Shown piece by piece: positions 1 to 64,000 of a stretch of 64,000 bases of DNA; position 1 is the stretch's first letter; the number at the start of each line of letters is the position of its first letter. Source of the stretch: Mucilaginibacter tundrae (GTDB lineage Bacteria > Bacteroidota > Bacteroidia > Sphingobacteriales > Sphingobacteriaceae); contig NZ_JACCBZ010000006.1 of assembly GCF_013408825.1 (NCBI RefSeq), positions 1 through 64,000 on the forward strand, read 5' to 3'. A program made the position numbers and the translations under genes. The notes under the pieces were generated by a model. It searched no databases. It worked only from the letters and a program-made list of their open reading frames with translations, and was not told the origin of the DNA.

Positions 1-74
1 GTCAGTTTGCCCCGAAATGCCCTGGTCAGTTTGCCCCGAAACAGTGGGTCAGCTTGCGCCGAAATGGTGTGGTC
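1..74. mobile_element. End of an IS21-like element (terminal repeat array)
   Basis: Three near-identical 17-bp units (GTCAGTTTGCCCCGAAA) begin at 1, 25 and 48, and a fourth partial GTC at 72 keeps the 23-24 bp period. Arrays of this kind are known at the ends of IS21-family elements (istA/istB), where they bind the transposase. The element body must lie to the left, outside the window. The boundary near 74 is inferred from where the periodicity stops and where the interrupted TetR reading frame loses family resemblance. Family assignment rests on recognising the repeat pattern only, because no istA or istB sequence is present. Confidence 0.6.
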
Positions 75-559
75 TCATTCATCATAATCTCCAATAACAC
101 GGCTATCGGTTTAAACTTAACGTTTTTGTTTTTAAGGTCAGCTTCTGCCAATTCAATAATAGGCTGTGCCATTAGTTCCCTGGTGTTATGAATGCTTCTC
201 ATCAAATCGCTTTTCCCAGACAGCTCCCATAAAATAAGCTGCTGCATTTCGGTTTCTACAGAAAAATACCGCCAGTGATTCATTAATATATCTATCACCA
301 AATCCTTACTACTATCATGGTAATTTTTTTTAACTTCTGCATTTATATGCTCAGCGAATTTCAGCCAGTAGTCTTTTTGTACAACGTAAGCCTCTATCAG
401 ATTATTTATGTCCTTTCCAAAATATCGATAAATCAACCCGCGATCAACTCCAGTCCTTTTGGCGATCCTTGCATAATTTAGTCCTTCGCGACCCTCAACT
501 TTAAATATTTCACCGACAGCGTTTATAATTCTTTGTTTAGTTTCCTCTTTGTTCTTCAT
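26..559 (-). CDS. TetR/AcrR-family regulator with 3' end replaced by IS sequence
   Basis: The N-terminal 60 residues form a TetR-type helix-turn-helix: an I-x-N-A-V-G-E-I-F opening, then GLNYARIAKRTGV and a recognition helix ending in GLIYRYFG. The rest is a helical ligand domain of unknown specificity. The native frame can be followed to about Glu162. The last 15 residues (TTPFRRKLTHCFGAN) are encoded by the IS21-like terminal repeats, so about 20 to 30 residues of the normal C-terminus are missing. It may still bind DNA, but its dimer/ligand domain is damaged and it could be a pseudogene. It resembles the other two TetR proteins here only in overall fold, so it is unlikely to read the same operator. 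No operator copy lies in its own upstream region (560-676). Confidence 0.75.
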   Translation of the reverse strand: MKNKEETKQRIINAVGEIFKVEGREGLNYARIAKRTGVDRGLIYRYFGKDINNLIEAYVVQKDYWLKFAEHINAEVKKNYHDSSKDLVIDILMNHWRYFSVETEMQQLILWELSGKSDLMRSIHNTRELMAQPIIELAEADLKNKNVKFKPIAVLLEIMMNETTPFRRKLTHCFGAN

Positions 560-676
560 ACAGTATTTGTCCAGGTTTTAGGTATATATAATTCAGTGTT
601 GGGTTTATACTGAAACTTTCATTCGGGCATATCGAAATTCTATTTATAGCATTGAAAATTTCCAATGATAATTAAG

Positions 677-2416
677 TCATAAATCCAGTAGAATGTCGGT
701 AAGCGGTTTTGCACAGCATAGTAATACATTTCCCTCAGCTGGATTATCAAAGGGCGCAGGATCATAATTAACCTTTCCATCCAAGCAACTACTCTCACAA
801 CGATGACAAACGCCAACTCGGCATGACCATTGGACAGGAATTTCTGCCGCCTCAGCAGCCTCCAGCAAACTATTCCATTTAACATTCCACTTAAATGAAA
901 TATTGCTTTTGGTAAAAGTGATCAATGGGCCTTCCCCGGAATTATCTATTGGTAAATGCGGCGCAATTGCTTTCTTATTTTTCGGTGACCGTTCGTTTCC
1001 AAAGGCTTCATATTTTATATGATTATCCGGTATGCCCAAACTTTTTAAAGCTTCAGTAGTCTCATTCAAATAGGCAGCCGGGCCACATAAATAACATTCC
1101 GTATCAAGTGGAATATTTAGCGATTTCAGCATGTCAAGGTTTAAATGCCCGCTTAGATCATAATCAACCCCAACTTTTTCTTTTTCATCAGGTCGGCTAA
1201 AAATTTGAACACAATTAAAATCAGAAAGCCCTTCTCCAAGTTGATGAGCTACACCAGGAAACGATTGATGGGCTCCGTTTTGGGCCGAATGCAGCCAAAA
1301 TATTTTTCGTGTGGAGCGTATCGCAGATAAGGCATATAACATAGCAATCACAGGGGTTATTCCGACACCTGCACTTAGTAGCGCAACCGGATTGTCGCCA
1401 TTTGCTAAAATAAATTCCCCTCGGGGAGCGCTTATCTCAATAATATCCCCCGTTTTAATCTGCTGGTGCAAATAGCTACTTCCCAAACCTCCAGGTTCAA
1501 TTTTTACGGCAATGCGATAAAAATCCGTATGAGATGGACCACACAAGGAATACATCCTAATTGTTGGTGTATTTTCTCCATTAATATTCAGGCGAAGCGC
1601 AATGTGCTGACCCGGTAAATAGTCAGGAATTGTTAAATTTTCTTTGCTGGTAAGGTCAAAAGAACGAATGCCAATACATTCATCATGAATTCGCTTTACT
1701 GTAAATGGCTTAAATCCTGTCCAGGCAATAGGCGCAGTTTGGTTTAACCCTGCATTTCCCGCCTTAACACCATGGATCGCTGCCTCCAATAATCCATTAA
1801 AAGACCATTGCCAGCCCTCACTTAATGCAGGGATTTTCAATGCCTTTTCCAAACTTTGCTGCGGGTGTTGGCTTGAATATAACAGTTGGTCAATTTCTTC
1901 AACAGTCATATTTTCAGGGCCTGATTTTAATTTATTTATGGTATCACCGGCACATATTTCACCCTCCTGAAGCACCCTGAAATAAAAACCCGGACGTTTA
2001 TGGGCAACAAGCAAGGCTGGCATTTCCGGCACTCCAATACTAATCGCTATTTTATAACAAGTTACCCTCGGTTGAGTCACCTCAAAGGTGGCCGTTCCAA
2101 TCTGGTATTGATCACCAATACAAACATCTGCATCAGGAAGTCCTTCGACAGTCAGGTTTTCGCCAAACTGCCCATATTTCAAATCGCCCCGCTTCAGATA
2201 ATCACCCCAATAGGCATAAGATTCTTTTTGGTATACAAATACTGCACGATGTTCCCCGCCATGCGCATTGAGGTCCGCCTGGCCATCACCATCTAAGTTA
2301 AGCAGTCTCACTATCGTTTTGCCACACACCGGTTCCTTGAAGATAGAGGTTGTTATTTTCTGACCTTTCCATTCTACTTCCCTAGGAAGCCCGACATTTA
2401 CTGATATAACCTTCAT
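677..2416 (-). CDS. MOSC-domain / FAD-NAD(P)H reductase / 2Fe-2S fusion protein
   Basis: This 579-aa protein joins three modules. Residues 1-165 are a YiiM-like MOSC domain, with a conserved cysteine (Cys120 in QPRVTCYK) expected to hold the molybdenum cofactor, followed by a small three-helix domain (about 170-215). Residues 235-460 form a ferredoxin-reductase module (FAD-binding motif RMYSL near 286, then a NAD(P)-binding half). Residues 495-579 are a plant-type 2Fe-2S domain with Cys532, Cys537, Cys540 and Cys567/568. Stand-alone YiiM and YcbX reduce N-hydroxylated compounds using separate electron donors. The fusion suggests a self-contained NAD(P)H-driven reductase, with substrate unknown. 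It is transcribed leftward from a region holding a palindromic operator at 2529-2546 with a TATATTTG -7-like box beside it. Confidence 0.85.
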   Translation of the reverse strand: MKVISVNVGLPREVEWKGQKITTSIFKEPVCGKTIVRLLNLDGDGQADLNAHGGEHRAVFVYQKESYAYWGDYLKRGDLKYGQFGENLTVEGLPDADVCIGDQYQIGTATFEVTQPRVTCYKIAISIGVPEMPALLVAHKRPGFYFRVLQEGEICAGDTINKLKSGPENMTVEEIDQLLYSSQHPQQSLEKALKIPALSEGWQWSFNGLLEAAIHGVKAGNAGLNQTAPIAWTGFKPFTVKRIHDECIGIRSFDLTSKENLTIPDYLPGQHIALRLNINGENTPTIRMYSLCGPSHTDFYRIAVKIEPGGLGSSYLHQQIKTGDIIEISAPRGEFILANGDNPVALLSAGVGITPVIAMLYALSAIRSTRKIFWLHSAQNGAHQSFPGVAHQLGEGLSDFNCVQIFSRPDEKEKVGVDYDLSGHLNLDMLKSLNIPLDTECYLCGPAAYLNETTEALKSLGIPDNHIKYEAFGNERSPKNKKAIAPHLPIDNSGEGPLITFTKSNISFKWNVKWNSLLEAAEAAEIPVQWSCRVGVCHRCESSCLDGKVNYDPAPFDNPAEGNVLLCCAKPLTDILLDL

Positions 2417-2528
2417 TTTGCATTCCTCTTATCCTCTAATCATGAGCACCGAAAGCAGTGTTAATTATTTTTATATTTTTATATAAATCAAATAGAATCT
2501 CAATACTAAAAAATAAAACAAATATATA

Positions 2529-2546
2529 AAACAGAGTAGTCTGTTT
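2529..2546. promoter_or_regulatory. TetR-type operator 1 (MOSC fusion)
   Basis: AAACAGAGTAGTCTGTTT is a perfect 7+4+7 palindrome and one of seven copies in the window. On the minus strand it lies directly upstream of a TATATTTG -7-like box (2526 to 2519), so a bound repressor would sit in the promoter spacer of the MOSC fusion gene. Confidence 0.8.
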
Positions 2547-2700
2547 CATTATTATTATATTGTATTTTATTTAAAAAAAAATTCAAAAAATGAGATCGCC
2601 TGAAAAAAACCTTTGCAGGATCAAATATTTTTTTCACTTTTAACTTTCTCGTTCTGTGGTTTGTACACATGTTTTCATATTTTGGTCAATAGTACAAAGG

Positions 2701-2718
2701 AAACAGACTTGTCTGTTT
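2701..2718. promoter_or_regulatory. TetR-type operator 2 (tetR-A autoregulation)
   Basis: AAACAGACTTGTCTGTTT is a perfect palindrome ending 25 bases before the tetR-A start codon. Its central CTTG lies 20 bases before the TAACTTTG box at 2732-2739 and could serve as the -33 element. Binding would block this promoter, as expected for autorepression. Confidence 0.8.
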
Positions 2719-2731
2719 GATTTTTTTATTT

Positions 2732-2739
2732 TAACTTTG
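2732..2739 (+). promoter_or_regulatory. -7 box of tetR-A
   Basis: TAACTTTG matches the Bacteroidota -7 consensus TAnnTTTG and ends only four bases before the ATG at 2744. A transcript from it would start at or next to the ATG, which means a leaderless mRNA. Confidence 0.55.
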
Positions 2740-2743
2740 TCTT

Positions 2744-3295
2744 ATGCGTAAAGAGAGAAAGAATGCTATCCGTGACAGAATCATTGACACCGCCGGCCGC
2801 TTATTCTATAAGCAAGGTTATGTCAATACCGGAATTAATCAAATCATTGAAGAATCCGGAGTAGTCAAATCATCTCTATATGCCAGCTTCCGCTCCAAGG
2901 AAGAAATATTAATGGAATACCTGATTACGGTTGGAGAGGCAACCGATGAATCAATGCTTGCAGCCGCGATGAAGCATAAGGATCCCAAAAAACAAGTTCT
3001 TGCCATTTTCGACCAGCTAATAAAAATCGTTGAAACTGATGATTATTATGGTTGCACTTTCCTGAATGTCATATCGGAGATTCCCAAAGACAATCAAGTT
3101 GTTACCGAGCAAATTAAGAAACAAAAGAACAGTTTGCGTAGCCTTTTTGCCCGTCTCCTTGAACCCATTGGAAAAGAAGATTTAGCAAATGAGATTTACA
3201 CTTTATTTGATGGTGCGATGATTGCCAATAAAGTTCATGGCGAATTATGGCCTGTAACCAGCGCAAGAAAGACAGTGGAACGATTGCTACAATAA
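2744..3295 (+). CDS. TetR/AcrR-family regulator A
   Basis: A 183-aa repressor of the TetR family. Residues 8-55 form the DNA-binding domain (IIDTAGRLFYKQGY, TGINQIIEESGV, recognition helix SSLYASFRSKEE). The remainder is a TetR_C-like ligand and dimer domain with a Cys in DYYGCTFLN and the closing stretch YTLFDGAMIANKVH. It is a close paralog of TetR-B (11564-12103): the recognition helices share SSLY..FR.KE, and both ligand domains carry YGC.FLN and LF.GA.IANKVH. Both genes carry the same operator in front of them, so they probably bind the same sites. The ligand is unknown. The SoxR-like YGC motif could sense a reactive compound, but this is a guess. Confidence 0.9.
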   Translation: MRKERKNAIRDRIIDTAGRLFYKQGYVNTGINQIIEESGVVKSSLYASFRSKEEILMEYLITVGEATDESMLAAAMKHKDPKKQVLAIFDQLIKIVETDDYYGCTFLNVISEIPKDNQVVTEQIKKQKNSLRSLFARLLEPIGKEDLANEIYTLFDGAMIANKVHGELWPVTSARKTVERLLQ

Positions 3296-3402
3296 AACTC
3301 CTTCACGGCTTGTTAATATTTATTATAAATATTAAGACCTATTACCTCCTTTCTTTAATCAGCCTCTGGATGCGGGTTCGAAAATTTCACCCTTAATATG
3401 TG

Positions 3403-3999
3403 TTAACACAGGTTCGAAGGCCTGAACTTCCTGAGGAAGGTATTCATTATTTTTGATGCCTTTTCCGGCAATTCGAAATTGAACAAAAAGCGTTGCTCAT
3501 ATTCATTCTGAAAGTCATCCATAGCATGTAAACAAAACTGCATCACAATTTTTCCGTTCCTGCATTCTCTCGGAACATAAACCCCTTCTACCACGAAATC
3601 GCAGTCGATGGTTGTATTACGTAAATGATTGCCGGTTTCCTTTACCTTCATCTGTTTGCCATGATGTTTTAAACCATAATATAGTGGTTCATAAGGAAAG
3701 CTCACATTGTGGGCCTCATGGTCATTGAGTTTGAATTTGGTTTGCGCAACAAATACTAAATTATCAGGATCATCACTTTTCAAATAAGCCGAAAGCTCAG
3801 CGGAAAACCTGGGCTTAATTTTTTCACGCCACATATATCTTTGCCAGTCAGTCATGCGCTGTTGGTTTTCCTGCACCGCTCTTTGTGAACTGAGTGCTTT
3901 ATATAGTAAAATGGCGTTAATAATATAAACGAATACAGTCAGCCAGGAGGAAATTGCTCCCCAATCAAGCGCATTATTTTTTATTTGGAGTAACATCAT
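3403..3999 (-). CDS. Membrane-anchored protein of unknown function
   Basis: Not recognised. The 198-aa product has one clear membrane helix near the N-terminus (about residues 17-37, SWLTVFVYIINAILLYKAL), then a polar stretch with QRYMWREKIKPRF, and a beta-rich soluble part likely facing the cytoplasm. It starts 10 bases after the stop of the sigma-factor gene (4010-4576) and is probably cotranscribed with it. It has no zinc-finger anti-sigma motif, so calling it an anti-sigma factor would be speculation. Confidence 0.6.
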   Translation of the reverse strand: MMLLQIKNNALDWGAISSWLTVFVYIINAILLYKALSSQRAVQENQQRMTDWQRYMWREKIKPRFSAELSAYLKSDDPDNLVFVAQTKFKLNDHEAHNVSFPYEPLYYGLKHHGKQMKVKETGNHLRNTTIDCDFVVEGVYVPRECRNGKIVMQFCLHAMDDFQNEYEQRFLFNFELPEKASKIMNTFLRKFRPSNLC

Positions 4000-4009
4000 A
4001 TTTAATATT

Positions 4010-4576
4010 CTAATTCTGTCTGTTTAAATACCATAGCTGCAATGATTTCCTTAACCGGTGAGAAATGATCCAATAGTTACTTTTGGACAAATTCAATTTT
4101 TCCTGTATTAGCCTCGAGTTCATTCCAAGCTGATACTTAAACTGGTATAGCTGCTGCCAACGATTTGGCAAGGTTTCTACAAACGCGTTAATTTCGACTT
4201 GAAAGCTTTTTGCGTCTAACCTTTCAGCTATGGCATCAGCTTCCTTTTTGTTTCCACCGGATGCTAAAAAACATAGGTCAGGTAAATGTTGACAATTCAC
4301 ATAGACGATTGATCGCTTTTCTTTGGATCTGCTTACATCGTAGATCTTATATTTCAGAATGGCTGTTAACCAGGTAAGCTCACTGCTTGCCTGCTGAAAT
4401 TTATTTCTCCCTTGAATTCCTGCTAAAAATGTATCCTGAATAAGATCCTTTATTAATTCTTTATCATTTACCCGGTAACTTGCGAAATTATATAGATGGT
4501 CATAGTAAACGGTTTGCCATTCAGCAAACTCTTTCAATTGTATATTTTTATTTGGTTGTTCTTTGGCAATATTCAT
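4010..4576 (-). CDS. ECF-type RNA polymerase sigma factor
   Basis: A 188-aa sigma-70-family protein. Region 2 is visible at about residues 20-80 (YYDHLYNFASYRVND, KDLIQDTFLAGIQ, LTWLTAILKYKIYDVSRSK). Region 4 lies at about 130-180 (ETLPNRWQQLYQFKYQLGMNSRLIQEKLNLSKSNYWIISHRLRKSL). The spacing and the W-x-x-I-L-x-x-K-I-x-D motif are typical of Bacteroidota ECF factors. The region 4 motif is unusual, with NSRLIQEKL in place of the common SYKEIAE. The downstream gene at 3403-3999 is its only obvious partner. Promoters recognised are unknown. Confidence 0.8.
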   Translation of the reverse strand: MNIAKEQPNKNIQLKEFAEWQTVYYDHLYNFASYRVNDKELIKDLIQDTFLAGIQGRNKFQQASSELTWLTAILKYKIYDVSRSKEKRSIVYVNCQHLPDLCFLASGGNKKEADAIAERLDAKSFQVEINAFVETLPNRWQQLYQFKYQLGMNSRLIQEKLNLSKSNYWIISHRLRKSLQLWYLNRQN

Positions 4577-4647
4577 AGGTGATGTGACTTTACCAGTGAT
4601 TAGATTAGGTTTCAGAAAGCATTTTTAAATAGCGTTATCTATTCTTC

Positions 4648-5418
4648 TTAAATGCCCTTAATTTCACCTCCGTCAATCCGGATAGCGGTACCGATCAGCC
4701 ATTTTGCGCCTGGTGATAACATATAGGCTATCAAATCAGCCACTTCTTCCGGTTTTCCATACCGACCAATATGGGCCTCCTGAAGGAACTGTTGTTTCGC
4801 TTCCTCCATGGAAAGATTATTAGCTTTTGACCATTTTTCGAGAAATCCTATTCGGCGGTTACTCATTACAGGGCCGGGTAGAACAGTATTAACCTGCACC
4901 CCGTCTATGATGCCCTGTTCGGCAAATGCCTTGGATAATGCGCAAATTGCCGCATTAATGGTGGCTACCGCAGCAAACCCAGGTTTAGGACTTTCCGCCG
5001 AATTCCCTGAGATAAAAACTATAGAGCCATTGGATTCTTTTAAAAATGGCCAGGCTTTTATCGCCAGTCGGCGTGCGCCATGCAGTTTCATTTCTGCACC
5101 ATCGTTCCATTGCTCATCGGTCATATCAAATAAGTGAATTTGAGGAACTGCTCCTGCAACATTAACAAGCGCATCGATTCTTCCAAATTTTTCAGTCGTT
5201 TGGCTGATCACCTGATCGACCGATTCCACCAATCGAAGGTCGGCGGGAATCAGCAATGTTTCGGTGCCAATGGCGTTAATTTCCGCCGCGGTCTTTTCCA
5301 GTTCATTTCCTTGACGAGCCACAAGCACGATGCCGGTAAATTCTTTGGCTAATCGGATGGCGGTAGCTCTTCCGATTCCGGCACTAGCGCCGGTTACAAT
5401 TGCAATTTTCGTTTTCAT
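4648..5418 (-). CDS. Short-chain dehydrogenase-like protein lacking the catalytic Tyr and Lys
   Basis: A 256-aa Rossmann-fold protein of the SDR family. The cofactor motif TGASAGIG (residues 9-16), NVAG (86-89) and the C-terminal substrate loop (VLPGPVMSNRR) are all present. The active-site strand ISGNS aligns with the usual ISS, but the following YxxxK is replaced: Val151 stands where Tyr should be and Asn155 where Lys should be. Normal SDR chemistry is therefore unlikely, and a binding or regulatory role or a different reaction is possible. It is the last gene of the egtB operon, 17 bases after the TMEM175-like gene start, and transcription ends before 4647. Confidence 0.8.
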   Translation of the reverse strand: MKTKIAIVTGASAGIGRATAIRLAKEFTGIVLVARQGNELEKTAAEINAIGTETLLIPADLRLVESVDQVISQTTEKFGRIDALVNVAGAVPQIHLFDMTDEQWNDGAEMKLHGARRLAIKAWPFLKESNGSIVFISGNSAESPKPGFAAVATINAAICALSKAFAEQGIIDGVQVNTVLPGPVMSNRRIGFLEKWSKANNLSMEEAKQQFLQEAHIGRYGKPEEVADLIAYMLSPGAKWLIGTAIRIDGGEIKGI

Positions 5419-5435
5419 AGGATTTTTATAGGTTT

Positions 5436-6119
5436 TTAAAGTTCTTCAGGTAGCATTTCATCGGGTTTTAATTTGGGGACTTCGGGGCGGGTATACATGA
5501 TCAGGCAAAGAACAATTAACCCGAAGCTTATATAAGGGAACCAAAATGCAATGACCACAGCCGAAATAAACGCTCCCAAAGTGATAAACGAGCGTAGGTG
5601 CAACAGATACCTAGCTCTCGCTGGAACAGCTCTTCCCATGTCGTCACATAAAGTTTCCCATATCAGCCATAAATAGGTAAGGTTTACCAAAACGAAGACA
5701 AAAGCATATAAGGCCACCGGCACGGAAGCGAATTGCGTATCTGCCAGCCATTTCGTTAAAAAAGGAATGAAGGATACAGAAAACAAGTGCGCAAAGTTCG
5801 CCCACATCAATTTCAACTTTGCCGATTGGGCATAACGCATTAGAAAGTGGTGGTTGATCCACACAATAGCTATGAATAGGTAACTTACCCCATAACTAAG
5901 CCATGTTGGCCACAAGATAAAAAGCGCGTGAAAAGTCGGGGATTCAGGCCTTTTTAATTCCAGGATCATAATCGTAATGATGATGGCAAATACCCCATCA
6001 GAAAAGGAATATATACGTTCCGGTGTGCCATTATCCGGCATCATTCCCATGGCCATTTTCTTTTGCGTATCCATATGGCTATGCATCGCCATACCCGTTT
6101 TTTTGTCTTCTTTTTTCAT
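5436..6119 (-). CDS. TMEM175-like (DUF1211) membrane protein
   Basis: A 227-aa integral membrane protein with six predicted helices. The family signature R-x3-F-S-D-G is at residues 35-42 (RIYSFSDG), at the start of the first helix. Bacterial TMEM175 proteins are potassium-selective channels built as tetramers. The 30 residues before the signature are unusually rich in Met and His (MAMHSHMDTQKKMAMGMM), which could bind copper or another soft metal. The start at 6119 was chosen over the longer frame at 6164 because it clears the end of egtD by 11 bases and the extra 15 residues look non-native. It is cotranscribed with egtD. A role in ergothioneine biology is not established. Confidence 0.8.
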   Translation of the reverse strand: MKKEDKKTGMAMHSHMDTQKKMAMGMMPDNGTPERIYSFSDGVFAIIITIMILELKRPESPTFHALFILWPTWLSYGVSYLFIAIVWINHHFLMRYAQSAKLKLMWANFAHLFSVSFIPFLTKWLADTQFASVPVALYAFVFVLVNLTYLWLIWETLCDDMGRAVPARARYLLHLRSFITLGAFISAVVIAFWFPYISFGLIVLCLIMYTRPEVPKLKPDEMLPEEL

Positions 6120-6130
6120 AATAAAAGAAA

Positions 6131-7141
6131 TTAAAGGACTTGCCAAATGGTGTCGACGAACCATTTCTTTTGATCATAGAGCATTTTTATCGGCTTAAAG
6201 GACGCCTGCTTAGCCAGGCAGGTAATTTGCTCTGGGGTATACTTTTGTGAAACCTCCATAAAAATCGACTCGTTCTTTTTAAAATGAATGGTTTTAAAGC
6301 CCCGCTTTGTATTTATTTCAACGGATTGATCTTCCAGGCTGATCAGGTAACTTTTACAACTTCCGGTTTCAGGATCATATACCGGGTAATGTTCGAATTG
6401 ATTAGTATCGAAATTTGCATTAAGTTCCCTGTTTATTCTCTGAAGAAGATTTAAATTAAAAGCGCTCGTAATTCCCGCTTTGTCATTATAAGCTGCAAGG
6501 ATAGTTGCAGGATGTTTTTTTAAATCCAGTCCAATAATGGCAATATCGCCCTGGTTTAAATTTTGGCGCAGTTCCTGGCAAAAAGCAATTGCCTCAGCAG
6601 GTAGCATATTGCCCAGGTTTGAGCCTAAAAAAAGAACAACCTTTCTATTGCTTGATAAGTCCTTTGCTTTTCCAAGCATTTCAAAATAATCTCCGTTCAG
6701 TCCTTCAACATTAATTCCGGGTACAGTTACCGGTAATTCCAGGTGCAGATAGTCAATAATATTAGCGGAAATGTCTATGGGTCTGTAGGTGAAATCCGCA
6801 TTGATGTCAACAAGATATTTCAGTAAATAATTCGATTTTGTACAATCCCCAGCGCCCAGCTCGATCAGATCAAAGGAGGTACTTTGTCGTAAAATAATGT
6901 CCGCCAGGTCCTTTGTGCGCTCCCGGAATATTTCCAACTCACAATTGAACGGATAATATTCTTCACAGTCCATAATTTCCTGAAAAAGACTGTCTCCGGC
7001 GCAATCATAAAAATATTTTGATTGCAAAAATTTTGGAGATGATGACAGCCCTTCAATCACATCCTTGCAAAAGGTTACTTCTTCTTTTTCAGGAGTTGAT
7101 ATTGCTATGATTTTTTCGATATTGAAGTTGCTTGTAGTCAT
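6131..7141 (-). CDS. egtD: L-histidine N(alpha)-methyltransferase EgtD
   Basis: EgtD adds three methyl groups from S-adenosylmethionine to histidine, giving hercynine (trimethylhistidine), the first step of ergothioneine synthesis. The 336-aa length fits the family. Diagnostic features are the EYYPxxxE-type motif (residues 61-70), the SAM-binding loop ELGAGDCTKS (94-103), FLGSNLGN in the middle and the late GLDLKK. The gene sits between a MFS transporter and a TMEM175-like gene, two genes downstream of egtB on the same strand, which strongly supports the assignment. It acts in the cytoplasm. Confidence 0.93.
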   Translation of the reverse strand: MTTSNFNIEKIIAISTPEKEEVTFCKDVIEGLSSSPKFLQSKYFYDCAGDSLFQEIMDCEEYYPFNCELEIFRERTKDLADIILRQSTSFDLIELGAGDCTKSNYLLKYLVDINADFTYRPIDISANIIDYLHLELPVTVPGINVEGLNGDYFEMLGKAKDLSSNRKVVLFLGSNLGNMLPAEAIAFCQELRQNLNQGDIAIIGLDLKKHPATILAAYNDKAGITSAFNLNLLQRINRELNANFDTNQFEHYPVYDPETGSCKSYLISLEDQSVEINTKRGFKTIHFKKNESIFMEVSQKYTPEQITCLAKQASFKPIKMLYDQKKWFVDTIWQVL

Positions 7142-7199
7142 TAGAGTAATATTTATGTTTTAAAAATTAAGGCAGAAATTCAGCCTTATGCAGAATGTC

Positions 7200-8390
7200 T
7201 TATTTGGGATGGTTGATGTTGACCGGCTTTAGCGTAAATGAAATAATCAGCATGATTATTGATACACCAGCAAGGGCCAGCATCGGGCTGGTAAAATTCC
7301 CTGTATAATCACGAAGGGCACCCAGGGCTATCGGGCCTATAGCAGCTATCACATACCCAATGGTTAATATAAAAGCAGTCCAAGCGTTTGTTTCATGATG
7401 GGTATTTGTATTGTCCAACGGAAGCGTCATTGCTAAGGTGAATGTCCCTCCTAGTCCAATGGCCAAAATGCCGATGATGATAAACGGTGAAAATCCGGGA
7501 CAAAAAGCGATCAATAATAGTCCGGATAGACTGATCAAACAACCGGTGACCAGCCAAAGTCGCCGATCCAATGACTTACTAAGCGATCCAAATACCGGGC
7601 TTGACAGCATGAAAAAAAACGTAAAGCAGCCTAAAATATAACCTGCATTACTGGTGCTTAACCCGTGTTCAATAAACAATGGTGCTGTCCAGGCAACCAG
7701 TGAATAAAAAATGAGGTTAACACAGGCAAAAAATAAGGCAATTCGCCATGCCATTCCATTTTTCCATGGTATTTCTATCGTTGCCTTTTTTATCTGGTCA
7801 ACGGTTTTTTTCTTTTCTTTAGCAGCAACAAGCATCCAGGCCACCAAGCCTATTACACCGGCAATTGTCCAAACACCAGTTGCAAAGCGCCAGCTGTCGG
7901 TAGCTTTTAAAATTGGTGCGGTACTGAGCGCGGAAATGGTGCTTCCCATTGATAGTGAAGTAGTGTAAATACCCATTACCAATGCTGCTTTTGTCGAAAA
8001 ATTTGCCTTTACAAACCCGGATAACAATGTACCTGCAATGGCGATGCCAGTTCCAACCCCGGCAGTGCAAATTAACAGTGTGGCTACAGTAAGGGAAAGC
8101 GCCCTTGCTAATGTAGACGCAGCAAGCAATAACAAAGCACCAATAATCAGCTTATCCCTGCCAAGTTTATTAGCCAGCCAAGGCGTAGGCAGCGCTAACA
8201 AGCCCATTAACAGATCCGGAATGGAAATTAATGAACCGGTGGTGAAATGAGATAGCCCAAAATAATGCTGGATCGCAGGTATACTTGGACCCATGGATAC
8301 GAGCGAGGGCCTTAATGCCAGCGCAACTAATATAATGCCGGCAATTTCCAGCCCATTTGAGGTTTTAATGTTTTCTTTTAATGTTTCCAT
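7200..8390 (-). CDS. MFS transporter, CynX/NimT-like
   Basis: A 396-aa protein with twelve predicted membrane helices of the major facilitator superfamily. The opening LRPSLVSMGPSIPAIQ and the loop PWLANKLGRDKLI resemble the CynX/NimT group (cyanate and 2-nitroimidazole transporters). The start at 8390 (METLKEN) is preferred to the upstream start at 8435 because the latter would overlap egtB. It lies 11 bases after egtB and 58 before egtD, so the likely cargo is ergothioneine, hercynine or a precursor. That cargo is inferred from context only. Confidence 0.85.
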   Translation of the reverse strand: METLKENIKTSNGLEIAGIILVALALRPSLVSMGPSIPAIQHYFGLSHFTTGSLISIPDLLMGLLALPTPWLANKLGRDKLIIGALLLLAASTLARALSLTVATLLICTAGVGTGIAIAGTLLSGFVKANFSTKAALVMGIYTTSLSMGSTISALSTAPILKATDSWRFATGVWTIAGVIGLVAWMLVAAKEKKKTVDQIKKATIEIPWKNGMAWRIALFFACVNLIFYSLVAWTAPLFIEHGLSTSNAGYILGCFTFFFMLSSPVFGSLSKSLDRRLWLVTGCLISLSGLLLIAFCPGFSPFIIIGILAIGLGGTFTLAMTLPLDNTNTHHETNAWTAFILTIGYVIAAIGPIALGALRDYTGNFTSPMLALAGVSIIMLIISFTLKPVNINHPK

Positions 8391-8401
8391 GGGTTTAAAT
8401 T

Positions 8402-9574
8402 TTATTTGGCCAATCGTATCCCGGCAAACTGCCATCGTACATTCGTTTGAAAAAAATTCCTATAGGTAATCCTGCTATGGTTAATAGATGTGACTTCTGA
8501 GGCTCCCCGAAGCACCTGTTGATTCACCATGAATTTTCCATTGTATTCTCCAAGCGCTCCCGGAGCTTGTCGGTATCCAGGATATGGTACATAGGCGCTG
8601 GCAGTCCATTCCCATCGGTGGCCCCAGTTAAAGTCTGCGGCCGCAACTTCCCATTCAAACTCTGTCGGTAATCGCATTCCTTTCCAGTTTGCGTATGCAT
8701 AAGCTTCAAAATAACTCACATGGCAAACCGGCTCATCCGGATCGATTGGTAACATACCCCGGAAAGTAAAGTTATGCCATTGACCATTTATAGTGTGCCA
8801 ATAAAGGGGGGCTAAAATGTGGTTCTTCTTTACCCAATCCCAACCCTCGGCATGCCAGTACCTGAAATCCTGGTATCCGCCATTTAGGATGAATTCGAGG
8901 TATTCCGCATTGCTTACCAGGTTGGAACAGATCGCATATGAATTTAAGTAAATTTTGTGCCTGCCTAATTCATTATCCCAGGAGAAACTGTTGCCGTTAT
9001 AGCCAACCTCATAGTTCCCTTCAGGAATAACCAGGATAAAATTTTCAGTTTTTTTAGAAGGAATAGAATAATCGATATCTTTCCGGTATTCGGGAAAAAG
9101 CGGGTTATGTCCAAGGATATATTTAATATCGGTAAATAATAATTCCTGGTGTTGCTGTTCATGATTAAGCCCAAGTATAACGAGGTCTATTACCTCCTGA
9201 GTTAGATCACTCCGTTCTAAAAAATGGGACATCACCACGTCCACGTATTTTCGGTATTTGTAAATGCTATTTACTGTGGGGCGGCTCAAATTTCCGCGGT
9301 CGGTACGAATTACGCGGCTGCCAATGGATTCATAATAGCTATTGAACACGAAATTAAATTCATGATCATAGGGTTCGTATCCAGCTACATGTGGTATCAA
9401 TAAGAAAGTTTCAAAAAACCAGGTCGTATGTCCCAGATGCCATTTTGGGGGACTCACATCAGAGATAGGCTGCACCACATAGTCCTCAATTTCCAATGGC
9501 TTGCAAATTTTTTCCGTAGCGGCCCTGACCTGTGTAAAAGCCGATTTTAAGTCAATATGAGTTGTTGTTTGCAT
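8402..9574 (-). CDS. egtB: Hercynine oxygenase / sulfoxide synthase EgtB
   Basis: EgtB is a non-heme iron enzyme that joins hercynine to cysteine or gamma-glutamylcysteine with O2, forming the sulfoxide intermediate of ergothioneine. The 390-aa protein has an N-terminal DinB-like domain with the iron ligands in WHLGHTTWFFE (His46 or His49) and NHEQQHQE (His138, His142), and a C-terminal formylglycine-synthase-like domain (RLPTEFEWE, HRWEWTASAY, RGAS, RNFF). It begins a five-gene operon with egtD. No egtA, egtC or egtE is seen nearby, so the sulfur donor and the final lyase must be elsewhere or cysteine is used directly. Confidence 0.93.
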   Translation of the reverse strand: MQTTTHIDLKSAFTQVRAATEKICKPLEIEDYVVQPISDVSPPKWHLGHTTWFFETFLLIPHVAGYEPYDHEFNFVFNSYYESIGSRVIRTDRGNLSRPTVNSIYKYRKYVDVVMSHFLERSDLTQEVIDLVILGLNHEQQHQELLFTDIKYILGHNPLFPEYRKDIDYSIPSKKTENFILVIPEGNYEVGYNGNSFSWDNELGRHKIYLNSYAICSNLVSNAEYLEFILNGGYQDFRYWHAEGWDWVKKNHILAPLYWHTINGQWHNFTFRGMLPIDPDEPVCHVSYFEAYAYANWKGMRLPTEFEWEVAAADFNWGHRWEWTASAYVPYPGYRQAPGALGEYNGKFMVNQQVLRGASEVTSINHSRITYRNFFQTNVRWQFAGIRLAK

Positions 9575-9620
9575 TATTATTTACAGTGCTTTTGCCATTA
9601 ATATTCCCTGCTATGTAAAT

Positions 9621-9654
9621 AGCGTTAAGGCATGAATGCTAATGCCTTAACGCT
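9621..9654 (-). terminator. Hairpin between hydrolase A and egtB
   Basis: A perfect 13-bp stem (AGCGTTAAGGCAT and its complement) with an 8-base loop lies just after the stop of hydrolase A and before egtB. It has no long T-run, so it may be a weak terminator or an attenuator ahead of the ergothioneine operon. Confidence 0.5.
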
Positions 9655-9669
9655 GATATGTTGGCTGAT

Positions 9670-10539
9670 TTATTCCGGAAGCTTGCTTAAGAACTCTACG
9701 ATTTCTTCGCCAATCTCCTGAACATGCGTTTCTAATGCGAAATGGCCCGTATCATAAAACTTAACCGTTGCCTTAGGGAGATCACGCTTGAAAGCTTCTG
9801 CACCAGGAGGAAGGAAAAATGGGTCTTTATCGCCCCATACCGCTAGTACTGCGGGCTGACTTTTCCTAAAGTATTCCTGGAAAGTAGGATAAAGCGCCAC
9901 GTTGCTGGCGTAACTTTTAAACAGGTCCAGCTGAATTTCAACATTGCCGGGACGATCAAGGAAATATTGGTCCAGCGTATAAGACTCCGGGGCGACAAGG
10001 GTTGGATCAGCAACTCCGGTAAAATATTGCCACTGTGTCGTTTGGGCTGTTGACATTCCACGCAGGTTATTGCGATTTTCTTCGCTTGGATCTGCCCAAT
10101 ATTTCTGGAATGGGTTCCAGCCTTCGCTGAGGCCCTCTACATACGCATTTCCATTTTGTGAGATGATGCCTGTTACTTTTTCCGGGTTGGCGACTGCAAG
10201 GCGGAAGCCTACAGGAGCACCATAATCAAATACATACAGGGCAAAACGTTTTAATTCCAGCTGATCAATCAGCCCTTGTATATATTTGGTGATATGGTCA
10301 AATGTATACTCAAACTCTGTATTTTTTGGCGCATCCGAATAACCAAAACCTGGAAGGTCGGGTGCGATTACATGATACTTTTCATTCAATAATGGAATTA
10401 AATTACGATACATGTGGGATGAGGTAGGAAATCCATGCAAAAGCAGGATAACCGGTCCATCCTTCGGTCCTGACTCCCGGTAAAAAATTTCAAGATCCTC
10501 AACCTTCGCTTTTAGGTACTTTACAATTTGTGTTTTCAT
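9670..10539 (-). CDS. Alpha/beta hydrolase A (Asp-nucleophile type)
   Basis: A 289-aa alpha/beta hydrolase with the oxyanion motif LLLHGFPTSS (His35-Gly36) and an aspartate nucleophile in VFDYG (Asp105). The acid is probably Asp239 in WGDKD and the base is His266 in YDTGHFALE. An Asp nucleophile is typical of haloalkane dehalogenases and epoxide hydrolases, not of esterases. It is about the same length as, and clearly paralogous to, hydrolases B (10619) and C (12225). An operator copy at 10582-10599 is 43 bases upstream. The substrate is unknown, and epoxide hydrolase or dehalogenase activity is an inference from the nucleophile. Confidence 0.85.
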   Translation of the reverse strand: MKTQIVKYLKAKVEDLEIFYRESGPKDGPVILLLHGFPTSSHMYRNLIPLLNEKYHVIAPDLPGFGYSDAPKNTEFEYTFDHITKYIQGLIDQLELKRFALYVFDYGAPVGFRLAVANPEKVTGIISQNGNAYVEGLSEGWNPFQKYWADPSEENRNNLRGMSTAQTTQWQYFTGVADPTLVAPESYTLDQYFLDRPGNVEIQLDLFKSYASNVALYPTFQEYFRKSQPAVLAVWGDKDPFFLPPGAEAFKRDLPKATVKFYDTGHFALETHVQEIGEEIVEFLSKLPE

Positions 10540-10581
10540 GATGATATTTTTTGATGACTTTAAATGATTAATGACTTATAA

Positions 10582-10599
10582 AAACAGACAACTCTGTAT
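10582..10599. promoter_or_regulatory. TetR-type operator 3 (hydrolase A)
   Basis: AAACAGACAACTCTGTAT matches the seven-site consensus with a single mismatch in the right arm. It lies between the stop of hydrolase B and the start of hydrolase A on the minus strand. No clear -7 box was found beside it. Confidence 0.65.
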
Positions 10600-10618
10600 T
10601 ATAAATGGCAAAATTTTT

Positions 10619-11476
10619 TTATCCCAGGAAGTTTATGATCTCTTCAGCAATTTCCCCATGGCATTCTTCTAAAGCCAAATGGCTGGTATCATAGACATGA
10701 AGCTCCGCTGTTGGAACGTCGGCCTTGATTGCCTCTGCAGCCGATAACGGGAAAAAAACATCATTTTTACCCCATACCAACAACATTCTTGGCTGGGTTT
10801 CTTTCAACCATTTTTGCCATTCAGGATATAAAGCAACATTGCTGGCATAATCGTGTAACAGGTCTAATTGGAGTTCTTCCTGGCCGGGACGGCTTAAATG
10901 ATGCAGTGCATTCATATAATGGTCCGGGTTAATTTTGCCGGGATCTTTAGCACCTTCCAAGAAAAAGAGTTTGATACCGTCAAGCGTTAAAAGCGGTTTC
11001 ACCAATTTTTCAGTTTCTTCATTCCTGTTTGTAAGAAAAGGTTCCGCATTCGCCATTGCAGGGCCAAGACCTTGTTCATAGGCGTTTGAATTTTGCAGTA
11101 TTATATTCTTAAACAAATTTTTCCTTCGGGTAGCGATACGGAACGTTACCGGACCTCCGTAACCAATAGCGTATACATTAGGATTTTGGAGACCAAGTTG
11201 ATCGATGAATTTCTCAACGGTTTTTGAAATGTTATCAAACGTATATTCATAGTCTTTTTGATCAGGCACGTCACTTTGTCCAAATCCGGGATAATCAGGT
11301 GCAATTAGGTAATACTTATCCTGAAGGTCTTCCATTAATTCCTGGAACGCGCTGGAGGAATTAGGAACACCATTTAAAAAAATGATTGGTTGTTTTAAAG
11401 GATCACCTGCTTCCCTGTAAAAGATATTGATACCTTCCACATTTAGAGTTTTAAAACTCACTGATTGCTTTTTCAT
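10619..11476 (-). CDS. Alpha/beta hydrolase B, nucleophile replaced by Gly
   Basis: A 285-aa paralog of hydrolases A and C that aligns with them without gaps over the catalytic positions. The base (His266 in YDTSHLALE) and the acid (Asp239 in WGKND) are kept. The nucleophile position is Gly105 (AIGYGGP in place of VFDYGAP), and the oxyanion HG is NG (Asn35-Gly36). The Gly codon is GGT, one base from GAT (Asp). It is therefore probably inactive as a hydrolase and may be a ligand-binding or regulatory protein, or use another mechanism. It follows tetR-B by 87 bases on the same strand and may share its transcript. Confidence 0.8.
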   Translation of the reverse strand: MKKQSVSFKTLNVEGINIFYREAGDPLKQPIIFLNGVPNSSSAFQELMEDLQDKYYLIAPDYPGFGQSDVPDQKDYEYTFDNISKTVEKFIDQLGLQNPNVYAIGYGGPVTFRIATRRKNLFKNIILQNSNAYEQGLGPAMANAEPFLTNRNEETEKLVKPLLTLDGIKLFFLEGAKDPGKINPDHYMNALHHLSRPGQEELQLDLLHDYASNVALYPEWQKWLKETQPRMLLVWGKNDVFFPLSAAEAIKADVPTAELHVYDTSHLALEECHGEIAEEIINFLG

Positions 11477-11563
11477 AGTTGTTAATTTTACTGTTTGTAG
11501 CTTTTGTCTTATGACAAATTATTTATTAAAATCAAGTAATTGTTTGCTCTCTATTAAATCGTT

Positions 11564-12103
11564 TTAAATTATTTTACGAATTACATTCTTAGCCGTAACG
11601 ATAGGCCAATGGTCATTATGAACTTTATTGGCAATTAAGGCGCCCTCAAATAAAGTATAGATTTCATCTGCCAAGCCTGCTCTATGAAGAGGCGCCAAAA
11701 TCTCCTCGAAAAGTGCACGAACCGTATCTTTCTGTTTTTTTACGATCTCCTTGATTTTGACCGCATCCTCGGGTAACTCATAGACCATATTTAAAAAGTG
11801 ACAACCGTAGAATTCATTTTGCTGAACTAACCGTTCCAAATACTCAAAGATGGACAGGATCTTATCCTTAGGGATGGTGTACTTATCGGCAGCTTCCTTT
11901 AATCCGTTTAAAGTATCCTTTCCTGTCACTTCTAAATAGACTATCAGCAAATCCTCCTTTGCACGAAAATGCTGATAAAGGGATGACTTCGAGATATCAG
12001 CTTCCTCAATAATTTGATTAATGCCGGTATTACTATAACCCTGTTTATAAAACAGTCGAATAGACGTATTAACGATTGCATCCCTGATTGATCTTTTTTT
12101 CAT
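11564..12103 (-). CDS. TetR/AcrR-family regulator B
   Basis: A 179-aa TetR repressor closely related to TetR-A (2744-3295). The helix-turn-helix lies at residues 6-50 (IRLFYKQGYSNTGINQIIEE, SSLYQHFRAKED), the ligand domain has FYGCHFLN at about residue 98, and LFEGALIANKVH is near the end. The operator at 12132-12149 lies 28 bases upstream, and the -7-like box TACTTTTG ends four bases before the ATG. Autoregulation and cross-regulation with TetR-A are inferred from the shared operator. Hydrolase B lies directly downstream. Confidence 0.9.
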   Translation of the reverse strand: MKKRSIRDAIVNTSIRLFYKQGYSNTGINQIIEEADISKSSLYQHFRAKEDLLIVYLEVTGKDTLNGLKEAADKYTIPKDKILSIFEYLERLVQQNEFYGCHFLNMVYELPEDAVKIKEIVKKQKDTVRALFEEILAPLHRAGLADEIYTLFEGALIANKVHNDHWPIVTAKNVIRKII

Positions 12104-12107
12104 TATT

Positions 12108-12138
12108 CAAAAGTATGTAATAATTACAATAAAACAGA
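12108..12138 (-). promoter_or_regulatory. Promoter of tetR-B overlapping the operator
   Basis: TACTTTTG (12115 to 12108) is preceded at exactly 19 bases by TCTG (12138 to 12135), which is part of the operator half-site. This is the same geometry as in the dehalogenase promoter. The -7 box ends four bases from the ATG, so the mRNA may be leaderless. Confidence 0.55.
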
Positions 12139-12149
12139 CAAGTCTGTTT
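12132..12149. promoter_or_regulatory. TetR-type operator 4 (tetR-B)
   Basis: AAACAGACAAGTCTGTTT is a perfect palindrome, extended to 24 bp by flanking ATA/TAT. In the gene's direction the centre reads CTTG, identical to the tetR-A operator. It also lies downstream of hydrolase C, whose stop codon is at 12225. Confidence 0.8.
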
Positions 12150-12224
12150 TATATATATTTATTTTTTAGATGAGTGTTTAATTAGAGTGCTGATTGTCAA
12201 TATATTAATTTTATTTGTCATCCT

Positions 12225-13094
12225 TTATTTTGGAAGTGTTTTTAGGAACTTTACGATTTCAAGACATATCTCATCCATTTTAGTCTCTAATGCGAAATGC
12301 CCGGCATTAAAAAACTTTATAATCGCATCAGGCAAATCACGTTTAAAAGCGTTTGCACCCGCAGGTATGAAGTAAGGATCGTTTTCACCCCATACTGCTA
12401 AAAGCGGTGGCTGAAAAGTCCGGAAATATTCCTGAAAAGATGGGTATAATTCGACATTGGATGCATAGTCCTTAAACAGGTCCAGCTGGGCTTCTTCGTT
12501 ATCAGGACGGTCCATAAAAATCTGGTCAAGGGTGTAGGCTTCCGGTGCCACTAAAGTTTTGTCTTCCGCGCCTGTAAAGTACTGCCATTGGATCGCGGCT
12601 GCATTTGACGGAGACCTTAAGTTATTGCGGTTTTCTTCGGAAGGATCAGCCCAATATTTTTTAACAATCGCCCATCCATCACTTAAACCTTCCTCATAAG
12701 CATTTCCATTTTGTGAAATAATCCCGGTTATTTTACGCGGATTTGCTGCCGCTAAACGATAGCCTACCGGTGCTCCATAATCAAAAACCTGAATAGCGAA
12801 ACGTTTAAGATCCAGGTGATCGATCAGAGCCTGAACATACCTAGTCAGGTTATCGAATGTATAATCAAAGGATTTATAATGAGGCGCGTCGGAAAAACCA
12901 TACCCTATAAGGTCCGGTGCTATCACATGGTTTTGATCACTAAGCCGGTTTATCAGGTTCCGGTACATGTGAGAAGATGTGGGGTAACCATGTAATAACA
13001 AAATGGTTGGCGCATCTTTTGAACCCGCCTCTCTATAAAAGACATTATAACCTTCCAATTTTACGGTCTGGTATTTTATTTTTGTCAAACTCAT
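12225..13094 (-). CDS. Alpha/beta hydrolase C (Asp-nucleophile type)
   Basis: A 289-aa alpha/beta hydrolase closely similar to hydrolase A. It has HG at residues 35-36 (LLLHGYPTSS), nucleophile Asp105 in VFDYGAPVG, acid Asp239 in WGENDP and His266 in FNAGHFALE. It is the third gene after the LLM monooxygenase and flavin reductase, with only 34 bases to the latter. This suggests that it hydrolyses a product of the monooxygenase or belongs to the same detoxification route. Dehalogenase or epoxide-hydrolase chemistry is inferred from the Asp nucleophile. Confidence 0.85.
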   Translation of the reverse strand: MSLTKIKYQTVKLEGYNVFYREAGSKDAPTILLLHGYPTSSHMYRNLINRLSDQNHVIAPDLIGYGFSDAPHYKSFDYTFDNLTRYVQALIDHLDLKRFAIQVFDYGAPVGYRLAAANPRKITGIISQNGNAYEEGLSDGWAIVKKYWADPSEENRNNLRSPSNAAAIQWQYFTGAEDKTLVAPEAYTLDQIFMDRPDNEEAQLDLFKDYASNVELYPSFQEYFRTFQPPLLAVWGENDPYFIPAGANAFKRDLPDAIIKFFNAGHFALETKMDEICLEIVKFLKTLPK

Positions 13095-13128
13095 AATGTA
13101 GATTTTTTAAATGATTCTGCCGGATATT

Positions 13129-13674
13129 TTATGTGGTAACTACTGGACCGCCCATTGAATAAAACTTAGATTTAAACCATAATAAAGGACTCCCCTGGTC
13201 ACAAATCCTTATACTTTCCACTTTTCCTATAACGATGGCGTGGTCATGACGCTCCAGCGATTCTTCAAGGGTACAGTCAATCGATGCGAGGGCATCCTTT
13301 AACACCTGGGTGCCAGTAGGCAATCCAATCCATTCCGCGCCCTCATAACGGGCTTCACCCTTTATCCCGCCAAATCCGGTAAAACGGCTGGCTATGGCAT
13401 CTTCGCCTTCGCGCATGAAATTAACCCCAAACCGGTGGGTTTTTGATAGTACCGCCCAGGAAGAGGAGGTCAGGCTGATACAAAGAATTATACGTGGCGG
13501 CTCAGCCGAAAATGAGGAAACAGAGGTCGCGACAAAGCCTGTCCTGTTATATTCATCACCAACGGTAATAATGGAAACCGCGCCGGCGAGTTCCCTCATT
13601 GCCTGGCGAAATTGCTGAACCGGAACGTCTGTAGTGTTCGGTGTCGTGTTTTCTGTAGGTGCTGCGCTATTCAT
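13129..13674 (-). CDS. Flavin reductase (FMN reductase-like partner)
   Basis: A 181-aa flavin reductase of the HpaC/DmoB-like family. It has the FMN-binding region TGFVATSVSSFSAEPPRIILCIS (about residues 45-67) and a C-terminal LLWFKSKFYSMGG. Such proteins use NAD(P)H to make free reduced FMN for a monooxygenase partner. The neighbouring LLM-class gene (18 bases upstream) is the obvious partner, forming a two-component monooxygenase. It is likely transcribed from the operator-controlled promoter at 15070-15122. Confidence 0.85.
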   Translation of the reverse strand: MNSAAPTENTTPNTTDVPVQQFRQAMRELAGAVSIITVGDEYNRTGFVATSVSSFSAEPPRIILCISLTSSSWAVLSKTHRFGVNFMREGEDAIASRFTGFGGIKGEARYEGAEWIGLPTGTQVLKDALASIDCTLEESLERHDHAIVIGKVESIRICDQGSPLLWFKSKFYSMGGPVVTT

Positions 13675-13692
13675 AGGAAATAACTGTTATGT

Positions 13693-15024
13693 TTATTTTG
13701 AAAATTGATTGACTGGCCTAGGAAGATTTAAACGGTCGCGTAATGTTCCCGGAGCGTATTGCGATGGAACCAAGTTCCTGCGGCGTAACTCAGGGATAAC
13801 ATCCCGCATGAAATTCATCCACTCCTCCGGAATTGTTGGAAACATCAGGTTAAACCCGTCGGCTGCTTTTGCTGTGAACCATTCCTCCAATTGATCTGCA
13901 ATTTGTTTCGGTGTTCCCTTTATGGTCGGTGCAGTGCCGACATTAGCCACTAATTTGGCAACTTCCCTAATCGTCAGCCCTTCACTCTGGTATTGTTTCA
14001 CTTTTACCAGGTTGGTGCGCTGGCCGTTAAAGCTGGCTTCATCTGGCAGGGCCGGAATAGGTCCGTCGATCGGGTATCCCGAAAGATCCATTCCTACCCA
14101 ATATGAAACCAGGTCAATTCCTACCTGTTCAGGGACAAGTTTTTCGAGTAAAGCCTCCTTTTCCGCAGCTTCGTCCATTGACGACGCGACAATAGGTAGA
14201 ATGCCCGGTAAAATCTTTAAAGCAGAAGCAGGCCTGCCAAATTTTTCCAGCCTGCGGTTAAAATCTTCCCGATATTCCTGACCTTCTTTAATACTGCGCA
14301 ACAGCGCAAAGTTCAGGTCAGCATGTTTTGCTGCTAAATTCCGGCCGTCATCTGATCCACCGGCTTGAACAATAACAGGGTACCCCTGTACCGGGCGAGG
14401 TACATTAAGCGGGCCCCTTACCTTAAAGAATTCGCCCTCGAAGTTTAGGTGATGTACTTTATCCTTGTCTGCAAAAATTCCGCTGGCCTTATCCATCAGG
14501 ATGGCCTCATCCTCCCAACTATCCCATAATTCTTTAGCAAGCGTAATATATTCGGCGGCGCGGGAATAACGGTTGCTGTGCTCAATGCTTGCATCCCTGC
14601 CGAAATTCCTGGCTTCTTCGTCCATACCGGATGTTACCACATTCCAGCCCGATCTTCCATGGCTAAGATGATCCAACGATGCGAAGCTACGGGCAAGATT
14701 ATAAGGTAATGAATAAGAGGCCGAAACGGTAGAAATCAGTCCAATATTTTTAGTTACAGCAGATAGTGCTGCCAAAAGTGTTATCGGCTCTAAACGGGCA
14801 TTCGCATAGCTTGGGATATTGCTTGGAAAAGAATCCCATATACCTACGTGATCAGCTAAAAATATGGCATCAATGCAAGCGTCTTCAGCAGCCAAAACAA
14901 GTTTTTTATAATACTCCAGGTCAAATATTTCTTTCCCGGCTGCAGACGGATATCGCCAAGAAACACGGTTATCTCCCTGCGGATTAAAAAAGAAAGCGGT
15001 TAGAATCAAATGGTTGTTTTCCAT
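13693..15024 (-). CDS. LLM-class FMN-dependent monooxygenase (NtaA/DmoA-like)
   Basis: A 443-aa luciferase-like flavin-dependent monooxygenase. The N-terminus (LTAFFFNPQGDNRVSWRYP), the GRSGWNVVTS motif and the conserved QAGGSDDGR and PHxPEEW-like end match the nitrilotriacetate/DszA/DmoA group, which oxidises small amines, sulfides or sulfonates with reduced FMN. The start at 15024 is chosen because the -7-like box TAGCTTTG (15077 to 15070) lies between it and the longer frame start at 15072. Together with the flavin reductase at 13129 it forms a two-component system. The substrate is unknown. Confidence 0.85.
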   Translation of the reverse strand: MENNHLILTAFFFNPQGDNRVSWRYPSAAGKEIFDLEYYKKLVLAAEDACIDAIFLADHVGIWDSFPSNIPSYANARLEPITLLAALSAVTKNIGLISTVSASYSLPYNLARSFASLDHLSHGRSGWNVVTSGMDEEARNFGRDASIEHSNRYSRAAEYITLAKELWDSWEDEAILMDKASGIFADKDKVHHLNFEGEFFKVRGPLNVPRPVQGYPVIVQAGGSDDGRNLAAKHADLNFALLRSIKEGQEYREDFNRRLEKFGRPASALKILPGILPIVASSMDEAAEKEALLEKLVPEQVGIDLVSYWVGMDLSGYPIDGPIPALPDEASFNGQRTNLVKVKQYQSEGLTIREVAKLVANVGTAPTIKGTPKQIADQLEEWFTAKAADGFNLMFPTIPEEWMNFMRDVIPELRRRNLVPSQYAPGTLRDRLNLPRPVNQFSK

Positions 15025-15069
15025 GAGAGGGTTGTTTAGTTTTAAAATATGATTGATGTAATAACTATT

Positions 15070-15122
15070 CAAAGCTAATTAAAAATTATAAAAACAGAGT
15101 TGTCTGTTTTTATAATTTTTAA
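15070..15122. promoter_or_regulatory. Promoter and TetR-type operator 5 with 44-bp palindrome (LLM operon)
   Basis: The core AAACAGAGTTGTCTGTTT is at 15092-15109. The palindrome extends perfectly to 20-bp arms from 15079 to 15122 around a 4-base GTTG centre. A minus-strand TAGCTTTG -7-like box (15077 to 15070) is directly downstream, with TCTG 17 bases before it. The transcript would start near 15064 and give a leader of about 40 bases before the ATG at 15024. Confidence 0.8.
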
Positions 15123-15844
15123 AAAACGATTACATTGAATCAAGTTCAGGGTTGCCCGCTGGTATGCATCGCTTAGGTATCCTTTTATCTCCCAGCTGGT
15201 TAAAGAAGAAGTTTATGACCACCAAATATTTCTCTTTCATGGTATGTTTATTTAGTTATCAACCGATTATTGATGCAGCGCAATGAAATTCGTTCTTCAC
15301 TAACCCTGTTCAGGCTTTAAGAAAGGCAAACGTTGGACCATTTACCCCATGAAGCCATAAATTCGCTTATTTTAAGCCACATTTCCCTTTGTGCCAATAA
15401 CGGGGTACGATCGTTGATGCGGATTAACGAATTAGCCATCGCCAATTGGCGAAATTCAGTGATATGACGAACTATAATAGCATCGAAAAAAGCCGTGGTT
15501 ATCAACCTGCATAAAAAAAATTAAAAGGATAAAAGATACAAGCGGTCTACCCGCAAATTCAACTTATACAACATTCACAAGAAAACCAATTAAGAAAATT
15601 TACACCGGGTTCAAATTCTTAGCTTAAGAATTAAAGTCCCCTTTCGAGGGATTGAATTACAAAAAAATTATTAAAGAATGATATTTGCATCCTTCGAGGT
15701 TGAAATATAAATTTTAAAGAAATGGGATTGGTTCTAAAAAAAGACCTTAATAAGGCATAAACTAGGAAACAGTCACTTGTGGAATATTTAATTCACGCGA
15801 TATTTGTATAACTTCATTGTAAATTTAGGAGCAGAAATGCGGTT
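15123..15844. other. Long spacer between LLM operon and response regulator
   Basis: No clear gene is seen. There is a minus-strand frame of 36 codons at 15130-15240 (MKEKYLVVINFFF...) and a 62-codon frame at 15317-15505. Both lack a recognisable product. A CGATATTTG sequence about 45 bases before 15845 is a possible promoter of the response regulator. A short CCCTTTCGAGGG hairpin is near 15640. Confidence 0.4.
15130..15240 (-). CDS. Possible small protein (36 aa), unknown
   Basis: A 36-codon frame starts at 15240 and stops directly before the 44-bp operator palindrome. The predicted peptide has a hydrophobic stretch (YLVVINFFF) and a basic middle with one Cys (KRIPKRCIPAG). There is no matching partner gene and no Shine-Dalgarno site. 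It may be chance. Confidence 0.2.
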   Translation of the reverse strand: MKEKYLVVINFFFNQLGDKRIPKRCIPAGNPELDSM

Positions 15845-17761
15845 ATGAGTAAAAAGGTTTTAATTGTTGAAGATGAGTCGATTGTGGCTTATGACCTGGA
15901 GATGATCCTCATTAAGGCCGGCTACATTGTAACCGACATTGCCGCCTCAGTTGCGGAGGCATTGGAATGTATTGAAATCAAAAGACCCGACATTGTTTTG
16001 GTTGATATATTCTTACGTAAAGAGCTAACTGGGATCGATTTGGCCCATAAGCTTATGGCAAATAATATCGCATTCATTTACCTATCAGCGAATTACCAGC
16101 AAAGCATACTGGAGCAGGTGAAGACTACCCATCCCTATGGTTTTTTGGTGAAGCCTTTCAGGGAAAATGAGTTGCTAATTATGATGGAGGTTGCACTTTA
16201 CCGCCACCAACATAGCCTGGAAGCAAAGATCAGGGAAGAAGAAGTATTAGAGAATTTATTCAAGAATATTGTCAAGGAAAAAAAAGAGTGGCAGCAAAAA
16301 CTGCTTAAGATAGCACGGAGCATTCAGCCTTATTTGCCATTTGATTTTTTAACAATAGCCCCAGATGAAAGTGAAGATCATTTTTTGAATGGACTCATGT
16401 TGCTCCGTACTGGCTATGACCATTATGATTTTGCCAGGAAAGATGAATTAGAACACGGTATTCTTATAGCGCCGAATAAAGATCAAAGACAACAAGACCG
16501 GAAATCCGGGATTTTTAATGGTACAGATTTCTATAAGCTGCTTAGTCTGCATGAGCCATTAAAACAGATTTCAGAAAAATACAGGCTTCGTTCCGCTTTT
16601 TACATGCCTGTACTTTCCGATGGATGTATTTATCATGTGACCTTTTTTAGCCGGAAACCTGATGGCTATCATTTCGATCAGGAAAAGCTATTTACCAGGC
16701 TGAACAGCAGCTTTATCAAGGCGATAACTTCAGTGGCCCCTGCTGATGTATTAAATGGCGGCTCAAAGGTGAAAGATTCAATGGTTCAAATGGAGAAAAA
16801 GTTAACTGTATTTTCCGATATCGTGGGCGACAGCCATTTAATGTTGCGAGTGTTGGACCATGTCACTATTGCCGCACCTATAAACACCTCCGTACTCATT
16901 CTGGGAGAAAGCGGAACAGGGAAGGAAATTATTGCACGTGCGATCCATCAGCTATCTCCCCGGAAGGAGAAACCAGTTGTTATAATCAATTGTGCCTCCC
17001 TACCAGCAACTTTGATCGAATCTGAATTATTTGGTCACGAAAAAGGAGCATTTACCGGAGCAATAGAAAGACGGAAAGGTAAATTTGAATTAGCTGATAA
17101 AGGAACGGTCTTTTTAGATGAAATCGGGGAAATGCCGATAGAATTACAGGCAAAGCTACTCCGGGTATTACAGGAAGGCGAAATTGAAAGAATTGGTGGG
17201 TATGAAAAAATTAAGGTTGATGTCCGCATTATCGCTGCAACCAACCGGGATCTTGAAAAAGAGGTTGCTGCAGGCCGGTTCAGGTTAGATCTTTATTACC
17301 GGCTTTGTGTTTTTCCAATCAATTTGCCACCATTACGTGAACGTAAAGAAGATATACCAAATCTGGCCTTTCACTTCTTAAAGAAATTTTCCCGCCGTTT
17401 TAACAAAAACGTGACTGAAATATCGAAGAATGCTTTAGAATTGCTGATTGCCCACCGATGGCCGGGAAACATTCGGGAATTGGAAAATGTTATTGCAAGA
17501 AATATATTGCTTAGCCCGGATAACGTGCTTATTCTTGATACGGAATCCTTTCAAATGGTGCCAATTGAATTATCTATTACCAGTTCAAATATAAATATTA
17601 GCAGGTCAGCCGATGCCAATTCAAAGGATCATATCCTTGAAGCACTCAGAAAATGTAACGGAAGAATCAGTGGACCCGGAGGGGCCGCTGAGTACCTTAG
17701 ACTTCCGCCAACTACGTTACATTCAAAAATAAAAAAACTAGGGCTGAAAAAGTGGGATTAA
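15845..17761 (+). CDS. Sigma-54-dependent response regulator (NtrC-like)
   Basis: A 638-aa activator in four parts. Residues 1-120 are a receiver domain with phospho-acceptor Asp54 and Lys103. Residues about 140-300 form a GAF-like sensory region of unknown ligand. A sigma-54 AAA+ domain spans about 325-565, with Walker A GESGTGKE near 355 and GAFTGA near 401. A C-terminal Fis-type helix-turn-helix ends at 638. The complete GAFTGA loop means it can contact sigma-54 and open promoters by ATP hydrolysis. The kinase at 18543-21143 is a likely partner, with an unknown protein gene between. The promoters it controls are unknown. Confidence 0.92.
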   Translation: MSKKVLIVEDESIVAYDLEMILIKAGYIVTDIAASVAEALECIEIKRPDIVLVDIFLRKELTGIDLAHKLMANNIAFIYLSANYQQSILEQVKTTHPYGFLVKPFRENELLIMMEVALYRHQHSLEAKIREEEVLENLFKNIVKEKKEWQQKLLKIARSIQPYLPFDFLTIAPDESEDHFLNGLMLLRTGYDHYDFARKDELEHGILIAPNKDQRQQDRKSGIFNGTDFYKLLSLHEPLKQISEKYRLRSAFYMPVLSDGCIYHVTFFSRKPDGYHFDQEKLFTRLNSSFIKAITSVAPADVLNGGSKVKDSMVQMEKKLTVFSDIVGDSHLMLRVLDHVTIAAPINTSVLILGESGTGKEIIARAIHQLSPRKEKPVVIINCASLPATLIESELFGHEKGAFTGAIERRKGKFELADKGTVFLDEIGEMPIELQAKLLRVLQEGEIERIGGYEKIKVDVRIIAATNRDLEKEVAAGRFRLDLYYRLCVFPINLPPLRERKEDIPNLAFHFLKKFSRRFNKNVTEISKNALELLIAHRWPGNIRELENVIARNILLSPDNVLILDTESFQMVPIELSITSSNINISRSADANSKDHILEALRKCNGRISGPGGAAEYLRLPPTTLHSKIKKLGLKKWD

Positions 17762-17905
17762 TTCTCCCCGCTCAAGTTAAGGCAAAGGCGATCATTTTTC
17801 CCAATAATACCTTATGGAAAAATGTTAAACCAAGATTGATAAAATAATTTGGTTCAGAAGTTGCTATTGCTAAAAAGTGGGTTAATCATCTTCATCCGCA
17901 TTTAA

Positions 17906-18025
17906 ATGAATTTTGCCGAAGACCTTTTACATAATTATTTGCAGCATGAATATTACCGAAGACTTTCTTTTTACCTCTTAGCCGTATGAATTTTACCGAA
18001 GACCTATTTTATACCTATTTACCGC
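17906..18025 (+). repeat. Three 40-bp tandem repeats carrying a start codon each
   Basis: Units begin at 17906, 17946 and 17986. Each opens with ATGAATnTTnCCGAAGAC and continues with a T-rich stretch. The period is exactly 40 bases, which is not a multiple of three, so the copies fall in different frames. Copy 1 opens a 27-codon frame whose stop TGA (17987-17989) overlaps the ATG of copy 3. Copy 2 opens an 11-codon frame. Copy 3 is the real start of the downstream gene. Confidence 0.85.
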
Positions 18026-18492
18026 TTAATCAACAAAGGGTAACTGAAAACATTCATCAGGACCATCTATTTTTCAGGCTACCAAATACCTGGAGCATAC
18101 TATTGGTAACCATAACCAAAGATGATGAAGGGGAAAATGGTTTGAGCCATCGAAACCTGCTCGAAACAGATTTTATTGTCTGCGTATTGAATGTATTTTA
18201 CGAAACTGCAATTAAAATCCCCTATTTTTTTACAGATTTTGGGGCTTGCTTCCTAATGCCAAATGAATATATTGACGAGTGTTGCGCTGCATTAAGTAGT
18301 TTCGAAAAAATGACTTATGATAATTTTAAACTAGTCCTTTTCACAAATAAAGTGTCATTGCGCAAAATTTATGAACAGGGGCATGAATTGCGTATAGCCA
18401 AGATGGTGGCTTCAGAAGGTATGGTTATCCCGGTAGTTCGTGGAGATGGCTTGGATTTCGCTTACAGGATAGCTGGTAATGATAAATGGTAA
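17986..18492 (+). CDS. Unknown protein with triplicated start region
   Basis: Not recognised. The 168-aa product appears soluble, with no signal peptide or membrane helix. It has a hydrophobic strand SILLVTITK and scattered aromatic residues, and could be a small alpha/beta protein. The start at 17986 is copy three of a 40-bp tandem repeat; upstream copies open short frames, one with a stop-start overlap (ATGA), so translation may be coupled. It lies between a response regulator and a histidine kinase on the same strand, which suggests a role in that signalling path. That role is an inference. Confidence 0.6.
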   Translation: MNFTEDLFYTYLPLNQQRVTENIHQDHLFFRLPNTWSILLVTITKDDEGENGLSHRNLLETDFIVCVLNVFYETAIKIPYFFTDFGACFLMPNEYIDECCAALSSFEKMTYDNFKLVLFTNKVSLRKIYEQGHELRIAKMVASEGMVIPVVRGDGLDFAYRIAGNDKW

Positions 18493-18542
18493 GCCTAAAT
18501 AAAAATCATTGCTGGTACATTGGTTTTATGGATATTTGAGTA

Positions 18543-21143
18543 ATGATTAAAAAAGCTATCCTGATATTATTATTGTTTTTGAGTATCCTGTCCGCAGGTG
18601 CCCAGGATACCCGGGGCACTTTGGGGGTTACCCATTTTGAACGTACGACCACCTTAAATAAACTTTTTAAAGCAGTAGCTAAAGCACCACCTGATACAAA
18701 TAAAGTTAATTTATATATTCAGATCAGTTCCATTTACTGGCGTAAGGAAAGGCCGATTGACATAGACAGCTGTATTTATTATGCAGATAAAGCTTTGGAA
18801 TTAAGCAAATCCCTTCACTACCAGGTCGGCAACAATGAAGCCTTATTCCTTAAGTGTAAGGGATTTATAAAGATGGAAAACATTAATGCCGCAAAAGCAT
18901 TACTTACGTTCGTTCATGGGGAAATGCGGATCAGGGTAACCCTGGCAATAGCCGAATATTATGTTTTTTTGCCGGAACAAAAAGAACAAAATTTGGATAA
19001 GGCATATCCAATGATGGTTTACGCAAGAACCCTTTGTGACTCTATCCACTCTTCTTTTTGGCGTCAATATTATCTCCTGCTTTATGCGAAGTATTATTTT
19101 GAAAAGAATGAATATGACAAGGGTAAAGCAGAAATGATGCAAATCATTTTGGATTATAAGAAAAAAGGCGACATAGCCAGCCAAGCAGAATACTGGAACG
19201 AACTGGAAATTTATTTACCACTTTCAGATCGAGCTTACGCCGATAAGGTTTACTGTTTGGATACCTCCCTAAAGATTTATAAAAAAATAAATCATGGTGA
19301 AGACGCGTCTTATGTTTTAAGGGATTTAGCGGAATTAAATATGGAGTACGGACACCTTGATTCTGCGAGAAAACAGATAATTCGTTTTATTCAAATGCAG
19401 GCGCGGTTAAAGATAAAGATGACCTTTAATTCCCATATCATCGCGGCTCAAATATTCACTTTTAGCGGCAACCTGGTTAAAGGTCTTGATTATTTATTGC
19501 CAACGCTTAATATGACCGCCGAATTAAAAGACAAGCTCAAGGCACAGCAACTTATTGCTGATATTTATTTTGCGCTTGGATCCTATTCCAAAAGCATTTA
19601 TTTTGACCAGCAGGCACTGGCTTATTGTCTTGAAACCAACAAGCTTTCCGCTTATGCATTCTGCCATCGAATCGTATTGAACCTGATTGCCCTGGGGCAG
19701 ACGGATTCGTTATTAACTTTTCTAAATGATATTGAGGCTAAATATCCTCCCATTTATATAAATGGGAAGGAATACCTTGCTTTATGTTATGGAGATGCTT
19801 ACAGTAAATTAGGTAATTACAAAGAGGCTGAAAGAAAGTACCTCGAAATGATTAGTGATGATCGGGAAATAGGTTCGGAATTGAACCGGACGCTGGAAGG
19901 GGTAATCGATAATATCCGCATCAACTCTATTGACGCATATATTGCCATTGTGAATTTTTATGTGGGTAGAAAGCAGTATACAACGGCCATACCGTATCTA
20001 AATTATGCGTGGAAAATCAACCAGTCTGCTGACCTGAGAAATAATAATATCCAAATCCCGCTGATCGCGCGAGAAATGAAACTCGAATTTAATACCTATA
20101 AAATTGATTCAGCTGCGGGCCAATTTACAATAGCTATTCAACATCTTAACCGGTATAATCAAATAAAAGACTCGGTGTTCAGCATCACCAAAAGTACCCC
20201 GTTTGAAGAATTAAGATTGCAATATAAAGCAAGAGAAGGAGAGCAATCCATCAAATTGCTTAAAGAGGAATCAAGACAAAAGGATCAGGATTTAAAGGCA
20301 TTAAACCAGCAACGGAATTTTACTATAGCCGGTATACTTATTCTGGTGATTGTAGTGGTGGTGATTTATTTAGCCTATAAAGGTAAACAGAATGCCAATC
20401 AACAATTGGAAGCTAAACAAAAGGAGATTAATTCTCAAAATGTCGAGATTAATCAAAAAAATATTTTTCAGGAACACCTGTTGCTGGAAAAAGAAAAATT
20501 AATTGAAGACAAGGAGCTATTGGTAAAAGAAGTCAACCACCGGGTTAAAAACAATTTACAGGTAATGATCAGCCTTTTAAACAAGCAATCCTCCTTTTTG
20601 AGCGATGAGGCATTAGAAGCGGTCATTGACAGTAAAAACCGGATGCAGGCTATTGCGACTCTACACCAAAAATTTTACGGCGAGACTAACACCGCCTGCG
20701 TTAACATGAAGGAATATGTATTTGATTTTTTGCGGTACCTTTCTTATAGCCTCAATTCCGGAAAAAACGAAATAAAAATCCATCAAAACATCGAAATCGA
20801 GATGCTCAATATTAGTATGGCCGCTCCCTTAGGATTGATCCTGAATGAAGCTGTAACTAACAGCATTAAACATGCCTTTAAAGGAAAAAAAGGGGGCAGT
20901 ATTCGCATTGATATGGTACGAGTAGAGGAGATGATTAAAATGTCAATAACTGATAACGGTAAAGGACTTCCGCTAAACTTTGAGTTAAAAAAGGGCAAGT
21001 CAATGGGAATGGAATTAATGACAGCATTAACGAAACAATTAGGGGGGGAATTGAAAATAACCAGTGAAGGAGGACTACAAGCTACAGTCATCTTTAAGGA
21101 AAATATAAAGAAATCAAATAGCGAGAAAAAGGACCTATCCTAA
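18543..21143 (+). CDS. TPR-containing sensor histidine kinase (HisKA_2 type)
   Basis: An 866-aa membrane kinase. A signal peptide (residues 1-20, ending SAGAQ) exports about 570 residues of tetratricopeptide-like repeats to the periplasm. A single membrane helix lies at about 595-615 (TIAGILILVIVVVVIYLAY), then a coiled coil. A HisKA_2 dimer domain with phospho-acceptor His666 (EVNHRVKNNLQVMISLL) and a HATPase_c domain (DNGKGLP, GMELMTALTKQLGGEL) complete it. It probably phosphorylates the sigma-54 regulator at 15845-17761. The signal sensed by the repeats is unknown. Confidence 0.9.
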   Translation: MIKKAILILLLFLSILSAGAQDTRGTLGVTHFERTTTLNKLFKAVAKAPPDTNKVNLYIQISSIYWRKERPIDIDSCIYYADKALELSKSLHYQVGNNEALFLKCKGFIKMENINAAKALLTFVHGEMRIRVTLAIAEYYVFLPEQKEQNLDKAYPMMVYARTLCDSIHSSFWRQYYLLLYAKYYFEKNEYDKGKAEMMQIILDYKKKGDIASQAEYWNELEIYLPLSDRAYADKVYCLDTSLKIYKKINHGEDASYVLRDLAELNMEYGHLDSARKQIIRFIQMQARLKIKMTFNSHIIAAQIFTFSGNLVKGLDYLLPTLNMTAELKDKLKAQQLIADIYFALGSYSKSIYFDQQALAYCLETNKLSAYAFCHRIVLNLIALGQTDSLLTFLNDIEAKYPPIYINGKEYLALCYGDAYSKLGNYKEAERKYLEMISDDREIGSELNRTLEGVIDNIRINSIDAYIAIVNFYVGRKQYTTAIPYLNYAWKINQSADLRNNNIQIPLIAREMKLEFNTYKIDSAAGQFTIAIQHLNRYNQIKDSVFSITKSTPFEELRLQYKAREGEQSIKLLKEESRQKDQDLKALNQQRNFTIAGILILVIVVVVIYLAYKGKQNANQQLEAKQKEINSQNVEINQKNIFQEHLLLEKEKLIEDKELLVKEVNHRVKNNLQVMISLLNKQSSFLSDEALEAVIDSKNRMQAIATLHQKFYGETNTACVNMKEYVFDFLRYLSYSLNSGKNEIKIHQNIEIEMLNISMAAPLGLILNEAVTNSIKHAFKGKKGGSIRIDMVRVEEMIKMSITDNGKGLPLNFELKKGKSMGMELMTALTKQLGGELKITSEGGLQATVIFKENIKKSNSEKKDLS

Positions 21144-21309
21144 TTTTAAATGAACATTTTTTATTGCATGCTATCACATATCCGAAATTATCGGCTATAG
21201 TTCTAAAAGAATGGTTCGATGCCCCCGGAAATTTCTTACTTAAAGCGTGAACACCGAACCGAAAATTTAGTGAATACAAGGGTTTTCATACCCAAACATG
21301 AAAAAATCT

Positions 21310-22122
21310 TTATTCTTGACGCTGGTCATCCAAAAGTCTTTGATTGTTCTTAACAGGCGATTTAAGCAAATACCATACTTGGTGTTGCTCATTGCTTTTA
21401 AATTCATCCAAACCATATTTAATCTCATGTGGTTTGGTATATCCCCAAGTGCCGAATAACCGATCCCACAAAGAAAACACATCACCATAATGTGAGTCTG
21501 TCAAAGGCTGCTCTGTTGAATGGTGAATTTTATGCCAGCATGGTGTCGCAAAAATTAAGCAGGCCACACGTTCGACATTTTGCGGTAACCTGACATTGCT
21601 ATGCTGCATAATTAATAAAGGAATGGCTATTGTTCCATAGATCACAAAAGCGGAAACAGGAAGGCCTATTACGATAGCTCCCAATGATTGATAGATACAT
21701 TGGGAAACAATTACATCAACAGGGTGAAAACGCAAGGATGACGAAGAGTTTAAATGGAAATCAGAGTGATGTACGCGGTGAAAACGCCATAATAATGGGA
21801 TCCTATGTTGAAGGTTATGGGTGAGGTAGCTTCCGAAATCAAATAGCAATATGCCAATAATTATTTTTGCATATTTCGGAATGTTCACCAGGTTAAGCAA
21901 TCCTATTTGTTTATGGTTTGCCGTTACTATGGCCATAACTACAATGGCACCCATAAGGGCGTTTACAACAAAGGAAATAACGCTTGTACCATAATTACGC
22001 TTATAATGTTGTGCTGGCCTATCCGGCTTTTCCAGGTATGGGAAAATATTTTCTATGCTATACATAAGCACCAACATGAAAAGCAAGATGATTGGCTGAA
22101 TGTTGCCTAAGAATTCTATCAT
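21310..22122 (-). CDS. Sterol desaturase / fatty acid hydroxylase superfamily protein
   Basis: A 270-aa integral membrane di-iron oxygenase. The three histidine clusters are visible as HNLQHR (about residue 105), HRVHH (118-122) and HKIHH (about 202) plus a late DSHYGD. Members hydroxylate or desaturate lipids, sterols or carotenoids. Four or five membrane helices are predicted. It starts 8 bases after the glycosyltransferase gene and is in the same operon, so the pair may oxidise and then glycosylate one hydrophobic compound. This is an inference, and a carotenoid route would need other genes not seen here. Confidence 0.85.
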   Translation of the reverse strand: MIEFLGNIQPIILLFMLVLMYSIENIFPYLEKPDRPAQHYKRNYGTSVISFVVNALMGAIVVMAIVTANHKQIGLLNLVNIPKYAKIIIGILLFDFGSYLTHNLQHRIPLLWRFHRVHHSDFHLNSSSSLRFHPVDVIVSQCIYQSLGAIVIGLPVSAFVIYGTIAIPLLIMQHSNVRLPQNVERVACLIFATPCWHKIHHSTEQPLTDSHYGDVFSLWDRLFGTWGYTKPHEIKYGLDEFKSNEQHQVWYLLKSPVKNNQRLLDDQRQE

Positions 22123-22130
22123 AAATATTT

Positions 22131-23483
22131 TTATTTATAGGTGATGGATTGAGGTGTAAAGTCAGATTGTCCGCTTTTATTAAGTTCACGGTTTAGGATG
22201 AGTTGTTGAACATACTTCATGCAAAGCCCAAGCGAATCGAATTTATTAAGGCTGGCATTAACTTTAGCAATACCCAAACGGTATTTATCATTATTCAAGA
22301 CGGTATTTATAGCCAACTCAATTGCCTGGGATGTAGGATATTCGGTTTTAAGGTCAATGCCACATTCAAAATAAGCTATCCGGGCACAAACTTCATTTTT
22401 CCCTTCGTGAAGTCCAGCCGCGACCATCGGAACATTATGCCGGATACTTTGTAATGCGCCGCCATAACCTCCATTGGTGATGTAAAGTGAAGCGAAAGGC
22501 AAAACCTGGTCAAAATTAATGTGATCTTCAATAATCACATTGGGCTGGTCAAATCTTTTCCGAAGTTCTGTGGTTTGATTTCCCCCCGTCGTTGCAATCA
22601 CCAGGATATTTGTTCCGGCAAGCGCTTCTAATGTCGGGACAAGTAATTTGTTTACATCCCGCTCAATGGTACCTTGAGTGAGAAGTACCACTTGGGTATA
22701 ATGTTCAAGACGCGGATCGGTCCAGGTATTTTTAACCTCATTATTAGCATAAGGCATCAGGGCACCGATAAAACGAACATTTTTACCGAGGTCACTTCTT
22801 TTATATTCAAATTGAGGGCAACCAATTTGCAAATATAAATCCGCCGATTTGATCATTTGATTATATATAGAAGTTCGAGTGTGCGGAACATCGTAAAAGT
22901 TGAGCAAGTTGTCATAGAGGTCTACCGGATCTTTATAGGTGACCATTTCCTGGCTGTATAATGTGGCATAATATTTACGAGTTGTACCGTTTAATGCCGG
23001 GGGTAAACCTGACCGATAAGGTCCTGTATCTACCGAGTTTTCCAACAGAGGTAAAACTCCTATGGTCAAAACTGGTATATTAAGTACAGGTTTAATTAAA
23101 GGTATTGCAGAAAACATGCTGTCCGTAATAAGGAGATCAAAATCGAAAGATTGAAGGATTTCCCTAATATCTTCAAGGTATTCACCTGCGCGACCCGCAA
23201 AAAAATGAGTTTGATATTGTATGCTTCGTTGAACCGGGTCCTTGCTTTGTATTTCAGGAAACAGGCTGGTTATATTTTTACCATTAACTTCAAGTGCGCG
23301 TTTAAATGGATAATGAAAAATATCAAGTTTTTGAAGCTTGTCGGCGTATGCAATGGAATTGTACCAGCGTATTTCGCACCCTTGCTTTTGCAAATATTTA
23401 GCCAAGCCTGTCAATGGATTAAAATGACCGTCGACAGGCACACAGGCGAATAGTATCTTTTTTCCTTCTAAGAAAGTGTTCAT
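22131..23483 (-). CDS. UDP-glycosyltransferase, MGT-like (GT1 family)
   Basis: A 450-aa GT-B fold enzyme. The N-terminal domain has ACVPVDGHFNPLTGLAKYL (conserved His20-like base region). The C-terminal domain has LLTQGTIERD, then LPFASLYITNGGYGGALQSIRHNVPMVAAGLHEGKNE, the nucleotide-sugar binding signature (usually HGG). Here the usual His is Asn (TNGGYGG). It transfers a sugar from a nucleotide donor to a small acceptor, as do macrolide- and flavonoid-modifying enzymes. A consensus operator at 23512-23529 lies directly upstream, tying it to the same regulon as the dehalogenase and monooxygenase. Confidence 0.85.
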   Translation of the reverse strand: MNTFLEGKKILFACVPVDGHFNPLTGLAKYLQKQGCEIRWYNSIAYADKLQKLDIFHYPFKRALEVNGKNITSLFPEIQSKDPVQRSIQYQTHFFAGRAGEYLEDIREILQSFDFDLLITDSMFSAIPLIKPVLNIPVLTIGVLPLLENSVDTGPYRSGLPPALNGTTRKYYATLYSQEMVTYKDPVDLYDNLLNFYDVPHTRTSIYNQMIKSADLYLQIGCPQFEYKRSDLGKNVRFIGALMPYANNEVKNTWTDPRLEHYTQVVLLTQGTIERDVNKLLVPTLEALAGTNILVIATTGGNQTTELRKRFDQPNVIIEDHINFDQVLPFASLYITNGGYGGALQSIRHNVPMVAAGLHEGKNEVCARIAYFECGIDLKTEYPTSQAIELAINTVLNNDKYRLGIAKVNASLNKFDSLGLCMKYVQQLILNRELNKSGQSDFTPQSITYK

Positions 23484-23511
23484 AGATTATAATTAAAAAA
23501 TACAATTTGTA

Positions 23512-23529
23512 AAACAAACTACTCTGTTT
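23512..23529. promoter_or_regulatory. TetR-type operator 6 (glycosyltransferase operon)
   Basis: AAACAAACTACTCTGTTT matches the consensus with one mismatch in the left arm. Flanking bases extend the dyad to about 15-bp arms with two mismatches. It is 29 bases upstream of the glycosyltransferase ATG. Confidence 0.7.
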
Positions 23530-23647
23530 TATAAATTGAAAATATTCTGTTTTAAAGCCTTATTAGTTTAACGATAACTACGCTTAAACTACTCCTCTTA
23601 TAAAAGTTGTAATTCGCAAAGGAATTAGCTTAGCAATAAAACGATGA

Positions 23648-23672
23648 ACGGGCTTGCACGATACAAGCCCGT
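23648..23672 (-). terminator. Hairpin terminator between dehalogenase and glycosyltransferase
   Basis: A 9-bp GC-rich stem (ACGGGCTTG and its complement) with a 7-base loop lies 59 bases after the dehalogenase stop on the minus strand. A short T-run follows on either strand, so it may work both ways. Confidence 0.6.
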
Positions 23673-23730
23673 CTTTTTCGTCCGGCCTTATTAAAATTTA
23701 TCGCAATACCTGTAATCCCTTACTAAAAGG

Positions 23731-24630
23731 CTATTGACGTTCCTTGATCCAATCAGCCACGGCTTGCCCAATCTCGTGTGGAGAGTCTTCCTGGACGAAA
23801 TGGATGCCTTTAACAGTTATCTCTTTCAAGTTCGGCCATGCGCGGACTGCACTAAGAAGTGCTTCGCTCGTTAAAATGGCTCCGGGTTCAACTTTGAAGA
23901 AAAGCTTAGGAATGTCGCTGATCGCAAGCCAATTGGCATAAGCAGCAACCGCCTCATGAACTTCGGCGGGCTCTCCCTCAATAGGAATCTGCCGTGGCCA
24001 TGTCAAGGTAGGTCTGCGATTCTCTCCAGGCTTATTGAATGGGCGACGATATTCTGCTATTTCTTCAGCCGCTAAAGGTCGAATGATCGCTTTAGGCAGA
24101 ATTTCTTCAATGAAGAAATTTTCCTCCAAAACCATTTTTTCACCGGCATCGCCGCGCAAGGCCTCCAGTACTGGCCGCATTCCCATGCTATCCCAATGAT
24201 CCTTTCCCTGCGGACCAGTTATAGCCTCCATGAAAGCGATTCCCTTTATTGCATTACGATGCCGATTTGCCCAGTCAAAACCAAGGCCTGAACCCCAGTC
24301 ATGAAGAACAAGGGTGACGCGTTCGCGAACATCTAAAGCCTCAAGAAGCGCGTCGAGATATTGGCGATGTTCAACAAAGCTGTATGAGTTCGGCCCACTA
24401 TCGGGAAGCTTATCCGAGTCACCCATTCCGATTAGGTCGGGTGCTATGCATCGGCCTAAGCCTTCAAGGTATGGAATAATGTTGCGCCATAGAAATGAGG
24501 AGGTTGGATTACCGTGTAACAGCACGATGGGGTCGCCTTGACCTACTTCGATGTAAGCCATCTCATGGCCTAAAATCTTAAGCCGCTTCTTCTCGTAGGG
24601 AAGCGTAGCTGAGATAGATTTTGCTTTCAT
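23731..24630 (-). CDS. dhaA-like: Haloalkane dehalogenase (EC 3.8.1.5)
   Basis: A 299-aa alpha/beta hydrolase with the complete catalytic set of haloalkane dehalogenase subfamily II: Asn41 in HGNPTSSFLWR, nucleophile Asp111 and halide-binding Trp112 in HDWGSGLG, Glu135 in FMEA, and base His277 in GIHFVQEDSP. Such enzymes hydrolyse carbon-halogen bonds of alkyl halides to alcohols. The coding sequence is richer in G and C (near 50% in places) than neighbouring genes, which hints at acquisition from another lineage. An operator-controlled promoter lies at 24664-24712. Its place beside the monooxygenase and hydrolases suggests xenobiotic handling, though natural halogenated substrates are also possible. 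Confidence 0.92.
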   Translation of the reverse strand: MKAKSISATLPYEKKRLKILGHEMAYIEVGQGDPIVLLHGNPTSSFLWRNIIPYLEGLGRCIAPDLIGMGDSDKLPDSGPNSYSFVEHRQYLDALLEALDVRERVTLVLHDWGSGLGFDWANRHRNAIKGIAFMEAITGPQGKDHWDSMGMRPVLEALRGDAGEKMVLEENFFIEEILPKAIIRPLAAEEIAEYRRPFNKPGENRRPTLTWPRQIPIEGEPAEVHEAVAAYANWLAISDIPKLFFKVEPGAILTSEALLSAVRAWPNLKEITVKGIHFVQEDSPHEIGQAVADWIKERQ

Positions 24631-24663
24631 ATTTGTTATGTTTTACTTGTTAACTAAACACTG

Positions 24664-24712
24664 CAAATATATGACTAAATAAAATAAAAACAGAGTTGTC
24701 TGTTTTTATTTT
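24664..24712. promoter_or_regulatory. Dehalogenase promoter with operator 7 (32-bp palindrome)
   Basis: AAACAGAGTTGTCTGTTT is at 24688-24705, extended to perfect 14-bp arms (24681-24712). On the minus strand TATATTTG (24671 to 24664) is preceded at exactly 19 bases by TCTG of the operator arm (24694 to 24691). The repressor would therefore cover the -33 element. The leader to the ATG at 24630 would be about 27 bases. Confidence 0.75.
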
Positions 24713-24905
24713 ATTTAATTTAACTTTGAAAATCATTAAATGGATACAGGATGGGGGAAGACTTTTAAGTGATTAAATATTAAAATAAAAATATTTAACC
24801 TTCAACAGGATAAAAAAATAAAGAATTTGTAAGGTTTCGCAGCATTAACCCACAAAATATTAATATTTAATATTAGGGTCCATTTAACTACCCGGCTGTA
24901 AAAAA

Positions 24906-26333
24906 ATGACGATGAAAATACAAGAAATCACTAAAGACCATGACACGCTGATTGATTGGCTAAAGACTATTAATGTTTTTAAAGATGTTCCTGTAAAAGA
25001 ACTTATTTGGCTTGTGAAAATCAGTGAAATAAGGCATGTTCCTGCCGAAACTTACCTTTATAAAAAAGGGGAACTCATAGCAGGAACTTTTATCATTATG
25101 GAAGGAAGGTTACGGTTATGTGTGGATGAAGGAATGGGGAGACAAGAAGTGGATATTTTTGGACCGCGGGATATAACAGGGCTTCTCCCATTTTCCCGAG
25201 GTTTTCATCATGCTGGAGACGGTGATTCTTTAGATGATTTGACTTATCTTTTTCTATCGGCAGACCATCTTGAAGAAATGGTTTGCACTAATTTGGCCCT
25301 GACGGCTGCGCTGGTTCATGTAATGATAGACAGGGTGCGTCATTTTTCCATCTTTAACCAACAAAACGAAAAAATGCTTGCGTTGGGGAAACTTTCTGCT
25401 GGTTTAGCTCATGAACTTAATAATCCTGCCGCCGCAATTGTTCGTTGTTCCAAATCATTGCATCAACAACTTCCTCCAGAATCTCAACGACCTCTTTATA
25501 AATTCCTTGACGCTGTGACAGCTGATTATGTTAATTATGCCAACAACAAATTAGCCATGGCACTCAGCAGGGTAAATGGGGTGAAATTATCATTATCTCA
25601 AAGAATGGATTTAGAAGATTCCATGTGGAAAATATTAAATAAATACCATCTTGACGGAAATGATGATTTAATTGATAATTTGATTGAAGCTGGATTTAAC
25701 GAAGAGGATATTAAAGAGTTTGAACGTTACATTCCCGCTAAGGAACTTTCAATTATCTTAATTTACATAAATGATGTCAGCAGGGTTCACAATATCGTTA
25801 GCGACATTGATGCATCCGCTTCAAGAATCTCAGAACTGGTGGGATGCGTAAAGTCTTATACACACATGGACCAAGGTTTGGTTAAAAAAGCTACAGATAT
25901 TCAATCCGGATTAATTACAACTATAAAATTACTGGAATATAAGGCTACTGAATTGGGATTAAGAATCGAGTCCACCTTTGAGAACGGGATGTCCCACATT
26001 CAGGGTCATGCAGGAGAGCTTAATCAATTGTGGACAAATTTGATTGATAATGGATTAGATGCATTAGAAGGTCAGCCAAACGGATTAGTAGAGATTAAAA
26101 CCGCCTCTACGAGCGATTATATACAAGTTTCAATTTCTGATAATGGGCCTGGTATCCCTGAAGCGATCCGAGATCGGATTTTCGATCCATTTTATACAAC
26201 AAAACCGGTTGGTAAAGGAGTCGGTTTGGGATTGGATATTGCAAAGAGAATCGTAAGGCAGCATCATGGAATTATAAGAGTTTCATCAGAAGCTGGAAAA
26301 ACGACATTTACCGTTCTATTGCCGTTTCATTAA
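24906..26333 (+). CDS. Histidine kinase with N-terminal cyclic-nucleotide-binding domain
   Basis: A 475-aa soluble sensor kinase. Residues 15-140 match a cNMP-binding (CRP-like) domain (ETYLYKKGE, FIIMEGRLRLC). A HisKA domain follows with phospho-acceptor His169 in GLAHELNNPAAAI, and a HATPase_c domain lies at about 350-475 (DNGPGIPEAIRDRIFDPFYTTK, GVGLGLDIAKRIV). No membrane helix is seen, so the signal is cytoplasmic. Whether the effector is cAMP, cGMP or another ligand cannot be told. No response regulator is directly beside it. Confidence 0.9.
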   Translation: MTMKIQEITKDHDTLIDWLKTINVFKDVPVKELIWLVKISEIRHVPAETYLYKKGELIAGTFIIMEGRLRLCVDEGMGRQEVDIFGPRDITGLLPFSRGFHHAGDGDSLDDLTYLFLSADHLEEMVCTNLALTAALVHVMIDRVRHFSIFNQQNEKMLALGKLSAGLAHELNNPAAAIVRCSKSLHQQLPPESQRPLYKFLDAVTADYVNYANNKLAMALSRVNGVKLSLSQRMDLEDSMWKILNKYHLDGNDDLIDNLIEAGFNEEDIKEFERYIPAKELSIILIYINDVSRVHNIVSDIDASASRISELVGCVKSYTHMDQGLVKKATDIQSGLITTIKLLEYKATELGLRIESTFENGMSHIQGHAGELNQLWTNLIDNGLDALEGQPNGLVEIKTASTSDYIQVSISDNGPGIPEAIRDRIFDPFYTTKPVGKGVGLGLDIAKRIVRQHHGIIRVSSEAGKTTFTVLLPFH

Positions 26334-26372
26334 AATTTTATTGCATTTATTAATACATTTAACAAACATAAT

Positions 26373-26741
26373 ATGAAAATTAACTATTTGGGATTTAATC
26401 TCTTTGCAGCTTTAGTAATCACCTCTGCAACCACTCAAGCCCAAAATAACAATAAACTGAAAGACACAACAATTGCGCTTAACCGTAAAAAGATTGATAG
26501 CATTGATCGGGAAATGATTGAATTGCTGGGACAAAGAGAGAAATGCGTGAAAGAAATCGGGATTTATAAAGCTAAAAACAATATCCCACCCTTACAGGCG
26601 GCGCGATTTCAAGAAGTACTAGATAATGCGATTAAGGCTGGAGCCAAAGAAAATCTTTCGCCGGAGTTTATTACAGAATTCTTAAATGCAGTACATAAAG
26701 AAAGCCTTCGGATTGAAGAAGATTTAAAATCCCCCCAATAA
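26373..26741 (+). CDS. Secreted chorismate mutase (AroQ fold)
   Basis: A 122-aa protein with a signal peptide (residues 1-23, cleavage after TTQA) followed by an AroQ-type chorismate mutase domain (about residues 40-115). Visible features include the helix start KIDSIDREMIELLGQREKCVKEIGIYKAKNN with the catalytic Arg (RE) and Lys (YKAKNN), and the C-terminal helix FLNAVHKESLRIEE. It would turn chorismate to prephenate in the periplasm. Exported chorismate mutases are known in some pathogens and proteobacteria, and their purpose is unclear. The next gene downstream encodes an ACT-domain protein. Confidence 0.8.
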   Translation: MKINYLGFNLFAALVITSATTQAQNNNKLKDTTIALNRKKIDSIDREMIELLGQREKCVKEIGIYKAKNNIPPLQAARFQEVLDNAIKAGAKENLSPEFITEFLNAVHKESLRIEEDLKSPQ

Positions 26742-26834
26742 TTATAATTTATAAGATTCTTGATTCTCATGCTCTGATAAAATTAAGGGGTATTACCCTT
26801 AACGACGTTGAAAACTTGAAAGCAAATTAAAAAA

Positions 26835-27242
26835 ATGAGTGGAGTAACAGATATTGGGATAATACTCAAAACTATGAGTCCCCAAATTAATGAGGGAGAA
26901 TATGTTTTTTGTACCGTTGATACCCTTGAAAAAATCAACATCAAATCAATAATTGGCATATTCAAAGAGGAAGAAGGGGTAACAGTAATCTTGAAAAAAA
27001 AGGAGGCCGATACATTAACGCTTAGCTATTCATATATTTCTGCCTGGATAACCCTAAATATACATTCCTCGCTGGAGGCCTTTGGTCTTACAGCAGCTGT
27101 TTCAGTTGCGTTAGCAAAGGAAAATGTTAGTTGTAATGTAATTGCAGCTTTTTTTCATGATCATATTTTTGTCGATCATAAGCAAGCCGAAAATGCACTC
27201 GCAATTCTTAAGGCCATATCGAAAAACTATAATACCGAATAA
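26835..27242 (+). CDS. ACT-domain protein
   Basis: A 135-aa cytoplasmic protein made of two ACT-like halves (about residues 1-65 and 66-130; the second holds EAFGLTAAVSVALAKENVSCNVIAAFFHDHIFV). ACT domains usually bind amino acids and control metabolic enzymes or regulators. It lies 93 bases after the secreted chorismate mutase. A hairpin-like TTAAGGG...CCCTTAA dyad at 26783-26802 lies just before it. Specific function is unknown. Confidence 0.75.
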   Translation: MSGVTDIGIILKTMSPQINEGEYVFCTVDTLEKINIKSIIGIFKEEEGVTVILKKKEADTLTLSYSYISAWITLNIHSSLEAFGLTAAVSVALAKENVSCNVIAAFFHDHIFVDHKQAENALAILKAISKNYNTE

Positions 27243-27308
27243 TTGCAATACATCATTTTGAAAAGTTTAAAATCTCTTGATTCTTATTCTTAAAAAGGGC
27301 TTAAAGTA

Positions 27309-27330
27309 TGACAACTTTTAAAAGTTGTCA
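27309..27330. promoter_or_regulatory. Perfect 22-bp palindrome upstream of the recombinase operon
   Basis: TGACAACTTTTAAAAGTTGT plus CA forms a perfect dyad. It is enclosed by AGGGCT (27295-27300) and AGCCCT (27335-27340), making one larger stem. It is 33 bases before the small gene at 27364 and has no following T-run. It could be an operator for the recombinase operon, a recombination site, or an imperfect terminator of the ACT-domain gene. Confidence 0.5.
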
Positions 27331-27363
27331 ACATAGCCCTATCCATCTTAATAATTTGTCCGA

Positions 27364-27525
27364 ATGGACAAAGAAATAAGGACAATTACAGCCAGGGAAG
27401 TAGTGGAAATATGTAAAAATGAAGGCCAAATAATTACTGTTGCAGAAGCACAAATTGTTTTGGATTTCATGTATAAATTCAGTAAATTAACATTAGAAAT
27501 TTTATTAAAAGATGAAGACTGCTGA
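27364..27525 (+). CDS. Small protein (53 aa) cotranslated with the recombinase
   Basis: The frame MDKEIRTITAREVVEICKN runs to a stop at 27523-27525, which lies inside the first codons of the recombinase (ATG at 27512). The 14-bp overlap implies translational coupling. The protein is acidic and helical with no recognised domain. Short genes of this kind (I-T-A-x-E-V, then a helix with E-A-Q-I-V-L-D-F-M) are common before recombinases on Bacteroidota mobile elements, which I recall rather than show here. Confidence 0.65.
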   Translation: MDKEIRTITAREVVEICKNEGQIITVAEAQIVLDFMYKFSKLTLEILLKDEDC

Positions 27526-29038
27526 TTTATATATTAGGGTTAGCACCGATGAACAGGCCGATAAAGGCTACTCTCAAAGAAGCCAGGAAGATGTACTGCG
27601 CAGATATTGTGAATATGGCAATATCAAGGTTAGGAACGTAATTTATGAAGACCATTCCGCGAAATCTTTTGTGCGGCCAGAATGGATCAAACTCCTGGCT
27701 GACCTAAAGAAACATAAAGGAAAGACCGACTTACTTTTATTTACAAAATGGGATCGATTTAGCAGAAATGCAAGTGATGCTTATTACATGATAAGTGTTT
27801 TGAAAAAGCTAGGTATTGAACCTGTCGCTATTGAACAACCGCTAGACACTTCAGTTCCTGAAAACAAAATGATGCTTGCCGTCTACCTCACAGCACCGGA
27901 AATAGAAAATGACCGCAGAGGTCTAAATACGTTTTATGGAATTAGACAGGCAAAAAAGGAAGGTCGCTGGATGGGTATCGCTCCAATCGGTTATAAAAAC
28001 AAGACCCATGAAAATGGTAAAAAATATATTGCCATCGACGAACCGAATGCCTCACATATGAAATGGGCATTCGAACAAGTTGGTGAGGGATTTTATTCGG
28101 CCGAACAAGTTTTAAAATTAGGGCGAACAAAGGGATTAGTTTGCAGTAAAAATAATTTCATGGTGGCGATGCGCAATCCTTGTTATATGGGTAAGATCAG
28201 GTTGGCTGAATTTAAAAACGAACCGGCACGTTTTGTAGACGGATTGCACGAACCCCTAATCACTGAAGCTTTGTTTTACAGGGTACAGGACGTAATTGAT
28301 GGTAGGAAAAGAGAAATAGGACAGCCGATTTATGTTCCAGAAATGCTGCCTTTAAGAGGCTTTTTACAATGTCCCAAGTGCTCCCGCATTTTAACTGGAA
28401 GCGCTTCAAAAGGCCGTAATAATTATTTTTACTATTATCATTGCAGTTCAGCTTGTGGAATAAGGTATAGAGCCGAGAATGTAAATGACCTTTTTGTTAG
28501 TGAACTTCATAAATATAAGTTGAAGCGTCCTATGGGAACTATATATTCCCGCGTAGTTCATGACCAATTCCACAACATGGCGAGGGTGGTTTTAGACAAG
28601 AGAAGACAATTAGTGGCCGCTATTACGGATCAGCATAATCGATTGAGCAAGGCGAGAGCACATGCATTGTTAGACGATTTTGATCCTGATGATTATAAAA
28701 TTCTAAAAAAAGATTGCGAAGACAAGATAGTTCGCTTGGAAGCAGACTTACGTGAAATTTCAACCCAACCGGAGATAAAAGTGAATTTAAAGGAACTCGT
28801 TGAAAAAGCAGTTTTTACCTTCGAAAACATCGATTCTATATACGTGAAGGCCGATATTGCAAAAAAACGGGAAATTATTGGTTCGATGTTCCCGGAAAAA
28901 ATCTGTTTTGACGGAACAAAACATCGAACCGGAAAAATCAACGAGGCGATGGCACTTAGCCATCTGATTAACAGCAAATTACAAGGCAAAAAAAATGGGG
29001 CAAAATCAAAGTTTTTTGACTTGCCCCATGAAGGGTAA
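27512..29038 (+). CDS. Large serine recombinase (site-specific integrase)
   Basis: A 508-aa serine recombinase. The resolvase-type catalytic domain spans residues 1-145 with nucleophile Ser11 in YIRVSTDEQ and the FTKWDRFSRNA motif near 86. A recombinase DNA-binding domain follows (about 160-275). A zinc ribbon has Cys287-x2-Cys290 and a later HCSSACG pair. A coiled-coil tail (about 350-420) ends the protein. These enzymes integrate and excise mobile elements. The stop codon (29036-29038) lies in the acceptor stem of the neighbouring tRNA-His, so this end of the gene is at the attachment junction. Serine recombinases rarely use tRNA genes, which makes this case worth checking. Confidence 0.93.
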   Translation: MKTADLYIRVSTDEQADKGYSQRSQEDVLRRYCEYGNIKVRNVIYEDHSAKSFVRPEWIKLLADLKKHKGKTDLLLFTKWDRFSRNASDAYYMISVLKKLGIEPVAIEQPLDTSVPENKMMLAVYLTAPEIENDRRGLNTFYGIRQAKKEGRWMGIAPIGYKNKTHENGKKYIAIDEPNASHMKWAFEQVGEGFYSAEQVLKLGRTKGLVCSKNNFMVAMRNPCYMGKIRLAEFKNEPARFVDGLHEPLITEALFYRVQDVIDGRKREIGQPIYVPEMLPLRGFLQCPKCSRILTGSASKGRNNYFYYYHCSSACGIRYRAENVNDLFVSELHKYKLKRPMGTIYSRVVHDQFHNMARVVLDKRRQLVAAITDQHNRLSKARAHALLDDFDPDDYKILKKDCEDKIVRLEADLREISTQPEIKVNLKELVEKAVFTFENIDSIYVKADIAKKREIIGSMFPEKICFDGTKHRTGKINEAMALSHLINSKLQGKKNGAKSKFFDLPHEG

Positions 29039-29108
29039 ATGATGGGGCTCGAACCCACGACCCTCGGTACCACAAACCGATGCTCTAACCAACTGAGCTA
29101 CATCTACC
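29034..29108 (-). tRNA. tRNA-His (GTG)
   Basis: Read on the minus strand, the cloverleaf has a G at -1, acceptor GTAGATG/CATTTAC, D-arm with AGCTCAGTTGGTTAGAGC, anticodon stem TCGGT/ACCGA around loop TTGTGGT (anticodon GTG), and T-arm GTGGGTTCGAGCCCC. The extra G at the 5' end is typical of tRNA-His. CCA is not encoded. A canonical promoter lies just upstream (29123-29153). The 3' end overlaps the recombinase gene by five bases. Confidence 0.93.
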
Positions 29109-29122
29109 GTTTTTCAGAGATG

Positions 29123-29153
29123 CAAAAGTATGAATCTTGCGGATAATTGCAAA
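29123..29153 (-). promoter_or_regulatory. Promoter of tRNA-His
   Basis: TTTG (29153 to 29150), a 19-base spacer, and TACTTTTG (29130 to 29123) match the Bacteroidota sigma consensus exactly. The tRNA 5' end is 15 bases downstream of the -7 box. This is the clearest promoter in the window and supports the other box calls. Confidence 0.8.
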
Positions 29154-29214
29154 GCTTTTTTAATATTACATTTAGCTTACGTGTTAAAATGCTGATTTAG
29201 TTAAATTTGAGATT

Positions 29215-31305
29215 ATGGCGGAGCAATTGATTGAGTTAAATGTAACGGGTATGCACTGTAATAACTGTGCTATATCAATACATAATTTACTGGCGAAAAA
29301 AGGCCTTCAAAATATACTGGTAGACTTTGCAGGTGAGGAAGTTAAGTTTTCTACAGAAAACGAAGCCGAGGTTCCTGATATTATTAAGGGCATTGAACAA
29401 TTAGGTTATAAAGTAGTGGATGATCCTGCTTTACACATGCCTAAGTTTTATGAAAAAATAGAAAATAAATTTATTTTTTGTCTTGTTTTCACTGTGCCTT
29501 TGCTTCTGCATATGGTATTACCCTGGCATTTCTTGCAGATTCCTTCGCTTCAATTGCTTTTATGCCTGCCGGTTTTTATAGTGGGATGTCTACATTTCGG
29601 TAAAAGCGCGTGGAGTTCGGTTAAAAATGGTGTGCCCAATATGGATGTGCTGATTTTTGTGGGATCATCGGCCGCGTTTATTTATAGCCTGGTTGGAACT
29701 CTTGAAGATTTAGGCGAACAATATCAGTTTTACGAAACTTGTGCTACCATTATAACATTAGTGTTATTGGGTAATGTTTTTGAGAAACGCTCGGTTACAC
29801 AAACAACATCAGCAGTAAAAGATCTGGTAAAAATCCAGCAAGTTACCGCGACTAGGGTTATTAAGGATGGCATAGAGGTTATAAGCGCCAAAGAAGTTGT
29901 CTCCGGTGATATATTATTAGTTAATCAAGGTGACAAAATACCTGTTGATGGTGATGTATTAAATGGTGAAGCTTCGGTTGATGAATCCATGCTGACCGGC
30001 GAGAGTGTGCCTGTTGAAAAAGTTAAATATGATAAGGTTATTGGTGGTACCATTATTCAGCATGGCAATATCAAAATGATGGCCACCAAAGTTGGATCAA
30101 ATACTGTGTTATCGCAAATCATCGACCTGATGAAAAAAGCGCAGGCCGCAAAACCTCCGGTACAAAGGCTGGGTGATAAAGTAGCATCGATATTTGTGCC
30201 TGCGGTGATCTTTATATCACTAATCACTTTCTCTATAACCTATTTCGCGGTGCATACAAGCGTTCAAACTGCTTTAATGAACGCTATTGCCGTTTTGGTA
30301 ATATCATGCCCTTGTGCCATGGGTTTAGCCACTCCTACCGCCGTTATGGTTGGCTTGGGCAGAGCAGCCAAAAATGGAATACTAATTAAAGGTGGCGATA
30401 CGATTGAGGCGGTTGCCAACACTAAATTTGTGGTATTTGATAAAACCGGAACGTTGACTACCGGAAAATTCCGCATTAATGATATTAAGATTGAAGGCGA
30501 TGTTGATTTAGAAATTGTTCGGGGTATTATTATGGCTATTGAGGAGCGGTCTAATCATCCCATAGCAAAATCATTGGTAGCTGAACTTAAATCGTTGCCT
30601 CAACAAAAGCTAATATTACTAAAAGCCGCCGAAGAAAAAGGTTTGGGTATGCGTGCCGAGGATGTCCAGGGCAATAATTACTTTTTAGGCACAGCCAAAG
30701 CAACAACTGAAGGTGATTTTAACTTAGTACTGTATAAAAACCAGGTTTTGTTAGCTCAGATAGCTATTGATGATGAAATTAAGCCAGATGCAGCGACTTT
30801 AATCTCCCAATTAAAAACTTTAGGCACTATTCCGGTTCTGTTAAGCGGCGATAAAAAAAACCGATGTTTAAAAGTAGCACAAGCCATCGGTATTAACGAG
30901 GTTCACTCGGAAAAACTACCTGATGAAAAGCTTGCAGTAATTGATATCTATAAACAAAAGGGTAAAACCATAATGATAGGCGATGGCATTAATGATGCCC
31001 CTGCCCTAACCCAGGCTGACGTTGGTGTATCTATGAATGACGCCAGTCAGGTTGCTATACAATCTGCACGGGTTATCTTGTTGAATACAGATTTGCATTC
31101 TGTGGTTAAGTTTCTGCAAATTAGTAAGCATACGATGATCACCATAAAGCAAAACCTGTTTTGGGCATTTGCTTATAACATTGTTGCTATTCCTATTGCG
31201 GCATTGGGATTCCTAAACCCGATGGTTGGTGCATTCGCGATGGCATTTTCGGATGTGGTGGTAATTGGGAATTCATTGAGGTTGAAGGCGAAGCGCCTTA
31301 GTTGA
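29215..31305 (+). CDS. copA: Copper-exporting P1B-type ATPase
   Basis: A 696-aa heavy-metal ATPase that pumps Cu(I) out of the cytoplasm. It has an N-terminal HMA domain with Cys15-x2-Cys18 (GMHCNNC), transport-site CPC at 365-367 (SCPCAMGLATPT), the phosphorylation motif DKTGTLT at Asp409, TGES at about 264, and MIGDGINDAPAL near 590. Late YN and MxxSS-type residues in the last helices suit copper. A TAAATTTG -7-like box at 29202-29209 ends five bases before the ATG. It is the first gene to the right of tRNA-His, so it likely belongs to the core chromosome. Confidence 0.92.
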   Translation: MAEQLIELNVTGMHCNNCAISIHNLLAKKGLQNILVDFAGEEVKFSTENEAEVPDIIKGIEQLGYKVVDDPALHMPKFYEKIENKFIFCLVFTVPLLLHMVLPWHFLQIPSLQLLLCLPVFIVGCLHFGKSAWSSVKNGVPNMDVLIFVGSSAAFIYSLVGTLEDLGEQYQFYETCATIITLVLLGNVFEKRSVTQTTSAVKDLVKIQQVTATRVIKDGIEVISAKEVVSGDILLVNQGDKIPVDGDVLNGEASVDESMLTGESVPVEKVKYDKVIGGTIIQHGNIKMMATKVGSNTVLSQIIDLMKKAQAAKPPVQRLGDKVASIFVPAVIFISLITFSITYFAVHTSVQTALMNAIAVLVISCPCAMGLATPTAVMVGLGRAAKNGILIKGGDTIEAVANTKFVVFDKTGTLTTGKFRINDIKIEGDVDLEIVRGIIMAIEERSNHPIAKSLVAELKSLPQQKLILLKAAEEKGLGMRAEDVQGNNYFLGTAKATTEGDFNLVLYKNQVLLAQIAIDDEIKPDAATLISQLKTLGTIPVLLSGDKKNRCLKVAQAIGINEVHSEKLPDEKLAVIDIYKQKGKTIMIGDGINDAPALTQADVGVSMNDASQVAIQSARVILLNTDLHSVVKFLQISKHTMITIKQNLFWAFAYNIVAIPIAALGFLNPMVGAFAMAFSDVVVIGNSLRLKAKRLS

Positions 31306-31388
31306 TAGTTAATGGATTATAGTTGACAGAGTTTTTCTATTTTTGAAGGTGGATATGAACTATCAATCATAGACCATGAACTCAAAAT

Positions 31389-31859
31389 ATGATCGAAATT
31401 TTTACAGACGGAGCATCAAGTGGCAACCCGGGGCCGGGCGGATATGGGGTAATTTTACGCTCGGGCCAGCATTATAAAGAGCTTTCCGAAGGTTTCCGTA
31501 AAACTACCAACAACCGTATGGAGCTGCTGGCTGTAATAAAAGGGTTGGAAGCTATTAAAACGCCCAAACAGGATGTGATGATCTTTTCCGATTCTAAATA
31601 TGTGATCGATTCCATCGAAAAAAGATGGGTATACGGTTGGGTACAAAAGGGCTTTAAGGATAAAAAGAATAAAGATCTTTGGCTACGATACCTAGAGGTA
31701 AGCAAACTACATAACATCAAATTCACCTGGGTACGCGGGCATAATGGCCACCCGGAAAACGAGCGTTGCGATGAGTTGGCTGTTGCTGCGGGTAAGCAGA
31801 AGCCTTTACTTATTGACTCTGTTTTTGAGATGGAGAATGCTAAGGCGGGGTTAATGTAG
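31389..31859 (+). CDS. rnhA: Ribonuclease HI
   Basis: A 156-aa RNase H that cuts the RNA strand of RNA-DNA hybrids. The four catalytic carboxylates are in IFTDGASSGNPGPGG, NNRMELLA, IFSDSKYV and NERCDELA. Length and order fit the standard bacterial form. It lies 83 bases downstream of copA, with an intergenic inverted repeat between, and is followed by a convergent phosphoesterase gene. Confidence 0.95.
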   Translation: MIEIFTDGASSGNPGPGGYGVILRSGQHYKELSEGFRKTTNNRMELLAVIKGLEAIKTPKQDVMIFSDSKYVIDSIEKRWVYGWVQKGFKDKKNKDLWLRYLEVSKLHNIKFTWVRGHNGHPENERCDELAVAAGKQKPLLIDSVFEMENAKAGLM

Positions 31860-31861
31860 AT

Positions 31862-31971
31862 TAGTTAAGTGGTTGATTGGGTTGGATTAAGTTGATTGGT
31901 TGGCTACCCAATAAAAAAAAACGCAATAACCAAATCAACTTATTCAACTACTCACTTAATCAACTCAATCA
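31862..31971. repeat. Imperfect inverted repeat between rnhA and phosphoesterase
   Basis: Arms containing GTTGATTGG...TTAAGTTGATTGG and CCAAATCAACTTATTCAAC...CTTAATCAAC are largely complementary around an A-rich centre. It sits between two convergent genes and probably ends both transcripts. Confidence 0.5.
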
Positions 31972-32443
31972 CCTGCAAATCTTGTATTTTATCCCCATCA
32001 ATACTAAACCGCATTAGGGTACGCACTTTTTGCCAGCCTTGCTTGCCCGCCGCACCGGGGTTTAGGTGCAGGCAGCTTATTTTTTTATCATAGATCACTT
32101 TGAGAATATGCGAGTGCCCCGTGATGAATAACTGCGGAGGATTGGTATAAATCTCAGGTTTTACCGCTTGATTATATCGATCAGGATAGCCGCCGATGTG
32201 GGTTATCCAAACATCTACATTTTCACATTTAAAACGGAGATTTAGCGGAAATGTTCGGCGAATATCTTGTCCGTCGATATTTCCGTATACACCTTTTAGT
32301 GGTTTGAATGACGCGAGTTGATCCGCCAGTTCAATATTACCGAAATCACCGGCATGCCATATTTCGTCTACGTCTTCAAAGTATTTGAAAACGGCATCGT
32401 CAAGGAAGCTGTGGGTATCGGAAATCAGGCCTATTTTTACCAT
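31952..32443 (-). CDS. Metallophosphoesterase, YfcE/MJ0936 family
   Basis: A 163-aa calcineurin-like phosphoesterase. The two-metal site is shown by ISDTHSFLD (residues 6-14), AGDFGN (36-41), YGNIDG (54-59), THIGG (81-85) and TGHSHI (108-113), with a closing LNPGAAG. Family members hydrolyse phosphodiesters in vitro with a poorly defined natural role. It is the last gene of the purL operon, 11 bases after the hypothetical protein gene. Confidence 0.9.
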   Translation of the reverse strand: MVKIGLISDTHSFLDDAVFKYFEDVDEIWHAGDFGNIELADQLASFKPLKGVYGNIDGQDIRRTFPLNLRFKCENVDVWITHIGGYPDRYNQAVKPEIYTNPPQLFITGHSHILKVIYDKKISCLHLNPGAAGKQGWQKVRTLMRFSIDGDKIQDLQVIELIK

Positions 32444-32454
32444 TGAAAGCTATA

Positions 32455-32802
32455 TTAATAAGTTTGATGGTTATTTGACCTCAAAAGCATGTGACGAATA
32501 TTTGCTCTCTTCTTTTGGGTATATAATGCTAAAAATGTATACACAACCATAAACAGTATGAAACATCCGAAGAAAACAAAATTTTCTAAATATTTCTTTC
32601 TATAAGTGAGGAAAACAGAATATCCAAGTAATAAACAACAACCAACAATTTTATCCAACATCTCCATCTCCAAGATAAAATTCAGCTCCCCTGAAATTTG
32701 TGAATTATTTATTTGAATATATTCAAGATAACCTAACAATAAAACTGGAACTGCTAATAGCAATGTAAATATGTTGGAAGTAATTTTCATTTTAAAAAGC
32801 AA
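32455..32802 (-). CDS. Small membrane protein of unknown function
   Basis: Not recognised. The 115-aa product has three hydrophobic segments (about residues 8-25, 48-65 and 73-95: NIFTLLLAVPVLLLGYL, IVGCCLLLGYSVFLTY, FVFFGCFILFMVVYTFLALY) and a basic C-terminus. The start overlaps the end of trmN6 by 11 bases, so it is cotranscribed with it. Confidence 0.6.
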   Translation of the reverse strand: MLFKMKITSNIFTLLLAVPVLLLGYLEYIQINNSQISGELNFILEMEMLDKIVGCCLLLGYSVFLTYRKKYLENFVFFGCFILFMVVYTFLALYTQKKRANIRHMLLRSNNHQTY

Positions 32803-33505
32803 TAAAGTAAGGTTTCAATAACTGTTTATATTCAGCAGAATAATTCCCAATTGATTCATAGATCACTAATTTACTATTTTCTATTTCACGTTGATTCAAA
32901 CCAAAACATAAAATTTCGCGGTGTGGTGTGGAATGTTCAAACGAATGCACTGTAATAACCCTCTTTAAAAACAAATTATTCGATACAGCTAATTCCTTCA
33001 CCAACTCTGCTGCTTGCAATGGCAATATCAACCAACACAAGCCACTTTCGGTTAAATGTTTAGTTATACCTGTTATCAAACCTTCAAAAAAATCTTTATC
33101 TGTATGTTTAGCTACCGTTTTATTGGCTTTTGGCGATTCAAGTGAGTTAATATGGAACGGCGGGTTAGATACAATTAAATCATATTTCTTTTCCGGATGT
33201 TCCTCAAAATACATTTCAAAATCCTGATGAAACAACCCTAGCCGATCAGCAAATGGCGAATTTTGAAAATTCATAGTCGCTGTTTGGGATGCAGGTTCAT
33301 CAATCTCAACTGCATCTATTATGGCTGATGAAAAACGTTGTGCCAGCATTAATGCAATTACACCTGTTCCGGCGCCTATGTCCAATATATGTTGAGGATT
33401 AGAAGTTTCGGCTAATGCTCCAAGCAATACGCCATCGGTATTGATCTTCATGGCGCAGCCTGTTTGGTCGACTGCGAATTGTTTGAATTGGAAAATGCCA
33501 GACAT
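32792..33505 (-). CDS. trmN6: tRNA1(Val) (adenine37-N6)-methyltransferase
   Basis: A 237-aa SAM-dependent methyltransferase of the TrmN6 (YfiC) family, which methylates A37 of one tRNA-Val. It has FxxKxFxVDQ at the start (FQFKQFAVDQ), the SAM loop DIGAGTGVIALMLAQR (about 42-57), VEIDEPA (67-73) and the adenine-methylase motif NPPF (115-118). It sits between a VOC protein gene (2 bases apart) and the small membrane protein gene in the purL operon. Confidence 0.9.
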   Translation of the reverse strand: MSGIFQFKQFAVDQTGCAMKINTDGVLLGALAETSNPQHILDIGAGTGVIALMLAQRFSSAIIDAVEIDEPASQTATMNFQNSPFADRLGLFHQDFEMYFEEHPEKKYDLIVSNPPFHINSLESPKANKTVAKHTDKDFFEGLITGITKHLTESGLCWLILPLQAAELVKELAVSNNLFLKRVITVHSFEHSTPHREILCFGLNQREIENSKLVIYESIGNYSAEYKQLLKPYFIAF

Positions 33506-33507
33506 GA

Positions 33508-33897
33508 TTACAGCTCAACAAACTCAATCGGCAAGCCATCCGGATCAGCAAAGAAAGTATAGCGTTTATCGGTAAACTCATCTACACGGATCGGCTCTAC
33601 TGCAATTCCATATTCTTTAATGTGGAATACCGCTTCTTCAATATTATCTACCTCAAAAGCTAAATGGCGAAGGCCTGCGGCTTCTGGTCTTGACGGCCTT
33701 GCCGGAGGATTGGGAAATGAAAAAAGCTCAACCTGGTATTGCCCTGCAACTTCCAGATCGAGCTTGTATGAATCTCTTTGTTCGCGGTAAACTTCCCGAA
33801 CTATATTTAAACCGAGTATTTCTGTATAAAAATGTTTTGACTTTTGGTAGTCGGCACAAATTATGGCGATGTGGTGTACCCGATTTAACTTAAGCAT
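33508..33897 (-). CDS. VOC-family protein (glyoxalase-like)
   Basis: A 129-aa VOC-fold protein close to the SMU1112c/YwkD group. The metal-binding pattern is present (VHHIAIICADYQKSKHFYTEILGL, later LRHLAFEVDNIEEA and DPDGLPIEFVEL). The reaction is uncertain; lactoylglutathione lyase-like or methylmalonyl-CoA epimerase-like chemistry is possible. Its ATG shares one base with the purL stop (TAATG), so translation is coupled. Confidence 0.85.
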   Translation of the reverse strand: MLKLNRVHHIAIICADYQKSKHFYTEILGLNIVREVYREQRDSYKLDLEVAGQYQVELFSFPNPPARPSRPEAAGLRHLAFEVDNIEEAVFHIKEYGIAVEPIRVDEFTDKRYTFFADPDGLPIEFVEL

Positions 33898-36119
33898 TAT
33901 TCGCCTAAAATTTCGTGTAATACGTTATCGTAAACCATTTTCAGGTCGGTGATGTGGCCGAATGGTTCAGCATCAATGTTCAGGAAACCATCGTTAATGG
34001 TACCTAAAAGGCTAAATTCAACTTCGCTGGTTGCCATCATTTCAATAAAGCGTTCCTGGTCATCAGGTGCGATACTTACCACTACCCTGCCCTGTGCTTC
34101 GCCGAATAAAAATGCATCCTTACGGATAGCGCTATCGGTTTCAATATCAAAACCTAATTTGTTTGGCAGTGCAGATTCAACCAAAGTAACATATAAACCA
34201 CCATCAGCCACATCATGAGCCGATTGGATCACTTTATGTTTGATCAATTGCTTAACCACCTGGTGCATGGCGTACTCCTTATCCAGATCAAAATATGGTG
34301 CCGGGGCTGCCAGTATTTTATGCCATGAAGCTAAATATTGTGAGGAAGCGATATCATTAACCGATTCACCTATAAGATAAACTAAATCGCCCGGTTGTTT
34401 AAAATCGGAGGTCATTAAAGTCGACATATCATCCATTACACCCAACATACCAATAGTTGGTGTAGGAAAAACAGAACCGCCATCGGCAGATTGATTATAG
34501 AAACTTACGTTGCCACCGGTAACCGGGGTTTCAAACTTGATACAAGCCGCGCTCATACCTTGTATGGCGCTTACAAACTGCCAGTAAACTTCAGGATTGT
34601 AAGGGTTGCCAAAGTTAAGGCAATTGGTTATCGCAACCGGTTCGCCACCTGCACAAGTAATGTTACGTGCGGCTTCCGCTACCGCTATTTCGCAACCCTT
34701 TTTAGGATCAGCGTATACATAGCGTGAGTTGCAATCGGTAGTAATTACAATGGCCTTATCAGTACCCATAACGGCAACTACTGCTGCATCGCTCGGGCGA
34801 TTGGCGGTCATGGTTGATACACCTACCATTGAATCATACTGATCAGTTACCCAACGTTTTGAAGCAATATTAGGGTGGGATATTAAATGCTCGGCAACTG
34901 CTACTAAATCGGCAGGTTCCTGTACATCTTCTATTTTAAATTTTTGATTTTCTTTAAAGTAAGCAGGCTCTTTGTATTCACGCTGGTAAACCGGTGCGCC
35001 TCCGCCTAAAACCAAATCATCGGCAGGCACATCAGCAACTAATTCGCCTTTAACATAATATTGCAAACGCTGGGTATCGGTAACTTCACCAATAATAGCG
35101 CAGTTCAGATCCCATTTATCAAATACAGCTTCTACTTCTGCTTCGCGGCCTTTATGTACCACGATCAGCATACGCTCCTGTGATTCAGAAAGCAATATCT
35201 CGAAAGGTTTCATGTTTTCCTGGCGGGTTGGTACTTTATCTAAATCGATACGCATACCATGTTCGCCTTTGGCCGACATTTCGGAGTTGGAGCAGATGAT
35301 ACCGGCAGCGCCCATATCCTGCATACCTACAACGGCACCTGTTTTGATAACTTCAAGGGTTGCTTCAAGTAATAATTTTTCCTGGAATGGATCACCTACC
35401 TGTACAGCGGGTAAGTCGTTTACCGAATCTTCGGTTATATCTTTTGATGCGAAAGCCGCACCGTGTATACCATCTTTACCGGTCGCAGAACCTACAATGT
35501 AAACCGGGTTCCCAACACCATAAGATGTTGCCGAAACAGTTTCGCCGGCTTTTACAATGCCAGCAGAGAAAGCGTTAACCAAAGGGTTAACGTTGTAGCA
35601 TTCATCAAAAAACAATTCGCCACCGACGGTTGGGATGCCAAAGGCGTTGCCATAATGACTGATACCTTTAACCACGCCTTTAACCAACCATTTGGTACGA
35701 TCTAACGCAAGATCGCCAAAACGTAGTGAATTTAACTGCGCGATTGGCCTTGCACCCATGGTAAATATATCACGGTTTATACCGCCCACACCTGTTGCGG
35801 CGCCCTGATAAGGCTCTAATGCTGAGGGGTGATTATGTGATTCTATTTTGAACGCACAACCAATACCATCGCCCAAATCAACTAAACCTGCATTTTCCTC
35901 GCCTGCTTTAGCCAGCATGCGCGGGCCGTCTTTAGGTAAGGTTTTTAACCAGGTGATTGAGTTTTTGTATGAACAGTGCTCGCTCCACATTACCGAGAAA
36001 ATAGAAAGTTCGGTAAAATTGGGAACGCGGCCCATTATTTCAATTATACGATCGTATTCTTCGGGTAACAGGCCTAAATCTTTGGCGGTTTCAACGGTGG
36101 TTAATTCCAGGTGCTCCAA
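33897..36119 (-). CDS. purL: Phosphoribosylformylglycinamidine synthase subunit PurL
   Basis: A 740-aa small-type PurL. It makes formylglycinamidine ribonucleotide from FGAR, ATP and ammonia, the fourth step of purine synthesis, normally with PurS and PurQ. Features include EHCSYKNS near residue 47, ESHNHPSA near 95, GGINRDIFTMGA, and TGGNVSFYNQ and HDVADGGL in the C-terminal half. It is the first gene of a five-gene minus-strand operon. A good promoter lies at 36148-36178. Confidence 0.95.
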   Translation of the reverse strand: MEHLELTTVETAKDLGLLPEEYDRIIEIMGRVPNFTELSIFSVMWSEHCSYKNSITWLKTLPKDGPRMLAKAGEENAGLVDLGDGIGCAFKIESHNHPSALEPYQGAATGVGGINRDIFTMGARPIAQLNSLRFGDLALDRTKWLVKGVVKGISHYGNAFGIPTVGGELFFDECYNVNPLVNAFSAGIVKAGETVSATSYGVGNPVYIVGSATGKDGIHGAAFASKDITEDSVNDLPAVQVGDPFQEKLLLEATLEVIKTGAVVGMQDMGAAGIICSNSEMSAKGEHGMRIDLDKVPTRQENMKPFEILLSESQERMLIVVHKGREAEVEAVFDKWDLNCAIIGEVTDTQRLQYYVKGELVADVPADDLVLGGGAPVYQREYKEPAYFKENQKFKIEDVQEPADLVAVAEHLISHPNIASKRWVTDQYDSMVGVSTMTANRPSDAAVVAVMGTDKAIVITTDCNSRYVYADPKKGCEIAVAEAARNITCAGGEPVAITNCLNFGNPYNPEVYWQFVSAIQGMSAACIKFETPVTGGNVSFYNQSADGGSVFPTPTIGMLGVMDDMSTLMTSDFKQPGDLVYLIGESVNDIASSQYLASWHKILAAPAPYFDLDKEYAMHQVVKQLIKHKVIQSAHDVADGGLYVTLVESALPNKLGFDIETDSAIRKDAFLFGEAQGRVVVSIAPDDQERFIEMMATSEVEFSLLGTINDGFLNIDAEPFGHITDLKMVYDNVLHEILGE

Positions 36120-36147
36120 TGTATTTTTATTTATTTGAAAGGATGCG

Positions 36148-36178
36148 CAAAGGTAGGCAAAAAGGCGGAAAAGGGAAA
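36148..36178 (-). promoter_or_regulatory. Promoter of purL operon
   Basis: TTTC (36178 to 36175), 19 bases, TACCTTTG (36155 to 36148). The start would be near 36141 with a leader of about 20 bases. Confidence 0.6.
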
Positions 36179-36187
36179 GAAAAGGTT

Positions 36188-36289
36188 AGGATAAAGGTAA
36201 AAGGCGAAAGGTTAAAGGTTATTACAGAATAAATAAAATAAAAAAGGTAAAAGAACTTGGTAAAACCTTTCGCCTTTTACCTTTATCCT
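36188..36289. repeat. Perfect 26-bp inverted repeat between purL and tonB
   Basis: The arms 36188-36213 and 36264-36289 are exact complements of an AAAGGTAAAAGGCGAAAGG-type sequence. The T-rich right side makes it a possible terminator for tonB on the minus strand. It looks like a family of interspersed purine-rich repeats. Confidence 0.7.
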
Positions 36290-36321
36290 TTCACCTTATA
36301 TATAATATAATTGTCCCGGCG

Positions 36322-37161
36322 TTATTCTTCGTCTGTTAGTTGGAAATTAATAGGAATCGTGTATTGCACCCTAACTGGATGGCCGTTTTGGATACCGGGT
36401 TTCCAAGCCGGTGCCAGTTTTAAAACACGCAGGGCTTCTTCATCTAATCCGTAGCCAACGCCTCGTTCAACTTTAAAATTTGATAGTTTGCCATCTGCTT
36501 CAATAATAAAACTCACCCAAACTTTGCCCTGGATATGCTGATCGATAGCCATATCGGGATAACGTAAGTTTTTACTTAAGAACTTTGACCACGCCGATGC
36601 CCCGCCATATGGGACAGGCATTACCTCAAGAAATTTAAAATCTGTTACGGTTGCGTTTTCTGTACCAGGACCTGCGGGGCCTGTAACAGGAGCGGAACTA
36701 TTAGCTGGTGCACTTGCCGGCCCCTTTATATCGATCGGGCCAATTGTCCCGCTTTGTATATCTTTAGTTTTAGGCGGCTCTACAAGTGCTTGCGGATCAG
36801 GCTTAACAACAAATGACACAAACTTATGCATAGTTGTTGGTGAAGCGGGAGGCATTGCCACAGAAGGAGTTTTGATATGAGTTATCGGCTTAGGTGGAAC
36901 TACAATAGGCGGCGCCACATAACGGGTTAAGCGTACTGGTCTTGAAGTAAAAATTTCAGTCGCTTTAGTAACTGCTGGCTTAATTAAAATACCGACAACT
37001 AATGCTATGGATATTACACTAATAAAGGTAATTAGCATTGCCTTTACCATCGTCCGCCCATAATGTTGCCTTAATTCATACGCACCGTATTGTTTGTTAC
37101 GGTCATCAAATACAAGCTCGAGCCACTCGGACTTGTACAAATCAAATTTTGGGATAAGCAT
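36322..37161 (-). CDS. tonB: Energy transducer TonB
   Basis: A 279-aa TonB-family protein. A cytoplasmic start is followed by one membrane helix (about residues 40-60, AMLITFISVISIALVVGILI), a proline-rich periplasmic spacer (VVPPKPITHIKTPS, VKPDPQALVEPPK) and a C-terminal TonB domain (about 195-279, GKVWVSFIIEADGKL, GLDEEALRVLKLAPAWKPG). It couples the proton gradient to outer-membrane receptors such as those at 48150 and 51141. No exbBD lies beside it. Confidence 0.9.
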   Translation of the reverse strand: MLIPKFDLYKSEWLELVFDDRNKQYGAYELRQHYGRTMVKAMLITFISVISIALVVGILIKPAVTKATEIFTSRPVRLTRYVAPPIVVPPKPITHIKTPSVAMPPASPTTMHKFVSFVVKPDPQALVEPPKTKDIQSGTIGPIDIKGPASAPANSSAPVTGPAGPGTENATVTDFKFLEVMPVPYGGASAWSKFLSKNLRYPDMAIDQHIQGKVWVSFIIEADGKLSNFKVERGVGYGLDEEALRVLKLAPAWKPGIQNGHPVRVQYTIPINFQLTDEE

Positions 37162-37286
37162 GTTTAGTGAAATTAAATTTCAAATAAAACGTTTTTACGT
37201 ATTTTATATTTTACATTATCTATTAAACACAGCTTGGTTTAACATTTTTTAACATAGTATGATTTTTCTCCGCTAATTCCACAAAA

Positions 37287-37312
37287 AAAGCCGCATATTT
37301 TTATGCAGCTTT
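37287..37312 (-). terminator. Terminator after DUF4468-like gene
   Basis: An 11-bp stem with one mismatch and a 4-base loop is followed on the minus strand by a run of seven T (AAAAAAA at 37283-37289 region on the plus strand). Confidence 0.7.
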
Positions 37313-37336
37313 GTTAAAAATATGTTAAAATACTTA

Positions 37337-37921
37337 TTACCAATCTTTTGTTGTAATAACTTTTTTCTTGTCGCTCTTAATTGGCGTTGCCGAAGTCATT
37401 AACATATACTGCTTTAACCTGTCGCCAAATTGCTTGCTGTAATTACTTATTTGAATAGCATAATTATTCAATTGCCCTTTCTCCAATTTTGATGCGCCAT
37501 TCTCCAAAGGGATATCAATACCCGGCTGTGCTACTGAATTACCATAACGATCGATATAATAAGGTGTGAAAACAAAATCTGTTAACCAATACCTATATTT
37601 TTGATCCTTATATTCAATATTAAAAGTATACCTCACTTCACCGTCGATATGTTTGGCAGCGCTAATGCCTGCAAGCATCAATAGCTTCCCAGTGCCGGTA
37701 ATACTTTCAGCAGATTCGCTTTTATCTACCTTGTCCTTAGGGTAATTTATCTTTAAAAAATATGCTGTTCTATTTTGAAAGGTGTCCACAGTTAACCCCG
37801 GTTGTTGCACCACCTGGTAGTAAATGTATTTATTGTGCTCATCAATTGATAAAAGGTCTTTTTGAGCTACTGCTGATTTAACTGCCAGTAAGCATAACAA
37901 AGCAATAAATAGTTTTTTCAT
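37337..37921 (-). CDS. Exported DUF4468-like protein
   Basis: A 194-aa protein with a signal peptide (residues 1-20, ending SAVAQ) and a domain resembling DUF4468 (TBP-like fold), common in Bacteroidota and of unknown function. The start at 37921 (MKKLFIALL) is preferred to the frame start at 37966 because it gives a proper signal peptide. It has its own terminators on both sides and so appears to be a single-gene unit. Confidence 0.7.
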   Translation of the reverse strand: MKKLFIALLCLLAVKSAVAQKDLLSIDEHNKYIYYQVVQQPGLTVDTFQNRTAYFLKINYPKDKVDKSESAESITGTGKLLMLAGISAAKHIDGEVRYTFNIEYKDQKYRYWLTDFVFTPYYIDRYGNSVAQPGIDIPLENGASKLEKGQLNNYAIQISNYSKQFGDRLKQYMLMTSATPIKSDKKKVITTKDW

Positions 37922-37932
37922 GTTATAAAGAT

Positions 37933-37963
37933 AAAAGCCGCTCCGAATATTCGGGCGGCTTTT
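37933..37963 (-). terminator. Terminator after outer-membrane barrel gene
   Basis: AAAAGCCG and CGGCTTTT enclose an inner CCGAATATTCGG stem, giving a strong hairpin with one bulge just downstream of the 37988 stop. It has T-rich flanks on the minus strand. Confidence 0.75.
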
Positions 37964-37987
37964 CATTAAAAATATAATCAGGTCAGA

Positions 37988-39034
37988 TTAAAATGCGTAA
38001 ACTGCAGCTAATACAAATTGAGAAGCGCTTGCTGTAGGAGCTAAACTACTATCAGTAAATGTAGAATATTGTTGGCTGTTAACTTTATCAAGCCTTACTT
38101 CAGGAATGAAAGTTAATGGACCAGCTTTAATATTAGCAGTTAAAGTAGATCCTAATACCGATCCCCCTGGAAGAGGTCCTGCTAGTACATATGTTGATCC
38201 TGCATCTTCAGTTTTAGCTTTGAAATATTCTTCTCTTAAACCAAGAGTTACTGCTTTTGATACAGCTATCTGTGGATATAAAGCTACGCCGCTGAAACCA
38301 CCGCCGTAATGAGATGGAGAAAAAGTAGCAGCATTTAAACCTAACTTAAATGCAGTAGTTATTTGGTAAGCTGTAGTTAAGTCAAATTCAGTACCTGAAG
38401 TTGGGCCGGTTGCAACGTTTAAGTAAGCAGTCCAGTTTTTAACCGGGGTAATGGTTAACTGCGCGCCAAATGTAGATACATCATGTGCCGATGTGTAGGC
38501 ATTCCACTCATCATTAAATATACCTGCCATTAAACTTACTTTATCGCTAAATGCGTAAGTTAATTTAAAGCCTGCATTTTGGAACGGGCCGTTGGTGAAT
38601 AGGTAAGAAGTTGAGTAGTTAAAGTTTCCTGTCGGAGAAATCACCTCGTAACCAATAAATGTTGACATATAACCCGCGGTCGCGCTCAATTTAGGAGTAA
38701 GGTTGTATGATACATATAAGTTTTGGATATGATAACCTGAAGTTGGAATAGATTGGTCATTACGCGGGCCAAATGATAATTCGCCTACAAATGATGCATT
38801 GCCAACAGTTTTCTTTAAGCCTAAATCAATCATACCTATTGATATTGAATTATTATCAGATGCAAAACTGGTTGGGATATTTGCATGGCCTGATAAATCA
38901 TCTTTATAATAAGTATCAACAGATCCGTAAAGCACTAAAGGAGCATCGGCAGTGGTTTTAACCGTATCCTGGGCTTTTGAGGCATAACTAAAGGCAGAAG
39001 CAGCAAGTAATAAAAGTAAAAATTTCTTTTTCAT
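37988..39034 (-). CDS. Outer-membrane beta-barrel protein (porin-like)
   Basis: A 348-aa exported protein with a signal peptide (residues 1-21, SYASKAQ) and alternating beta-strands, ending in a C-terminal aromatic (AVYAF) typical of barrel insertion. It resembles the putative BBP2-type porins. It lies downstream of the ammonium transporter on the same strand, an arrangement that suggests a porin for small nitrogen compounds. That role is an inference. Confidence 0.8.
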   Translation of the reverse strand: MKKKFLLLLLAASAFSYASKAQDTVKTTADAPLVLYGSVDTYYKDDLSGHANIPTSFASDNNSISIGMIDLGLKKTVGNASFVGELSFGPRNDQSIPTSGYHIQNLYVSYNLTPKLSATAGYMSTFIGYEVISPTGNFNYSTSYLFTNGPFQNAGFKLTYAFSDKVSLMAGIFNDEWNAYTSAHDVSTFGAQLTITPVKNWTAYLNVATGPTSGTEFDLTTAYQITTAFKLGLNAATFSPSHYGGGFSGVALYPQIAVSKAVTLGLREEYFKAKTEDAGSTYVLAGPLPGGSVLGSTLTANIKAGPLTFIPEVRLDKVNSQQYSTFTDSSLAPTASASQFVLAAVYAF

Positions 39035-39279
39035 TTTTGGGGATTGTTAATAGGGTTAATTATAAGTTGAGGGTTGATTTTCTTGAATAAACAGTACATG
39101 GTTGTAATTGATGGCGTTGTGCTGTACCAAACACATTCCATAAGTTTAAAAACTTTATCAAGTAGCTCATTTTAATTATTTATAATAAATAGGTTGAATT
39201 TATATAACAATAAGAAGCCTCTCCCGTCAAAAAATGATGGGTAAATGATAATTTCAGTAAGGTTAAGAGGGCAGTAATA

Positions 39280-39310
39280 ATACCCTGTGCGTTTTTAATG
39301 CACAGGGTAT
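39280..39310 (-). terminator. Terminator after amt
   Basis: An 11-bp perfect stem (ATACCCTGTGC and complement) with a 9-base loop lies 13 bases past the amt stop. Confidence 0.7.
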
Positions 39311-39322
39311 ATTAATAATGTG

Positions 39323-40945
39323 TTATGCAGATACAGTAGATTTTTCGAATAATCCATTGATGCTGATCTCATCATCTTGTGGTGGGTAAACTTCCATACC
39401 GTGATCAAATAAATCAAGGCCACTTAGTTCACCATGTTCTTCAACACGTAGTTTCCAAGGATGTGGGAATTTATTAATAACGTACATCATAACATAGGTT
39501 ACAACAAATACAGCTATCGCAATAGTAAACGTACCTATGGCTTGCGCTTTAAGTACGCTAGCATCGCCACCGTAGAATAAACCTGTTACAAGGTTAGGAG
39601 CGCTGTTATCAGCACCTGTAGGGCCGGTAACACCGTACTCGCCAGTTGCGAATAAACCTAATGATAATGTACCCCAGATACCTGCGAAACCGTGTACAGA
39701 AACTGCACCAACCGGATCGTCAATACGGAAGTATTCTAGCAGATACATACCACCAAACACTACGAAACCAGCTACACCGCCTAATATTAACGCACCAAGC
39801 GGGCTAACCCAATAACAAGGGCAAGTGATAGCAACAAGACCTGCCAAAGTACCATTCAGGGTAAAACCTAAATCGAACTTACCTCTGGTAGTTCCCCACC
39901 ATAAAGCAGCAAACATAGCTGTTAAACCGCCACCGCAAGCTGCAAGTGTAGTATTAGTAGCAATACGGCCTATGCCTTGCGCATCCATAGCTGAAAGTGA
40001 GCTACCAGGGTTAAAACCGTACCATCCAAACCAAAGGATGAATGTACCTACGGCAGCCATAAGCATGTTATGTCCTGGTGGCATGCCGCCTTTTTCTTTA
40101 TCGTCACGAGCGAATATTCTGCCTAAGCGTGGCCCTAACACTATAGCTCCTGCCAGCGAAGCAACCCCGCCAATAGTGTGTACTACAGTTGAACCTGCAA
40201 AATCGCGGAAACCTTGACCTAAAGCTGCATAGAAGTGCCCGGCTGTGCCCATTACCGCTAACCATCCATCAGGACCCCAAGCCCAGTGACCGATAATTGG
40301 GTAGATAAAGCCTGTAATACCAATAGAGTAAAGAATATCTCCACGGAAACTGGTACGGCCAATCATAGCGCCTGAAACAACTGTTGAACAAGTATCAGCG
40401 AAAGCATACTGGAATATCCAGTGCGCGATTACAGGGATACCGGTACCTGAATATGTTGCAGGAGTATTTTGTAAGAAGAACCATGATCCCGCAGCTTTTA
40501 ATGAAGGATCTCCATGCCAGCCGATGAAACCATTGCCCCAACCAAACATAAATGCGTAGCCAATAGCGTAAAATAAAATACCGCAAAGACAGGTGTCGAA
40601 CATACACTCCATCAAAACGTTAACAGTTTCGCGTTTGCGGGCAAAACCAGCCTCAAGCATAACGAAACCAGCCTGCATACCAAATACAAGGAATGCAGCT
40701 ACCAATGTCCATGCAGTGTTGATTGAATTCATCATTGATGTTTCCAGATCTGTAGGTTTTGGAGGTGCAGCGGCTGCAGCGTGTGCTGAAGTACCAAGCA
40801 AGCCGGGCAATGTTACCATTGCAACCAAAACTGCCAGTAATCCCAACATTTTCCCTGTAAAAATAGTCGCACCCAGCGCCCATTTTTCCCGCGTCAGCCC
40901 TTTGAGCGAGCTGAGTAAGTTGTGCTTTGTAGAATTTACTTTCAT
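39323..40945 (-). CDS. amtB: Ammonium transporter, Amt family
   Basis: A 540-aa ammonium channel. After a long N-terminal part with a first hydrophobic segment (residues about 30-55) come eleven Amt helices starting at NTAWTLVAAFLVFGMQAGFVMLEAGFARKRETVN. It also has GDILYSIGITGF and the signature DFAGSTVVHTIGGVASLAGA, in which the pore His follows the Thr. The C-terminus holds SGLDLFDHGMEVYP, where a PII protein usually binds. No glnK gene is beside it. It is divergent from glnN across a 571-base AT-rich region, as expected of nitrogen-controlled genes. Confidence 0.93.
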   Translation of the reverse strand: MKVNSTKHNLLSSLKGLTREKWALGATIFTGKMLGLLAVLVAMVTLPGLLGTSAHAAAAAPPKPTDLETSMMNSINTAWTLVAAFLVFGMQAGFVMLEAGFARKRETVNVLMECMFDTCLCGILFYAIGYAFMFGWGNGFIGWHGDPSLKAAGSWFFLQNTPATYSGTGIPVIAHWIFQYAFADTCSTVVSGAMIGRTSFRGDILYSIGITGFIYPIIGHWAWGPDGWLAVMGTAGHFYAALGQGFRDFAGSTVVHTIGGVASLAGAIVLGPRLGRIFARDDKEKGGMPPGHNMLMAAVGTFILWFGWYGFNPGSSLSAMDAQGIGRIATNTTLAACGGGLTAMFAALWWGTTRGKFDLGFTLNGTLAGLVAITCPCYWVSPLGALILGGVAGFVVFGGMYLLEYFRIDDPVGAVSVHGFAGIWGTLSLGLFATGEYGVTGPTGADNSAPNLVTGLFYGGDASVLKAQAIGTFTIAIAVFVVTYVMMYVINKFPHPWKLRVEEHGELSGLDLFDHGMEVYPPQDDEISINGLFEKSTVSA

Positions 40946-41516
40946 TGTTTGTTTGTTTAATTTAGTTTGATTTGATTGTTTTTAGTTTTATTATATAAAA
41001 ATGTAATAGGGTTGCATTTTTTTATAAATAAGAGGGTCAGTTTTAGTATTAGTTTTATTAAAAGTGTTAGCTAAACCATCCTTTCATTAGAACTTTCATA
41101 AAACTATGGATGAAATTTAACAAAAACAAATTTTAACCTCAAAAAAATTGTTAAAATTTGAATATTTATCAATATTTTAAAAAACATGGTAATTTTATGG
41201 TCGATTTTAAAAAGTTTTTATCTGTTAACAAAAAGTAATTATAAAATTAACAATCAAAATCTATTTTAAGACCGCTTTTTAGACAAACAACATCAATTAT
41301 TTAATAAATTTATCAATTATAAGTCCGTTTTTAGATAAAAAAGCGACTATAAAACTTAAAATGGTGCAAAAAACCGTTAGAAATTTGTAAAAAATTAAAA
41401 AAAATGAATTTTTTATTGAAAAAACGCAATGCTATTTAATTTAGATTAAAACACAGTATAAAATTTAAATGATAATTCTATTTTTGATGTAAACCGAATA
41501 ATTTAAAAACCCTTAC
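40946..41516. other. AT-rich control region between amtB and glnN
   Basis: No gene is seen in these 571 bases. They are extremely AT-rich with runs of A and T. TATTTTTG at 41479-41486 is a possible -7 box for glnN, leaving a leader near 30 bases. No clear shared operator was spotted. Confidence 0.5.
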
Positions 41517-43688
41517 ATGTCTAACATCAGATTTCAAGCGCTCAGGACCGTACAAAGCAGGACGACACCTGAAGTAAAAATACCTTTTCAAAAGATCTCA
41601 GATTTTTTTGGTGCCAATGTTTTCGATAAAAAGAAGATGAAGGAGTATCTTTCGACAGATGCTTACCAGGGAATTGTCAATTCAATAGAAAAAGGTGAAC
41701 CTATACCACGGGATATGGCTGAACAGGTGGCATCGGCTATGAAATCATGGGCATTAGGTAAGGGCGCCACACATTACACACACTGGTTTCAACCACTTAC
41801 CGGCACTACGGCCGAAAAGCATGATGCTTTTTTTGAACCCTCAGAAGATGGTACCGGGATTGAAAAATTTTCAGGAGATGCTTTAGCACAACAGGAGCCG
41901 GATGCATCCAGCTTTCCAAGCGGAGGTATACGTAATACTTTTGAAGCACGTGGATATACCGCATGGGATCCGTCGTCCCCTGCATTTATAATGGCACGTA
42001 CCTTATGTATACCAACTGTATTTGTATCTTATACCGGTGAAGCGCTTGATTATAAGGTGCCATTATTAAAGGCATTAAGTGTTTTAGATAAAGCGGCTAT
42101 TGATGTTTGTCATTACTTCGATAAAAGCATCGAAAAAGTAAACGCGTCATTAGGTATTGAGCAGGAGTATTTTCTGGTTGATATAGCATTATATAATGCT
42201 CGCCCCGATCTGCATTTAACCGGCCGTACGTTATTCGGGCATATGTCGGCTAAAAACCAGCAGTTAGAGGATCATTATTTTGGATCGATACCTGAGCGGG
42301 TTTACGCCTTTATGCAGGATATGGAAACCGAAGCCTTATTATTAGGTATCCCGCTTAAAACACGCCATAACGAGGTCGCGCCATCACAATTTGAGTGCGC
42401 ACCTATATATGAAGAGATAAATTTAGCTATTGACCACAATCAACTATTGATGGATTTGATGGACAGGGTAGCTAAACGTCATAACTTTAAAGTGTTATTA
42501 CACGAGAAACCATATGCGGGTATCAATGGCTCGGGTAAGCATAATAACTGGTCGTTAATTACTAATACCGGTAAAAACTTGTTATCGCCGGGCAAAACGC
42601 CTAAGAACAACCTAATGTTCCTCACCTTCTTTGTAAATACTATCAGGGCGGTGTATGAGCACGCGGATCTATTAAGGGCATCCATTGCGTCGGTTAATAA
42701 CGATCATCGTTTAGGGGCAAGTGAAGCGCCACCTGCGATCATGTCAATATTCTTGGGAAGTCAGTTGACTGAAGTGTTGGATGAGATAGAAACATCAAGG
42801 ATCAGCAAAATAATTAAGGAAGATGCTTTATTATGGCAGGGCATCCCTAAAATACCGCAAATATTAAAGGATAATACAGACAGGAACCGTACATCTCCAT
42901 TCGCGTTTACGGGGAATAAGTTTGAGTTCCGCGCAGTAGGCTCATCGGCCAACTCAGCAGCGCCTATGACCACGCTTAATCTTATTGTGGCCGATCAGCT
43001 TAAAAAGTTTAAGGTTGACGTTGACAAACTGCTTAAAAAGGGCGAAAAAAAGGATGTGGCGATATTAACTATCATTAAACGCTATATTAAAGAATCAAAA
43101 AAGATCCGTTTTGAGGGTAATGGTTATAGTGATGACTGGGAAAAACTTGCTGAAGAAAGAGGTTTATCAAACTTTAAGACCACGCCTAAAGCGCTCGATG
43201 TAATGATCTCGGAAAAATCAGAGGTATTATTTAAAGAAACCGGTTTATTCACTTCTCGCGAAGCGCATGCCCGCCATGAGATCTTACTGGAAAGCTTCTA
43301 CAAAAAATTACAGATAGAGGCCCGTGTGATGGGTGAGCTTGCAAACAATGTTATTTTACCTGCTGCCCTATCCTACCAAACCAAGTTGATTGAAAATGTT
43401 AAGGGATTAAAAGAACTTGGCTTATCGGCAGAGTTATATAAAACACAGCTGGATATTATCACCAGAATATCGGAGCATATTAACGCCATTCGTACTGATG
43501 TAGACAACATGGTACAGGAACGTAAAAAAGCCAATAACATTGAGAACTTACGCGATAAGGCTATTGCTTATGATGAAAAGGTAAAAACCTATTTTGCGCC
43601 GATACGCTACCATGTGGATAAGCTGGAGCAATTTGTCGATGATTCGGTTTGGCCGTTGCCTAAGTTTAGGGAGTTGTTGTTTATATAA
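41517..43688 (+). CDS. glnN: Glutamine synthetase type III
   Basis: A 723-aa GSIII, the form typical of Bacteroidota, which makes glutamine from glutamate, ammonia and ATP. It has the unique N-terminal region (KIPFQKISDFFGANVFD), THYTHWFQPLTG, the metal and substrate segments SLGIEQEYFLVD and RHNEVAPSQFECAPI, and the nucleotide-site HEKPYAGINGSGKHNNWSL. The C-terminal region is helical. It is divergent from amtB, so ammonium uptake and assimilation are paired. Confidence 0.95.
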   Translation: MSNIRFQALRTVQSRTTPEVKIPFQKISDFFGANVFDKKKMKEYLSTDAYQGIVNSIEKGEPIPRDMAEQVASAMKSWALGKGATHYTHWFQPLTGTTAEKHDAFFEPSEDGTGIEKFSGDALAQQEPDASSFPSGGIRNTFEARGYTAWDPSSPAFIMARTLCIPTVFVSYTGEALDYKVPLLKALSVLDKAAIDVCHYFDKSIEKVNASLGIEQEYFLVDIALYNARPDLHLTGRTLFGHMSAKNQQLEDHYFGSIPERVYAFMQDMETEALLLGIPLKTRHNEVAPSQFECAPIYEEINLAIDHNQLLMDLMDRVAKRHNFKVLLHEKPYAGINGSGKHNNWSLITNTGKNLLSPGKTPKNNLMFLTFFVNTIRAVYEHADLLRASIASVNNDHRLGASEAPPAIMSIFLGSQLTEVLDEIETSRISKIIKEDALLWQGIPKIPQILKDNTDRNRTSPFAFTGNKFEFRAVGSSANSAAPMTTLNLIVADQLKKFKVDVDKLLKKGEKKDVAILTIIKRYIKESKKIRFEGNGYSDDWEKLAEERGLSNFKTTPKALDVMISEKSEVLFKETGLFTSREAHARHEILLESFYKKLQIEARVMGELANNVILPAALSYQTKLIENVKGLKELGLSAELYKTQLDIITRISEHINAIRTDVDNMVQERKKANNIENLRDKAIAYDEKVKTYFAPIRYHVDKLEQFVDDSVWPLPKFRELLFI

Positions 43689-43690
43689 GT

Positions 43691-43875
43691 GAACCGGAAT
43701 TTAACGGATTTTTTGAATTTACAAGATATAATCCGTTGCTGTCCGAAGTTTAAAACTTCGGACTAACTATGACTGTAGTCTCAAACTACAGTCATACAGG
43801 TTCGTAGACAAAGTCTACGAACAGCAGAGTTAATCAATATCCTGCAAATCCTATAAATCTGTTCAATCCTGGTTC
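43691..43875. repeat. 185-bp element with terminal inverted repeats and three inner hairpins
   Basis: The ends 43691-43727 and 43839-43875 are inverted repeats of about 37 bases (about 28 of 37 match by eye, outer GAACC/GGTTC perfect). Inside are three perfect hairpins in a row: 43741-43763 (11-bp stem), 43769-43795 (11-bp stem) and 43800-43822 (10-bp stem). It fills the gap between glnN and the convergent ClC gene. It codes for nothing and may be a miniature mobile element or a nested palindromic repeat. Confidence 0.75.
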
Positions 43876-43878
43876 AGG

Positions 43879-45684
43879 CTATATCTTAGCAAAAAGATCC
43901 GTTTCCTTATGTTGCTTGATGATCAGATCGCGGTACTTGGAAAGTAATGCGGATTTAGATATAAAACCTAAGAATACACCATCTTTAACTACCGGAAGCT
44001 GCCAGGCATCCAGTGCATCAAAAACTTCCATAATACTGCTTACTGGTTGGTAATAATCTATTATAGTAGGCGGCGGGGTCATGATCTCTTCGATCGTAGC
44101 GGAAGATTCCCGTTGGTTAAATAATTGTTTGCGAACCTGATCCATTAATATCACGCCGTCCATCTCCCCCTCATCATCCAAAACAGCAAAAATATTCGCA
44201 TCGGTATTTGACAGGATATGATAAAAATCGCTGATCAGCATTGATTTGTTTAACACATTCGAGCTTTTATTAATAATGCTATCCAACCTAATGGCATCAA
44301 GCATATTAAAATCATGGTCGGGATATAGGTTTTGTTCGTGGATCAACTCTTTCCAGTACATATTGTATGGATTGTATATGCGGGATATCACATAGGATAT
44401 TGCTGATACGATCATTAACGGAATAAACAATACATAGCCGCCCGTTATTTCGGCAATAAGGAATATAGCGGTTAACGGTGCGTGCATTACCCCGCTTAAT
44501 GCGCCTGCCATGCCTACCGCTATAAAATTACTTACACTTAAATGCACCAAACCTGTTTGATTTACGGCAAAGGCTACAAATAGGCCTAAAAAAGCCCCTG
44601 TAAACATTGTTGGGGCAAATGTACCCCCATTACCACCAGAGCCTATGGTAATGCCCGCTGCCACAATTTTCATAAATACCAACCCGGCTATAAACAACAA
44701 CATTACCAATGGATAATCTAACCATCCGGGAAATAATGTTTCGTTTTTTAAGGCATCAATATTACCATTTAATATACCTTGTAAATGGCTGTAACCCTCG
44801 CCAAACAAAGCCGGGAATATCATAATAATCACACCCAATATTAACCCGCCGGCGAGCGCCCTCTGATAGCGGTTATATTTTTTAAATATACCATGCTCCA
44901 GCATCCCTGCTATTTTAGATATGTATACCGAAATCCAACCGCTGAATAAACCAAGTATTACATAAAAAGGGATCGCATTTAAAACCCATCCGCCGGTAAC
45001 CAGGTGAAAAAGCTGTCCTGAATATAATAATTTAGATACCACCACGCCTGTTGCCGAAGCTATTAGCAAAGGGATAAACGTGGGGATTGTTATCTCGCCT
45101 ATCAATATTTCTAACGAAAATAAAACGCCTGCAATGGGGCTGTTAAATACCGCGGCAATGCCTGCCGAAGCGCCCGCTGCAATTAAAACCGTTTTTTCGT
45201 ATGGGCTAAGGTTGAAAAACTTGCCTGTGTTTGAGCCCAACGCTGCTCCCATAACCACAATTGGCGCTTCCAGACCTGATGAACCACCGAAGCCAACCGT
45301 TAAAGAGCTTGTGGCCAAATGGGCATAAACATTGTTGATTTTAATATTTGAACGATTGCGTTTTATATTGATGATAATACGGCCTATGCCTTTTTCGATA
45401 TGGTCTCGATTGATGACGTGCTGATAAAAAACAGTAAGCAGGATGCCCAGCGCCGGTAAAAAAGCAAAAGCTAAATGATAATACAGGTGAGAGGCAATAT
45501 CTTTGCTTAGCTCTTCCATTAAGCCTACTACATACTTTAATAAAATAGCGGATAAACCACCCAAAAGGCCAACCACAACACTACAATAAATTAAAAAATT
45601 ACGCTGTATGTTCCTTTTTAAACGCCATTTATTTATTTTGTTGGCGACCCTTTTTGCTAACTTAATATACCCCGGATACTGCAA
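43879..45684 (-). CDS. ClC-family chloride channel/transporter with CBS domains
   Basis: A 601-aa membrane protein with the ClC core (about residues 30-430): GGSSGLEAPIVVMGAALGS containing the gating-type Glu, GIAAVFNSPIAGVLFSLE and GSGGNGGTFAPTMFTGAFLG. Two CBS domains follow at about 455-600 (a pair of regulatory repeats that usually bind adenine nucleotides). It exchanges chloride and protons or conducts chloride. The gene is convergent with glnN across the 185-bp element. Confidence 0.9.
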   Translation of the reverse strand: MQYPGYIKLAKRVANKINKWRLKRNIQRNFLIYCSVVVGLLGGLSAILLKYVVGLMEELSKDIASHLYYHLAFAFLPALGILLTVFYQHVINRDHIEKGIGRIIINIKRNRSNIKINNVYAHLATSSLTVGFGGSSGLEAPIVVMGAALGSNTGKFFNLSPYEKTVLIAAGASAGIAAVFNSPIAGVLFSLEILIGEITIPTFIPLLIASATGVVVSKLLYSGQLFHLVTGGWVLNAIPFYVILGLFSGWISVYISKIAGMLEHGIFKKYNRYQRALAGGLILGVIIMIFPALFGEGYSHLQGILNGNIDALKNETLFPGWLDYPLVMLLFIAGLVFMKIVAAGITIGSGGNGGTFAPTMFTGAFLGLFVAFAVNQTGLVHLSVSNFIAVGMAGALSGVMHAPLTAIFLIAEITGGYVLFIPLMIVSAISYVISRIYNPYNMYWKELIHEQNLYPDHDFNMLDAIRLDSIINKSSNVLNKSMLISDFYHILSNTDANIFAVLDDEGEMDGVILMDQVRKQLFNQRESSATIEEIMTPPPTIIDYYQPVSSIMEVFDALDAWQLPVVKDGVFLGFISKSALLSKYRDLIIKQHKETDLFAKI

Positions 45685-45699
45685 AGTAGTTGATTTGAG

Positions 45700-45729
45700 T
45701 TTGATAAAAATTAATAAGCGCTATATTTG
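45700..45729 (+). promoter_or_regulatory. Promoter of purM
   Basis: TTTG (45700-45703), 18 bases, TATATTTG (45722-45729). The box ends three bases before the ATG at 45733, so the mRNA is probably leaderless. Confidence 0.7.
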
Positions 45730-45732
45730 CCC

Positions 45733-46914
45733 ATGATTTCTTCGCAAAGATATGATCTCCGAGGCGTATCCGCATCAAAAGATGATGTACATAATGCAAT
45801 TAAAAATATCGATAAAGGTATTTTTCCGAAAGCTTTTTGCAAAATAGTGCCTGATATATTAACCAACGACGACGCGTATTGTAATATTATGCATGCCGAT
45901 GGAGCTGGTACAAAATCGTCACTAGCTTATACTTATTGGAAAGAAACTGGTGACATATCCGTTTGGCGCGGCATAGCGCAGGACGCTATCATCATGAACC
46001 TGGACGACTTGCTTTGTGTGGGTGCTATTGATAATATTTTACTGTCATCAACCATCGGCAGAAACAAAAACCTGATCCCAGGCGATGTTATTGCTGCAAT
46101 TATAAACGGCACGGAAGAGATTTTGGCTGAGTTAAGAGATGCAGGCATAGGCATTTATTCAACCGGTGGCGAAACGGCAGATGTGGGCGATCTGGTTCGC
46201 ACTATTATTGTGGACTCCACCGTTACCTGCCGTATGAAACGTGATGAGGTAATATCAAACCATAACATTAAACCGGGTGATGTGATTGTTGGCCTTAGTT
46301 CATACGGACAGGCTACATATGAAAAGGAATATAATGGCGGGATGGGTTCAAACGGGCTTACGTCGGCAAGGCACGATGTTTTCAACAAATCGATAGCTGA
46401 AAAATATCCTGAAAGCTATGACGCGGCAGTGCCATCTGATCTGGTATTCTCGGGCAGTAAAAAATTAACAGATATGGTTGATATTGGCAACGGCCAATCC
46501 ATAACAGCAGGTAAGTTGGTATTATCGCCTACACGCACCTATGCCCCTATCATCAAAAAAATGCTTGATGGCTACCGTAGCCAGATACACGGCATGGTGC
46601 ATTGCAGTGGCGGCGCGCAAACTAAAGTATTGCATTTTATTGATGATCTGCATATCATCAAAAACAACCTGTTCCCGGTGCCACCTTTGTTTAAATTGAT
46701 ACAGGAAGAATCAAAAACCAGCTGGCAGGAAATGTACAAGGTATTTAATATGGGGCACCGTATGGAACTTTACGTACCGCAGGAGATTGCCCAGAACTTG
46801 ATCGAGATATCAAAAAGCTTTAATGTGGACGCGCAAATCATTGGCCGTGTAGAAGCCACTGATAAAAAACAGGTGACTATACAATCGGAATTTGGCGAGT
46901 TTGTATATAATTAA
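45733..46914 (+). CDS. purM: Phosphoribosylformylglycinamidine cyclo-ligase PurM
   Basis: A 393-aa AIR synthase, the fifth step of purine synthesis (FGAM to AIR with ATP). Core motifs are HADGAGTKSSLAY near residue 55, MNLDDLLCVGA near 88 and GGETADVGDLVRT near 145. The start was set at the ATG 45733 instead of the TTG at 45727 because the TTG lies inside the -7 box. It is placed far from purL and stands alone, ending in a strong bidirectional hairpin. Confidence 0.92.
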   Translation: MISSQRYDLRGVSASKDDVHNAIKNIDKGIFPKAFCKIVPDILTNDDAYCNIMHADGAGTKSSLAYTYWKETGDISVWRGIAQDAIIMNLDDLLCVGAIDNILLSSTIGRNKNLIPGDVIAAIINGTEEILAELRDAGIGIYSTGGETADVGDLVRTIIVDSTVTCRMKRDEVISNHNIKPGDVIVGLSSYGQATYEKEYNGGMGSNGLTSARHDVFNKSIAEKYPESYDAAVPSDLVFSGSKKLTDMVDIGNGQSITAGKLVLSPTRTYAPIIKKMLDGYRSQIHGMVHCSGGAQTKVLHFIDDLHIIKNNLFPVPPLFKLIQEESKTSWQEMYKVFNMGHRMELYVPQEIAQNLIEISKSFNVDAQIIGRVEATDKKQVTIQSEFGEFVYN

Positions 46915-46928
46915 AATCAGATTTATAT

Positions 46929-46967
46929 AAAACAGAAGCGCCCCGAAATTCGGGGCGCTTCTGTTTT
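46929..46967. terminator. Bidirectional terminator between purM and lipoprotein gene
   Basis: A 17-bp perfect stem with a GC-rich core (GCGCCCCG) and a 5-base loop has A-rich and T-rich arms, so it can end transcripts from both convergent genes. Confidence 0.9.
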
Positions 46968-46982
46968 ATATGTTTTGTTGGA

Positions 46983-48134
46983 TTATTGTTGAGGAACCCA
47001 AGCAGTTCCACTCCATTGGAAATAATAAGTTGTTAGTACATCTCCACCATTAACATAAGCCGGATAAACCACGGCATAGTTAGTATTAGTTACCGGCGAT
47101 GGCTCAGCCGTTTTAAGCACGAATGTGAAGGCAGCATCCAGCTCAGTAGCTGACCATGCGCTTTCGAAATCAAAGTAACTTCCAAGATTTGTTAGTACTG
47201 AAGCTGAAGCACCAGTAAGTGTACCTGAATTCGCGATATTCGTCATATCAGTTTTAGTTAAAGTATACGTAATAACCGGTAGTGGCTGTACATAACCCCA
47301 TATACCATTAGCCTTGATAAAGTTTATAGTAACCGGGAAGCTGTAAGGTGATACAAACTTACTGCCATTATACTCTAAAGGCTGTACCCTTTGGTAATCA
47401 GCGGTTGCGCTTACATAATAATTGTAGCTAACATAAACAATATCACCTGTTTTTATAGTATCAGTTATAGTTACATCATTATTAACTAATGCACCTAAAG
47501 TTTGCGGCAGATTGGTAGTTGTACTTGAGGTGATCTGATTATACTTACCTACACCTAAAGTGGTATACTGTGCCGGCTGCAAAGTATATATTGCATGCCA
47601 TGAACCATTTAAATAAAGGAATGAATATGGCACCGCAGGAAGTGTACCAGTAGGATAAATTGTCCAGGTGATCAACTTTAACGTATTATTTGGAACACTT
47701 GGGAATTTATACGGTAACCACTGCAATAATTGTGCGACACTAAAATCGGTATACTTATTGCCTGGCAGCAATAAATAATCTGCAGCAGTTAATGTATAGG
47801 CGTCATCTGTAAGTACGCTATCTGCTTCTGTAAATGAAGCAGGTGTTTGGGTATATGTAATCGCTGCGGTTGATTTGTTAGCAGCGGCTGGATATTCAGT
47901 ATTCAAAATTGTGGCGATACCATTTTGTGCATCAGTACCATTTTTAAAACTAAATGATGTAGACGCATAATTAGACGATGGTAGCTCCTTGTAATCGCTG
48001 CTTTGCAGCGTTAAAATTAATTTTTGAACCATCGCGTCAGCTGGTAACGGTAATACTGAATGCAACGCCGGTTCCTTTTGACATGCCGTAAAGGCTAATG
48101 CAATAAAAGCCATTAAATAATATATCTTTTTCAT
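46983..48134 (-). CDS. Lipoprotein of unknown function, partner of TonB receptor
   Basis: Not assigned to a family. The 383-aa product has a lipoprotein signal (LAFTAC at residues 13-18, Cys18) and a beta-rich repeated texture (many YxxP, aromatic and Thr/Ser residues), fitting a surface or periplasmic lipoprotein. It starts 15 bases after the TonB receptor gene at 48150-50810 and is cotranscribed. By analogy with other receptor/lipoprotein pairs it may bind the same substrate, but it is not SusD-like by eye. Confidence 0.7.
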   Translation of the reverse strand: MKKIYYLMAFIALAFTACQKEPALHSVLPLPADAMVQKLILTLQSSDYKELPSSNYASTSFSFKNGTDAQNGIATILNTEYPAAANKSTAAITYTQTPASFTEADSVLTDDAYTLTAADYLLLPGNKYTDFSVAQLLQWLPYKFPSVPNNTLKLITWTIYPTGTLPAVPYSFLYLNGSWHAIYTLQPAQYTTLGVGKYNQITSSTTTNLPQTLGALVNNDVTITDTIKTGDIVYVSYNYYVSATADYQRVQPLEYNGSKFVSPYSFPVTINFIKANGIWGYVQPLPVITYTLTKTDMTNIANSGTLTGASASVLTNLGSYFDFESAWSATELDAAFTFVLKTAEPSPVTNTNYAVVYPAYVNGGDVLTTYYFQWSGTAWVPQQ

Positions 48135-48149
48135 AATTAAAATTTTGTG

Positions 48150-50810
48150 TTAAAATCTAATTTTAAGAGTTGTTGTAAATGTTCTTGCCAGCATATAATC
48201 AACAGCAATGTTTGATTGGCCATTAACTATCAGTGCACCGGTTCCTGTATAGTCCTCTGCATCTGTAATTACTTTTGAGTTCAATAAGTTATTTACAGTA
48301 CCGATCAATTCAGCATCAAAACCATTCATTTTAAATTTGTAAGCCGCGTTCATTTTCCATAATGCATAATTAGGAATTACGTATGGATGTTGATTTTGAC
48401 TGGTATACTCGGTAAATGGTACGTAAGAAGTATAATTCCAATAGTAGTTACATGAAACACCTATTTTCAATTGTGGTACAACTTTCACTTCTGCAAAAGC
48501 TTGCATCATATCCTGAGGAGTATCGCCTATTTTTTCATTTTTCAAGAAAACTTTAGCTTGTGTAGGACCAGCAGATCCATCAGCATTAATTACTGATGCC
48601 GGGCCTGCGTTTGCAGTGTAGTAGTTATCTTCTACAGTAACCATACCACCTAATAATAATTGCTGTACAGGCCTGTAAGTTAATTCTGCCTCAACACCTT
48701 CATACATTGAATTGGCTCCTGAAACATTTATGGTAGCTAAAGCGCCTGTTTCTTGGTCGGTAGCTGTTGCAGTTAGTGTTCTGTCTATATATGATGTTCT
48801 GTAAGCATCCAATTTCAAGCTAAAAGTTGAAATTTTATAATTATATCCCAACTCATAATCGAATAACTTTTCAGTAATAGGATTAGCGTTAATTTGGTTG
48901 GTGTAGTTTTCAAATACACCTGCAAAATATGGAGGTTTAGTTAAGTAACCAACATTGGCATACACGTTCATCTGTGAATTGATGTTGTAGTTTGCGCCAC
49001 CTTTTAACTGGTAAGTAGTAAAATCCACCCATTTGCTTTTTTGCGCCGGATCGCTATCAAGATAGTTAAAGTAATCTCTTCTTGCATCAGCATCTTCAGA
49101 TCCTGATACGGTTACGAAAGCTGTAAAATTGTTTTTTGAATATTCAGCCTGGGCAAATGCACCACCTGATTCAACATAATCACGATTATAAAAATCAATT
49201 TTACCACCAACACCCACATTATCAATTGGGTTATTAATATCACCGTAACCGCTACCCTTAGCTGTACTGCCAGTACGGTCATATGCTACGTAACTTCCTC
49301 CTAAAAGATCGGTAACCTCATCATAGTGGTTACCTACGTAATATCTTAAATCCACACCAGCTTCCAGGTCGATATATTTACCTAACAATGTTCTGTAAGT
49401 GCTTCTTAAACCAGCCCAATCGGTTTGCGAGTGCGAGTCATATCCATATGTGGTTGACGCACCGTTGGCATTAGCTGCATTTGTCGCTTCTATTGCAGTA
49501 TAATCAATCGGAGTATATTCGTTTCCTGATCTTGGAAGTGTGCTGAATGATTGATTTGAGCCTGTGCCATACATTAAGCCGCCGCCGCCGCCGTCACCAA
49601 TCATGCCATATAATACGGTTGATAAGCTTGATTTGCTGTTGATACTCCACTCATGGTTGATAGACAAGATAGGCTCGCTGTAAAAGTTATTATATGGGTT
49701 ATAAGTTTGTCCATCTTTATAACCATAATAACTATTCCATGCGAGGCCTTGCGGTGCACCCAGGTAACCAGGGGTGTTTGTATTTATACCATTAGCAGTG
49801 CTTGCAATAGGTGTTAACGCCTGCTCAGGTCTTTGACCGTGAGTTTGGTCGGTACCTATTAATGTTAATGATATGGTTTGTGAAGGTGTTAATATTTTTG
49901 AAAGGTTAAAGAAGTAGTCATAGCCCTTAAAATTCGAACCGTCAAACGGGAAGGCACCTTCAGTGCGTGAGCCTTCGAAAGTTGCGGCCCAACCACCTGC
50001 GGTTAATCCTGTAGAAACCATTACAGCGGTCTTATTCCATCCATCAGAACCAATACCTTCTGAAACAAATCCTCCGGCTTGTTGATCTGTTGTACGGGTG
50101 GTAACATTTACTGTACCACCAAATGCCGGAACAATAATTTTATTTGCACCAATACCACGTTGAACCTGGATAGAACGTGTAACGTCAGTAATACCTGAAA
50201 AATCAGACCAATATAATGCGCCTGTTTCAGGGTCATTTACCGGGATACCATTTACAGTGTAAGCCACGTTACCATTACCTGAACGGCTTGAGAAACCTCT
50301 AATGCTGATACGTTGATCACCGTAACCGCCGTCGCCGTCTGTAGCAAAAACACCTGGTACACCTATTAACAGGTCTGGAATATCGCCGTTGCCGATATGC
50401 TCATCAATAAACTCCTGGCTGATTGTTGTAACAGCAACCGGAGTTTTTCTATCGATGGCAACGTCGGCCGTAATAGTAACTTCTTTCATTGACGATGAAT
50501 TTGGGCTTAATAGAACGGTGCCTAAATTTTTGTCTTCATCACCAACGTGGAAAGATTGCGGCACATAACCAACAAAAGTAACTACGATTGTTTGGCCACC
50601 AGCCGGTACTTTAAGTTTGAATGAGCCATCTAATGAGGCTGTAGTGGCGGTAGTAGTCCCTTTTACAACAATAGTGGCACCTACCAAAGGTTCACGGGTT
50701 ATTGTATCAATTACTTTACCTGTAATGTGAATTTGAGCATTTGCAACTTGTGCCAATGCCGCGCACATTGTAAAAACGGAAATGAATAATGAGAGTAAAT
50801 ACTTCCTCAT
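48150..50810 (-). CDS. TonB-dependent receptor
   Basis: An 886-aa outer-membrane transporter. After a signal peptide (residues 1-25) comes a carboxypeptidase-regulatory-like domain (about 27-110, ITGKVIDTITREPLVGATIVVKG), then a plug (VAIDRKTPVAVTTISQEFI) and a beta-barrel ending ARTFTTTLKIRF with a terminal Phe. It imports an unknown substrate using TonB energy. A siderophore or other metal chelate is possible, but no clear indicator is present. A minus-strand TATCTTTG box is at 50854-50861. Confidence 0.9.
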   Translation of the reverse strand: MRKYLLSLFISVFTMCAALAQVANAQIHITGKVIDTITREPLVGATIVVKGTTTATTASLDGSFKLKVPAGGQTIVVTFVGYVPQSFHVGDEDKNLGTVLLSPNSSSMKEVTITADVAIDRKTPVAVTTISQEFIDEHIGNGDIPDLLIGVPGVFATDGDGGYGDQRISIRGFSSRSGNGNVAYTVNGIPVNDPETGALYWSDFSGITDVTRSIQVQRGIGANKIIVPAFGGTVNVTTRTTDQQAGGFVSEGIGSDGWNKTAVMVSTGLTAGGWAATFEGSRTEGAFPFDGSNFKGYDYFFNLSKILTPSQTISLTLIGTDQTHGQRPEQALTPIASTANGINTNTPGYLGAPQGLAWNSYYGYKDGQTYNPYNNFYSEPILSINHEWSINSKSSLSTVLYGMIGDGGGGGLMYGTGSNQSFSTLPRSGNEYTPIDYTAIEATNAANANGASTTYGYDSHSQTDWAGLRSTYRTLLGKYIDLEAGVDLRYYVGNHYDEVTDLLGGSYVAYDRTGSTAKGSGYGDINNPIDNVGVGGKIDFYNRDYVESGGAFAQAEYSKNNFTAFVTVSGSEDADARRDYFNYLDSDPAQKSKWVDFTTYQLKGGANYNINSQMNVYANVGYLTKPPYFAGVFENYTNQINANPITEKLFDYELGYNYKISTFSLKLDAYRTSYIDRTLTATATDQETGALATINVSGANSMYEGVEAELTYRPVQQLLLGGMVTVEDNYYTANAGPASVINADGSAGPTQAKVFLKNEKIGDTPQDMMQAFAEVKVVPQLKIGVSCNYYWNYTSYVPFTEYTSQNQHPYVIPNYALWKMNAAYKFKMNGFDAELIGTVNNLLNSKVITDAEDYTGTGALIVNGQSNIAVDYMLARTFTTTLKIRF

Positions 50811-51140
50811 ACTTGCTTTGTTTTTATGAATTAATGAATCAGTTGATTAGCGGCAAAGATAATTGGCAGAACCTTAGCCAATATTAAGTGAATATTAACA
50901 AACGTTGAATATTTACTAACATTAACGATTTTTATTAAGTAAATTTTTAAACAAAAGTGCCTTTAAGTGTAAAAATCGCACATTTTGTAGAAATTCTGAG
51001 TTTTCATCAATCAACAATGTAACAAAATTGTTACAATATAATAAATTCCAATTGCCTGTAATTGAACCCATTAAATAAAGTGAATTAACACCAAAAAAGC
51101 CGGCTTAAGCCGGCTTTTTATATTACAAGTTAACTGTAAC
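50811..51140. other. Spacer between the two TonB-dependent receptor genes
   Basis: No gene is seen. It holds the possible -7 box TATCTTTG (50854-50861, minus) for the downstream receptor and the terminator at 51094-51119. The rest is AT-rich. Confidence 0.5.
51094..51119 (-). terminator. Terminator after Oar-like receptor gene
   Basis: A 26-bp perfect palindrome built on AAAAAGCCGGCTT, with T-run on either strand, lies 22 bases beyond the stop at 51141. Confidence 0.9.
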
Positions 51141-54100
51141 TTAATTAAAAATATACCTTAAACCTAGTTGTGCCTGGTAACGTGATAGTTGAGAAACATC
51201 ATTGATAAATGATGTTGTTACCGGTGTGTTAGTTGTTTTATTCAATAAAGGGAATGAATAAGTAGGTTGCCCAGCCACGTTATTACCTACATAGTGAAGG
51301 ATTGTGGTATTACCTGTCGCAACTCCGTTAAATGAATCCTGGTACAAGCCCCAGTTTTTATTTAATAAGTTACCTACGTTAATAATGTCCAATGATACTT
51401 CAAGGGTGTTTTTAGATTTTCCTGCTACGATATAAAAATCCTGAACAACTTTAAAGTCGAACCTTTTGTAATAAGGTAATATTACGCCGTTTCTTTCGGC
51501 AAACTGGCCCCTGTGGCTCTTTAGATATTTATCCTGGTTAATGAATGCATTCAACTGGTTCCATTGTGTTTGAGCAGTTCCTGGGTTGGTTGATGCATCA
51601 GGTACTAGAATAATGTCATTTTGAGTTTTAGGGATATACATTAAATCATTTGTAGCGCCGTCATTATTAGGGTCGCCGCTGGTGATGTATGATACCGCGC
51701 CATTATTAGCCATTTCAAACAATACACCTACAGAAGTAGCGCCGTGGCCAAAATAATCCTTTTTGTACATTAATGAACCGATTACACGGTTAGGCTGAAC
51801 GTATGTACTATTTGAAAGGTTATCGCCATTTGGATTACCTGCAACATCGCGCGAGCTCCATATTGTACTTGCTGTAGAACCACCATCATTAACATCCAAT
51901 GAACCGCTATGGGTATAGGCAACATTAAAATAGAAACCACCAACAAAAGTTTTTTGTATCTGGCCGGTAACGAAGTAAGAATCGCCTTTATTAGTATTTG
52001 TTAAATAATATAAGCCGGTGATTGAAGGGTTTGCCGCAGTAGCCGCAGATGCCGCGGGAGTTGTATTTTTTGACGTATAACGAATTTGACCTCCTGAGTT
52101 AGGCAAAGTAGTATATCCATCAGACAGAACTAAATTCTCCGTGTAGATTGCATTAATATCTTTGGTATAAGCACCTTCGATAGTTGCAACAACGCCCCAA
52201 CCTAATTTTTGGTCGATAGCTAAGTTAGACCGGAATACTTTAGGGTATTTAAGGTTTGGATCTGTAATGTCCAACTCATAAGAAGTATTCGCCGCACCTG
52301 CAGTGGCCGGATGATTTGCATTAACATTTGGATTGAAAACTAACTGATTGTTTTGGGCAGCTGTATTGCCTGCCGCGCCTTTTACTATAGTATACGAACC
52401 AAATAGCACGCCGTTGTTTGATGCCTGGTTTGAGATCCATACAAAAGGAACTGTACCTGAGAACAACCCTGTACCACCGCGAACTTGCGTTGTACCATCG
52501 CCGTTCACATCCCAGTTAAAACCAACCCTTGGCGACAATTGAACACGGTTTTTAGGCAATACTGATGTATTTACATGTATACCTTGCTGGAACGTAAGAT
52601 CGGTTACGTTTGCATTATCTGGTAACGAAGTTGGGAATGCATCATAATCAGCACGGATACCGTATGTTAACCTGATGTTATCAGTAACATGGTATCTATC
52701 CTGTGCATAAACGCTATATATACCCGCATTAATTTTCGCGTAAGGTAAAGAGCCGCCTGCAGCAGAGTAGCGCACTGTATATGCGGCTGCAGGTAAACCA
52801 TGCAAGAAATCATACGCTGAATTATAGGTATATAGGCCATTATAATCAGGCGCAAAACCATTTTTGTAACTTTGTACTTGATCGCTGGTACCAAAGGTAA
52901 ACTCGTGTTTACCTGCATATAAGGTTAAATCATCAGAAAACTGGCCTATGTTGGTGTATAATATGTTACCAACGGTATAAAGCTCAGATCCAAAGCTTGT
53001 TTCAACTGCTGTAGATTTAACTACATCAGTTGCGGTACCTTCTGATGTACTGTTGCCAATATCAACAAAAGGTATGCTTTCGCCACCTAAGGCTGTACGG
53101 AAATCTCTTAAAGCAGAGTAACCGATAGTGGCCCTATTTGATAAACTACTGCTTATACGGCTATCTAACTCAATAATACCAATGTTAAAGTTATTATTAA
53201 TACGATATCCTGAACCGTAGAAAGGCAAACTGCTTACACCTGCATCGCGGGTACTGCCGTAACCTACACTTGTAGTACCATTTGAGTTTGAGATACCTGA
53301 GTTACTTGGCGGGTGATCTCCGTAAGATTTCAGATAGAAATATTTAGCGCTTAATGTGTTGTTTTTGTCGATGTTCCAGTCAATTTTAGCAGTTATTTTG
53401 TTACTGTAAGTATCAAAACTATAACCCTGGTAAGGCCCTGCATTGTAACCATATTTTGTTGCAAGATAGTTTTTGATCGAATCAAGCGTTGATGCTTTGG
53501 CTTGTGACACAGAACCACTTGCCCCAGAGCCTGTAGCTACATAAGGCGTAGCAGGCTGACTGATGCGCTCCTCCTCACCTGAAATAAAGTAGAATAATTT
53601 GTTTTTAATGATAGGGCCGCCAAAACTTGCGCCTACCTGATGATAGTTAAATGGCGTTTTGGTAACATTCACATCACCCGCGCTATAACCAGTAAGGCCA
53701 GTGCTGCGCAAATAATCATAAACGGTTGCCTTAAACTCATTAGTACCTGATTTTACAACAGTATTAACACCTGCGCCTGTAAAGTTACCCTGGCGAACGT
53801 CATAAGGTGCGATATCAACCTGAATCTGGTCAATCGCGTCTAATGAAATTGGTTGTGAGTTAGTTTGGCCGCCAAGCGTACTTGCTAAACCAAAAGAGTT
53901 GTTAAACAAAGCGCCGTCAACGGTAATGTTGTTAAACAAACTGCTTCTGCCACCAAAACTTAACCCGTTTGCTGATGGGGCAAGTTTTGTAAAATCACTC
54001 AATGATCTGTTTAATGTAGGTAAACCATCAATTTGTGAGCGACTTACGGTTTCGCGGGCACCGGTACGTGATGAGTTGATCACTTTTCCGCTTGTACCTG

Positions 54101-54470
54101 AAATTTTCACTTCGGATAAGGTTGTGCTGCTTTCGGTCAATTTAGCATCAATGTGTTGATCCTGACCGATTGATAAGGTAATGTTTTCCTCAATAAAATC
54201 AGTGTAGCCTACAAATGATACTTTAAAAGTGTACGGGCCGCCTACCCTTAAGTTAGGTAAGTTAAATCGGCCGTCGGCACGGGTCCCGGTAGAATATACC
54301 GTCCCGGTTGGGATGTGTGTAATAATAACCGTGGCACCTGGTATCGGGCCTTTGCTATCTGTAACGATACCATTGATTGATGCGGTTGTTACACCTTGCG
54401 CGCTGGCATTTTTCAAAGCGAAAAATGATACACACGTAGCTAGTAGAAATAGAAGTAAATGCTTCCTCAT
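51141..54470 (-). CDS. Oar-like TonB-dependent receptor
   Basis: A 1109-aa outer-membrane protein. A signal peptide (residues 1-25, KNASAQ) precedes a carboxypeptidase-regulatory-like domain (SINGIVTDSKGPIPGATVIITH), a plug (SRTGARETVSRSQIDGLPTLNRSLSDFTKL) and a very long barrel typical of the Oar group. The final residues LRYIFN end the barrel. Oar proteins in myxobacteria are needed for development, but most functions are unknown and peptide uptake has been proposed. A TATTTTTG -7-like box lies at 54512-54519 on the minus strand. Confidence 0.9.
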   Translation of the reverse strand: MRKHLLLFLLATCVSFFALKNASAQGVTTASINGIVTDSKGPIPGATVIITHIPTGTVYSTGTRADGRFNLPNLRVGGPYTFKVSFVGYTDFIEENITLSIGQDQHIDAKLTESSTTLSEVKISGTSGKVINSSRTGARETVSRSQIDGLPTLNRSLSDFTKLAPSANGLSFGGRSSLFNNITVDGALFNNSFGLASTLGGQTNSQPISLDAIDQIQVDIAPYDVRQGNFTGAGVNTVVKSGTNEFKATVYDYLRSTGLTGYSAGDVNVTKTPFNYHQVGASFGGPIIKNKLFYFISGEEERISQPATPYVATGSGASGSVSQAKASTLDSIKNYLATKYGYNAGPYQGYSFDTYSNKITAKIDWNIDKNNTLSAKYFYLKSYGDHPPSNSGISNSNGTTSVGYGSTRDAGVSSLPFYGSGYRINNNFNIGIIELDSRISSSLSNRATIGYSALRDFRTALGGESIPFVDIGNSTSEGTATDVVKSTAVETSFGSELYTVGNILYTNIGQFSDDLTLYAGKHEFTFGTSDQVQSYKNGFAPDYNGLYTYNSAYDFLHGLPAAAYTVRYSAAGGSLPYAKINAGIYSVYAQDRYHVTDNIRLTYGIRADYDAFPTSLPDNANVTDLTFQQGIHVNTSVLPKNRVQLSPRVGFNWDVNGDGTTQVRGGTGLFSGTVPFVWISNQASNNGVLFGSYTIVKGAAGNTAAQNNQLVFNPNVNANHPATAGAANTSYELDITDPNLKYPKVFRSNLAIDQKLGWGVVATIEGAYTKDINAIYTENLVLSDGYTTLPNSGGQIRYTSKNTTPAASAATAANPSITGLYYLTNTNKGDSYFVTGQIQKTFVGGFYFNVAYTHSGSLDVNDGGSTASTIWSSRDVAGNPNGDNLSNSTYVQPNRVIGSLMYKKDYFGHGATSVGVLFEMANNGAVSYITSGDPNNDGATNDLMYIPKTQNDIILVPDASTNPGTAQTQWNQLNAFINQDKYLKSHRGQFAERNGVILPYYKRFDFKVVQDFYIVAGKSKNTLEVSLDIINVGNLLNKNWGLYQDSFNGVATGNTTILHYVGNNVAGQPTYSFPLLNKTTNTPVTTSFINDVSQLSRYQAQLGLRYIFN

Positions 54471-54789
54471 ACTTTGTTGTTTTGTGTTAATGATAAGTCA
54501 GTTAATTGCAACAAAAATAATACATACCGGTATCAAGAATGTTACATTAATGTTAACATTAATTAAATATTTATCAACAATTAACGTTAAAAGCATCTTA
54601 TATGTTAAAAAATCGATCCAATCGCTACCAAATTGACATATTATTATATTTATACTATTTATTGAAATATATCATTTACGACCGGCCCGCACTTAAATTG
54701 CATGTTTAAATTATGTAGCTGGGAAGCATTTTAGCATATCGGGCTATTTACTTAGCTTTGCGCTAATTATATACATCATAAATAAAAGC
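54471..54789. other. Divergent promoter region for Oar-like receptor and lpd
   Basis: No gene is seen. A minus-strand TATTTTTG box (54512-54519) serves the receptor. On the plus strand TTTA, 19 bases, TAGCTTTG (54730-54760) fits a promoter for lpd with a leader of about 25 bases. Confidence 0.6.
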
Positions 54790-56178
54790 ATGAACTACGA
54801 TTTAATTGTTATAGGGTCGGGCCCGGGTGGTTACGTAGCTGCCATTCGCGCTTCCCAATTAGGTTTAAAAACAGCAATAATTGAAAAAGAATCCCTTGGC
54901 GGAATATGCCTTAACTGGGGTTGTATACCTACCAAAGCGTTGTTAAAAAGTGCTCAGGTATTTGAATACCTTAACCATGCTGCCGATTACGGCATTACTG
55001 TAAATGGTGGCGAGGTTAATTTTGAAGCCATCATAAAAAGAAGCCGCGGCGTTGCCGATGGCATGAGCAAAGGTGTTCAGTTTTTGATGAAAAAAAATAA
55101 AATTGACGTAATAAACGGCTTTGGTAAAATAAAGAGCAAGGGCGTTGTTGAGGTAAAAAGCAGCAATGGCACTACACAAGAAGTTACCGGAACAAACATC
55201 ATAATCGCAACAGGCGGCCGCTCACGTGAGTTGCCAAACATCAAACAGGATGGCGAGAAAGTAATAGGTTATCGCCAGGCGATGATATTGCCTAAGCAAC
55301 CAAAAAGTATGATTGTTGTAGGGTCGGGCGCTATCGGTATTGAGTTCGCCTATTTTTATAACTCTATAGGCACATCGGTTACCGTTGTTGAGTATTTAGA
55401 TAATATAGTGCCTTTAGAGGACGAGGAAGTTTCAAAACAACTTGGTCGTTTATTGAAAAAAGCAGGCATCAATATATTAACCGGTTCAAATGTTGAGTCT
55501 GTTGATACCTCAGGCGTAGGCTGTAAAGTAACCGTAAAAACTGCAACCGGTACTGAAGTTTTGGAAGCCGATGTTGTTTTATCAGCAGTAGGCATATCTA
55601 CTAACCTGGAAGGCATCGGACTTGAAGAAGTTGGCGTTAAAACTGATAAAGGAAAAGTATTGGTTGATGACTATTACAAAACCAACGTTGAAGGCATTTT
55701 TGCTATTGGCGATATTGTAAAAGGACAAGCATTGGCTCACGTAGCATCAGCAGAAGGTATCATTTGCGTTGAGAAAATAGCAGGCCATCATCCAGAACCG
55801 TTGAACTATAATAACATCCCGGGTTGTACTTATTGCGCTCCTGAGATCGCATCTGTTGGTTATACCGAAAAGGCGGCCAGAGAAGCAGGCTATGAGTTGA
55901 AGATTGGTAAATTCCCATTCTCAGCATCAGGTAAAGCGTCAGCCGCCGGCGCAAAAGATGGTTTTATTAAATTGATTTTTGATGCCAAATACGGAGAAAT
56001 TTTAGGCGCGCACATGCTGGGCCATAATGTTACCGAGCTGATAGCGGAGATTGTTACCGCCCGTAAGTTAGAAGCTACAGGCCATGAGCTGATTAAATCG
56101 GTTCACCCTCACCCTACCATGAGCGAGGCTGTAATGGAGGCTGCGGCTGAAGCATACGGCGAATGCATCCATTTATAA
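54790..56178 (+). CDS. lpdA: Dihydrolipoyl dehydrogenase
   Basis: A 462-aa flavoenzyme, the E3 part of 2-oxo-acid dehydrogenase complexes. It reoxidises dihydrolipoamide with NAD+. Features are the FAD motif IGSGPGGYVAAIRA (residues 8-21), redox cysteines 40 and 45 (GGICLNWGCIPTK), the NAD motif VVGSGAIGIEFA and a C-terminal HPHPTMSEA with the catalytic His. No E1 or E2 gene lies beside it. Confidence 0.95.
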   Translation: MNYDLIVIGSGPGGYVAAIRASQLGLKTAIIEKESLGGICLNWGCIPTKALLKSAQVFEYLNHAADYGITVNGGEVNFEAIIKRSRGVADGMSKGVQFLMKKNKIDVINGFGKIKSKGVVEVKSSNGTTQEVTGTNIIIATGGRSRELPNIKQDGEKVIGYRQAMILPKQPKSMIVVGSGAIGIEFAYFYNSIGTSVTVVEYLDNIVPLEDEEVSKQLGRLLKKAGINILTGSNVESVDTSGVGCKVTVKTATGTEVLEADVVLSAVGISTNLEGIGLEEVGVKTDKGKVLVDDYYKTNVEGIFAIGDIVKGQALAHVASAEGIICVEKIAGHHPEPLNYNNIPGCTYCAPEIASVGYTEKAAREAGYELKIGKFPFSASGKASAAGAKDGFIKLIFDAKYGEILGAHMLGHNVTELIAEIVTARKLEATGHELIKSVHPHPTMSEAVMEAAAEAYGECIHL

Positions 56179-56225
56179 TTCGAAATCAAAAGTCAAAATT
56201 TTAAAATTGACTTAGCAATATTAAG

Positions 56226-56257
56226 GATCAATGATTTAATCGTCATTGATCTTTTTT
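56226..56257 (+). terminator. Terminator after lpd
   Basis: A 9-bp stem (GATCAATGA and complement) with an 8-base loop is followed by six T. Confidence 0.85.
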
Positions 56258-56319
56258 GTTTTAGGCAGATATTCAAATCTTTTTTTGACTTTTGAATTTT
56301 AACTTTTTGAATTTCAGTT

Positions 56320-57159
56320 ATGAATCTACATACCATAGATACCGGACTTTTTAAGTTAGATGGTGGTGCAATGTTTGGTGTTGTGCCGAAAACCATTTGG
56401 AACAGAACTAATCCTGCGGATGAGAATAATATGTGCACCTGGGCCATGCGTTGCTTGTTGGTTGAGGACGGCGACCGTTTGATATTGATTGATACAGGGA
56501 TTGGCGATAAGCAGGATGAGAAGTTTTTTAGTCATTATTATTTGCATGGTGATGACACGATGGACAAATCACTGGCGGCGAAAGGATTTCATAGGGATGA
56601 TATTACGGATGTATTTTTAACCCACTTACATTTTGACCATGTAGGTGGTGCGGTTAAAAGAGTTGGCGACAAATTAAGGCCTGCATTTAAGAATGCTTTT
56701 TACTGGAGTAATAAAGATCATTGGGAATGGGCGACAAACCCAAATGACCGTGAAAAAGCATCGTTTTTAAAGGAGAATATTTTACCGATACAGGGCAGCG
56801 GGCAGTTGCGGTTTATTAATAGTGTGGATGGTGTGCAATTTGCTAAGAACTTTAAAGTAAAATTTGCTTACGGACATACTGAAGCCATGATGCTGCCTTT
56901 GCTTAATTATAAAGGGCACGAGGTTTTATATATGGCTGATTTGTTACCATCTGTAGGGCACTTGCCTATGCCTTATGTAATGGCTTATGATATGTTCCCG
57001 CTAAAAACCCTTACCGAAAAGAAGATTATTTTAACCGAGGCCTTGGAAAAACAATATATTTTGTATCTTGAACACGATGCCATTAATGAGTGTTGTACAC
57101 TACAACAAACGGAGAAAGGCATCAGAATTAAAGAAACTTTTAACCTAAATATTCTATAA
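56320..57159 (+). CDS. Metallo-beta-lactamase-fold hydrolase
   Basis: A 279-aa MBL-fold protein with the metal motif THLHFDHVGG (HxHxDH, near residue 105), a later His in AYGHTEAM, Asp in YMADLLPS and a late EHDA. The N-terminal half (ALWNRTNPAD-like, GDRLILIDTGIGDK) resembles AHL lactonase and related hydrolases. The substrate is unknown. It stands between lpd and rpoD as a separate unit. Confidence 0.85.
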   Translation: MNLHTIDTGLFKLDGGAMFGVVPKTIWNRTNPADENNMCTWAMRCLLVEDGDRLILIDTGIGDKQDEKFFSHYYLHGDDTMDKSLAAKGFHRDDITDVFLTHLHFDHVGGAVKRVGDKLRPAFKNAFYWSNKDHWEWATNPNDREKASFLKENILPIQGSGQLRFINSVDGVQFAKNFKVKFAYGHTEAMMLPLLNYKGHEVLYMADLLPSVGHLPMPYVMAYDMFPLKTLTEKKIILTEALEKQYILYLEHDAINECCTLQQTEKGIRIKETFNLNIL

Positions 57160-57267
57160 AACCAGGGAGCCTTATTACCACAAAAACCGTGCAATAAATT
57201 GCATCAAATCAAATATATACCCGCTTTTATCGAAACTTTTTTAGTTAAATTTTTTATAACAATTTTA

Positions 57268-57275
57268 TAGCTTTG
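57268..57275 (+). promoter_or_regulatory. -7 box of rpoD
   Basis: TAGCTTTG matches TAnnTTTG. The -33 position is poorly matched. The leader to 57322 would be about 40 bases. Confidence 0.45.
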
Positions 57276-57321
57276 CACGTTAATTTTTAGAAAATCCACT
57301 TAGAATCGAGGTTTTAAATAG

Positions 57322-58182
57322 ATGAGACAACTCAAAATAACCCAATCCATAACCAACCGTGAATCTCAATCACTTGATAAATATCTTCACGAAATTGGAA
57401 AAGTTGACCTAATAACAGCCGAAGAAGAAGTAATATTAGCACAAAAAATTAGGGAAGGCGACCAGGCTGCCCTGGAGCGCTTAACCAAAACCAACTTACG
57501 TTTTGTTGTATCTGTAGCAAAGCAATACCAAAACCAGGGCTTAACCCTTGGCGACCTGATAAACGAAGGTAACTTAGGTTTGATTAAAGCCGCTAAACGT
57601 TTTGATGAAACAAAAGGCTTCAAATTCATATCATATGCTGTATGGTGGATCCGCCAGTCGATTTTACAGGCCATTGCCGAACAATCGCGTATTGTGCGCT
57701 TGCCTTTGAACCAGGTTGGTTCATTGAGTAAAATAAGTAAGGCCTTCTCTAAATTAGAGCAGGAATACGAGCGCGAGCCATCGCCTGAGGAATTGGCAGA
57801 TATTTTAGAAACTACTGTTGACAAAATATCTGACACTTTAAGTAACTCCGGCCGCCATGTATCCATGGACGCGCCGTTTGTACAGGGTGAAGAAAATACA
57901 CTATTAGATGTATTGGAAAACCATGAGCCGAATACAGATTCAAACCTGATTAATGAATCATTATCCGAAGAAATAAAACGTTCCTTATCCACACTTACTG
58001 AGCGTGAGCGTGAGATTGTTGTTCTGTTTTTTGGATTGGGTGCTAATTCGCCATTGTCCTTAGAAGAGATCGGTGAGAAATTTAACCTTACCCGTGAGCG
58101 TGTAAGACAGATAAAGGACAAGGCACTGCAACGCCTTCGCCATACTTCGAGGAGTAAGATTTTGAAATCATATTTGGGGTAG
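57322..58182 (+). CDS. rpoD: Primary sigma factor RpoD (short Bacteroidota form)
   Basis: A 286-aa housekeeping sigma-70. It has region 1.2 ([21 protein letters not shown]), region 2 ([39 protein letters not shown], then [14 protein letters not shown]), region 3 and region 4 ([35 protein letters not shown]). The short length without region 1.1 is normal in this phylum. It is the sigma factor that reads the TTTG-N19-TAnnTTTG promoters described here. Confidence 0.96.
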
Positions 58183-58197
58183 ATAACCTACATTTAA

Positions 58198-58236
58198 CAA
58201 GAAAAGCCATGCTGATGCACGGCTTTTCTTGTTTTT
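58198..58236 (+). terminator. Terminator after rpoD
   Basis: A 10 to 11-bp stem (AAGAAAAGCC and complement) with a 12-base loop is followed by five T. Confidence 0.85.
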
Positions 58237-58243
58237 ATCCTTT

Positions 58244-58331
58244 GTCATTTCGACCGGAGGGAGAAATCTTCTTCACCCTGCATAGTCGCTTTGCTTTATT
58301 ACAGAAGATCTCTCCCTCCGGTCGAGATGAC
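58244..58331. repeat. Interspersed inverted repeat 1 (GTCATTTCGACCGGAGGGAG type)
   Basis: Arms 58244-58272 and 58303-58331 are complementary over 29 bases with two mismatches. The arm sequence is one of the repeats commonly found between Bacteroidota genes. Confidence 0.8.
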
Positions 58332-58351
58332 AGAGGGAATATTTTATCCTT

Positions 58352-58428
58352 TTGTCATTCTGAACGCAGTGAAGAATCTGTACAGCGTAAATTAACTTAC
58401 AGATTCTTCACTACGTTCAGAATGACAA
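58352..58428. repeat. Interspersed inverted repeat 2 (TCATTCTGAACG type)
   Basis: Arms 58352-58382 and 58398-58428 are complementary over 31 bases with one mismatch. It is a different repeat family placed directly after repeat 1. Confidence 0.8.
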
Positions 58429-58451
58429 GGTGGAATTAACAAGAGTGTTTA

Positions 58452-59468
58452 TTACAAGCTTTTCAATACATCAACCGTATACTCAATTTGCTCAGGATGA
58501 ACATCTAAGTGCAATACAAAGCGGATGCGACGCTTATCGGTACTCATGGCTTTGATTCCTTTTGCGGCAAGCTTTTCCAATACAATTGCAGCAGGCTCAA
58601 CGGTATCAAACAAAATAAGATTGGTTTCGGCAGGTAGAACTCCGCTTACCCATGAGCAGTTGCTTAGGGTTTCGCTAAGTATCTGCGCGTGGGCGTGGTC
58701 TATTTTTAGACGATCAATATGATGATCAAGCGCATAGATCCCGGCAGCAGCTAAAAAGCCTGCCTGGCGCATGCCTCCGCCGAAAACTTTGCGGATGCGA
58801 CGTGCATATTTAATAGTTTCTTTATCAGCCAAAAAAACTGAACCTACCGGAGCGCCTAACCCTTTTGAAAGGCAAACTGATATGCCGTTGAAATATTTAC
58901 CATAATCAACAGCTTTATCGCCGGTATGAGCAAGGGCGTTGAAGATACGGGCGCCATCTAAATGGAGTTTCAGGCCTTTGTTCCGACACAAATCGGCAAT
59001 AGGTTTTATTTGCGCTAATGTATAGCAGCTACCGCCACCTTTATTTACGGTATTTTCTAAAGCAACCAGGCTTGTATGTGGATGATGAACATTATCGGTA
59101 TTAATTTCGGGTTCGATCATCTCGGCAGTAATGATGCCGCGGTATCCATTCAGCAAACGGGTTGATACTGCAGAATTGAAGGCTATTCCCCCACCCTCGT
59201 AACGGTAGATATGGGCGGTTTGATCGGCTATTAATTCATCTAGTGGTTGGGTAAAGCATTTGATGGCGATCTGGTTGGTCATGGTGCCGGACGGGCAGAA
59301 AATGCCTGCTTCCATTCCAAACATAGCGGCGGATTTCTCTTCCAGTTCGTTCACAGTTTCGTCTTCACCAAAAACATCATCGCCTACTTTGGCATTCATC
59401 ATGGCATCCAGCATGCCGGGGGTTGGTTTGGTAACGGTATCGCTGCGCAGGTCGACTATAAATTGCAT
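58452..59468 (-). CDS. ltaE: Low-specificity L-threonine aldolase
   Basis: A 338-aa PLP enzyme that splits threonine or allo-threonine into glycine and acetaldehyde. It shows the RSDTVTKPTPGMLDAM start, GDDVFGEDETVNELE, the PLP-lysine in SVCLSKGLGAPVGS and RRIRKVFGGGMRQAGFLAAAG. Length and motifs match the bacterial family. Confidence 0.92.
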   Translation of the reverse strand: MQFIVDLRSDTVTKPTPGMLDAMMNAKVGDDVFGEDETVNELEEKSAAMFGMEAGIFCPSGTMTNQIAIKCFTQPLDELIADQTAHIYRYEGGGIAFNSAVSTRLLNGYRGIITAEMIEPEINTDNVHHPHTSLVALENTVNKGGGSCYTLAQIKPIADLCRNKGLKLHLDGARIFNALAHTGDKAVDYGKYFNGISVCLSKGLGAPVGSVFLADKETIKYARRIRKVFGGGMRQAGFLAAAGIYALDHHIDRLKIDHAHAQILSETLSNCSWVSGVLPAETNLILFDTVEPAAIVLEKLAAKGIKAMSTDKRRIRFVLHLDVHPEQIEYTVDVLKSL

Positions 59469-59630
59469 AGTTATTTGATATTGGTCTGTTAAAAACTCAA
59501 AACTAATTGTTTTTGTTAAACGTGTGTAACACTTGCTTGTAAAGATGTTGAAACAAGCGAAAAATGAAGAGATAAAAAGTTATTTTTGCTCAAAGTAATT
59601 TTGCGATAAATACTACGTTTACCTACTATT

Positions 59631-60320
59631 ATGTTTAAAAGAAAACTAATCTGCTTATCAATTATTTGCCTTCTTTTTGTTGTTGGAAAATTGCAGGCGC
59701 AAACCTGGCAACCAGGCAGTTATTACGACGTTAAAAACAATAAATTTAACGGTCTCGTTTCTATGAAAATGTCGGGCGCACACCCCGTTCCCGATGAAGC
59801 TTTTATTGAATACAAGCCCAATGATAAGGCTAGTCCTGTTAAAATCAGCGCAAGCGAGTTGAGTTCGTTTGTAATGGGCCGCGACAGTTTTATTGTTGCT
59901 GTTGCACCAAGAACAGGCCCGTGGAGTAAATATGAACTAGACTTTGTTAAAGTTGTGGTAGATGCTGACCCTAAACTTTATATGTTTAAAGGAAAAGTAA
60001 GCGGTGGTGGCGTTCAGCCGGATGTTGGCATTGGCGTTGGCGGCGGTTTTGGTACAGGCGGTGGCGGTTTCGGTATGGGATTAGGCGGTGGTATCAGCAT
60101 CCCATTAGGCCGATCAACGGTAACGGGCTATTATTATGGTGCTAATACAGCGGTAATGAAACAGCTAACCCCTGTTAATTTTATTGATGTAATGAGCGAA
60201 ATTTTGGGTGATGAGCCGGAAATTGTTGATCAGTTGCATCAGAACAAGTACAATTTGCGTAATATTGATAAGCTGATAAACAACTATTATAAGGCGCAGG
60301 CTGCGCATGGGGCACAATAA
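59631..60320 (+). CDS. Exported glycine-rich protein of unknown function
   Basis: Not recognised. The 229-aa product has a signal peptide (residues 1-23, GKLQAQ), a beta-rich first half and a glycine-rich loop (about residues 123-160, VGIGVGGGFGTGGGGFGMG), then a short C-terminal helical tail. It may be a periplasmic or outer-membrane-associated protein. A TAATTTTG -7-like box is about 35 bases upstream. Confidence 0.7.
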   Translation: MFKRKLICLSIICLLFVVGKLQAQTWQPGSYYDVKNNKFNGLVSMKMSGAHPVPDEAFIEYKPNDKASPVKISASELSSFVMGRDSFIVAVAPRTGPWSKYELDFVKVVVDADPKLYMFKGKVSGGGVQPDVGIGVGGGFGTGGGGFGMGLGGGISIPLGRSTVTGYYYGANTAVMKQLTPVNFIDVMSEILGDEPEIVDQLHQNKYNLRNIDKLINNYYKAQAAHGAQ

Positions 60321-60339
60321 TTTTTATTAGAATCAAGAT

Positions 60340-60389
60340 ATAAGAGTCAAGAATCAAGACGGTTTCCCGTCTTGATTCTTGACTCTTAT
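60340..60389. terminator. Convergent terminator hairpin
   Basis: A perfect 23-bp stem (ATAAGAGTCAAGAATCAAGACG plus one G) with a 4-base loop sits between two convergent genes. Confidence 0.9.
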
Positions 60390-60393
60390 TGTT

Positions 60394-61608
60394 TTATAAA
60401 CTCTGTGCTATTACAAATCCGCAGGCCCAGGCCCATTGAAAGTTGTAGCCGCCGAGCCAGCCGGTTACGTCTACACATTCGCCGCCGTAATATAGGCCGG
60501 GTACTTTTTTAACTTCGAGGGTTTTGGAGGAGAGTTCGTCGGTTGATACGCCGCCGCGCATTACTTCAGCTTTATCGTAGCCCTTATCCCCGGCAGGTTT
60601 TACTTTAAATTCGTGTATTAACGCGCTAATGTTTTCAAGATCGGTTTTTGTTAATGATGCAAGGTTCTTTTCAACGGGGAGTTTATCACTTAATGCTTCC
60701 GCAAATTTACGAGTGTAGAGGCTGGCCAAATATGCCAATAGCATCTTTTTACCGTTTGCTTCTTTTTCCTGTTGGATGAGATCGGCAATATTTTCGTTAG
60801 GCAGTAAATCGATATAAATAAATTCACCAGGTCGCCAGTAGGATGAGATTTGAAGGATAGCAGGGCCGCTTAAGCCCCAATGGGTGAAGAGGATATTTTC
60901 TTCAAAGCTGATCCGATCATTCCAAACACGGCAAAAGATGCTACTGCCGGATAGCTGTTCGTACCACGGTTGATCTTTTCCGGTGATGGTTAATGGCACT
61001 AAGGCTGGTGCGGTTTCGGTAAGATTCAGGTCAAATTTGCGGGCCATGCGCAGGCCAAAATCGGTTGCTCCTATCTTTTGGATAGGTAATCCACCAGATG
61101 CGATAACAACTTTTGGTGTTTGCAGTTGATATTCCTTTTCGCCAATTTCATAGGTAACGATGAAGTCATCGCCTGATTTATCAATATTCTTTACAGTGAC
61201 ATCGCATTTAATTTCCTGACCGAGATCACGGCATAATCCGGTGAAAACCTCTACCACATCCCTTGCTTTGTTGGTGGTTGGGAATAGTTGGCCTAAAGTT
61301 TTCTCCTGGCCTTCAATACCATAAGTTTCAAAAAAGCTGATGGTATCATCAACAGTCCATTGTGCGAAGGCGGATTTGCAGAAATGCTCGTTCGCCGAGA
61401 TAAATTGCTGTGCCGAAGAATATAGGTTAGTATAATTACAACGGCCTCCGCCGCTGATGAGGATCTTGGCCCCTACCTTATCATTCTTTTCGAGGATCAA
61501 TGTGCGCTTCCCTAAAAACCCGGCTTGTACGGCGGTCATTAAGCCGCATGCACCACCGCCAATAATTATAGCGTCGAAATCTGTTTGTTTTATTAAATTT
61601 GTTGCCAT
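60394..61608 (-). CDS. YhiN/HI0933-family flavoprotein
   Basis: A 404-aa FAD-dependent oxidoreductase of the YhiN (HI0933/BaiN-like) family. It shows the dinucleotide motif IIIGGGACGLMTA near residue 15, ISGGGRCNYTN near 57, and the C-terminal GLYYGGECVDVTGWLGGYNFQWAWACG. The reaction is unclear in most members. The start at 61608 (MATNLIKQ) is chosen over 61704 because the longer form would run into nuoA. Its CAT start codon overlaps the nuoA ATG on the other strand. Confidence 0.9.
   Translation of the reverse strand: MATNLIKQTDFDAIIIGGGACGLMTAVQAGFLGKRTLILEKNDKVGAKILISGGGRCNYTNLYSSAQQFISANEHFCKSAFAQWTVDDTISFFETYGIEGQEKTLGQLFPTTNKARDVVEVFTGLCRDLGQEIKCDVTVKNIDKSGDDFIVTYEIGEKEYQLQTPKVVIASGGLPIQKIGATDFGLRMARKFDLNLTETAPALVPLTITGKDQPWYEQLSGSSIFCRVWNDRISFEENILFTHWGLSGPAILQISSYWRPGEFIYIDLLPNENIADLIQQEKEANGKKMLLAYLASLYTRKFAEALSDKLPVEKNLASLTKTDLENISALIHEFKVKPAGDKGYDKAEVMRGGVSTDELSSKTLEVKKVPGLYYGGECVDVTGWLGGYNFQWAWACGFVIAQSL
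61594..61601 (+). promoter_or_regulatory. -7 box of nuoA
   Basis: TAAATTTG lies inside the start of the divergent flavoprotein gene and ends five bases before the nuoA ATG. No -33 match is clear. Confidence 0.45.
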
Positions 61609-62215
61609 GGGCGATGTTGCGCAAATATCAGAATTTGGAAAGATACTTATCTTTTTAATTACAGGAATAATAGTGGTATGCTTAATATTCTTTGTGAACC
61701 GCATTTTCGCGCCTAATCACCCTAATTTTGAGAAACAAACTTCGTACGAATGCGGTGAAGAACCTGTTGGCAGTGCATGGTTGCCTTTTAACTCCCGCTT
61801 TTATGTGATCGCATTGGTATTTCTGCTTTTTGAGGTGGAAATGGTATTCGTTTTTCCCTGGGCGACGGTTTTTGGCAGTCACGAGATCAATAAAATCGAA
61901 CCGAGATGGGGAATATTGTCCTTAATGGAGATGTTTATTTTTTTAGGGATATTAATACTTGGACTGGTTTATGTTTGGGTTAAGGGTGATTTGGACTGGA
62001 TAAAGCCAGCCGTAATTAAACCTACCACAGATGTACAAATACCAACATCGCTTTATGATAAATTGAATCTGGAGCAGAGTTCGCATACTGTGCGAAAATT
62101 CAGCATGGAGCAACCAAAGCTTCCCGAACCTATTGTTGAAAGTGCAATTAGCGGAAGTGCTGTAGCCAGAAAACCGATGTTTAAACCAACCTTTAAAAAG
62201 CCTGAAAATGAGTAA
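61607..62215 (+). CDS. nuoA: NADH-quinone oxidoreductase subunit A, with C-terminal extension
   Basis: NuoA is a membrane subunit of respiratory complex I. Residues 1-115 carry the three helices and the [40 protein letters not shown] signature. The protein is 202 aa, about 80 longer than usual: the extra tail (about 120-202, ...[24 protein letters not shown]) is polar and has no known role. The ATG at 61607 overlaps the opposite-strand start codon of the flavoprotein gene. Its stop overlaps nuoB by 8 bases. Confidence 0.93.
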
Positions 62216-62714
62216 TGATATAACCAGTGAAAATGGCGGTGTGGTAATCACCAAAATAGACGACCTGTTAAACTGGGCCCGTTTGTCATCATTATGGCCT
62301 TTAAGTTTTGGTATTGCCTGCTGCGCTATTGAGATGATGGGGTCATTTGCTTCTACTTATGATTTGGACCGCTTTGGCGTTTTCCCTCGCCCTTCGGCAC
62401 GCCATGCGGATGTGATTATTATTGCCGGCACTGTTACCTTTAAAATGGCTGAACGCATTAAACGCTTATATGAGCAAATGCCGGAACCTAAATATGTGAT
62501 CTCGATGGGCTCTTGCTCCAACTGCGGCGGGCCCTACTGGCAGCATGGTTACCACGTGGTTAAGGGTGTTGATAGGGTCATTCCTGTTGATGTTTATGTA
62601 CAGGGTTGTCCACCAAGGCCGGAATCGTTGATCGGGGCTATTTTAGAATTGCAGAAGAAGATTGAGGGGGAAAGTTTGAAGGGGAATCAAGCTACTAAGG
62701 TGGAAGTGGTTTAG
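62208..62714 (+). CDS. nuoB: NADH-quinone oxidoreductase subunit B
   Basis: A 168-aa complex I subunit that holds iron-sulfur cluster N2. The cluster ligands are in [10 protein letters not shown] (near residue 35), GSCSNCGG (near 101) and GCPPRPE (near 131). It should be followed by nuoC, yet after its stop there is only a repeat-like spacer and then a separate regulator gene. The rest of the complex must be coded elsewhere. Confidence 0.94.
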
Positions 62715-62959
62715 ACCTTTTCGCGCTCCGTATACCCTCCCCGACTCCGCTTCGCTGGTCGACCCTCCCTTTGCTGCGCAAATGGCGAGATCTGCATTTC
62801 TATTCTTGCTCTTTACTTCTTTACTTCACTCGTTTGAAACAAGTGCTTATATCGTTTTGCGAATGTGTCGTAATTTATATTAATCCGCTTAAACAGTCTA
62901 CGGACATCCCGGTGAACCATTAAACTTCCGACATTTTACTTTGAAAAAATAATTGCAAA
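62715..62959. other. Spacer after nuoB with interspersed repeat
   Basis: No gene is seen. The first 60 bases hold a CTCCCCGACTCCGCTTCGCTGG-type stretch like the intergenic repeats found in this phylum. The rest is AT-rich. Confidence 0.5.
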
Positions 62960-63009
62960 TAAATTTGCGCAACTCAAAAGTTGCACGTAAATTGCAACCT
63001 CAAAGTTGC
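62960..63009 (+). promoter_or_regulatory. ArsR-gene promoter with two operator dyads
   Basis: TAAATTTG (62960-62967) is followed two bases later by dyad GCAACTCAAAAGTTGC (62969-62984) and by a second dyad GCAACCTCAAAGTTGC (62994-63009), with centres 25 bases apart. The ATG is at 63024. Two bound dimers would block transcription just after the start, as expected for an autoregulated repressor. Confidence 0.65.
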
Positions 63010-63023
63010 GCAATTAGATTTAA

Positions 63024-63344
63024 ATGAAACAAGATATATTTCAAGCCATAGCCGACCCAACCCGCAGGGCTATTTTAACTTTACTTACTATCCAGGCATT
63101 AACACCAAATGTAATGGCGGAAAAGTTTGATATGAGCCGGCAGGCTGTATCCAAGCATATTAAGGTATTACACGAATGCGATTTAATAAAACCTGAACAA
63201 TCAGGCAGGGAAATTTATTATCACTTTAATGCAAAAAAAATGCAGGAGTTTGACCATTGGCTGGCCCAATTCAGGCAAAACTGGGCAACTCAATTTAATC
63301 AACTTGACGAAGTATTATCAACAATTAAAGAACAAAAAAAATGA
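63024..63344 (+). CDS. ArsR-family transcriptional regulator
   Basis: A 106-aa winged-helix regulator of the ArsR fold ([46 protein letters not shown]). It lacks the usual metal-binding cysteine pair in the recognition helix (a single Cys is in HECDLI), so it is unlikely to sense metals. Its stop overlaps the next gene by four bases. Pairs of this type with an SRPBCC protein are very common in bacteria. Confidence 0.9.
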
Positions 63345-63832
63345 ACAACGATTTGCTATTTGATTTTAACGTTGACAAGGCAGCGAAAACGGTATACATC
63401 ACCAGGGAGTTTAATGCCGGTCAGGCCTTAGTATGGGATGCCTTTACCAAGGCCGAACTACTGGACCAATGGATGGCGCCGGCACCTATGCGCGCCAAAA
63501 CCAAGTATATGAACTTTGAAGTAGGAGGGCGCCGGTTTTACGCCATGATAAGCCCCGACGGACAGGAGCGCTGGGCGGTGCAGGAATTTACTTCTATTAC
63601 CCCGAAAACCAATTTTAAGATGTACAACGCGTTTGCGGATAAAGACGAAAATAGAGAACTGCCTGGTTCTGAATGGGATTACAATTTCAGCGAACAAAAT
63701 GGCATAACCAAAGTGGACATTACTATTTTCAATGAATCGTTTGAGCGACTGGAGAAATTATTAGAGGGCTTCAAAATAGGATTCATCATGACCTTAAAAA
63801 ATCTGGAAGAATTGTTGGCCTCCTTATCGTAG
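63341..63832 (+). CDS. SRPBCC-family protein (AHSA1-like)
   Basis: A 163-aa START/AHSA1-type domain ([29 protein letters not shown] at residues 21-49, GGRRFYAM, a closing helix [15 protein letters not shown]). Such domains bind hydrophobic ligands in a deep cavity. It is translationally coupled to the ArsR regulator and followed by a PhnB-like gene, so the three may act together on one small molecule. This is an inference. Confidence 0.88.
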
Positions 63833-63875
63833 AAAACATAAAAAGAAATTTACAATCACTTTAAAAAATAAAATT

Positions 63876-64000
63876 ATGAGAACAATTAATCCATGGATCA
63901 ACTTTAACGGCAATGCCGAGGAAGCATTCACTTTTTACAAATCAGTTTTTGGCGAAGAGTTTACGAAGATCGTTCGTTTTAAGGAGCTATCAAGCGAAGA
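63876..64000 (+). CDS. PhnB/VOC-like protein, partial at window end
   Basis: The first 41 codons (MRTINPWINFNGNAEEAF, YKSVFGEEF) match the beginning of PhnB-like VOC proteins. The rest lies beyond the window. It is the third gene of the ArsR operon, 43 bases after the SRPBCC gene. Confidence 0.8.
   Translation, partial: MRTINPWINFNGNAEEAFTFYKSVFGEEFTKIVRFKELSSE

Follow-up and report, generated by a model that had tools for sequence, protein, structure and literature searches.

Control of one regulon by two TetR-type repressors is known for LmrA/QdoR (YxaF) of B. subtilis, as the title of Hirooka 2007 (cited in the reference list of PMC8481877) states, and excerpts of the literature describe QdoR as repressing its own gene and the detoxifying QdoI. 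In the accessible text of PMC8244358, Cif of P. aeruginosa is derepressed by epoxides and Cfl2 of B. cenocepacia is induced by them, while the accessible part of PMC7464077 has NemR of E. coli controlling electrophile detoxification. AltR of P. ananatis is a NemR-related TetR protein with an inverted-repeat operator, and its Cys100 is essential for the thiosulfinate response (excerpt of PMC13178969). A more distant parallel, as far as its available text goes, is DitR, a TetR protein that diamide releases and that carries two sensing cysteines; an Acidovorax tetR, which in its excerpt concerns the pqi genes, was set aside. MhqR is a further parallel system, and a literature search for MhqR together with DoxX returned nothing. 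The initial annotation of the locus described here knew of no account of such a system; as a type of arrangement it has close precedents in LmrA/QdoR, CifR and NemR. Literature searches for ergothioneine with TetR, Bacteroidetes, egtB, egtD or hypochlor and for Mucilaginibacter TetR operators gave, with subscription journals thinly covered, no such regulon by the titles and abstract openings of the papers listed, and the operator letters gave no match on the subject among the papers listed.

A motif scan of the window, the whole 64,000-nucleotide stretch of Mucilaginibacter tundrae DNA that was analysed, recovered the seven palindromes first reported for it, five with perfect arms and two with one arm mismatch. 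These candidate operators, given without strand, are as follows:

2529..2546, perfect arms, between the MOSC fusion (minus strand) and TetR-A (plus strand)
2701..2718, perfect arms, 5' of TetR-A, with a -7 box TAACTTTG 31 nt past the site start
10582..10599, one arm mismatch, 5' of the Egt run with hydrolase 9670 at its head
12132..12149, perfect, 5' of TetR-B, with a -7 box TACTTTTG 34 nt past the site start
15092..15109, perfect, 5' of the LLM monooxygenase genes, with a -7 box TAGCTTTG at 32 nt
23512..23529, one arm mismatch, 5' of the glycosyltransferase/hydroxylase pair; no TANNTTTG box was found
24688..24705, perfect, 5' of DhaA, with a -7 box TATATTTG at 34 nt

The genes concerned are the following:

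677..2416, minus strand, fusion of MOSC, YiiM 3-helix, FAD/NAD reductase and 2Fe-2S
2744..3295, plus strand, TetR-A repressor
4648..5418, minus strand, SDR, final gene of the 9670 run
5436..6164, minus strand, TMEM175-family K+ channel
6131..7141, minus strand, EgtD-like histidine methyltransferase, second copy
7200..8435, minus strand, CynX/NimT-like MFS transporter that scores under the NCBIfam cut-off
8402..9574, minus strand, EgtB (TIGR03440), second copy
9670..10539, minus strand, alpha/beta hydrolase 9670, with an Asp nucleophile by alignment, at the head of the run
10619..11476, minus strand, alpha/beta hydrolase-fold protein 10619, nucleophile absent (Gly), downstream of TetR-B
11564..12103, minus strand, TetR-B repressor
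12225..13094, minus strand, alpha/beta hydrolase 12225, Asp nucleophile by alignment
13129..13674, minus strand, flavin reductase
13693..15072, minus strand, NtaA/DmoA-family LLM flavin monooxygenase
21310..22122, minus strand, fatty acid hydroxylase family, apparently a local member
22131..23483, minus strand, UDPGT/MGT-like glycosyltransferase, apparently a local member
23731..24630, minus strand, haloalkane dehalogenase DhaA (NF002938), apparently a local member

All seven sites are intergenic, in a region (positions 1-28000) where sequence outside the ORFs accepted as genes makes up 11.8%, which agrees with the initial placement of every copy in a promoter region. Counted at up to three mismatches, the window's 14 matches exceed those in every one of 100 dinucleotide shuffles (mean 4.77, sd 2.26, maximum 11). 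An exact copy of the 18-mer is expected 0.05 times per 4.83 Mb under a mononucleotide model. Within the organism's own genome (24 contigs, 4.83 Mb), all five perfect matches and two of the three with one mismatch fall here; the remaining one-mismatch match (C4:188958) is part of a 607-aa ORF and, being coding, was discarded as a regulon site. The 14-bp core ACAGASNNSTCTGT has six exact genomic copies, every one in the window. Allowing two mismatches gives 64 genome matches compared with 20 for a reversed control, and because these positions are widely dispersed the two-mismatch matches were rejected as regulon members and only the class with zero or one mismatch is informative. The initial annotation would have been refuted by a motif spread at random over the genome; in that class, the scan of the own genome does not show this. 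The palindromes look like genuine operators, and binding of the repressors to them is predicted.

The same site recurs in other genera. The core ACAGACNNGTCTGT, at no more than one mismatch, lies within 150 bp 5' of 54 of 65 repressor homologues as against 3 of 387 control ORFs; this count excludes loci L064 and L065, neither of which has a core site at that limit. Where a Bacteroidota -7 box is found, the core is usually 30-34 nt ahead of it. Other genera have the core ahead of relatives of the two repressors, of two hydrolases, of the LLM monooxygenase, of the MOSC fusion and of EgtB, and this footprint bears out the proposal of two paralogous TetR genes and an enzyme gene set under one site. 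Footprinting excluded six of 45 loci as fragments or distant (L053, L055, L056, L059, L064 and L065), and Pfam was run on 10 of the 32 unmatched first genes. The same core also lies 5' of a relative in two contigs labelled Planctomycetota. In the parts of the relatives' genomes that were covered, at most about 20 kb around each TetR gene, no site was found before the glycosyltransferase or DhaA. No broad distribution emerged: at E 1e-40 matches came from 9 of 61 genus genomes, own included, three of them (G016, G018, G064) with distant members only, and at class level 5 of 395 match at E 1e-50, own included, with up to eight candidates scored per genome.

TetR-A and TetR-B are 48% identical, and their TetR_N helix-turn-helix domains score 47.0 and 52.4 bits against a Pfam cut-off of 24. 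Each has an operator-like site at its own promoter; as far as sequence goes, two paralogous repressors with a common operator stand over one regulon. The autoregulation proposed at the outset is well supported, as a prediction, by the position and conservation of the site for both genes, and cross-regulation would be expected because the two genes share the same site. The A and B types occur in tandem at nine loci, each gene with its own site, and share the recognition helix KSSLY. In the alignment of homologues Cys101 is invariant (121/121) and Lys160, at the position of NemR Lys175, is present in 120 of 121; in every other column Cys is found in at most 10 of 122 rows. Two other TetR proteins of the same genome also carry a Cys/Lys pair of the Cys106/Lys175 type.

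Among the hydrolases, DhaA scores 411.9 bits with NF002938 (curated cut-off 241), which 9670 (121.1), 10619 (82.6) and 12225 (120.9) do not pass. As in CifR-Cif, an alpha/beta hydrolase with an Asp nucleophile lies near the TetR gene and under its predicted operator. At the nucleophile elbow of 10619, Gly replaces the nucleophile in 120 of 120 listed homologues, own included, with the His and the acid kept. The protein appears to have lost its nucleophile, a point missed in the initial annotation. The listed homologues bear esterase or hydrolase names. The true start of the LLM monooxygenase is probably near 15024, past the -7 box.

The 10582 site does precede an Asp-nucleophile hydrolase, as first described, but this is not a lone gene: it heads a run of six same-strand genes, from 9670 back to 4648, which we infer to be an operon and which contains an additional EgtB/EgtD set for ergothioneine. 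EgtB scores 527.1 bits with TIGR03440 (cut-off 360) and the EgtD-like protein falls just short with TIGR03438 (286.1 vs 290.9); no match to an EgtC- or EgtE-type family was found among the genes of the run. In the EgtB tree the window-copy fork has support of 84/80 and the genus-copies fork, drawn open, 80/87, while the genus fork of the EgtD tree has 100/98. In the trees the second set lies outside the other genus copies, with modest support; for the window EgtB this makes recent copying from the other gene of the genus the less favoured origin.

Taken as a whole, the locus is probably a detoxification and ergothioneine regulon with operators for sister TetR repressors that would be released by electrophiles or oxidants. 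The seven palindromes would be operators of TetR-A and TetR-B, sisters in one TetR clade that appears to retain the operator ACAGACNNGTCTGT across Bacteroidota. Both proteins would bind this DNA and repress, and a bound repressor, judging from position, would occupy the -33 region and block RNA polymerase. The inducer, hypothetically an electrophile or oxidant, would inactivate the repressors, most likely via the invariant Cys101 with Lys160 as a possible partner, after the manner of Cys106-Lys175 in NemR. Expression would then rise for both repressors, the two hydrolases with an Asp nucleophile, the LLM monooxygenase and its flavin reductase, the MOSC-reductase fusion and, again hypothetically, an inducible second EgtB/EgtD set, and the cell could then oxidise or hydrolyse the compound and boost its thiol buffer. 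KefB and KefC belong to the electrophile defence of E. coli, and the TMEM175 K+ channel of the run may act like them. A specific form of this model, which we regard as unlikely, is a two-repressor thiol switch that makes ergothioneine inducible: electrophiles or reactive chlorine would modify Cys101, locked by Lys160, in both TetR-A and TetR-B, with the second EgtB/EgtD, the K+ channel, the monooxygenase, the hydrolases and 10619 as output, the last perhaps to bind or chaperone these compounds or to catalyse a reaction of them other than hydrolysis.

The initial annotation read the locus as a coordinated oxidise-hydrolyse-conjugate system for one chemical class. In this reading the repressors would sense an epoxide, alkyl halide or aromatic compound as a non-covalent ligand, like CifR, and the regulon would be a catabolic or detoxification pathway for that class, which is possible but tentative. 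Of the initial interpretation, the shared site, the paralogous repressor pair and the enzyme set are supported; the conjugating arm is not, resting on a glycosyltransferase whose site, like that of DhaA, is confined to the window among the stretches examined. The reading also leaves EgtB/EgtD, TMEM175 and the nucleophile-less hydrolase unexplained. With the Egt genes and that protein in the conserved set, a single chemical class is one option only, and electrophile or oxidant stress fits at least as well. It is somewhat unlikely that one TetR is the working repressor and the other a heterodimer partner or diverging duplicate. In the stretches fetched from L025, L028, L030, L034 and L051, an A-type gene accompanies the same hydrolases with no B-type gene seen (for L025 and L028 the stretch includes little sequence 5' of it), whereas both types keep KSSLY and their own operator and stand in tandem at nine loci. 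Natural-product resistance or biosynthesis in place of general stress seems very unlikely: the MGT-like glycosyltransferase, the hydroxylase and the MFS transporter, which belong to the regulon or lie close to it, would suit it, but no synthase is among the annotated genes (about positions 1-27,000) and the relatives' stretches lack the glycosyltransferase site. An origin by chance or as a dispersed repeat, with no role in regulation, for which the scattered two-mismatch matches speak, is contradicted by confinement, promoter placement, -7 box spacing and the footprint in other genera, and its probability is negligible.

The electrophile- or oxidant-released regulon would provide a candidate operator and gene set, open to test, for a TetR clade of several Bacteroidota genera, and the comparison has brought to light a conserved protein that has the hydrolase fold but no nucleophile. 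Should an inducer be found, the sites would offer an inducible promoter set for soil Bacteroidota.

Compared with known systems, the locus resembles LmrA/QdoR in its two TetR repressors on one regulon, and the QdoR structure 1sgm ranks with the best matches to the predicted TetR-B model; LmrA/QdoR differs in being flavonoid-responsive, with a quercetin dioxygenase. The LmrA/QdoR regulon includes LmrB efflux, and we know of no ergothioneine or hydrolase set in it. CifR-Cif likewise places a TetR repressor beside an epoxide hydrolase gene, but in the available excerpts it has a single repressor, a short operon and a secreted Cif, without mention of EgtB/EgtD, and a structural alignment gives about 15% identity between CifR and TetR-B. 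NemR shares the TetR fold and the GC motif, and its Cys106 and Lys175 align with Cys101 and Lys160. It is a single repressor with 24% identity to TetR-B, and the equivalents of its Cys21 and Cys116 are absent in the TetR-A/B family, which is therefore not classed as NemR. The palindrome before nemR, TAGACCGACTGGTCTA, which we take to be the NemR binding site, has a wider gap than the one here. AltR, by the excerpt of PMC13178969, also has several sites within one cluster but differs in its operator (CAATCTAC N6 GTAGATTG) and target genes. Known ergothioneine synthesis is matched by EgtB, above its family cut-off; the EgtD-like protein scores slightly below its own. The difference is that the second copy here sits behind a TetR-type operator, which would connect additional ergothioneine genes with a repressor-type site.

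The 18-bp palindrome AAACAGA-SWWS-TCTGTTT, a putative operator, had been reported by the initial annotation at seven positions in the window, and a motif scan recovered all seven. Both arms match the consensus fully at 2529, 2701, 12132, 15092 and 24688, and the copies at 10582 and 23512 each carry one arm mismatch, which agrees with the five perfect and two imperfect copies claimed. None of the seven overlaps an ORF taken as a gene, and only 11.8% of positions 1–28000 is non-ORF sequence. A scan of the whole genome (4,834,404 bases, 24 contigs) returned five matches to the 18-mer with no mismatch, where about 0.05 would be expected by composition, and three with a single mismatch. All but one of these matches are the window's own sites; the remaining one, of the one-mismatch class, falls within an ORF. 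The 14-bp core ACAGASNNSTCTGT has six exact copies genome-wide, all within the window. Allowing up to two mismatches gives 64 matches genome-wide, widely scattered, and the signal is therefore confined to the 0–1 mismatch class. The main genes concerned are as follows:

677..2416, minus strand, MOSC fusion
2744..3295, plus strand, TetR-A
6131..7141, minus strand, EgtD-like
8402..9574, minus strand, EgtB
11564..12103, minus strand, TetR-B
13693..15072, minus strand, LLM flavin monooxygenase
22131..23483, minus strand, glycosyltransferase
23731..24630, minus strand, haloalkane dehalogenase DhaA

Relatives of the two repressors were collected using a seed alignment of TetR-A, TetR-B and 27 homologues, after which 45 loci were taken from named genomes. 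The motif as originally proposed occurs with at most two mismatches in 32 of the 39 TetR upstream regions scanned. The core ACAGACNNGTCTGT had been derived by refinement from the very loci in which it was then counted; it is present in 54/65 TetR upstream regions at up to one mismatch and in 63/65 at up to two (66 related, non-independent rows, one artefact row dropped), the exceptions being L037 (five mismatches) and L097 (three). The corresponding counts for control ORFs, all located over 4 kb away from the nearest TetR, are 3/387 and 6/387. The loci contain 82 exact core palindromes versus none for each of seven palindromes of the same composition. Most relatives at 30–38% identity retain the core at up to one mismatch, including two contigs labelled Planctomycetota; L063, L068 and L092 have it with two. 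In L064 and L065, which are the most distant of the loci and are not among the 65, no core site is present within one mismatch. On these counts, the putative operator belongs to the TetR-A/TetR-B clade.

The sequence TANNTTTG, which we take to be the Bacteroidota -7 box consensus, begins 31–34 nt after the site start before TetR-A, TetR-B, the LLM gene and DhaA; the site therefore covers the -33 region, as would be expected of a repressor operator. The box lies 20 nt after the site start for the MOSC gene, and none was found after the sites of the glycosyltransferase and of the alpha/beta hydrolase-fold gene starting at 9670. Across the window and relatives the box is found at 51/120 sites and absent at 69/120, compared to 29/319 AT-rich control windows, with a site-to-box spacing of 30–34 nt in 46 of 53 cases. 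In the promoter stretches of TetR-A (2701–2744) and TetR-B (12103–12149), 4 nt separate the end of the box from the ATG, which suggests leaderless messages. The LLM gene is listed with a TTG start that falls within its own -7 box, and translation probably begins at the ATG near 15024.

TetR-A and TetR-B are 48% identical and have the recognition-helix residues KSSLY in common. Nine loci, from Chitinophaga, Pedobacter, Dyadobacter, Niastella and Mucilaginibacter, have the A and B genes in tandem, each with its own operator in front (L029 and L098 being one locus), and only one TetR type was seen at the other loci. Cross-regulation by the two repressors is plausible. A third, more distant TetR paralogue in the same genome (C5:446210; L068 1461–2064) is divergent from an adjoining transporter gene, read by eye as DHA2-type. 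Because this paralogue is preceded by AGATAGACTTGTCTATTT, it probably uses its own variant site, which would provide a natural test of operator specificity. Immediately past the MOSC fusion, at 26–559, is another TetR-type gene, without the conserved Cys/Lys pair.

Outside the genus, the site is found in front of genes related to TetR-A, TetR-B and the hydrolase-fold genes starting at 9670 and 10619, as well as relatives of the LLM gene (L022, L024, L026), the MOSC fusion (L022, 48% identity) and EgtB (L033). The product of 10619–11476 has an alpha/beta hydrolase fold in which the nucleophile Asp is replaced by Gly in 120/120 homologues among those listed. Behind the 10582 site, the genes for hydrolase 9670, EgtB, MFS, EgtD, TMEM175 and SDR follow one another on the same strand, and from their spacing they would form one transcript; runs with hydrolase, EgtB, EgtD and SDR genes follow the TetRs of L021, L022, L023, L024 and L026. 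For the glycosyltransferase/hydroxylase pair and for DhaA, a preceding site was seen in the window only; relatives were examined in the fetched stretches, so distant copies may exist there. Also inside the region, at 15845–21143, are a response regulator gene with a Pfam sigma-54 domain and an ORF that by eye resembles a TPR histidine kinase; neither is preceded by a site at 0–1 mismatch. An ORF at 27512–29038 resembles, by eye, a large serine recombinase, and a mobile element may adjoin the regulon.

The window EgtB scores above its family cut-off and EgtD just below its own. EgtB is present in 56/61 genomes sampled from the genus, and none of them but this genome has two copies; another EgtB/EgtD set lies elsewhere in it, whose EgtB we label housekeeping. 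Phylogenies of 14 EgtB and of 15 EgtD proteins place the window's copies, with modest support, apart from the cluster that the remaining copies of the genus form.

Judged from sequence, the predicted regulon is real and conserved. No description of it was found among the titles and abstract openings listed by literature searches. Bacillus subtilis has two TetR repressors, LmrA and YxaF/QdoR, over one regulon (title of Hirooka 2007; PMC8481877), and CifR, a TetR repressor that controls a hydrolase gene, is released by epoxides (PMC8244358). The present system resembles the former in having two TetR repressors for one predicted regulon and the latter in pairing a TetR repressor with a hydrolase gene. 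To these features it adds ergothioneine genes.
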